IMG/VR virus record: IMGVR_UViG_3300024520_000605
Span: 1 to 20,314 of that record
DNA: 20,314 nucleotides
Strand: one strand, 5' to 3'
Origin: a virus
Shown: in pieces, positions 1 to 20,314 of the stretch
Layout of the letters: each line of letters opens with the position of its first letter
How positions within the stretch are numbered: the first letter of the stretch is position 1
Notes under the pieces: generated by a model
Told to the model about the DNA's origin: nothing
Databases searched by the model: none
Seen by the model: only the letters and a program-made list of their open reading frames with translations
Program-made: the position numbers and the translations under genes

Positions 1-146
1 CCGATACGGTCACGTAGTCCACTTCGATCGGAACGGAATCAAGCCACGCCGTCGGAATTCCGCTGCTCAATCGGTCAAGCAACTTCGACCCGTTGAGCCG
101 ATACCCACTCGCCGCAACAACTGAGCCCGAGACGCGCACGGCCGTG
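1..146. repeat. Left copy of terminal overlap (circular contig end)
   Basis: Bases 1-146 match 20169-20314. Bases 21-146 are identical (126 bases). Bases 5, 11 and 20 differ (t/g, c/t, c/g). The overlap lies inside the head-tail connector gene, and joining the copies keeps its frame. The length of the exact part is what a de Bruijn assembler would leave with a k-mer of 127, so an assembly overlap of a circular or circularly permuted molecule is the simplest reading. A true direct terminal repeat cannot be excluded from sequence alone. Confidence 0.9.
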
Positions 147-358
147 ATCGACGAGGCCGGCTTCTCGAGCACCAGCGCCCCCGAGAACGGTGCGGTATGC
201 GGCTCAGCCGTCACCGTGTCGCCCTCGTAGTCGTGTCCGACCTGGGAAGCAATCAGCGCCGACACCGCATCAACAAAACCACCGATGACGTCGTCATCGC
301 TGCTGGATGTCACGCCGGCGTAGGCTCTCACTTTCGCGACCGTGGTGAGTTTAGCCAT
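1..358 (-). CDS. Head-tail connector protein, N-terminal part (gene continues at the right end of the window)
   Basis: This is the 5' part of a gene that leaves the window at base 1 and continues at 20168 down to 19966; the reading frame is kept when the ends are joined, giving 186 residues. The ATG at 358-356 overlaps the stop of the 88-residue gene upstream by 8 bases. The N-terminus (MAKLTTVAKVRAYAG, then an acidic DDDVIGG turn and a helical VDAVSALIASQVG stretch) resembles HK97 gp6-type connector proteins, which typically start with a short segment before a DD turn and a long helix. Such proteins form a ring under the portal and join head to tail. Its place between the capsid gene and the HK97 gp10-like gene agrees with that role. 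The family assignment comes from pattern and synteny, so it is likely but not proven. Confidence 0.75.
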   Translation of the reverse strand, partial: MAKLTTVAKVRAYAGVTSSSDDDVIGGFVDAVSALIASQVGHDYEGDTVTAEPHTAPFSGALVLEKPASSITAVRVSGSVVAASGYRLNGSKLLDRLSSGIPTAWLDSVPIEVDYVTVS

Positions 359-617
359 CGGTTGACTCTGTCTCAAGATCCGTTGCAGACCCCACCTCAA
401 GAATGACCTTCTCAAGTTTGTATTGCGAGATAAACGCGTGAACATCTTCGGGGATCTCGCCGCCAATCTCGAGCTGCTTCGGGATCATCTTCCCAAGGCG
501 TTGAATGCAACGCGCATCGGGTAGCCCGTTCGCATCCCCCACGATCATTGAAAGTTTCCGACTGTTGCGGAATTTTTGCTCCGCAATCTCGTTTTTGTCT
601 GACGTCGCTTTCGCCAT
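351..617 (-). CDS. Small protein of unknown function downstream of the capsid gene
   Basis: This is an 88-residue protein that I do not recognise. A longer frame is open to 713, but the ATG at 617-615 is preferred: AGGAA lies 8 bases upstream, and a longer start would run through the hairpin at 631-690 and into the capsid gene. The protein begins MAKATSDKNEIAEQKF, has a basic middle (RNSRKLS, RLGKMIPKQ) and an acidic end (LETESTDG). No membrane segment or signal peptide is visible. It lies between the major capsid gene and the head-tail connector and overlaps the connector start by 8 bases. This slot often holds a small head protein such as a decoration or completion factor, but nothing in the sequence demonstrates that. 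Confidence 0.75.
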   Translation of the reverse strand: MAKATSDKNEIAEQKFRNSRKLSMIVGDANGLPDARCIQRLGKMIPKQLEIGGEIPEDVHAFISQYKLEKVILEVGSATDLETESTDG

Positions 618-630
618 TCTTTCTGTTCCT

Positions 631-690
631 CTCAATGAGTGCCGCCGAATAGCGGCGCTCGGCACGTGCCAAGCGCCGCCATTCATTGAG
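631..690 (-). promoter_or_regulatory. Hairpin between the capsid gene and the next gene (attenuator or mRNA-stabilising structure)
   Basis: The 28-base segment 652-679 is an almost perfect palindrome. In minus-strand RNA the only imperfect pair is a G-U wobble (660/671), so up to 14 pairs can form around a minimal loop. An outer 8-base inverted repeat (631-638 with 683-690) encloses it. It starts just after the capsid stop codon and ends at the Shine-Dalgarno site of the next gene. No U-tract follows, so it is not a textbook intrinsic terminator. A partial terminator or a 3' mRNA stabiliser for capsid message would fit. Confidence 0.6.
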
Positions 691-691
691 C

Positions 692-2170
692 CTAGTAGAC
701 CATCTTTCGCCAAGAAGCGTTCGTACCGACTGCACTCGTCGGAATGACACGACCGTCGAGCCGCTCGTCAATCACCCACGTCCGAAGACCCGTCGAAACA
801 GCGCGCTCCGAATCGACTCGAATCCCCTGACGGTTGCCGAGCCCGTACCATTTCGGGTCACCGAAATAGATCACATCGTCCGCAACGGGGATTTCGTAGA
901 TGCGCTTATTCAGAAGCCGCCCCGCTTGGTCGGAATCGGTATCCGAAATCACGCGCGCATCTTGCAATGCCGACAAGAAGATCGGCCGGTTGACCGTATC
1001 GTTGATCACCATGATGTCGGCCAACGTGGTTCCCGCGCAGAAAAACGCCGCATCTCGGCGATACTGCTCGGGCACCGCGTAATACAGCGCGACAATATCC
1101 GCATAGGCAAGCACCGACGGCGTTGTTTCGGCGACGTCGATAATCGTCGCACCGTCGAGACCCTCTGTGATGTCGGAACCTGCCCCGGTTGACGTCGCAA
1201 TCTGCACGTCTTCCTCTGCGCCGATCGCGCCGCCTGCAACCACCGTGAGCTGATTCGCGATATTGAAGCTCGAATCTTCAGTGAAGTTGCGCCCCGCACT
1301 GAACTCAACGCCCAAATCGGTCGCGGCCAAAAGAGCCGAATCCGGGTCAGGTGTATTTTCCGCATAGGACGCGTTTTCAGCTCGGGTTGCCGCCGCCGCC
1401 GTGGGAAGCACGGGCACCCGTACCGTTTGACTCGACATGGGAAACGTGGTCACGAGGCCGCGCATTTTACTCGCTCGGTCCCGTTCCATGATGAGCTGCC
1501 CCGCAAGCGGAAGCGGAAGCAATTCAGCGCCCGTCCCCGAAGCGAACCCCGAATCAGCATTGGGCGTACCCTCGAGCAGCGCCGCACGCTGAGACGCGCC
1601 GACACCGAGCCCCTCGAGATACGCGTCATTGATCTCGTTATAAGATCGGATTCGGCCCTCGATGTTGCCCGTGTTTACGTGCGTCGCCCATTGCTTGACC
1701 ATCTTGTCGATGCCAGGATTTCGAGCCGATCGAAACTCAATCCGCTCTTCCGCCGATCGGTTGTGATCGTTTTCGAGCTTGCGGTAGAGCGGCTCGATTG
1801 CCGAACCGACCGCGCGGAACGTCGAGATTTCGACGCTTTCACCGCCTGCGGGTCGACGATGTTCGCTGCGCTCGCCTCCCTCGTCGCGGCTTCGCTCGCT
1901 GTCTCGCTTCGGAATCGGCGCGCGCCGACTGCGGCTCGTTTCGATCTTCTCAGCGAACTCGTTCACCGCCTTGAGCGCCTCGTCACGCGCGTCTGAACGC
2001 ACGCCCTCGATTGCGCCGGCGAGCTTCTCAGTCATCCGGTTGAGAGCATCCTCAGCCGAGCCCTGGCCCCCGCCCTCGTCCTGGTCGTCGTTGCGCTTAA
2101 AGCGCCGCCGCTGCGATTCCTCGCTGCGACGTTGTGCCCGATTGGGCCTGGTCATTTTCTTTCGTGTCAT
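692..2170 (-). CDS. Major capsid protein, HK97 fold, with long N-terminal delta (scaffold) domain
   Basis: This 492-residue protein forms the head shell. From about residue 207 it reads as an HK97-type capsid protein (Phage_capsid family): an FASGTGAELLPLPLAG stretch, then RASKMRGLVTTFPM and TVRVPVLP, and near the end IYFGDPKWYGLGNRQGI. That part is about 285 residues, close to the mature HK97 subunit (282). Roughly the first 190-200 residues would be the delta domain, which acts as a built-in scaffold and is removed by the prohead protease. It is very charged (RRSEESQRRRFKRNDD near residues 14-29), has a probable coiled coil at about 39-78, and then an Arg/Ser/Glu-rich low-complexity stretch at 79-112. 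The ATG at 2170 follows the protease stop by one base and has GGGGAG upstream; an alternative ATG lies five codons in. Confidence 0.93.
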   Translation of the reverse strand: MTRKKMTRPNRAQRRSEESQRRRFKRNDDQDEGGGQGSAEDALNRMTEKLAGAIEGVRSDARDEALKAVNEFAEKIETSRSRRAPIPKRDSERSRDEGGERSEHRRPAGGESVEISTFRAVGSAIEPLYRKLENDHNRSAEERIEFRSARNPGIDKMVKQWATHVNTGNIEGRIRSYNEINDAYLEGLGVGASQRAALLEGTPNADSGFASGTGAELLPLPLAGQLIMERDRASKMRGLVTTFPMSSQTVRVPVLPTAAAATRAENASYAENTPDPDSALLAATDLGVEFSAGRNFTEDSSFNIANQLTVVAGGAIGAEEDVQIATSTGAGSDITEGLDGATIIDVAETTPSVLAYADIVALYYAVPEQYRRDAAFFCAGTTLADIMVINDTVNRPIFLSALQDARVISDTDSDQAGRLLNKRIYEIPVADDVIYFGDPKWYGLGNRQGIRVDSERAVSTGLRTWVIDERLDGRVIPTSAVGTNASWRKMVY

Positions 2171-2171
2171 T

Positions 2172-3032
2172 TTATCGACTCCCCGTGAGCCGCTCGAGCA
2201 CGTCGCCGAGCGCCTCCTTCAGATCGGCACCATCCGATCGGCCAGCTCGCTCGAGCTGGTCGAATGTAACGTCCAGTGCATGATTAACGCTGAGCATTCC
2301 TTCCGGGTTGTCGTCGCTAGAGTCGTCGCCCGACCCTGCTTCCCTTGCCGCCTCGAGCTGCTCAACGCTTCGCTCGAGTGCGCCTATGATCTCGCTCGCC
2401 CTGACCGTCGCCGGGTCATCAATTCGCGAAATCAGTCCATCCCACATTTTGCGGGACACCTCCGAAGTCGCCTCGCCCTGACGTCCAATCAGGGCCTCGC
2501 GATCCGCGGGGATACCTACGATTGATTGCTCAATCGCTTTCGATGCTTCAAAGAAGAGGCCGTACTTTTTGCGGTAGTTCTTCTCGGTGTTCGTCACCTT
2601 CGCAAAATGCTCTTTCGGCAAGTCGCGGCGTTCAACGTGCTTGATCGAGTCCCACGTGAGGGACGTCCCCCGCACGTGACCGCTCGAGATCGCGTCGACT
2701 AGATCGCGCCTCGCCTCGAGCTGCTCGCCGTCACCCGTCAACCGAATCTGCCCGACACCGCGCAGCGCCGGCAAGCCGTCAACCTTGTCACGTCGCATTT
2801 TGGAGACGGTGCCAAGATTCGACTGCACCGCTCTAGAGTGATCCATTTGCAGGGGGATCGTATCTGCGAATTCGAGGCCGCGAATCGAAATGATATGCCC
2901 GTCGCTGGCCTCGCCTTCGGTCGCGAGCACCATATCGAACTCACCCGAATCGGTGTCGATCGCTGAGTCAATGCGGCACTGGCGCGAGATACGCTCGGGC
3001 GCCGGGTCGGCACGGTAGAATCGTCGTCTCAT
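2172..3032 (-). CDS. Prohead protease (HK97 family, peptidase S78-like)
   Basis: This serine protease matures the prohead by cutting the capsid delta domain. The chosen ATG at 3032 lies one base after the portal stop and has GAGGGGG upstream; the open frame extends to 3107 but only inside the portal gene. The protein is 286 residues. The family hallmarks are present: LQMDHSR with candidate catalytic His65, SGHVRGTSLTW with candidate nucleophile Ser124, and a later AIEQSIVGIPAD segment like the conserved block that closes the catalytic domain. HK97 protease uses His65 and Ser114, so spacing is similar. The C-terminal part (about 187-286) is polar, acidic and helical (SSDDNPEG, then LKEALGDVLERL), perhaps a core-forming or self-cleaved region. 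Location between portal and capsid is the classic HK97 order. Confidence 0.88.
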   Translation of the reverse strand: MRRRFYRADPAPERISRQCRIDSAIDTDSGEFDMVLATEGEASDGHIISIRGLEFADTIPLQMDHSRAVQSNLGTVSKMRRDKVDGLPALRGVGQIRLTGDGEQLEARRDLVDAISSGHVRGTSLTWDSIKHVERRDLPKEHFAKVTNTEKNYRKKYGLFFEASKAIEQSIVGIPADREALIGRQGEATSEVSRKMWDGLISRIDDPATVRASEIIGALERSVEQLEAAREAGSGDDSSDDNPEGMLSVNHALDVTFDQLERAGRSDGADLKEALGDVLERLTGSR

Positions 3033-3033
3033 C

Positions 3034-5190
3034 TCAAACCCCCTCGAGCACCGGCGTCGAAAAACACCGGCAATTGATCGCGTTGTGAGCAGACAATCGG
3101 CCGCCATCCGCTGAAACCCTCGGTGCCTGCGCCTCTTCGCCGTCGCCGAGAATGAAGACCTCGTCCACTCGAGCGGTTTGGCCGTCGATTTCGTGAGTGT
3201 CTCTCACATCGCCGTCACGCGCGTTGTTCCAGCGCTTGAGCGTGACAACGTCGGATTCGATATAGCCGGCGAGCTGACCCGTTGACGTCGCCCAGCCGAC
3301 CTCGGTGCGTGCGATCGTTCGAGCCCGCGACTTCGACGCCTGGTTGAAGACCTTGCGAATTCTCGAGGCCAGCTCTTCCTCGCTCTCGCCCGCCTCGAGG
3401 CCCTTTCCGATTGAGTTCCGCAGGCGCTTTTTCGTAGTTGCCGTCGTTTTAGTGACAAGATCGGCGCCCATTTCTCGCACGGCCTTGACTGCGGCGTCAT
3501 TGAACGAGAGAGACGGCCGGACCTCGAGATCGGCAAGCACGTTCTCGGCCGACTTCTGATAGACCTCGAGACTGACGGGGAACATGATCGTCTCAAACAC
3601 GCGCCCGAACTCGAGGCTCTCGAATAGGTCGTCGATCCAATCTCCCCGCGAAAACGCCCGGGCCGTTTCCTCGTCGACATTCTCAGTCTCGCGTAGCGCC
3701 GCAATCGCTAGCCCTTTCTGAGCTGCGAACGCTTGACGCGCGGCGCTGGTCATACGCGGAATGAACGCGGCCTCACTTTGCATCAGGCGCTGCCAACAAG
3801 CATCCGGCGTGAAACGAGACAAGACCCGAGGATGAAAGCTCCCAGACGCGCGCGCTGCCCGTGCGGCGTCGTCCTCGTCGGTTTCACCGGCGATCTCAAC
3901 GGGGGGCGGTTGGTGTGAGTCCTCATCCTCGAGCCCAAACGCATCGGCGTCGTACGGCACGTCACCAAACGACCCAACGGGCAAGTCGCCCCACGTGACA
4001 GGCTTTTCCCCTCGATCGGCGAGAATCTGATTGACCGAGCGCACCTTAAGCGCAGCGTCTTGCGCCTCGGTTCTCAATCGAAGGTCCGCATCTTCATCGA
4101 TGAACTGCTCAAACGCAACGCGCGTGTCTCGGCCATACTCGGGAAATGCAACCTGATGTGAGAGTGCGTCTGCGATCAGGCGCGTCTGCGGCTTGATCGT
4201 ATGGCGATCAAAGACAAGTCGGTTCGTATCGGCAGCCGCTCGATTAGCGTCGACGACATCGCCCAGAATCGAGCGAGGAACGCCGTTCGCCATCAGCAGT
4301 GTGTCTCGGCCATACTCGAGGAACGAGCGCACTGAGTCGATGTCAGAGAGCCCGCCCAGCTCATGCACCTTGTAGCCATTCGGTAGGAACGCCGGCACGC
4401 CCTGGTTTTCGCCCCCGCGCCGGTTGTATCGGTTTTGCCAGTCTGCCCAGAATTGTTCCCGCTGCCCCTTGCCGGCCACTTCGGCGTCGTCGGACGCCTG
4501 CAATACAAGTTTGGGCGTCGCATCGTTTTTGAAATGCCCCCGCATCGTTGAGCCCGCGAATTCGGTTGCGTCGAAATTGGACGCCTGCGGCCCGATGACT
4601 CCAACACCCTTGAATGGGTCGCTCGGGTCGGGGTCATACATGTGCACGACCTCTTCACGGCCGTAGCGAGTCTCACCGGCCTCGCCGTGGAACACGTAAC
4701 CACTAATCGGCATAAGGTCGTCAGAAAGCGTCTCGATGTTCTGCGGACTCATGGGCCAGAATTCTCGAGTCGAGCCGGCGCCATTCGTCACAATCAACCA
4801 GTAAGCCGAGCCCGTCTGGGTGAGCCAATAGCTGGTGAGCTTCAGCATTTGATTGCGAGATAGATAGGGGTTTGGCCGATCGAGCACGTCGAGTAGGGGA
4901 TGCTCTAAATCGTCCTCCCAAAAGCGCACGCCCTCCGGCCCTCGCACTCGATTCTGCACCACGAACTCGAGGTCAGAAAGCCGGCCAGCGATTGCTCGAG
5001 CGGCTGTTGCTTGCACGCCGACGAACCCGTCCGAGAGTAAGACGCTCGGGCCGGGTTGTTGCGTTGAGCCTGTGATGCCCTGGCGGAACGCACCGAAACG
5101 ATAAATGGGTTGAGTCAATGCGCGAGCGCCGCCGAATACGGATAGAGCGGCACGCCGTGCCTTGTCTGCGAGTTTCGCGAGCCGTCCCAT
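3034..5190 (-). CDS. Portal protein fused to a MuF-like head morphogenesis domain
   Basis: This 718-residue protein would form the dodecameric portal ring through which DNA enters and leaves the head. Residues about 45-440 match the HK97-type portal pattern: HPLLDVLDRPNP, QTGSAYWLIV, EEVVHMYDPDPSDPFKGVGVI, FLEYGRDTLLMANGVPRSILGD and NQILADRGEKPV. After a linker with acidic DEDDAARAARASG, the C-terminal 100 residues (from about 620) match phage Mu gpF-like proteins: RARTIARTEVG, RDTHEIDGQ and the terminal NCRC cysteines. MuF proteins are minor head components, usually encoded by a separate gene next to the portal; here both are one reading frame without a break. The start ATG (5188-5190) has AGGGGGGCGG just upstream, 8 bases after the previous gene. 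Confidence 0.92.
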   Translation of the reverse strand: MGRLAKLADKARRAALSVFGGARALTQPIYRFGAFRQGITGSTQQPGPSVLLSDGFVGVQATAARAIAGRLSDLEFVVQNRVRGPEGVRFWEDDLEHPLLDVLDRPNPYLSRNQMLKLTSYWLTQTGSAYWLIVTNGAGSTREFWPMSPQNIETLSDDLMPISGYVFHGEAGETRYGREEVVHMYDPDPSDPFKGVGVIGPQASNFDATEFAGSTMRGHFKNDATPKLVLQASDDAEVAGKGQREQFWADWQNRYNRRGGENQGVPAFLPNGYKVHELGGLSDIDSVRSFLEYGRDTLLMANGVPRSILGDVVDANRAAADTNRLVFDRHTIKPQTRLIADALSHQVAFPEYGRDTRVAFEQFIDEDADLRLRTEAQDAALKVRSVNQILADRGEKPVTWGDLPVGSFGDVPYDADAFGLEDEDSHQPPPVEIAGETDEDDAARAARASGSFHPRVLSRFTPDACWQRLMQSEAAFIPRMTSAARQAFAAQKGLAIAALRETENVDEETARAFSRGDWIDDLFESLEFGRVFETIMFPVSLEVYQKSAENVLADLEVRPSLSFNDAAVKAVREMGADLVTKTTATTKKRLRNSIGKGLEAGESEEELASRIRKVFNQASKSRARTIARTEVGWATSTGQLAGYIESDVVTLKRWNNARDGDVRDTHEIDGQTARVDEVFILGDGEEAQAPRVSADGGRLSAHNAINCRCFSTPVLEGV

Positions 5191-5198
5191 CCGCCCCC

Positions 5199-5732
5199 CT
5201 AATTCCCGACCACAACGGGCTCACGGATTGTCTCGAGCAGCTCGACGCCGGACGCATCCAGAAATATTTCAATCCGTAACTGCATTCCCGGTTTTACGTC
5301 GGCATGATTGTGCAGCATCGTGCCCTTGAAGCCCCAATCCGTCGTCAAGAGCCCCGGAGTGCCATATGTGGTGAGGGTGACATCCGCGCCGATCGACGTA
5401 AGCACTCGAGCACCAGCGCTCGCCGCCGAGGCCAAGCCCGTGGTCACTGTGACCTCGTCGGCGTCCAGATCGCGAGCCGTCACTGTGCCCGCATCGTGAT
5501 AAGTGCCGTCGTCGAGCATTACCGTAACGTCTGAGCCGACTTCGATCGACCGAGCACGATCAACGCTGAGAACCGTTTGCGAGGTCGCCTCGTCGGCGCT
5601 CAGCTCTGTTTCGTGATCCTCGTCGAATAGGCGCGCGGTACAAGTGCCCGACGAAATCACCGTGTGAGGATCGGGCTCGGTATTGATCGGGGCGACGAGG
5701 CGTATGAGATTGTCGCTCAGGTATCGGATCAA
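5199..5732 (-). CDS. Unrecognised beta-rich protein between terminase and portal
   Basis: This is a 177-residue protein of unknown function. It starts with TTG at 5732 in a TTGA overlap with the stop of the gene upstream; GAGGGGAG sits at a good distance, and no methionine codon lies close downstream. The middle has a hydrophobic/acidic strand pattern (EVGSDVTVMLDDGTYHDAG, then TVTARDLDADEVTV and an Ala-rich SAASAGA turn) typical of a small beta-sandwich or barrel as found in many virion structural proteins. The C-terminal part includes HNHADVKPGMQLRIEIFLD. No signal peptide or membrane segment is visible. It is translationally coupled to the repeat protein before it and precedes the portal by 8 bases. 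A virion structural or decoration role is only an inference from position and composition. Confidence 0.82.
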   Translation of the reverse strand: MIRYLSDNLIRLVAPINTEPDPHTVISSGTCTARLFDEDHETELSADEATSQTVLSVDRARSIEVGSDVTVMLDDGTYHDAGTVTARDLDADEVTVTTGLASAASAGARVLTSIGADVTLTTYGTPGLLTTDWGFKGTMLHNHADVKPGMQLRIEIFLDASGVELLETIREPVVVGN

Positions 5733-6601
5733 CTCGTCTCCCCTCGGGCCGCCGCGACAGAGCTTACCACGCCTTGAGCGGATACAACCGGCACCACCGT
5801 CGACCTGGCCGATGCGACGGTCGAGACGGTCCCGCGAACCGATGCGACGCTCGAGACGGTCCCGCGAGCTGATACGACGCTCGAGACGTCGCCGGCCGCT
5901 TCGATCCGCCCTCCGGAGGGTGTAAACGCAACCTCGAGCACCGGCCGAGACGAGGCCGTAGCGTGCTCGAATGCGCGCGCGAGCTGACGCACGTTGACGG
6001 CCGTGTCACCACCGACGGCAAAGAGTACGGGCATCGCCGTGCCGCTGACACTGTCGAGTAGGTCAGCCGCGATTGCGCCATCAACAAACGACTGAAGCTG
6101 ATCAACGAGACCCGTCGCGGATAGATCGCCGGAAAGCGTACCGTCGACAAACGAAAACGTCGCCCCGACGGAGGCCGAGATTGAGAACGAATCGTCAACG
6201 CCGGCGGCGCCATCTTGCCATACTCCGTCATGATGCGTGATCGTTGAGACGACTACGGTCGACGAAAACGGCACCGAAGTTTTCGTCGAGTAGTTCGTTG
6301 CGTTGAATCCGTCAGATTCCCAAGTGCCGTCTTGCGCCAAAAAGCCGAGCCTAAGCGACTTGTTCCCCGAGCCCACCTCGCCGTCCGACGTGAAGGTCAT
6401 TCGCACGCCGTCGATCGTGGCGCCGAGCGGGATCTCCAATTCAAAGCGCCCGATATATCCGTATAGGAGAGTGATCCCTAGCTTGTCATCGACCGATGAC
6501 CCCATAGAGCCCGATGTAGTCGAGAATGGAGGCGTCCCCGATCCGTTAGCCATAACGTCGAAGAGGTCGCCGTCGACTACCTGCGAACTAACTAGGGTCA
6601 T
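5729..6601 (-). CDS. Unrecognised protein with C-terminal decapeptide repeats (possible virion surface protein)
   Basis: This is a 290-residue protein without a family I can name. Residues 1-235 are rich in Ser, Thr, Gly, Val and Asp with alternating hydrophobics (GYIGRFELEIPLGATIDGVR, RLGFLAQDGTWES), suggesting beta strands, and a helical VDQLQSFVDGAIAADLL near 165-181. The last 50 residues are five copies of a ten-residue unit related to V-S-S-V-x-S-A-R-G-T. Similar short Val/Ser/Gly repeats occur in phage structural and fibre-like proteins, but no function follows from that alone. The ATG at 6601 lies 14 bases before the upstream gene's stop; a second ATG is present at codon 17. It is coupled by overlap to the TTG-started gene that follows. 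Confidence 0.82.
   Translation of the reverse strand: MTLVSSQVVDGDLFDVMANGSGTPPFSTTSGSMGSSVDDKLGITLLYGYIGRFELEIPLGATIDGVRMTFTSDGEVGSGNKSLRLGFLAQDGTWESDGFNATNYSTKTSVPFSSTVVVSTITHHDGVWQDGAAGVDDSFSISASVGATFSFVDGTLSGDLSATGLVDQLQSFVDGAIAADLLDSVSGTAMPVLFAVGGDTAVNVRQLARAFEHATASSRPVLEVAFTPSGGRIEAAGDVSSVVSARGTVSSVASVRGTVSTVASARSTVVPVVSAQGVVSSVAAARGETS
5741..5890 (-). repeat. Five tandem 30-bp units encoding decapeptide repeats
   Basis: Residues 238-287 of the 290-residue protein consist of five ten-residue units: DVSSVVSARG, TVSSVASVRG, TVSTVASARS, TVVPVVSAQG and VVSSVAAARG. At DNA level the first three are very similar (visible on the plus strand as repeated gcgac-gctcgagacggtcccgcga-like blocks), and the last two have diverged. 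The register follows codons exactly, so this is an in-gene coding repeat that grew by duplication of 30-bp units. Confidence 0.85.
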
Positions 6602-7355
6602 CGGGACCGAGACTCAACGGGCTCGCCGCCTCGCCGTCGGGACGTTTACGCACCGCGCGCAGTCGCTTAGGCGTTTCGCGCCGTGTGCTTCGCTCTACCT
6701 CGTCCACCGCGGGGCTGATCTCTTGCCAATAATCTAAAAGCTGATTGTCACTTGTCGGCACCATATCAGCGTCATTCGTATCGGGAATGTAGATCTCATC
6801 GAGCGATAGAACCTGTACGTCTCCCGCGATCGGTAGATCATGCTCGATCATAAATCGAGCGATGACGGCCCACGTCTCGGGCATCGACATCCCAAACCCC
6901 GCTGGCACGCCGGCGAGTGGCATCGCGCGAATGCTTAGCTCGCGCGGGGTCTCGGATAGGATCGTGATGTTTTGAAGCACCCAACATCCGAGAATCCGCT
7001 CAGGCGGCCCCGCCTCAGTCACAACAAACCGAATCGTATCAAGGCGCGGGTCGAAACAGACGTCATCGACAACGGCACCGCCGGCCGCCTCCCAGTCATT
7101 CCTATTTGCGTGGGGGTTCGTTTCAATCTCAAGCTGCCAGCGCCGCTCAACCTCTTCAACGACTTTGTCATTGAGTGAACAATGCTTCCGCCGATCTTGT
7201 CCGGTTGATGTGATCCAAGTATCAAACGTGTGAGTGAACATCCCCGCGACGGCCGCATCGGAATCATCGGTCGACACATCGCGGCTATCGTCGAATCGCC
7301 AGCCTAGCCGCGCGATCTCAAATGGCCGTACCCTCGGAAATTCTGGCCTTGGCAT
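6588..7355 (-). CDS. Unrecognised protein directly after the large terminase
   Basis: This 255-residue protein is not recognised. The ATG at 7355-7353 abuts the terminase stop with no gap, and GAGGGGGG lies inside the end of the terminase gene. The sequence is mixed alpha/beta and acidic in the middle (LDEIYIPDTNDADMVPTSDN), with several Trp residues and three cysteines. The C-terminal 40 residues are basic and low-complexity (RRETPKRLRAVRKRPDGE). No membrane segment, signal peptide, Walker motif or nuclease motif stands out. With the next two genes it forms a 2.15-kb block between terminase and portal, where most siphophages have nothing. It could be a head or packaging accessory protein; that is inference from position only. 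Confidence 0.82.
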   Translation of the reverse strand: MPRPEFPRVRPFEIARLGWRFDDSRDVSTDDSDAAVAGMFTHTFDTWITSTGQDRRKHCSLNDKVVEEVERRWQLEIETNPHANRNDWEAAGGAVVDDVCFDPRLDTIRFVVTEAGPPERILGCWVLQNITILSETPRELSIRAMPLAGVPAGFGMSMPETWAVIARFMIEHDLPIAGDVQVLSLDEIYIPDTNDADMVPTSDNQLLDYWQEISPAVDEVERSTRRETPKRLRAVRKRPDGEAASPLSLGPDDPS

Positions 7356-8711
7356 CTAGCCCCCCTCGTCGGCCTCTGGTGGATATAAATCGTCCCACGT
7401 GGTGCCGGCTTTCACGCCAAGCGTAGCGTGTGCGCCCGAGAGCGAGTCGACCTGGTCGTCGTGACCTTTATCTGACCCGTCGAAATCCTCTAACTCATCG
7501 ATCCATTCTCCGTACCACGGGCCGAGCAGAACGCCGACTCGGCCTTGATGCGCGGCACTCGCTACGGGTCCAGAGCGTACCACTTTCGACCCCGTAGGCC
7601 GATGAAACCGCACCGTGAAACCCTCGAGTTCTCGAGCCAGCGCACGTGCGGCGATCTTGCCCGAAGCCCCGCCCTCCTGCTCTATGTGGATCTCGACTTC
7701 GACGCCATCGGCAATCGCAACCTCGCGAATCCATGTCTCGAGCGGCCCCGGCTTCTTCCGCTGTCGCTTGACGTCGGCGACGAGGTAATCAACCGAAGCG
7801 TTGAACAGCGACTCGTAGCGGGTGCCCACCGACCAGTCGGGGTCTTTGCCCTCTTTCTCTTCCGTCGCTGCGAGATCCCAGTACCGAATGCGACGCCGGA
7901 CCTTGCCTGGTCGGGTCGTGAACTTCTCAAACCATTCGCGATGAAATAGAGCTCCCGGAGGCCGAGCGTCCCAATCCCCGTCCATGAGCTGCGCTTTTTC
8001 GTGCGGGTGTAGTTCGTTGAGACTCGTCTCATAATCGTCGGCGTCGATATGCGGATTGTCCCTGAGCTTCGACGGCACGAATGCGCGCGCATGATTCACG
8101 AGCGAGGCCGGCGCCTCGTCGATATTCGTGGCCTCCGTAATCAATCTCTGCTTGACCCACTGATGGCCCTCGCCTCCCGGGTTGCTCGTACTCCGAACTC
8201 GAATGGGGATGACGCTTGCCATGCGCCGGCGCTGACGGGAAAACGCGATGTAGCGGTATTGGGCAAGCAAAAACTGCGTCAGCTCATCGAACCCGACGAA
8301 ATGATAGGCGCCGCCCTGGTAGTTCTCGCGATCTTTCAAATGCTGGCAATGCCCGAAATGCAACTCAGCGCCGCTCGAGAACTTGTATTTGGTCGCCTTA
8401 CCATCGACGCTCGCGTACCCGTGCGCCTGACCCGTAAGCCACTCGTCGGCAATGTCTAGAAGCCCTTCGGCAATCGCGAGCTGCGAGAACGTGCGACGCA
8501 CAATCAAGGCGCGATACTCGGGGAAGTCGACGAATTGCAACGCCGCAGCGAGCAGGAAAAACGACTTGCCGCCGCCGGCCGCACCGCCAAACAACATCTC
8601 TCTTTTCCAATCCATCGAGAGTGCGATTGATTGACGAGGCGTCGGGTCGATCGGTACGTCAATGGACGACGGCCAAACGAGATCGCCGAGCTCCCAGCTC
8701 GAGACGGTCAC
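7356..8711 (-). CDS. Terminase large subunit (ATPase and nuclease)
   Basis: This 451-residue motor protein pumps DNA into the prohead and cuts it. The N-terminal ATPase has a Walker A loop GGAAGGGKS at residues 42-50 and a Walker B strand HFVGFDE at 137-143, with an RSTSNPGG stretch (about 173-180) like the coupling motif. The C-terminal RNase H-like nuclease shows the expected acidic triad: Asp279 in RYWDLA, Glu344 or Glu346 in HIEQEGG, and Asp418/Asp419 in GHDDQVDS. Length is normal for the family. The start codon is GTG at 8711-8709 in a GTGA overlap with the small subunit stop. All motifs are intact, so the enzyme should be active. Confidence 0.95.
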   Translation of the reverse strand: MTVSSWELGDLVWPSSIDVPIDPTPRQSIALSMDWKREMLFGGAAGGGKSFFLLAAALQFVDFPEYRALIVRRTFSQLAIAEGLLDIADEWLTGQAHGYASVDGKATKYKFSSGAELHFGHCQHLKDRENYQGGAYHFVGFDELTQFLLAQYRYIAFSRQRRRMASVIPIRVRSTSNPGGEGHQWVKQRLITEATNIDEAPASLVNHARAFVPSKLRDNPHIDADDYETSLNELHPHEKAQLMDGDWDARPPGALFHREWFEKFTTRPGKVRRRIRYWDLAATEEKEGKDPDWSVGTRYESLFNASVDYLVADVKRQRKKPGPLETWIREVAIADGVEVEIHIEQEGGASGKIAARALARELEGFTVRFHRPTGSKVVRSGPVASAAHQGRVGVLLGPWYGEWIDELEDFDGSDKGHDDQVDSLSGAHATLGVKAGTTWDDLYPPEADEGG

Positions 8712-9145
8712 GATTCTATATCGGCGAGCCCGAGTTGTTTGGCAATGGCGGCCCGACGTTCCTCGGTGCCGGGTAGCACCGGGTCGCCGAGCTTCGACGG
8801 GGGCGCGGCCTGGTCGGGCTTCTGCGTCGCGCCGAGGATCACCCGCGCGGCCCCGAGCACCTCGAGCGCGTCGCGTGACGTGCCGGCAATTAGGGCGAGC
8901 CTCACGGCCACGAGCTCCGCAAATGTGGTATCCGGCGGTAAGACCTCGCGCACCCTGTCATCGAGCTGCTCGAGCCACTCGGGGGGTAGTTCCTGCTCGA
9001 GAACAACGTCAAGCGCTCGGCGAAGTCGCTTCGCTTGCCGGCGGTTCGCCGAATGGCCTCGAGGGTTGCCGCTCTCTCCCGGTTGCCAGCGGGTCGGGAT
9101 TGAGTTCGCTATGGGGTTGAATCCCCGCTCGTCGCCTGCGCTCAT
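8708..9145 (-). CDS. Terminase small subunit-like protein (DUF5681 type)
   Basis: This 145-residue protein probably recognises the phage DNA for packaging. Near the N-terminus it has RWQPGESGNPRGHS, the W-x-P-G-x-S-G-N-P-x-G signature of DUF5681 proteins, which commonly lie just before large terminase genes. A basic helix (RRQAKRLRRALD) and further helices follow, consistent with a DNA-binding oligomer. The open frame runs to 9217, but the ATG at 9145 forms an ATGA overlap with the upstream stop (9142-9144) and places the signature at the usual distance, so it is preferred. It overlaps the large subunit start by four bases. The role is inferred from the signature and synteny. Confidence 0.85.
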   Translation of the reverse strand: MSAGDERGFNPIANSIPTRWQPGESGNPRGHSANRRQAKRLRRALDVVLEQELPPEWLEQLDDRVREVLPPDTTFAELVAVRLALIAGTSRDALEVLGAARVILGATQKPDQAAPPSKLGDPVLPGTEERRAAIAKQLGLADIES

Positions 9146-9369
9146 GCCTGCGCCCCCCCGCTGGGTGTGGTGTTTTCGCCGCCGCCAAACCTCTCGAGCC
9201 TCACTGCAAGCGGCCACGGGCGAGCCCTGCGGCGGTTCTCGGTCAAAACAAGGCGAGTCGTTCCACGTGGCACGCTCAGCGCCCAGCGCGAGCCGCCGAT
9301 TGCCGTCACGTGGACACCGCGAGCCGCGAGATCCAAGAGCACTTTACGGGGGCAATAGGGGCGTCTCAT
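9142..9369 (-). CDS. Small basic protein of unknown function before the terminase genes
   Basis: This is a 75-residue basic protein beginning MRRPYCPRKVL that I do not recognise. The frame is open up to a GTG at 9426, but the ATG at 9369 has GAGG five bases upstream and sits in an ATGA overlap with the 24-codon minigene, so it is preferred. The middle alternates strands and basic turns (HVTAIGGSRWALSVPRGTTRLVL, then ENRRRARPWPLAVRLERF), which would suit a small nucleic-acid-binding fold. The end is Gly-rich. It overlaps the small terminase start by four bases, so the two are probably translated together. Function is unknown. Confidence 0.68.
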   Translation of the reverse strand: MRRPYCPRKVLLDLAARGVHVTAIGGSRWALSVPRGTTRLVLTENRRRARPWPLAVRLERFGGGENTTPSGGAQA

Positions 9370-9440
9370 AGCGCCTCGTTCAAGAGCAACCGATAGCGGT
9401 AGAGACCCCGTGGACACTCTGGGCACGCGCTACGCAGCAT
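9366..9440 (-). CDS. 24-codon minigene with a CxxC motif, coupled to both neighbours
   Basis: An ORF of 24 codons fills the gap between the HTH gene and the 75-residue gene exactly. Its ATG (9440-9438) shares one base with the HTH gene's stop (TGATG), and its own stop (9368-9366) overlaps the next ATG (ATGA). GGAGG lies 8 bases upstream, among the best ribosome sites in the window. The peptide starts MLRSACPECPRG and ends in a Leu-rich segment (YRYRLLLNEAL). Two cysteines spaced CxxC could bind metal as half of a zinc site in a dimer, but this is speculation. It could instead be a leader peptide that only serves to couple translation. Confidence 0.55.
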   Translation of the reverse strand: MLRSACPECPRGLYRYRLLLNEAL

Positions 9441-9658
9441 CACCGGCGCCTCCATTCTCGAATACATCGGCACAGGTCGATCCAAGCTTCATAGTCGTTG
9501 AGATGCACAAGCGTCCTACCGCCGCTCCTGGTTACTCGCAGTCGGCCGGACTGAATCTGGCGATAGATCGTCGGCGTCGTCACGCCAGCGCGCTCGGCGA
9601 CTTCTACGATCGTCAGAAGGCGCGCAGGCTTGGTCAGTTCTAGTTCTCGTCTCGTCAT
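9440..9658 (-). CDS. HTH DNA-binding protein, MerR/excisionase-like
   Basis: This is a 72-residue protein with a single winged-helix-like HTH domain. LLTIVEVAERAGVTTPTIYRQIQSGRLRV (about residues 14-42) is the helix-turn-helix pattern of the excisionase/MerR group (HTH_17), followed by a wing-like SGGRTLVHLNDYEAWI. The ATG at 9658 has AGAGG 9 bases upstream and is preferred to the GTG at 9676. Such proteins act as excisionases or as small transcription regulators. With no integrase in this genome, a regulatory role at the head of the late genes, or a DNA-architectural role in packaging, is more likely than excision. Its stop overlaps the following minigene start. Confidence 0.82.
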   Translation of the reverse strand: MTRRELELTKPARLLTIVEVAERAGVTTPTIYRQIQSGRLRVTRSGGRTLVHLNDYEAWIDLCRCIREWRRR

Positions 9659-9677
9659 CTGAATACACCTCTGCACG

Positions 9678-9908
9678 TCATTGGGATCGATGCGGCTTTG
9701 CCGTCGTTCGTTGCCTCACGGCCCCTGGTTGATGGGGCACGGCAACGAACGCGAGGGTGAGTCGGAACGGCTCGCCGAGCCTCATTAGGAGTGCAGCGAT
9801 AGACGATGTCAACTCTGGGAATCCACCCCACGCACGCAAATACAGAGCATGATCAAGCATCGTCGAGCATTTGGGCGAATGAGTGAGATTCAAAACGAAA
9901 CAATTCAT
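9678..9908 (-). CDS. Uncertain 76-residue ORF downstream of the repressor-like gene
   Basis: An ATG at 9908 overlaps the stop of the Xre-like gene (ATGA), which is the coupling style used throughout this genome. The product (MNCFVLNLTHSPKCSTMLDH...) has no recognisable domain; the middle is hydrophobic and the end basic (VRQRTTAKPHRSQ). There is no good Shine-Dalgarno site, codon choice looks less GC-rich at third positions than in the structural genes, and the strong inverted repeat at 9705-9751 falls inside the frame. It may be a real small gene or a non-coding regulatory stretch that happens to be open. Confidence 0.4.
   Translation of the reverse strand: MNCFVLNLTHSPKCSTMLDHALYLRAWGGFPELTSSIAALLMRLGEPFRLTLAFVAVPHQPGAVRQRTTAKPHRSQ
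9705..9751. other. Large inverted repeat (possible regulatory hairpin, terminator-like or origin/cos structure)
   Basis: Bases 9705-9715 (cgttcgttgcc) are the exact reverse complement of 9741-9751. Inside them 9721-9725 (gcccc) pairs with 9734-9738 (ggggc) around an 8-base loop. The result is an 11-pair stem, an internal loop, a 5-pair stem and a loop. Neither strand has a T-tract after the stem. It lies between the two regulator genes and upstream of the terminase genes, a region where a control structure, packaging site or origin could be located. Confidence 0.6.
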
Positions 9909-10102
9909 GCCGGGTTTTGTAGCGTTTCCCATTCCGTCGCTTTAAGCCCGACCGCTTTTGCGAGCTTTCGTCCCGTCGTTTTCGTCGTCGGGCGCTGGCC
10001 GCGTTCGATGAATCCCACGAGTGCGTGCGAGCACCCGGCAACGCTTGCGACCTGACGGAGTGTCATTCCCTTGCGTCGTCGGGCGAGTTCTAATTTTGTC
10101 AT
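9905..10102 (-). CDS. Xre-family HTH repressor-like protein
   Basis: This is a 65-residue single-domain Cro/C1-type HTH protein. LELARRRKGMTLRQVASVAGCSHALVGFIERGQRP (about residues 4-38) shows the five-helix Xre pattern, including an S-x-x-x-V-G-F-I-E-R-G-Q-R block at helices 3-4. The ATG at 10102 has GAGAGG 6-8 bases upstream and is preferred to an upstream start at 10135. It is transcribed divergently from the SSB operon, the usual arrangement for a repressor or Cro-like switch controlling early genes and itself. There is no C-terminal peptidase or oligomerisation domain, so it is nearer to Cro in size than to a LexA-like repressor. Confidence 0.85.
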   Translation of the reverse strand: MTKLELARRRKGMTLRQVASVAGCSHALVGFIERGQRPTTKTTGRKLAKAVGLKATEWETLQNPA

Positions 10103-10180
10103 GTGATTTCCTCTCGTTGTGTACGCTGTCAACAAACGCTAAGGTAGCAAAGACGCCAATAAAGGCGCGGGAGAATCAAA
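10103..10180. promoter_or_regulatory. Divergent control region between the repressor-like gene and the SSB operon
   Basis: These 78 bases separate two divergent genes, so promoters for both directions must lie here or nearby. A perfect minus-strand TTGACA (plus-strand 10127-10132) is a candidate -35 box, but no good -10 box follows it before the repressor start. Two direct ACGCT repeats (10123-10127 and 10136-10140) flank GTCAACAA and could be operator half-sites. A small CGCC/GGCG hairpin (10154-10167) sits just before the SSB gene's GGGAGA ribosome site (10169-10174). Exact promoter positions cannot be set by eye. Confidence 0.4.
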
Positions 10181-10846
10181 ATGACACAAATTAAACGTCG
10201 ACTCGGGGACTATGCCAGTAGTCAATTTCTCAACTCTCAAGACGTGATCGGCCAAGAGGGTCCAGCCGTGATCACGGGCGTCGCCGAACGCGCAGTCAAG
10301 GATGATCGAAAGCCGGGTGGCGAACGGTTAGCCATTATGATCACCTTCGATCGCTGGCCGGATAAGGGTTACGACTGCAATTCAACGAATATTCGAGTAT
10401 TGCAGGATATGCTCGGCGAAGATGTGACACCCGATGAACTCCGCGGCGTGCGCGTCTTCCTGACGACGCATCAAACTAACTTCGGTCGGGGCATACTGTT
10501 TCAGCCACCGCAGGATTCGATGCACGACGCTCAAGCCGCAGCGCGGCAGCGCATCGCTAATGCGCGAGAAGCGCAACATGCCGCGCCCGATGAGCGTTAC
10601 CAGCCCGCACCGCCCGCGCCGCTCGTCCTTCAGCATTCGCACGACGTAGGGAACGTCTGCGATCCGCTTTCGTGCGACGTTGCGCGGGCAATCGATCTCG
10701 GCCATGCGGTCACCGAGACCTGGCCGCCGCCCCCGGCATTCGTCCCAACGAATCAGCCGGCACCCGTCGTCCAAGAGACGGCGTCGCAACGCTTCGCCAA
10801 TGAAGTGATTGCGGCGCCCGTCGATCCCGAAGAGATTCCGTTCTAA
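10181..10846 (+). CDS. Single-stranded DNA-binding-like protein with SSB-type C-terminal tip
   Basis: This 221-residue protein is the only clear candidate DNA-metabolism gene. Residues about 27-110 (ITGVAERAVKDD, ERLAIMITFDRWPDKGYDCNSTN, DMLGEDVTPDELRGVRVFL) follow a pattern seen in phage OB-fold-like ssDNA-binding proteins: a short strand pair, an Asn-containing turn, a helix ending in LG, and a G-x-R/K-V strand. A long Pro/Ala/Gln-rich disordered linker follows. The last residues, DPEEIPF, match the acidic tip (D/E-rich then IPF) by which bacterial SSB recruits host replication and repair proteins. The ATG has GGGAGA 6-7 bases upstream. It probably coats phage ssDNA and attracts host enzymes. 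The OB-fold call is by pattern and less certain than the tail. Confidence 0.72.
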   Translation: MTQIKRRLGDYASSQFLNSQDVIGQEGPAVITGVAERAVKDDRKPGGERLAIMITFDRWPDKGYDCNSTNIRVLQDMLGEDVTPDELRGVRVFLTTHQTNFGRGILFQPPQDSMHDAQAAARQRIANAREAQHAAPDERYQPAPPAPLVLQHSHDVGNVCDPLSCDVARAIDLGHAVTETWPPPPAFVPTNQPAPVVQETASQRFANEVIAAPVDPEEIPF

Positions 10847-11079
10847 TGCGGGGCAAGGTCGCACGAGCGCAAGCTGGCGCTGATCACTGGTACACCCGCT
10901 ATCAGGACGAGGTCAAACGATACGCGCAACTCGAAGAAACCTGCGCCGATGCTTTGCTCGAGGTCGAGCGTCTGACCAATACCAACCTCGAGCTGCGCGA
11001 GAGAATTAAGCAGCTCGAAAAACCGGCGCCGTCGGGCGTCCAGTGGTCGCGTGAAGTCGACTACACGAGAGAGGCGTAA
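10846..11079 (+). CDS. Small coiled-coil protein of unknown function
   Basis: This is a 77-residue protein whose ATG overlaps the SSB-like gene's stop (TAATG), so it is translationally coupled. Residues about 15-58 form a clear amphipathic helix with heptad-like leucines (YAQLEETCADALLEVERL, NLELRERIKQLEK), predicting a coiled-coil dimer or trimer. A basic N-terminus and a short tail (SREVDYTREA) flank it. I see no catalytic or DNA-binding motif. As part of the early operon it may modify the SSB-like protein or a host factor, but there is no direct evidence. Confidence 0.75.
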   Translation: MRGKVARAQAGADHWYTRYQDEVKRYAQLEETCADALLEVERLTNTNLELRERIKQLEKPAPSGVQWSREVDYTREA

Positions 11080-11081
11080 CT

Positions 11082-11291
11082 ATGAAAGTCAAAATAGAAT
11101 TTCACACGGCCCATGCGGCGGAACTCATCGAGTATCTACTCGCGCGTCGGCGCGACGCAGAAAAAAACGTAGTATCCGAGTTTGAATTGCCCTGGGAAGC
11201 GAGAGGTGACGCTAGAAACACGATTCATGGTGTTTTGACGAACCTAGTCACCGAGATTCGGCGACAACTGCTGAACCCTGGAGACGTTTAG
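11082..11291 (+). CDS. Small unknown protein of the early operon
   Basis: This is a 69-residue protein starting at an ATG two bases after the previous stop, with GAGAGGCG upstream. It begins with a strand-like MKVKIEFHTAHAAELIEYLL, continues with a charged helix (ARRRDAEKNVVSEFELP) and ends with a helix (HGVLTNLVTEIRRQLL). The compact alpha/beta character suggests a small soluble protein. No family is recognised. Its stop shares one base with the next gene's GTG. Confidence 0.72.
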   Translation: MKVKIEFHTAHAAELIEYLLARRRDAEKNVVSEFELPWEARGDARNTIHGVLTNLVTEIRRQLLNPGDV

Positions 11292-11476
11292 TGCCGACCT
11301 CACCCGAAGCTGAAGCAATTGCAAAACATGCGCGCGCCGTCGAACGAGTCCGCATTGCAGTAGAGCTGCTTGGCGGCCTTATCGAAAATGAGACGACGGC
11401 CGACGTGTCGTCGGTGCTTCTCGAGATAGAGCGGGTACAAACGCTGCTAGCAAAAGCAATACCCGACATCGAATAG
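11291..11476 (+). CDS. Small helical protein, last gene of the early operon
   Basis: This is a 61-residue protein with a GTG start sharing a base with the previous stop (TAGTG). The sequence is almost fully helical and amphipathic (AEAIAKHARAVERVRIAVELLGGLIEN, then SVLLEIERVQTLLAKAI), suggesting a small helical bundle or dimer. No family is recognised. Evidence that it is real comes from tight coupling with the gene before it and from the terminator that follows 28 bases after its stop. Confidence 0.68.
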   Translation: MPTSPEAEAIAKHARAVERVRIAVELLGGLIENETTADVSSVLLEIERVQTLLAKAIPDIE

Positions 11477-11503
11477 CTCGGCCCCGAGACGCACACGGCC
11501 TGG

Positions 11504-11538
11504 AAGCGCCCGCAGACTACGGTTTTCGGGCGCTTTTC
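11504..11538 (+). terminator. Intrinsic-type terminator of the early operon
   Basis: Bases 11504-11512 (aagcgcccg) pair with 11527-11535 (cgggcgctt), a 9-bp GC-rich stem with a 14-base loop, followed on the plus strand by a T-rich stretch (tttt, cgg, tttt). It lies 28 bases after the last plus-strand gene and faces the end of the late unit. On the minus strand no T-tract follows, so termination of the late transcript by the same hairpin is less certain. Confidence 0.75.
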
Positions 11539-11657
11539 GGTTTTGGATAGTAACGCTGCTGTCGCTTCAAATGTCGTCCGAGCACCGGCGCCAGCGCCGC
11601 AGCGACCCCAATCCACGCGGCACCCCAAAGCAGCGCAGTCGCGGTTTGAGACGACAC
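11517..11657 (-). CDS. 46-residue single-span membrane protein (candidate lysis protein)
   Basis: This is a small ORF read by hand: a GTG at 11657-11655, 46 codons, and a TAG at 11519-11517. The product starts MSSQTATALLWGAAWIG, forms one transmembrane helix at about residues 7-27, and ends in a strongly basic, Tyr/Pro-containing tail (RHLKRQQRYYPKPKSARKP), so an N-out, C-in orientation is expected. It begins 11 bases after the lipoprotein gene and is the last gene of the late unit. The ribosome site is weak. Its stop codon lies inside the loop of the opposing terminator. A holin, pinholin or inner-membrane spanin-like role is possible from size, topology and place only. Confidence 0.55.
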   Translation of the reverse strand: MSSQTATALLWGAAWIGVAAALAPVLGRHLKRQQRYYPKPKSARKP

Positions 11658-11668
11658 TGACGCCGGCT

Positions 11669-12010
11669 TTAATCGGTTACCGAGAGTGCCGCCGAAGCCG
11701 CACCGAATGGCGAGAGCAGGGCGCCTAGGATGCGACCCACGCCCGCGATCGTGTCGACGATGACGGCGCCACCGCTCTCGGATAGGTTGCCACCCTCGAG
11801 CGCCGATGGCCCTTCCTCGTCACCGCCCACGACTGCATAGCCGTTCGTCCATTGCACGCCGCGGGTCTCGTAATAAACCTCCGTCACCACCTGGCCGTCG
11901 TCGAGCTTGGCCGTGAGTAAAACGGGCGACACAATTCCGATGTTGCCCGCGCACCCGAACGAGTAGATCGTTGCGAGTGTCAGTCCTGCGAGTTTTGCCA
12001 TTCGTTGCAC
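11669..12010 (-). CDS. Predicted lipoprotein in the lysis region
   Basis: This 113-residue protein has a signal-like N-terminus (MAKLAGLTLATIYSFGC after a possible 3-residue extension); the SFGC segment puts Cys20 after a glycine as in a lipobox, although Phe at -2 is unusual. The GTG at 12010 is preferred because GAGGGGG lies 6-7 bases upstream; an ATG at 12001 is the alternative. The middle is polar with strand-like segments (GQVVTEVYYETRG). Residues 83-108 are hydrophobic and Gly/Ala-rich (VIVDTIAGVGRILGALLSPFGAA), perhaps an amphipathic or membrane-associated helix. Between a DUF5675 gene and a small membrane-protein gene, it could be an outer-membrane lysis protein (o-spanin-like), although it is long and atypical for that. 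Confidence 0.72.
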   Translation of the reverse strand: MQRMAKLAGLTLATIYSFGCAGNIGIVSPVLLTAKLDDGQVVTEVYYETRGVQWTNGYAVVGGDEEGPSALEGGNLSESGGAVIVDTIAGVGRILGALLSPFGAASAALSVTD

Positions 12011-12024
12011 ATTGGCCCCCTCAA

Positions 12025-12435
12025 CTAGTTCAGAATTAAATCATGCGTCTCGGCACTGGCGAGTTGTCGGCGCAGCTCATCCCACGCAGCGGCAACGTCG
12101 AGCGCCTCGCCCCACGCACTGACCGATTTAGAAACGCAGAGGCATCCTTCAAGGTCAGACGGAAATCGCGCCTTGTGCAATACACAGGCGTTTCGAGATT
12201 TACCCACGGCGGGGGATACCCCGCCGGCGACTGTCGACCCGACAAGCGCCCACGTGTTTGGGTATTTAGTCCCGTGATGCCTCACAAGCTGATACTCACC
12301 ACGAGGCACGCACGAGATGTTTCGACGATTGCCGTTCCACTCTCGTTCCATAAGCCAGAGTGAGAGCCCGTCGGCCTCGAGCAACGAGTATTTTCCGTTG
12401 AAATCATCAAACATCAAAGAGGCTACAAGCTGCAT
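12025..12435 (-). CDS. DUF5675-family protein (candidate lysis enzyme)
   Basis: This 136-residue protein matches the DUF5675 pattern: LWLMEREWNGNRRNISCVPRG (a strand, then N-x-x-x-x-S-C-I/V-P-x-G), EYQLVRHHGTKYP, and the later VLHKARFPSDLEGCLCVS, equivalent to the family's H-x-x-N...D-x-x-G-C block. DUF5675 proteins often lie in phage lysis regions. The H...GC arrangement is reminiscent of L,D-transpeptidase-like enzymes, but activity has not been established as far as I know. No lysozyme, amidase or endopeptidase is visible elsewhere here, so this is the best candidate for the wall-active step. The ATG at 12435 follows the upstream stop by four bases without a clear Shine-Dalgarno site. Confidence 0.8.
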   Translation of the reverse strand: MQLVASLMFDDFNGKYSLLEADGLSLWLMEREWNGNRRNISCVPRGEYQLVRHHGTKYPNTWALVGSTVAGGVSPAVGKSRNACVLHKARFPSDLEGCLCVSKSVSAWGEALDVAAAWDELRRQLASAETHDLILN

Positions 12436-12439
12436 GAGT

Positions 12440-12730
12440 TCACGTTGAGTTTGCCCAGAATTGGAGTAGCCAAGCGGAAGCCGTGATTACGGCCACGGCC
12501 ACCGCGCAGAGCGTCGCGACTTTCGCCTGAAACGTTTTGAGCTCACTGTGCAACTCCATCAGCTCGCGTTCTAACCGACGTTGCGTCTCATCGAGCATCG
12601 ACTGCCCCTGATCAACGATCATCTTGAGGTTTCGATAGTCATGGCGCAATTCTTTCACCTCTTGGAAGAACCTTCCCAGTTCTCGCTGATCGCCATTACC
12701 TACGTCCGCCACGGCAATGTCAGAACCCAC
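12440..12730 (-). CDS. Coiled-coil protein with C-terminal membrane anchor
   Basis: This protein of about 90-96 residues has a long amphipathic helix (ELGRFFQEVKELRHDYRNL, then SMLDETQRRLERELMELHSELKTFQAKVA) followed by one C-terminal transmembrane segment (LCAVAVAVITASAWLLQFW). This architecture is common in phage proteins encoded next to holins. The start is uncertain: the frame opens at a TTG (12784), but this lies deep inside the 56-codon membrane gene. A GTG at 12730, overlapping that gene's end, or a GTG at 12712 just after its stop is more plausible. It probably sits in the inner membrane with the coiled coil in the cytoplasm. A regulatory or structural role in lysis is inferred. Confidence 0.72.
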   Translation of the reverse strand: MGSDIAVADVGNGDQRELGRFFQEVKELRHDYRNLKMIVDQGQSMLDETQRRLERELMELHSELKTFQAKVATLCAVAVAVITASAWLLQFWANST

Positions 12731-12890
12731 CGTCACTCGCGCTGATGAGTCCGACCCCCGCAAGAGCAGGCACGACCAATTCAACGATCACGGCAATTAA
12801 ATCAGAGCCCGTTAAAATAGCCGCGACCAGACTGATACAAGCCGACCCGAGAGTGAGAAATCCAGCAATCGTTGTTTTAGAGTTTTTCAT
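12720..12890 (-). CDS. 56-residue holin-like membrane protein
   Basis: This small gene was read by hand: the ATG is at 12890, 10 bases after the tail hub stop, and the TGA ends at 12720. The protein begins MKNSKTTIAGFLTLGSACIS, has two hydrophobic segments (about residues 8-27 and 31-50) joined by a short TGSD turn, and ends ASDGGF. This is very similar in design to small phage proteins of the K-N-x-K-T-T-x-A-G type that end in G-L-x-x-A-x-D, often annotated as holin-like. Position directly after the tail genes and before the DUF5675 gene supports lysis. No strong Shine-Dalgarno site precedes it. The gene after it overlaps or closely follows its end. Confidence 0.72.
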   Translation of the reverse strand: MKNSKTTIAGFLTLGSACISLVAAILTGSDLIAVIVELVVPALAGVGLISASDGGF

Positions 12891-12899
12891 TTTAGCCAC

Positions 12900-15383
12900 T
12901 TAGGTAACCTCCTCGAGCACGAGCCCAACGCCGTGCTCATCAAATGAGAATACCGTTCGCAAAACTCGTGTCTTGACGACCGACGATTCCCAACGTGGTT
13001 GAATGGTGACAATGTCGCCGGCCTCGAGATCAAACCCGAGGTCAAACGCGACGAGGCACGAATACTTAGCGACCTGGCCCCGCAACGACTCGTTGACGTA
13101 GTACCCGAGCACGTCGATTGCCGAGGTTGAATCGGTCAGCATGATAAACGGGAGCGGCTCGGCTCGGCGCTGGCCGTACTCGGTTTGGCCTGTGGTGATG
13201 TCACCCGTTGAAATTTTAGCGGATATGTCGTTTGTCACCTCGTCGGCCGTAAGCTGCTCTCGGTAGTTCTCTGTACGATCGAGATTCTGACCAATCACTG
13301 CGTCATAGACGGCCGAGAATCGGTTACCTATTTCGGTGATGTTTCGCAGGCTCATTTTTAACTCTGTAAAGTTGGCGCCGAGCGCTCGAATGGACGCGCC
13401 GAAGTCGTAGTCCGTCTCGGCCGCGAGCAGCTTGAGTTCCGTCCCCGACGCACCTTCGGATAGAACGGCGTTCGTTCTCGAGTTGAACCCGATCGCCGCG
13501 ACAAGCTCGGCAAGCGTCGAAGCAACGGCTGATATGTCCGTGTTGACCGAGACGCTAGGCACGTCCGTTTTAACCTGAGTAAAGCTCGCGGCGTTCGCTG
13601 TGATCGCGGCACTTGGCAAAAGGTTGTCCAACACATACTCGAGCACGTCGGCCGGATGACTGCCCGCCGAGATCGCCGTTCCGAGGTAGTACGTGGGGTC
13701 GTCTACGATGTCGATTCGTTCGTCAGCAGGCGAGCCGTCTCGGTCGAATATAACAATCAATCCAATGTCGTCGATCGTGGCGGCCGTCGAGAGAATCCTA
13801 ATCGTGTTTTCCCCGCTCGCGAGGTCTTGCTTATAAAATATGTTCCCTTCCTCGTAAGCCCAACTGGCCGAGTAGTTGACGTAGAACGTGATAGAGCGGA
13901 AGTCATCCCAATCGTTTGCGGGGATCGTAAACGTCCACTCGATTTCGCAGAGGCCGATTGTGAGCGCAAGCGAATCCCTGTGGTAGCGGCGCTCGTATGA
14001 CGATGTTGTTCCTGTGCACGAAATCCCACCGGTGATTGCGTCGATCGAACCCGAGCTGCTCGCCGTGTCGGGTGGGTCGGGTTGACTTGTACGAGCGAAG
14101 TGCGACCAGTTAGTTTCATCACCGTCAATCGTCAGTATTGCCGTGCCGCTCTCGGCGATTGAGAAACCTCCCTTCACATCGACTCTCAACGTATCGTTAG
14201 GCAAGCCGACAAGCTGCAAAATGTGATCTCTGAAATTTCCATACGCTTCGAGGCAAACGAGATTGTCGATAACGAAGCAACCGACGACTCCTGCTGGGTC
14301 TTGCGAATCCCCTGAGATATTCGCGGCTCTACACGCAAGCGGAATAAGCGCCAACAAGTCAACCTCACCGCCGCCCGCCGCTGTATAATAGGCCGACGTG
14401 CCAAGCCCTGAGATCGCGCCGCCCGAGACGCCAAAGCGCAGCTCTTTCCCGAATATATAAACGACGGTGCCGACATCGCCTGACTGTGCCGTTGACCCAA
14501 ATGCGCCGCGATTACTGGGGCCGGCCACACCTAGGCTGTACGTGGGCCCCGAGCCCGTGAGGCTCGTCATTCGAGCAATTTCGGAGCCGATCAAAACAAA
14601 ACAACCGAACGCCGCTGCTCCGCCAAACGACCCCCAATTCCCGATGACGTGCACCGCCGCCACCTGCTCCGCCGTCATAAACACCGATATATTCCCAGTA
14701 GAGAGGAAGCTGGCCGACGTCGTCACGCCGAACCCTGCGTCAAACCAGATAGGCTTGACGTTGTCGACGTCGCCCACGAGAAACGGATAGTTTCGGCCGT
14801 GCTCCTCTGCGGGGATACGGGGGAGCATCGGAACTTTCCGGCCGCCCTCTAGAATCTGATCCTCCGTGTCGCATATTAAACGGAACGTCTGGCCGTCGTC
14901 TGAGAACTCAGGCATTGCTGTAACTTCGCCACGCCAACGAACCGTGTGAACCTGTCCGAGCGCCTCGAGATCGAACCAACGCGGGTCATCCTCGGCCGTT
15001 TCGACGTCGACGAGCAGAGAGGCCACCGTCACCCGAGCCCCGATGAGCCGTTCCCCGATGAGCGTTTGCCAAAGGTAGTCCCCCGCTCGAGGCGAAGCGT
15101 CTAGCTCAAGCTCGAGCCCCTCGCGGATCGAGTAGTCGCCTTGATCGGGGATGTGATTGAAGCCACGAGAGATTGGCGACACGCTAAGCAGGATCGGTTC
15201 AAACTGCACCGCCGTAGCGCCGTCCCACTCGTAGAAGAACGGCGCCCCGCGCGTCCAATAGTAAGTAGAATCGACGGTGCGCGCGTCTCGGTCGGTAAAC
15301 GTCTCGAGCACCACGAGCGGGAATAGCCCGATGTCGGAACGCTGCGCGAGCGTCAATTGTTGATCGTCGATCGTGAGCGCCAT
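12900..15383 (-). CDS. Tail hub / tail-tip protein with probable receptor-binding insertion
   Basis: This 827-residue protein is the last tail gene and the largest product. The N-terminal 200 residues are strand-rich with conserved-looking ISRGFNHIPDQGDYSIREGLELELD and VRWRGEVTAMPEF, similar in style to tail hub or baseplate proteins. From about 570 to the end it resembles central tail-hub C-termini: a long helical SVNTDISAVASTLAELVAAIG, NRFSAVYD, EYGQRRAEPLPFIMLTD, and AFDLGFDLEAGDIVTIQPRW. Residues about 425-565 form a separate Ser/Thr/Gly-rich beta segment (CTGTTSSYERRYHRDS...FTIPANDWDDFRSITFYVNY) like a carbohydrate-binding sandwich. No other fibre gene exists, so this may carry host recognition. 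The ATG lies two bases after the upstream stop. Details of domain function are inferred. Confidence 0.78.
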   Translation of the reverse strand: MALTIDDQQLTLAQRSDIGLFPLVVLETFTDRDARTVDSTYYWTRGAPFFYEWDGATAVQFEPILLSVSPISRGFNHIPDQGDYSIREGLELELDASPRAGDYLWQTLIGERLIGARVTVASLLVDVETAEDDPRWFDLEALGQVHTVRWRGEVTAMPEFSDDGQTFRLICDTEDQILEGGRKVPMLPRIPAEEHGRNYPFLVGDVDNVKPIWFDAGFGVTTSASFLSTGNISVFMTAEQVAAVHVIGNWGSFGGAAAFGCFVLIGSEIARMTSLTGSGPTYSLGVAGPSNRGAFGSTAQSGDVGTVVYIFGKELRFGVSGGAISGLGTSAYYTAAGGGEVDLLALIPLACRAANISGDSQDPAGVVGCFVIDNLVCLEAYGNFRDHILQLVGLPNDTLRVDVKGGFSIAESGTAILTIDGDETNWSHFARTSQPDPPDTASSSGSIDAITGGISCTGTTSSYERRYHRDSLALTIGLCEIEWTFTIPANDWDDFRSITFYVNYSASWAYEEGNIFYKQDLASGENTIRILSTAATIDDIGLIVIFDRDGSPADERIDIVDDPTYYLGTAISAGSHPADVLEYVLDNLLPSAAITANAASFTQVKTDVPSVSVNTDISAVASTLAELVAAIGFNSRTNAVLSEGASGTELKLLAAETDYDFGASIRALGANFTELKMSLRNITEIGNRFSAVYDAVIGQNLDRTENYREQLTADEVTNDISAKISTGDITTGQTEYGQRRAEPLPFIMLTDSTSAIDVLGYYVNESLRGQVAKYSCLVAFDLGFDLEAGDIVTIQPRWESSVVKTRVLRTVFSFDEHGVGLVLEEVT

Positions 15384-15385
15384 CG

Positions 15386-16189
15386 CTAAAGACGATCCTC
15401 AACGAAGTCGAATGCGAACTTGTACCGTAGGCCCTGCTGCGGCGCCTTGAACTCTTGCCGGCGCGTAGGTTCGCTAGCGAGGCGCACGAGAAATGGTCCC
15501 TCGTCCGTGTCATCCGGCGGCCAGTACCAAAACGATCGGCCTCGAGCCTGCAACACTGAATCGAGGATCGTATAGTCCGAGCCGCTCGGGTCGATGTCGC
15601 GCACCTCGAGCGAGAATTGACGACGTGGCGCAGCGAGTTCTACGGCTGCTATTCCGCTCGGGTACTCCGTCTCAATCACCTGTGACACGAACCCGTTCTG
15701 CCAACCCGGCTGCACCGCGGCTGCCGTCGAGAGCTGCTCGTAAACGCCGAGCCAGTAGCCCGCGCACGTGTACGTGCGAGCCGATGACGTCGAGAGTTGA
15801 AATCCCCAGTAACGCTCGTTCCCGCTCGACAGCGTCCGGTCAATCACACCCGAGCCCGACACCGCGGCGCTTGAGGCCGTTGTCGGGCTCGGCAACGTGA
15901 GGCCGTCGTCATGCAACACCTCGAACGTCTCGGTGTCGAAGTCGTGCCCCGATGGTATGACGAGTCGATTCGCGGCCGGCGAGGGAATCGCAAGAGTATC
16001 GACCCGTACGCCAGCGTCGACACCCGTCGCCGTGTAGATACCGAACACGCCTTGCCGGCCGTCAATGAACTTCCGGCGCTCGTCGTTCGTGAGCGTTGAC
16101 GTGTTCGTAGCCTCGTCGACGTCGTTCGCTACGTCGGTGATTGCCGAGAGCAGATTGTCAACCATGAAAGCGGGGGAGCGGTACGTCAT
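15386..16189 (-). CDS. Distal tail-like (minor tail) protein
   Basis: This is a 267-residue protein whose ATG overlaps the tape measure stop (ATGA) and whose stop is two bases before the tail hub gene. That is the slot of the distal tail protein (Dit), which forms the ring between tube end and hub. The sequence has an N-terminal helix (MVDNLLSAITDVANDVDEATN), then beta-rich stretches (VFGIYTATGVDAGVRVDTLAIP, HDFDTETFEVLHDDG) and a C-terminal half with aromatic-rich strands (RYWGFQLSTSSARTYTCAGYWLG, GRSFWYWPPDD). No enzymatic motif is visible. The call rests on synteny rather than on a recognised signature. Confidence 0.7.
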   Translation of the reverse strand: MTYRSPAFMVDNLLSAITDVANDVDEATNTSTLTNDERRKFIDGRQGVFGIYTATGVDAGVRVDTLAIPSPAANRLVIPSGHDFDTETFEVLHDDGLTLPSPTTASSAAVSGSGVIDRTLSSGNERYWGFQLSTSSARTYTCAGYWLGVYEQLSTAAAVQPGWQNGFVSQVIETEYPSGIAAVELAAPRRQFSLEVRDIDPSGSDYTILDSVLQARGRSFWYWPPDDTDEGPFLVRLASEPTRRQEFKAPQQGLRYKFAFDFVEDRL

Positions 16190-17619
16190 CGGACTAGCCT
16201 CGAGCCCGACCCGTCGGCCGTGCGAATGCGCGTCCCGCCTTGGGTCGTCTGTCGACCTGCGGCCAGCGCGGCGTCAACGTCGGCTTGTGAGCGTCGATCT
16301 CGAGCGGTTAGGCGGCCCCCGGTTGCGGCGTTCACTTGAGAGGCTGCGCGCGCTGTGCGCTCGAGCGAGCGCGTTAGGTCGTCTGTTTCCCCGCGTAGCG
16401 ACCGCTCCGCTTGTTCGTATGTGACTAGCGATTGAGTTGCGTTGTCAGTCTCAATGACTACCTCACGTTTTGCAATGTTTCCAGCGATTTCGGAGTTTGT
16501 GAGATCATTCACGCTACCCGCGGCCGTGACGACTACGCGAGAATATTTGTCCGTTTCGATAACGGCCTCTTCGACTTCCACCGTCAGTTTTTCCTGCTTA
16601 TCAGCCGCGGCCACCATTGCAGCATTGAGAGCGGCTAGACGATCGTTCAGCTCGAATGCTCGAGCGGAACTCAAGCCCATCATCGCGCGCCCAATCGAGA
16701 GTGCGTCAGAGAATCGCGAAATGAGGCCCGTCGCCGTAACTAAGTTGTCCGCGAGAGTCTTAACTTGTTGGCCGAACTTCCTCATCGAGGTGACGAGTGG
16801 ATCGATGTCCGTGATGAGCTGAAACGCCTGAGTAGCCATCTCAGCGAATCCCGTAGCCGCATCCCCGATTGCGCCGAGAAATTTCGGGGAGCTGATCACG
16901 TCCCGCACCTTTGTAAGCGCTGTCCGCAGTCCCTCGTTCTCTGTGATCGCCGTGCCGATCACCTCTTGCACGGTCCCCCATGCGTTGCCGAGCTGCTTGA
17001 CGACCCCCGAGAACGTGCCGACTTTGGCAGCCGCCGAGCCGCCCAACCGATCCACCACAACTTCGAGAGCAGCGCCCGCCTTGAGCTGCTCAACGGTCAT
17101 TCCGGCGACTTCCGGCACCAGCTCGCCGAGCTCCCCGCGGAATCCGTTGAGCGTGCGAGCTAGGTTGATGAATGACGATTCGAGAGTCGTCCCCGTTGCC
17201 GCCGAAAGCTCGACGGCCGCCGCGGTGAGCTTGCCGGCTTGATCCGCGTTCACGCCGAGGTTAATCGCGAGCGCCTGGTTCGATATGATCGCCTCGTCTG
17301 AGAACGTAGTGGTCTGCTCGAGTGCCGCGGCCTGAGCCTGCAACGCTTGAGAGACCTCGCCCGCTCGAGGTCCGAGACTGGAAAGTGACTGGTCGAGCTT
17401 TACGACCGCGTTTTCTTGCTCTTGAGCAGCGCCGACGACGGCGCCGGCGGCGCTCGCAACCGACTTGAATAGTCCGACAATGTCGCCCAGCGTAATCGTG
17501 AACTTGGACGCGAGGAAGTTGCCGAGCTTCGAGAACGAGCCGCCGACGTTGTCAATCTGCGGTGACGCCTTGTCTTGTACTTCAATGATGACGCGTTGCT
17601 TGAAATCGCCTCGAGCCAT
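16186..17619 (-). CDS. Short tape measure protein
   Basis: This is a 477-residue, mostly helical, Ala/Gly/Leu-rich protein that would set tail length and leave the tail during DNA ejection. It shows tape-measure features: an N-terminal VIIEVQDKASPQIDNVGGSFSKLG, a hydrophobic LFKSVASAAGAVVGAA, and the PhageMin_Tail-like segment with ALEQTTTFSDEAIISNQALAINLG, LTAAAVELSAATGTTLESSFINLARTL-like and later VVKQLGNAWGTVQEVIG. At the usual 1.5 angstrom per residue this predicts a tail of roughly 70 nm, short for a siphovirus. The C-terminus is basic and Gln/Thr/Arg-rich. The ATG has GGGGGGCGG upstream and starts only 21 bases after the tail tube gene. Confidence 0.9.
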   Translation of the reverse strand: MARGDFKQRVIIEVQDKASPQIDNVGGSFSKLGNFLASKFTITLGDIVGLFKSVASAAGAVVGAAQEQENAVVKLDQSLSSLGPRAGEVSQALQAQAAALEQTTTFSDEAIISNQALAINLGVNADQAGKLTAAAVELSAATGTTLESSFINLARTLNGFRGELGELVPEVAGMTVEQLKAGAALEVVVDRLGGSAAAKVGTFSGVVKQLGNAWGTVQEVIGTAITENEGLRTALTKVRDVISSPKFLGAIGDAATGFAEMATQAFQLITDIDPLVTSMRKFGQQVKTLADNLVTATGLISRFSDALSIGRAMMGLSSARAFELNDRLAALNAAMVAAADKQEKLTVEVEEAVIETDKYSRVVVTAAGSVNDLTNSEIAGNIAKREVVIETDNATQSLVTYEQAERSLRGETDDLTRSLERTARAASQVNAATGGRLTARDRRSQADVDAALAAGRQTTQGGTRIRTADGSGSRLVR

Positions 17620-17640
17620 GCGAGCCGCCCCCCGTTGCCG

Positions 17641-18726
17641 CTAGTTATAAAAGAGGGAGCATTCGGTATCCGCGGAACTTGCCCGTGCGACCAATTCGAT
17701 CGTCCAAGCCTGTGAGTTTCCAAGTCGCTCGGGCTCGAGCTTAGTCAACTCTCCGTCTGGGATGGATACGTTGATCGAATTCACCGCAACGCCGATTGAG
17801 GCACTGGTACCGACCTGGAACGACAACGCTTCGGCATTGGCAATGTCATCCTCGGCGAGCTGATCGATCTCGTAGAGGAATTCACCATCTGTTGCGTCGA
17901 TGGTCCCCGAAGCAACAACTCTGCGGCCAATTTGGCGTTTTGATTCCCCGTTCGCGGCGTTGCTTGACGCGACCGTCTCGAACTCGTTTTCGACGGCAAC
18001 CGAAAACGACGAGAATCCAATCTCTCGAGCGGCCGGCGTATCCGGCCCCCATGTGAACGCCACCCCTTGCACGACCGGAGCCGATAGCGTCGCCTGGTTG
18101 CCATACTCGAATGGCGCCGCCGGCCAGCTCCCCGTTTCGTTGTAGCTATCGAACTCGGCAACCATATCCCACGTAACGGTCGCCTCCTCTCCAGGTGGAA
18201 AGTTGACCGTCATTGTTTGAACTTCGACGTCCCGAAGAATGATCTGGCCGCCATTGCTTGACTCATTCCCGAAGTAGATCGCGGCCGTCGCGAGCGTGGT
18301 TGACTCGGGTGTATACAACTGCCCCGACGCGAGCCCCGTGGCATCGAGCCCCGCCGCGTTGTGCAAAACGCCGATGCCAGCGGCTAACACGAAATCTGCA
18401 ATCACCAGCGGATTCGATCCGGTGATCCCTGAGCCCTTCAACGGTGTAACAATCTGAAAACTCTCAACGGTGCGGCCGAGGAAGTTGGCAAAATTGCGCG
18501 TGAACGATCCGGTGATGACCGACTTTTCTGAGATCGTTTTCCCGAGCGAGAACGCGATTCCAGAATCACCCACGCCCGTACCATCGGAGCCCATAACGGC
18601 CCCGTCTGATTCGTTGATCGCGCCACCCGTGCCCGAGCCCGAACCGATGGCCGGCATCGCCGTGGCCGTGCCTCGGACACTCTGCGCTTTGAAAGCCACA
18701 CCCAAAAGGAATTCAATATCCGCCAT
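17641..18726 (-). CDS. Major tail tube protein
   Basis: This 361-residue protein lies directly before the tape measure gene, the conserved position of the tail tube protein. It starts MADIEFLLGVAFKAQSVRGTATAMP, like many tube proteins that open with a strand and a K-x-Q/E-x-x-x-G-x motif, and continues with beta-rich segments (SVITGSFTRNF, QIILRDVEVQTMTVNF, EATVTWDMVAEF, QAWTIELVARA). The length is above that of many siphovirus tube proteins (about 150-250), so an extra surface domain may be present, perhaps in the Gly/Ser-rich residues 27-55. The ATG has GAGGGG 8 bases upstream, three bases after the previous stop. Confidence 0.85.
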   Translation of the reverse strand: MADIEFLLGVAFKAQSVRGTATAMPAIGSGSGTGGAINESDGAVMGSDGTGVGDSGIAFSLGKTISEKSVITGSFTRNFANFLGRTVESFQIVTPLKGSGITGSNPLVIADFVLAAGIGVLHNAAGLDATGLASGQLYTPESTTLATAAIYFGNESSNGGQIILRDVEVQTMTVNFPPGEEATVTWDMVAEFDSYNETGSWPAAPFEYGNQATLSAPVVQGVAFTWGPDTPAAREIGFSSFSVAVENEFETVASSNAANGESKRQIGRRVVASGTIDATDGEFLYEIDQLAEDDIANAEALSFQVGTSASIGVAVNSINVSIPDGELTKLEPERLGNSQAWTIELVARASSADTECSLFYN

Positions 18727-18729
18727 TGT

Positions 18730-19146
18730 TCACCCCTCTAACGCGCACTCGGCGCGCACTGTGTACCTGACCACCTCGCCGACGCGATCTAGTTGCCCTT
18801 CGATTGAGACCTCAATCGGGCTTGAGCGTACCTCGTCGAGCCCGGTCCAGAACGAATCTGCGCCGACACTCCCCACAATGGCCGAGAGAGCGTCCTCGGC
18901 CGTCTCGAGCTGCGCCGGCGTCGAACCTGCGGCCCTGTGGAGTAGATCAACCTCAACGGTTGCAATCGTGACCGTGAGATTCGATCCAACGCTAGCCGCC
19001 TCGACACCGCTAATCCGTATGGCCGCACGATACGTCGAGCGCTCAACGCGCTGAGAGTCCAGCGTCCCAGAGGTCAGAATCACAAACGACGGCGAGAGCG
19101 CAACAAGCGCCGCCTCGAGGTCGGTTTTGAGATCCGCCACACTCAT
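18730..19146 (-). CDS. Tail terminator-like protein (second of two)
   Basis: This is a 138-residue protein between the head-closure genes and the tail tube, where the tail terminator or tail completion gene lies. It opens with MSVADLKTDLEAALVAL, continues with strand-like STYRAAIRISGV and NLTVTIATVEVDLLHRA, a helix (TPAQLETAEDALSAIVG), and ends with VVRYTVRAECALEG. This order (helix, two strands, helix, strands) resembles DUF3168/gpU-like terminators that cap the tube. The ATG overlaps the stop of the neighbouring 135-residue gene (ATGA). Assignment is by topology and position. Confidence 0.68.
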   Translation of the reverse strand: MSVADLKTDLEAALVALSPSFVILTSGTLDSQRVERSTYRAAIRISGVEAASVGSNLTVTIATVEVDLLHRAAGSTPAQLETAEDALSAIVGSVGADSFWTGLDEVRSSPIEVSIEGQLDRVGEVVRYTVRAECALEG

Positions 19147-19550
19147 TCGACGCGCTCCGTTTCAATCTCAGCGGCCATGACGACAAACGCTCCGTCTTGA
19201 GCCTCGCCCCACGTCTCGAGCACAAGGTAGGCGTCTTGCAACCCGACGACGTTCCCGCCGAGATATTGGTCCGCAACCAGCGCGTCTCGAAAGGCCGCCC
19301 ACTCGTCGAGCCGGGTCGTCCGGTCGATCGTGGTGCGCCACCATACCGTCACGGCTAGCGCATCCGTCCACGTCGACTGGCCGTATACAATCCGGTCCCC
19401 GCGAGATCCAAGAGCACGCACCGCCGCATGTCGCGACGAGCCCTCAACGCTCGGTTGCGACTTCGGGCCCTGTGTCGTGTGGTCGAGCCCCACCGTATAC
19501 GTGCCGAGCATCGTGGCGAGTGCGCTCTCAAGGTCGCTCTCAACGCTCAT
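19143..19550 (-). CDS. Tail terminator/completion-like protein (first of two)
   Basis: This is a 135-residue protein with the layout of DUF3168-type tail completion proteins: an N-terminal MSVESDLESALATMLGTYTVGLDH, a strand with WTDALAVTVWWRTTID, a helix (RLDEWAAFRDALVAD) and a final strand pair (AYLVLETWGEAQDGAFVVMAAEIETE). It sits after the HK97 gp10-like gene and before another protein of similar length and similar start, with four-base overlaps on both sides. It probably acts at the head-tail or tail-end interface. The assignment is by pattern and gene order. Confidence 0.7.
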   Translation of the reverse strand: MSVESDLESALATMLGTYTVGLDHTTQGPKSQPSVEGSSRHAAVRALGSRGDRIVYGQSTWTDALAVTVWWRTTIDRTTRLDEWAAFRDALVADQYLGGNVVGLQDAYLVLETWGEAQDGAFVVMAAEIETERVE

Positions 19551-19969
19551 TGGCGGCCCCCAACGCGCAACAACGCCCGACGGAACACGCTCGCCGCTTT
19601 CGTTTCCATAACGAAATCAGCGGCCGGCCTGAGGAATGGGCGCTTCGGATACGGCGCCAGCCCGAGCTCATGCACGGGGGCATATTTGACATTCGAGCCA
19701 ACGACGAATTGATTAGGCCGACCGCTCAAGTCGGTTGAGATCGAACCGGAAAGGCGACCCGATCGAAAAGAAAGCTTGCGACGCAACGGGGGCGAAACTC
19801 GGCCACGGCCCCGAATGATTTCAACCTCTTTAGCTCGCTGCTCGACGAGGCGCGCAATACTCTCGAGCGCCTGGTCGACGACGGCCCCGCGCACTTTCGG
19901 GTCAAGGTCATCGAGGAACGTGCGAATCTTCCTTGAGTCGAGCACGTTTACGCGCACGCCGGTTGTCAT
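19547..19969 (-). CDS. HK97 gp10-like head-tail joining protein
   Basis: This 140-residue protein has the HK97_gp10 signature: an N-terminal strand (VRVNVLDSRKIRTFLDD), a helix (VRGAVVDQALESIARLVEQRAKE), a GRVSPPLRRKLSFRSGRLSGSIS segment, then VVGSNVKYAPVHELG followed by YPKRPFLRPA, which is the typical Y-A-x-x-x-E-x-G...P-x-R-P-F-L block. Proteins of this family join the connector to the tail during assembly. The ATG overlaps the connector stop by four bases, and its own stop region overlaps the next gene by four bases. The order connector, gp10-like, terminator, tube, tape measure is classical. Confidence 0.9.
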   Translation of the reverse strand: MTTGVRVNVLDSRKIRTFLDDLDPKVRGAVVDQALESIARLVEQRAKEVEIIRGRGRVSPPLRRKLSFRSGRLSGSISTDLSGRPNQFVVGSNVKYAPVHELGLAPYPKRPFLRPAADFVMETKAASVFRRALLRVGGRQ

Positions 19970-20314
19970 ATAACTTGCCGATGATTCCGCAGCGCCATCC
20001 GAGCAACCGGCAACTCTAAAAGCGCCTGCGTGAAATAGTCGGCCGATCCGGTGTCGGCATTTGCTTGAGCTGAGAGCCCGAGCCGCGAGCCGCCGGCCGT
20101 CACGCTCGATTGCTTGAGCACAAACGAGGCAATCTCTCGCGCCGCAAGCTCGAGGTCCGCGGGGATGTCCGAGACGGTTACGTAGTCGACTTCGATCGGA
20201 ACGGAATCAAGCCACGCCGTCGGAATTCCGCTGCTCAATCGGTCAAGCAACTTCGACCCGTTGAGCCGATACCCACTCGCCGCAACAACTGAGCCCGAGA
20301 CGCGCACGGCCGTG
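19966..20314 (-). CDS. Head-tail connector protein, C-terminal part (gene begins at the left end of the window)
   Basis: This is the 3' part of the gene whose start is at 358-356. Codons run in the same phase across the terminal overlap, so an apparent start at 20307 is only internal. The part seen here includes VRVSGSVVAASGYRLNG, PTAWLDSVPIEVDYVTVSD, then ADLELAAREIASFVLKQSS and the end YFTQALLELPVARMALRNH. The pattern of a strand-rich middle (V-x-Y-x-x-G-like) followed by a helix starting with an acidic PADLELAA block is typical of gp6-like connectors, where P-x-D/E-L-x-x-A is well conserved. The stop overlaps the start of the HK97 gp10-like gene (ATGA). Confidence 0.82.
   Translation of the reverse strand, partial: TAVRVSGSVVAASGYRLNGSKLLDRLSSGIPTAWLDSVPIEVDYVTVSDIPADLELAAREIASFVLKQSSVTAGGSRLGLSAQANADTGSADYFTQALLELPVARMALRNHRQVI
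20169..20314. repeat. Right copy of terminal overlap (circular contig end)
   Basis: Bases 20169-20314 match bases 1-146, with the last 126 bases identical. The three differences (20173, 20179, 20188) are all third codon positions of valine codons in the connector gene and change no amino acid. This fits two closely related genomes in the sample, with the assembled path passing from one to the other at the ends. Confidence 0.9.

Follow-up and report, generated by a model that had tools for sequence, protein, structure and literature searches.

Genome-wide and frame-independent over-representation of the palindrome CTCGAG in a tailed phage, a possible highly iterated palindrome

The window analysed in this study, 20,314 bases long and with a GC content of 59.7%, comes from one virus record (Table 1). 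It carries a terminal direct repeat, and a near-identical contig from a separate record (L028) spans the junction of the window ends, which together indicate that the genome is complete, with a predicted length of about 20.17 kb. The HK97-type capsid protein, portal protein and terminase place the window among the tailed phages (Caudoviricetes).

Table 1. Features of the window and start positions of all CTCGAG sites.
Feature	Position	Strand	Remarks
Terminal direct repeat, left copy	1-146	+	146 bp, 98% identical, 3 mismatches; without CTCGAG
Terminal direct repeat, right copy	20169-20314	+	
Major capsid protein	692-2170	-	PF05065
Head maturation protease/head protein	2172-3107	-	weak match to phrog_617
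Portal protein, C-terminal Mu gpF-like domain	3034-5190	-	PF04860 and PF04233
Terminase large subunit	7356-8711	-	PF03237 and PF17289; query for relatives
Small helix-turn-helix protein	9440-9676	-	HTH_17; near position of C5-methyltransferase in relative L009/L287
XRE-type helix-turn-helix protein, repressor-like	9905-10135	-	HTH_3/HTH_31
Short plus-strand operon	10181-11476	+	g10181, 10846-11079, 11291-11476; 3 CTCGAG
Densest CTCGAG stretch	2193-5000		18 sites; protease/scaffold-like and portal genes
CTCGAG starts, first part	164, 468, 1571, 1613, 2193, 2250, 2352, 2373, 2683, 2715, 3043, 3168, 3362, 3394, 3523, 3565, 3610, 3928, 4315, 4764, 4966, 4995		
CTCGAG starts, second part	5232, 5405, 5850, 5880, 5933, 7623, 7631, 7737, 8374, 8698, 8861, 8969, 8996, 9058, 9193, 10957, 10987, 11420, 11795, 12376		
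CTCGAG starts, third part	12912, 13023, 13477, 13638, 14964, 15086, 15111, 15303, 15541, 15605, 16199, 16299, 16360, 16659, 17317, 17364, 17610, 17734, 18024, 18904, 19114, 19215, 19862, 20149		

The window contained 66 CTCGAG sites. The terminal repeats hold none and closing the genome into a circle leaves all 66 in place, so double counting through the repeats was rejected. The hand counts of the original prediction agreed well with this list: 18 sites in 2161-5220 was exact, about ten in 12900-16200 became 10-11 with one straddling the edge, and three in the plus-strand operon matched the three in 10181-11500. The rarity of GTCGAC in 2161-5220 (3 against 18 CTCGAG) and the random expectation of one site per 3-4 kb (one per 3.1 kb under an independent-base model) also held. 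Sites were found in all three codon phases (42/13/9), as predicted, and the four named examples lay at 2193, 2250, 2683 and 3168, at most 8 bases from the positions first given. The spread across the window was Poisson-like (variance/mean 1.10 in 1-kb bins) with no regular spacing and no clusters, by which regulatory or regularly spaced sites were rejected.

The excess over expectation was 3-10 fold, as 66 sites were found against 6.6 expected from base composition and 21.5 expected from trinucleotides (order 2 Markov). The original prediction had proposed to compare the count with the expectation from the internal 4- and 5-mers. This maximal-order (order 4) model gave 41.4-41.8 sites, and CTCGAG stays above it. 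The palindrome itself inflates this figure, since it contains the majority of the CTCGA and TCGAG words. A palindrome standing well above Markov expectation genome-wide (here 66 against 21.5 at order 2 and 41.8 at order 4) is a feature of highly iterated palindromes (HIPs). We also shuffled synonymous codons in such a way that proteins, codon counts and the dinucleotides at codon junctions did not change. Under this null 31.4±4.1 sites were expected within genes and 64 were found, and CTCGAG had the largest z among all 4096 hexamers. In the TCGA cores of the window, a left-hand C was associated with a right-hand G (odds ratio 5.3, p = 5e-10), which is the strongest flank association among the 64 palindromes. 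Because of this association, a general TCGA or CTCG excess is insufficient as a cause and was rejected. The over-representation is confirmed as real, and it is stronger than the original prediction could show.

Relative to independent codon frequencies, the fold excess was 4.0x for CTC GAG in frame and 8.6x and 4.9x in the other two frames, with overlapping intervals. In-frame Leu-Glu accounted for 42 of the 64 in-gene sites, which is a majority by number and not by fold excess. The window had 62 Leu-Glu dipeptides against 34.5 expected (1.8x); CTCGAG encoded 42 of the 62, and Leu-Glu from other codons was not in excess. Since the Leu-Glu surplus is CTCGAG-coded, the pressure acts on DNA, and it appears that the palindrome has shaped the proteins rather than the proteins the palindrome. 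For this reason shuffles that keep the protein fixed are conservative. The reversed pair Glu-Leu, as GAGCTC, was depleted in the window (5 against 11.2). The earlier claim that codon or dipeptide preference alone does not explain the excess was borne out by two synonymous-shuffle nulls and by the frame-wise fold excess, and an excess beyond codon and amino-acid use is again as in HIPs.

Searches with the terminase and portal proteins found two related clades with about 63-65% nucleotide identity to the window, A/B (L005/L006 and L008/L009, with L290 at 86%) and C (L007/L010). L006 and L008 were 96% identical over 4.9 kb, so A and B are not independent lineages. In both clades CTCGAG was the most over-represented palindrome. 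The fold excess by frame was about 4-8x in the relatives, with the exception of one frame in clade A (1 against 0.9), and Leu-Glu was 1.9-2.1x in the three relative sets and 0.94 pooled in other phages. The more distant L291 (portal 56% identical) had 15 CTCGAG against 7.1 expected, and L028 and other members kept the excess. Terminase relatives at 28-49% identity were mostly without excess, and several had zero CTCGAG. The window thus resembles phages with an over-represented palindrome, in that the excess is several-fold, genome-wide and found across close relatives.

Individual sites were much less stable than their density. At 63-66% nucleotide identity, roughly one window site in three was shared with a given relative set (12/35, 15/48 and 9/33) and private sites occurred on both sides, so that the density stays while most sites turn over. 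Where Leu-Glu was conserved, CTCGAG was retained in 33/45 cases (73%; window sites summed over clades), which is close to the CTCGAG share of Leu-Glu in the window. An equilibrium bias therefore explains the retention, and no conservation of particular sites is needed. Polarising gains and losses in L006, L008 and L290 gave too few events. CTTGAG and CTCAAG were not depleted, giving no sign of a VSR-like conversion. A strong one-step conversion bias should deplete the one-off neighbour words of CTCGAG, and none of them was clearly depleted. An increase of CTTGAG was confined to the window and clade C.

Phages usually avoid or lose palindromes. Among 115 unselected viral contigs, fetched with an unrelated 14-base pattern, CTCGAG was mostly below expectation (median z -1), so the excess in the window indeed runs counter to this tendency, as had been argued. 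CTCGAG had a z of at most 4.7 in the 115 contigs, compared with 9.6 for the window, and the window's flank-association p-value was not reached by any palindrome in them. We then scanned for three CTCGAG within short distances, which found unrelated contigs whose excess matched or surpassed that of the window, with 3.3-4.5 sites per kb: G014 (258 in 56.8 kb against 53 expected), L061 (49 in 14.7 kb against 8) and L148 (46 in 11.3 kb against 12), the latter two nearly even across frames as judged by spacing. These contigs were selected for dense sites, so they show recurrence and not prevalence. In several CTCGAG-rich phages GAGCTC was absent or almost so (CTCGAG/GAGCTC 318/0, 107/0, 100/1 and 78/0).

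A HIP would be expected together with a methyltransferase for the site in the same genome; the window gave no methylase match and has no recognisable methyltransferase. In clade B, L009/L287 carries a gene (L287 1412-2158, minus strand) for a C5-methyltransferase whose sequence is HhaI-like and whose PCQ motif is intact; the corresponding region of the window has small helix-turn-helix genes only. Among 22 CTCGAG-rich phage records, an N6/N4 methylase match was found in 2 and a C5 match in none.

The search for a host by prophage gave only terminase matches of 40-45%, from MAGs of Melainabacteria and Ignavibacteriales. None of 296 genomes of Bacteroidota, the sole phylum sampled, reached 1.2 CTCGAG per kb, and where genomes stood out by high or skewed counts, those checked had no CTCGAG excess at the hexamer level. 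A link through unrelated CTCGAG-rich contigs was rejected, as L138 and L148 were similar in codon use and differed in tetranucleotide profile. Isolate phages gave only distant protein matches for the hosts of CTCGAG-rich contigs.

In cyanobacteria, HIP sites accompany matching methyltransferases, and a methylation-dependent repair bias is proposed as their source (PMC4390886). HIP1 (GCGATCGC) and other cyanobacterial HIPs are very frequent palindromes, as CTCGAG is here, with a few alternative palindromes by lineage, and we count the proposed link to methyltransferase and repair bias as a further likeness (PMC4390886). Unlike the window, which is a virus without its own methyltransferase and whose host was not found, those are cellular genomes with the matching enzyme (PMC4390886). 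Nostoc phage A1 is a phage with a highly iterated palindrome (27 HIP1 sites against 0.24 expected in 50 kb); it differs from the window by its known host, known HIP site and encoded N6-adenine methylase. Anabaena phage A-4L had zero HIP1 sites. Subcluster B3 mycobacteriophages have a GATC/GGATCC excess along the whole genome, reported without explanation (PMC4841201). As here, one palindromic hexamer is more than 4x expected genome-wide despite the usual avoidance, in another phage family and with another palindrome (PMC4841201). Close cluster B relatives of B3 are without the excess (PMC4841201), whereas relatives of the window at about 65% nucleotide identity keep CTCGAG; frame independence, tested here for CTCGAG, is another difference from the B3 case. 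In Nocardiaceae, an orphan methyltransferase without restriction partner recognises the same sequence as the window palindrome, and sites are enriched near dnaA (PMC4752239). This enrichment is local, unlike that of the window (PMC4752239), and Nocardiaceae phages are not consistently CTCGAG-rich: they had 0 to 1.3 sites per kb, a mixed test of host methylation. It means that a CTCGAG methyltransferase in the host family is insufficient for a density of 3 per kb. Palindrome excess in phages is already known from B3 (GGATCC) and from HIP1 in Nostoc phage A1, and the CTCGAG case is a well-documented addition.

We speculate, with a probability of about 0.4, that CTCGAG is a phage-borne highly iterated palindrome, probably arising through host modification of the site, and a signature shared with the host. 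The palindrome is genome-wide, frame-independent and strand-symmetric, and a DNA-level process may hold its density while sites come and go. The host would carry an orphan or restriction-linked methyltransferase that modifies CTCGAG sequence-specifically. Such modification would render the site safe and bias mutation or repair towards it, and because of this protection and bias the phage would share the signature of its host, as proposed for HIP1 in cyanobacteria. That CTCGAG is methylated, that the signature stems from the host and that repair or mutation is biased towards the site are what we infer. Counting against host modification are the window without a methyltransferase, the scarcity of methylase matches in the 22 CTCGAG-rich records, the site densities of Nocardiaceae phages and of the 296 Bacteroidota genomes, and the fact that no neighbour word is clearly depleted. 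The original prediction had suggested that the site is modified or bound, or that phage and host share a host-wide signature. This is still the leading class of explanation. Within it, a modified site or host signature is plausible and unproven, while binding is not favoured because the sites within genes are Poisson-spread and are freely gained and lost.

Among the other explanations, a preference of a GC-rich host for Leu CTC and Glu GAG, as codons, codon pairs or dipeptide, is hardly credible as the source of the count. It would be matched with the in-frame majority among in-gene sites and with CTC and GAG being preferred codons, but it is already contradicted by the other two frames, where the fold excess matches or exceeds that in frame, by the depletion of the reversed Glu-Leu word and by the lack of excess of Leu-Glu through other codons. 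Displacement, by which avoidance of neighbour words (GAGCTC, CTCC/GGAG or other restriction sites) pushes the sequence into CTCGAG, is very improbable. GGAG and CTCC are low, and GAGCTC is depleted in the window and missing or almost so from several CTCGAG-rich phages; clades A, B and C, however, have a GAGCTC excess together with the CTCGAG excess, and avoidance of a single word should move counts by far fewer than 40 sites.

Another possibility is a CTCGAG methyltransferase encoded by the phage, now or formerly, that protected the sites and let them accumulate, the window having recently lost the gene. The position of the clade B C5-methyltransferase, where the window has small helix-turn-helix genes, and the combination of HIP1 excess with a methylase gene in Nostoc phage A1 are consistent with it. 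We nevertheless regard it as unlikely: the complete window without the gene, L028 and other members are still CTCGAG-rich, the clade B enzyme is only a candidate for CTCGAG, a methylase was undetected in most CTCGAG-rich phages, and protection merely permits sites and would not create a 3-10x excess. Quite unlikely, too, is selection of CTCGAG as a binding site of a phage or host factor (nucleoid, packaging, recombination or anti-restriction) that makes site-rich phages fitter. Palindromic symmetry and frame independence suit a dimeric DNA-binding protein, the window encodes two helix-turn-helix proteins, and the 33/45 retention at conserved Leu-Glu exceeds the 10.0 predicted from separate codon conservation. 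Yet this in-frame retention equals the CTCGAG share of Leu-Glu (42/62), which makes site-specific selection unnecessary, window sites in phase 1 were retained in 0/13 cases even with the amino acids kept, and the Poisson spread inside genes is without regular spacing or clusters.

Besides the reading of host modification with a shared signature, a more far-reaching one was considered, in which an active DNA-level drive towards CTCGAG, by modification-coupled repair or mutation or by a site-binding factor, raises Leu-Glu and also acts in several unrelated phages. CTCGAG might then be a recurrent viral HIP with machinery of its own, which we regard as possible and rather doubtful.

A phage family that keeps a palindrome at 3-10x expectation whatever the frame, although its proteins pay some price, is a clean natural case for the origins of HIPs, where methylation, repair bias and selection are the candidates to be told apart. 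If the host shares the CTCGAG excess, the palindrome would be a marker linking uncultured phages to their hosts.

The window has a terminal direct repeat (see the table), and its complete genome is small, about 20.17 kb. No integrase or polymerase gene was found among the Pfam matches of this genome, and two small helix-turn-helix genes are present in a lysogeny-like region. In a clade B relative (L009/L287), we identified a gene encoding a C5-cytosine methyltransferase, which contains the PCQ motif and, judged from its sequence, is HhaI-like. The window region matching this locus has small helix-turn-helix genes only.

Features of the window and its clade B relative, and site counts in unrelated phages selected for dense CTCGAG sites
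Feature	Sequence	Position or size	Strand	Remarks
Terminal direct repeat	window	1-146 and 20169-20314		copies 98% identical
C5-cytosine methyltransferase gene	L009 = L287	8634-9380 = 1412-2158	minus (L287)	PF00145, E 3e-32
CTCGAG/GAGCTC sites	G004 (L270-L275)	110 kb		318/0
CTCGAG/GAGCTC sites	G009 (L276-L277)			107/0
CTCGAG/GAGCTC sites	G015 (L283-L285)			78/0
CTCGAG/GAGCTC sites	G013 (L278-L279)			100/1

On the coding strand of the window, CTCAAG was in excess in all three frames (17 observed, 5.3 expected), while CTTGAG was not, and no such CTCAAG excess was seen in the relatives. CTC made up 7% of the Leu codons preceding a C-initial codon in the window genes, compared with 40-58% before other bases, and this rarity is a strong codon-junction context effect.

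The HIP1 palindrome of cyanobacteria (GCGATCGC) occurred 27 times in the 50 kb of Nostoc phage A1 (L293), against 0.24 expected, and its count was zero in Anabaena phage A-4L and Phormidium phage Pf-WMP4.

Four unrelated phages, chosen for their dense sites, combined many CTCGAG with few or zero GAGCTC. At the start of an unrelated phage contig (L138, 110 kb), positions 1-120 form a tandem repeat with a 15-bp unit, and every unit carries one CTCGAG.

GAGCTC was also depleted in the whole window (6 observed, 16.8 expected), while clades A and B of its relatives showed the opposite, with counts above expectation. In clade C, Glu-Leu pairs were written as GAGCTC in excess (8 against 2.7 expected). 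CGATCG was almost missing from clades A and B, but not from the window. Therefore, palindrome preferences other than that for CTCGAG change fast between relatives.
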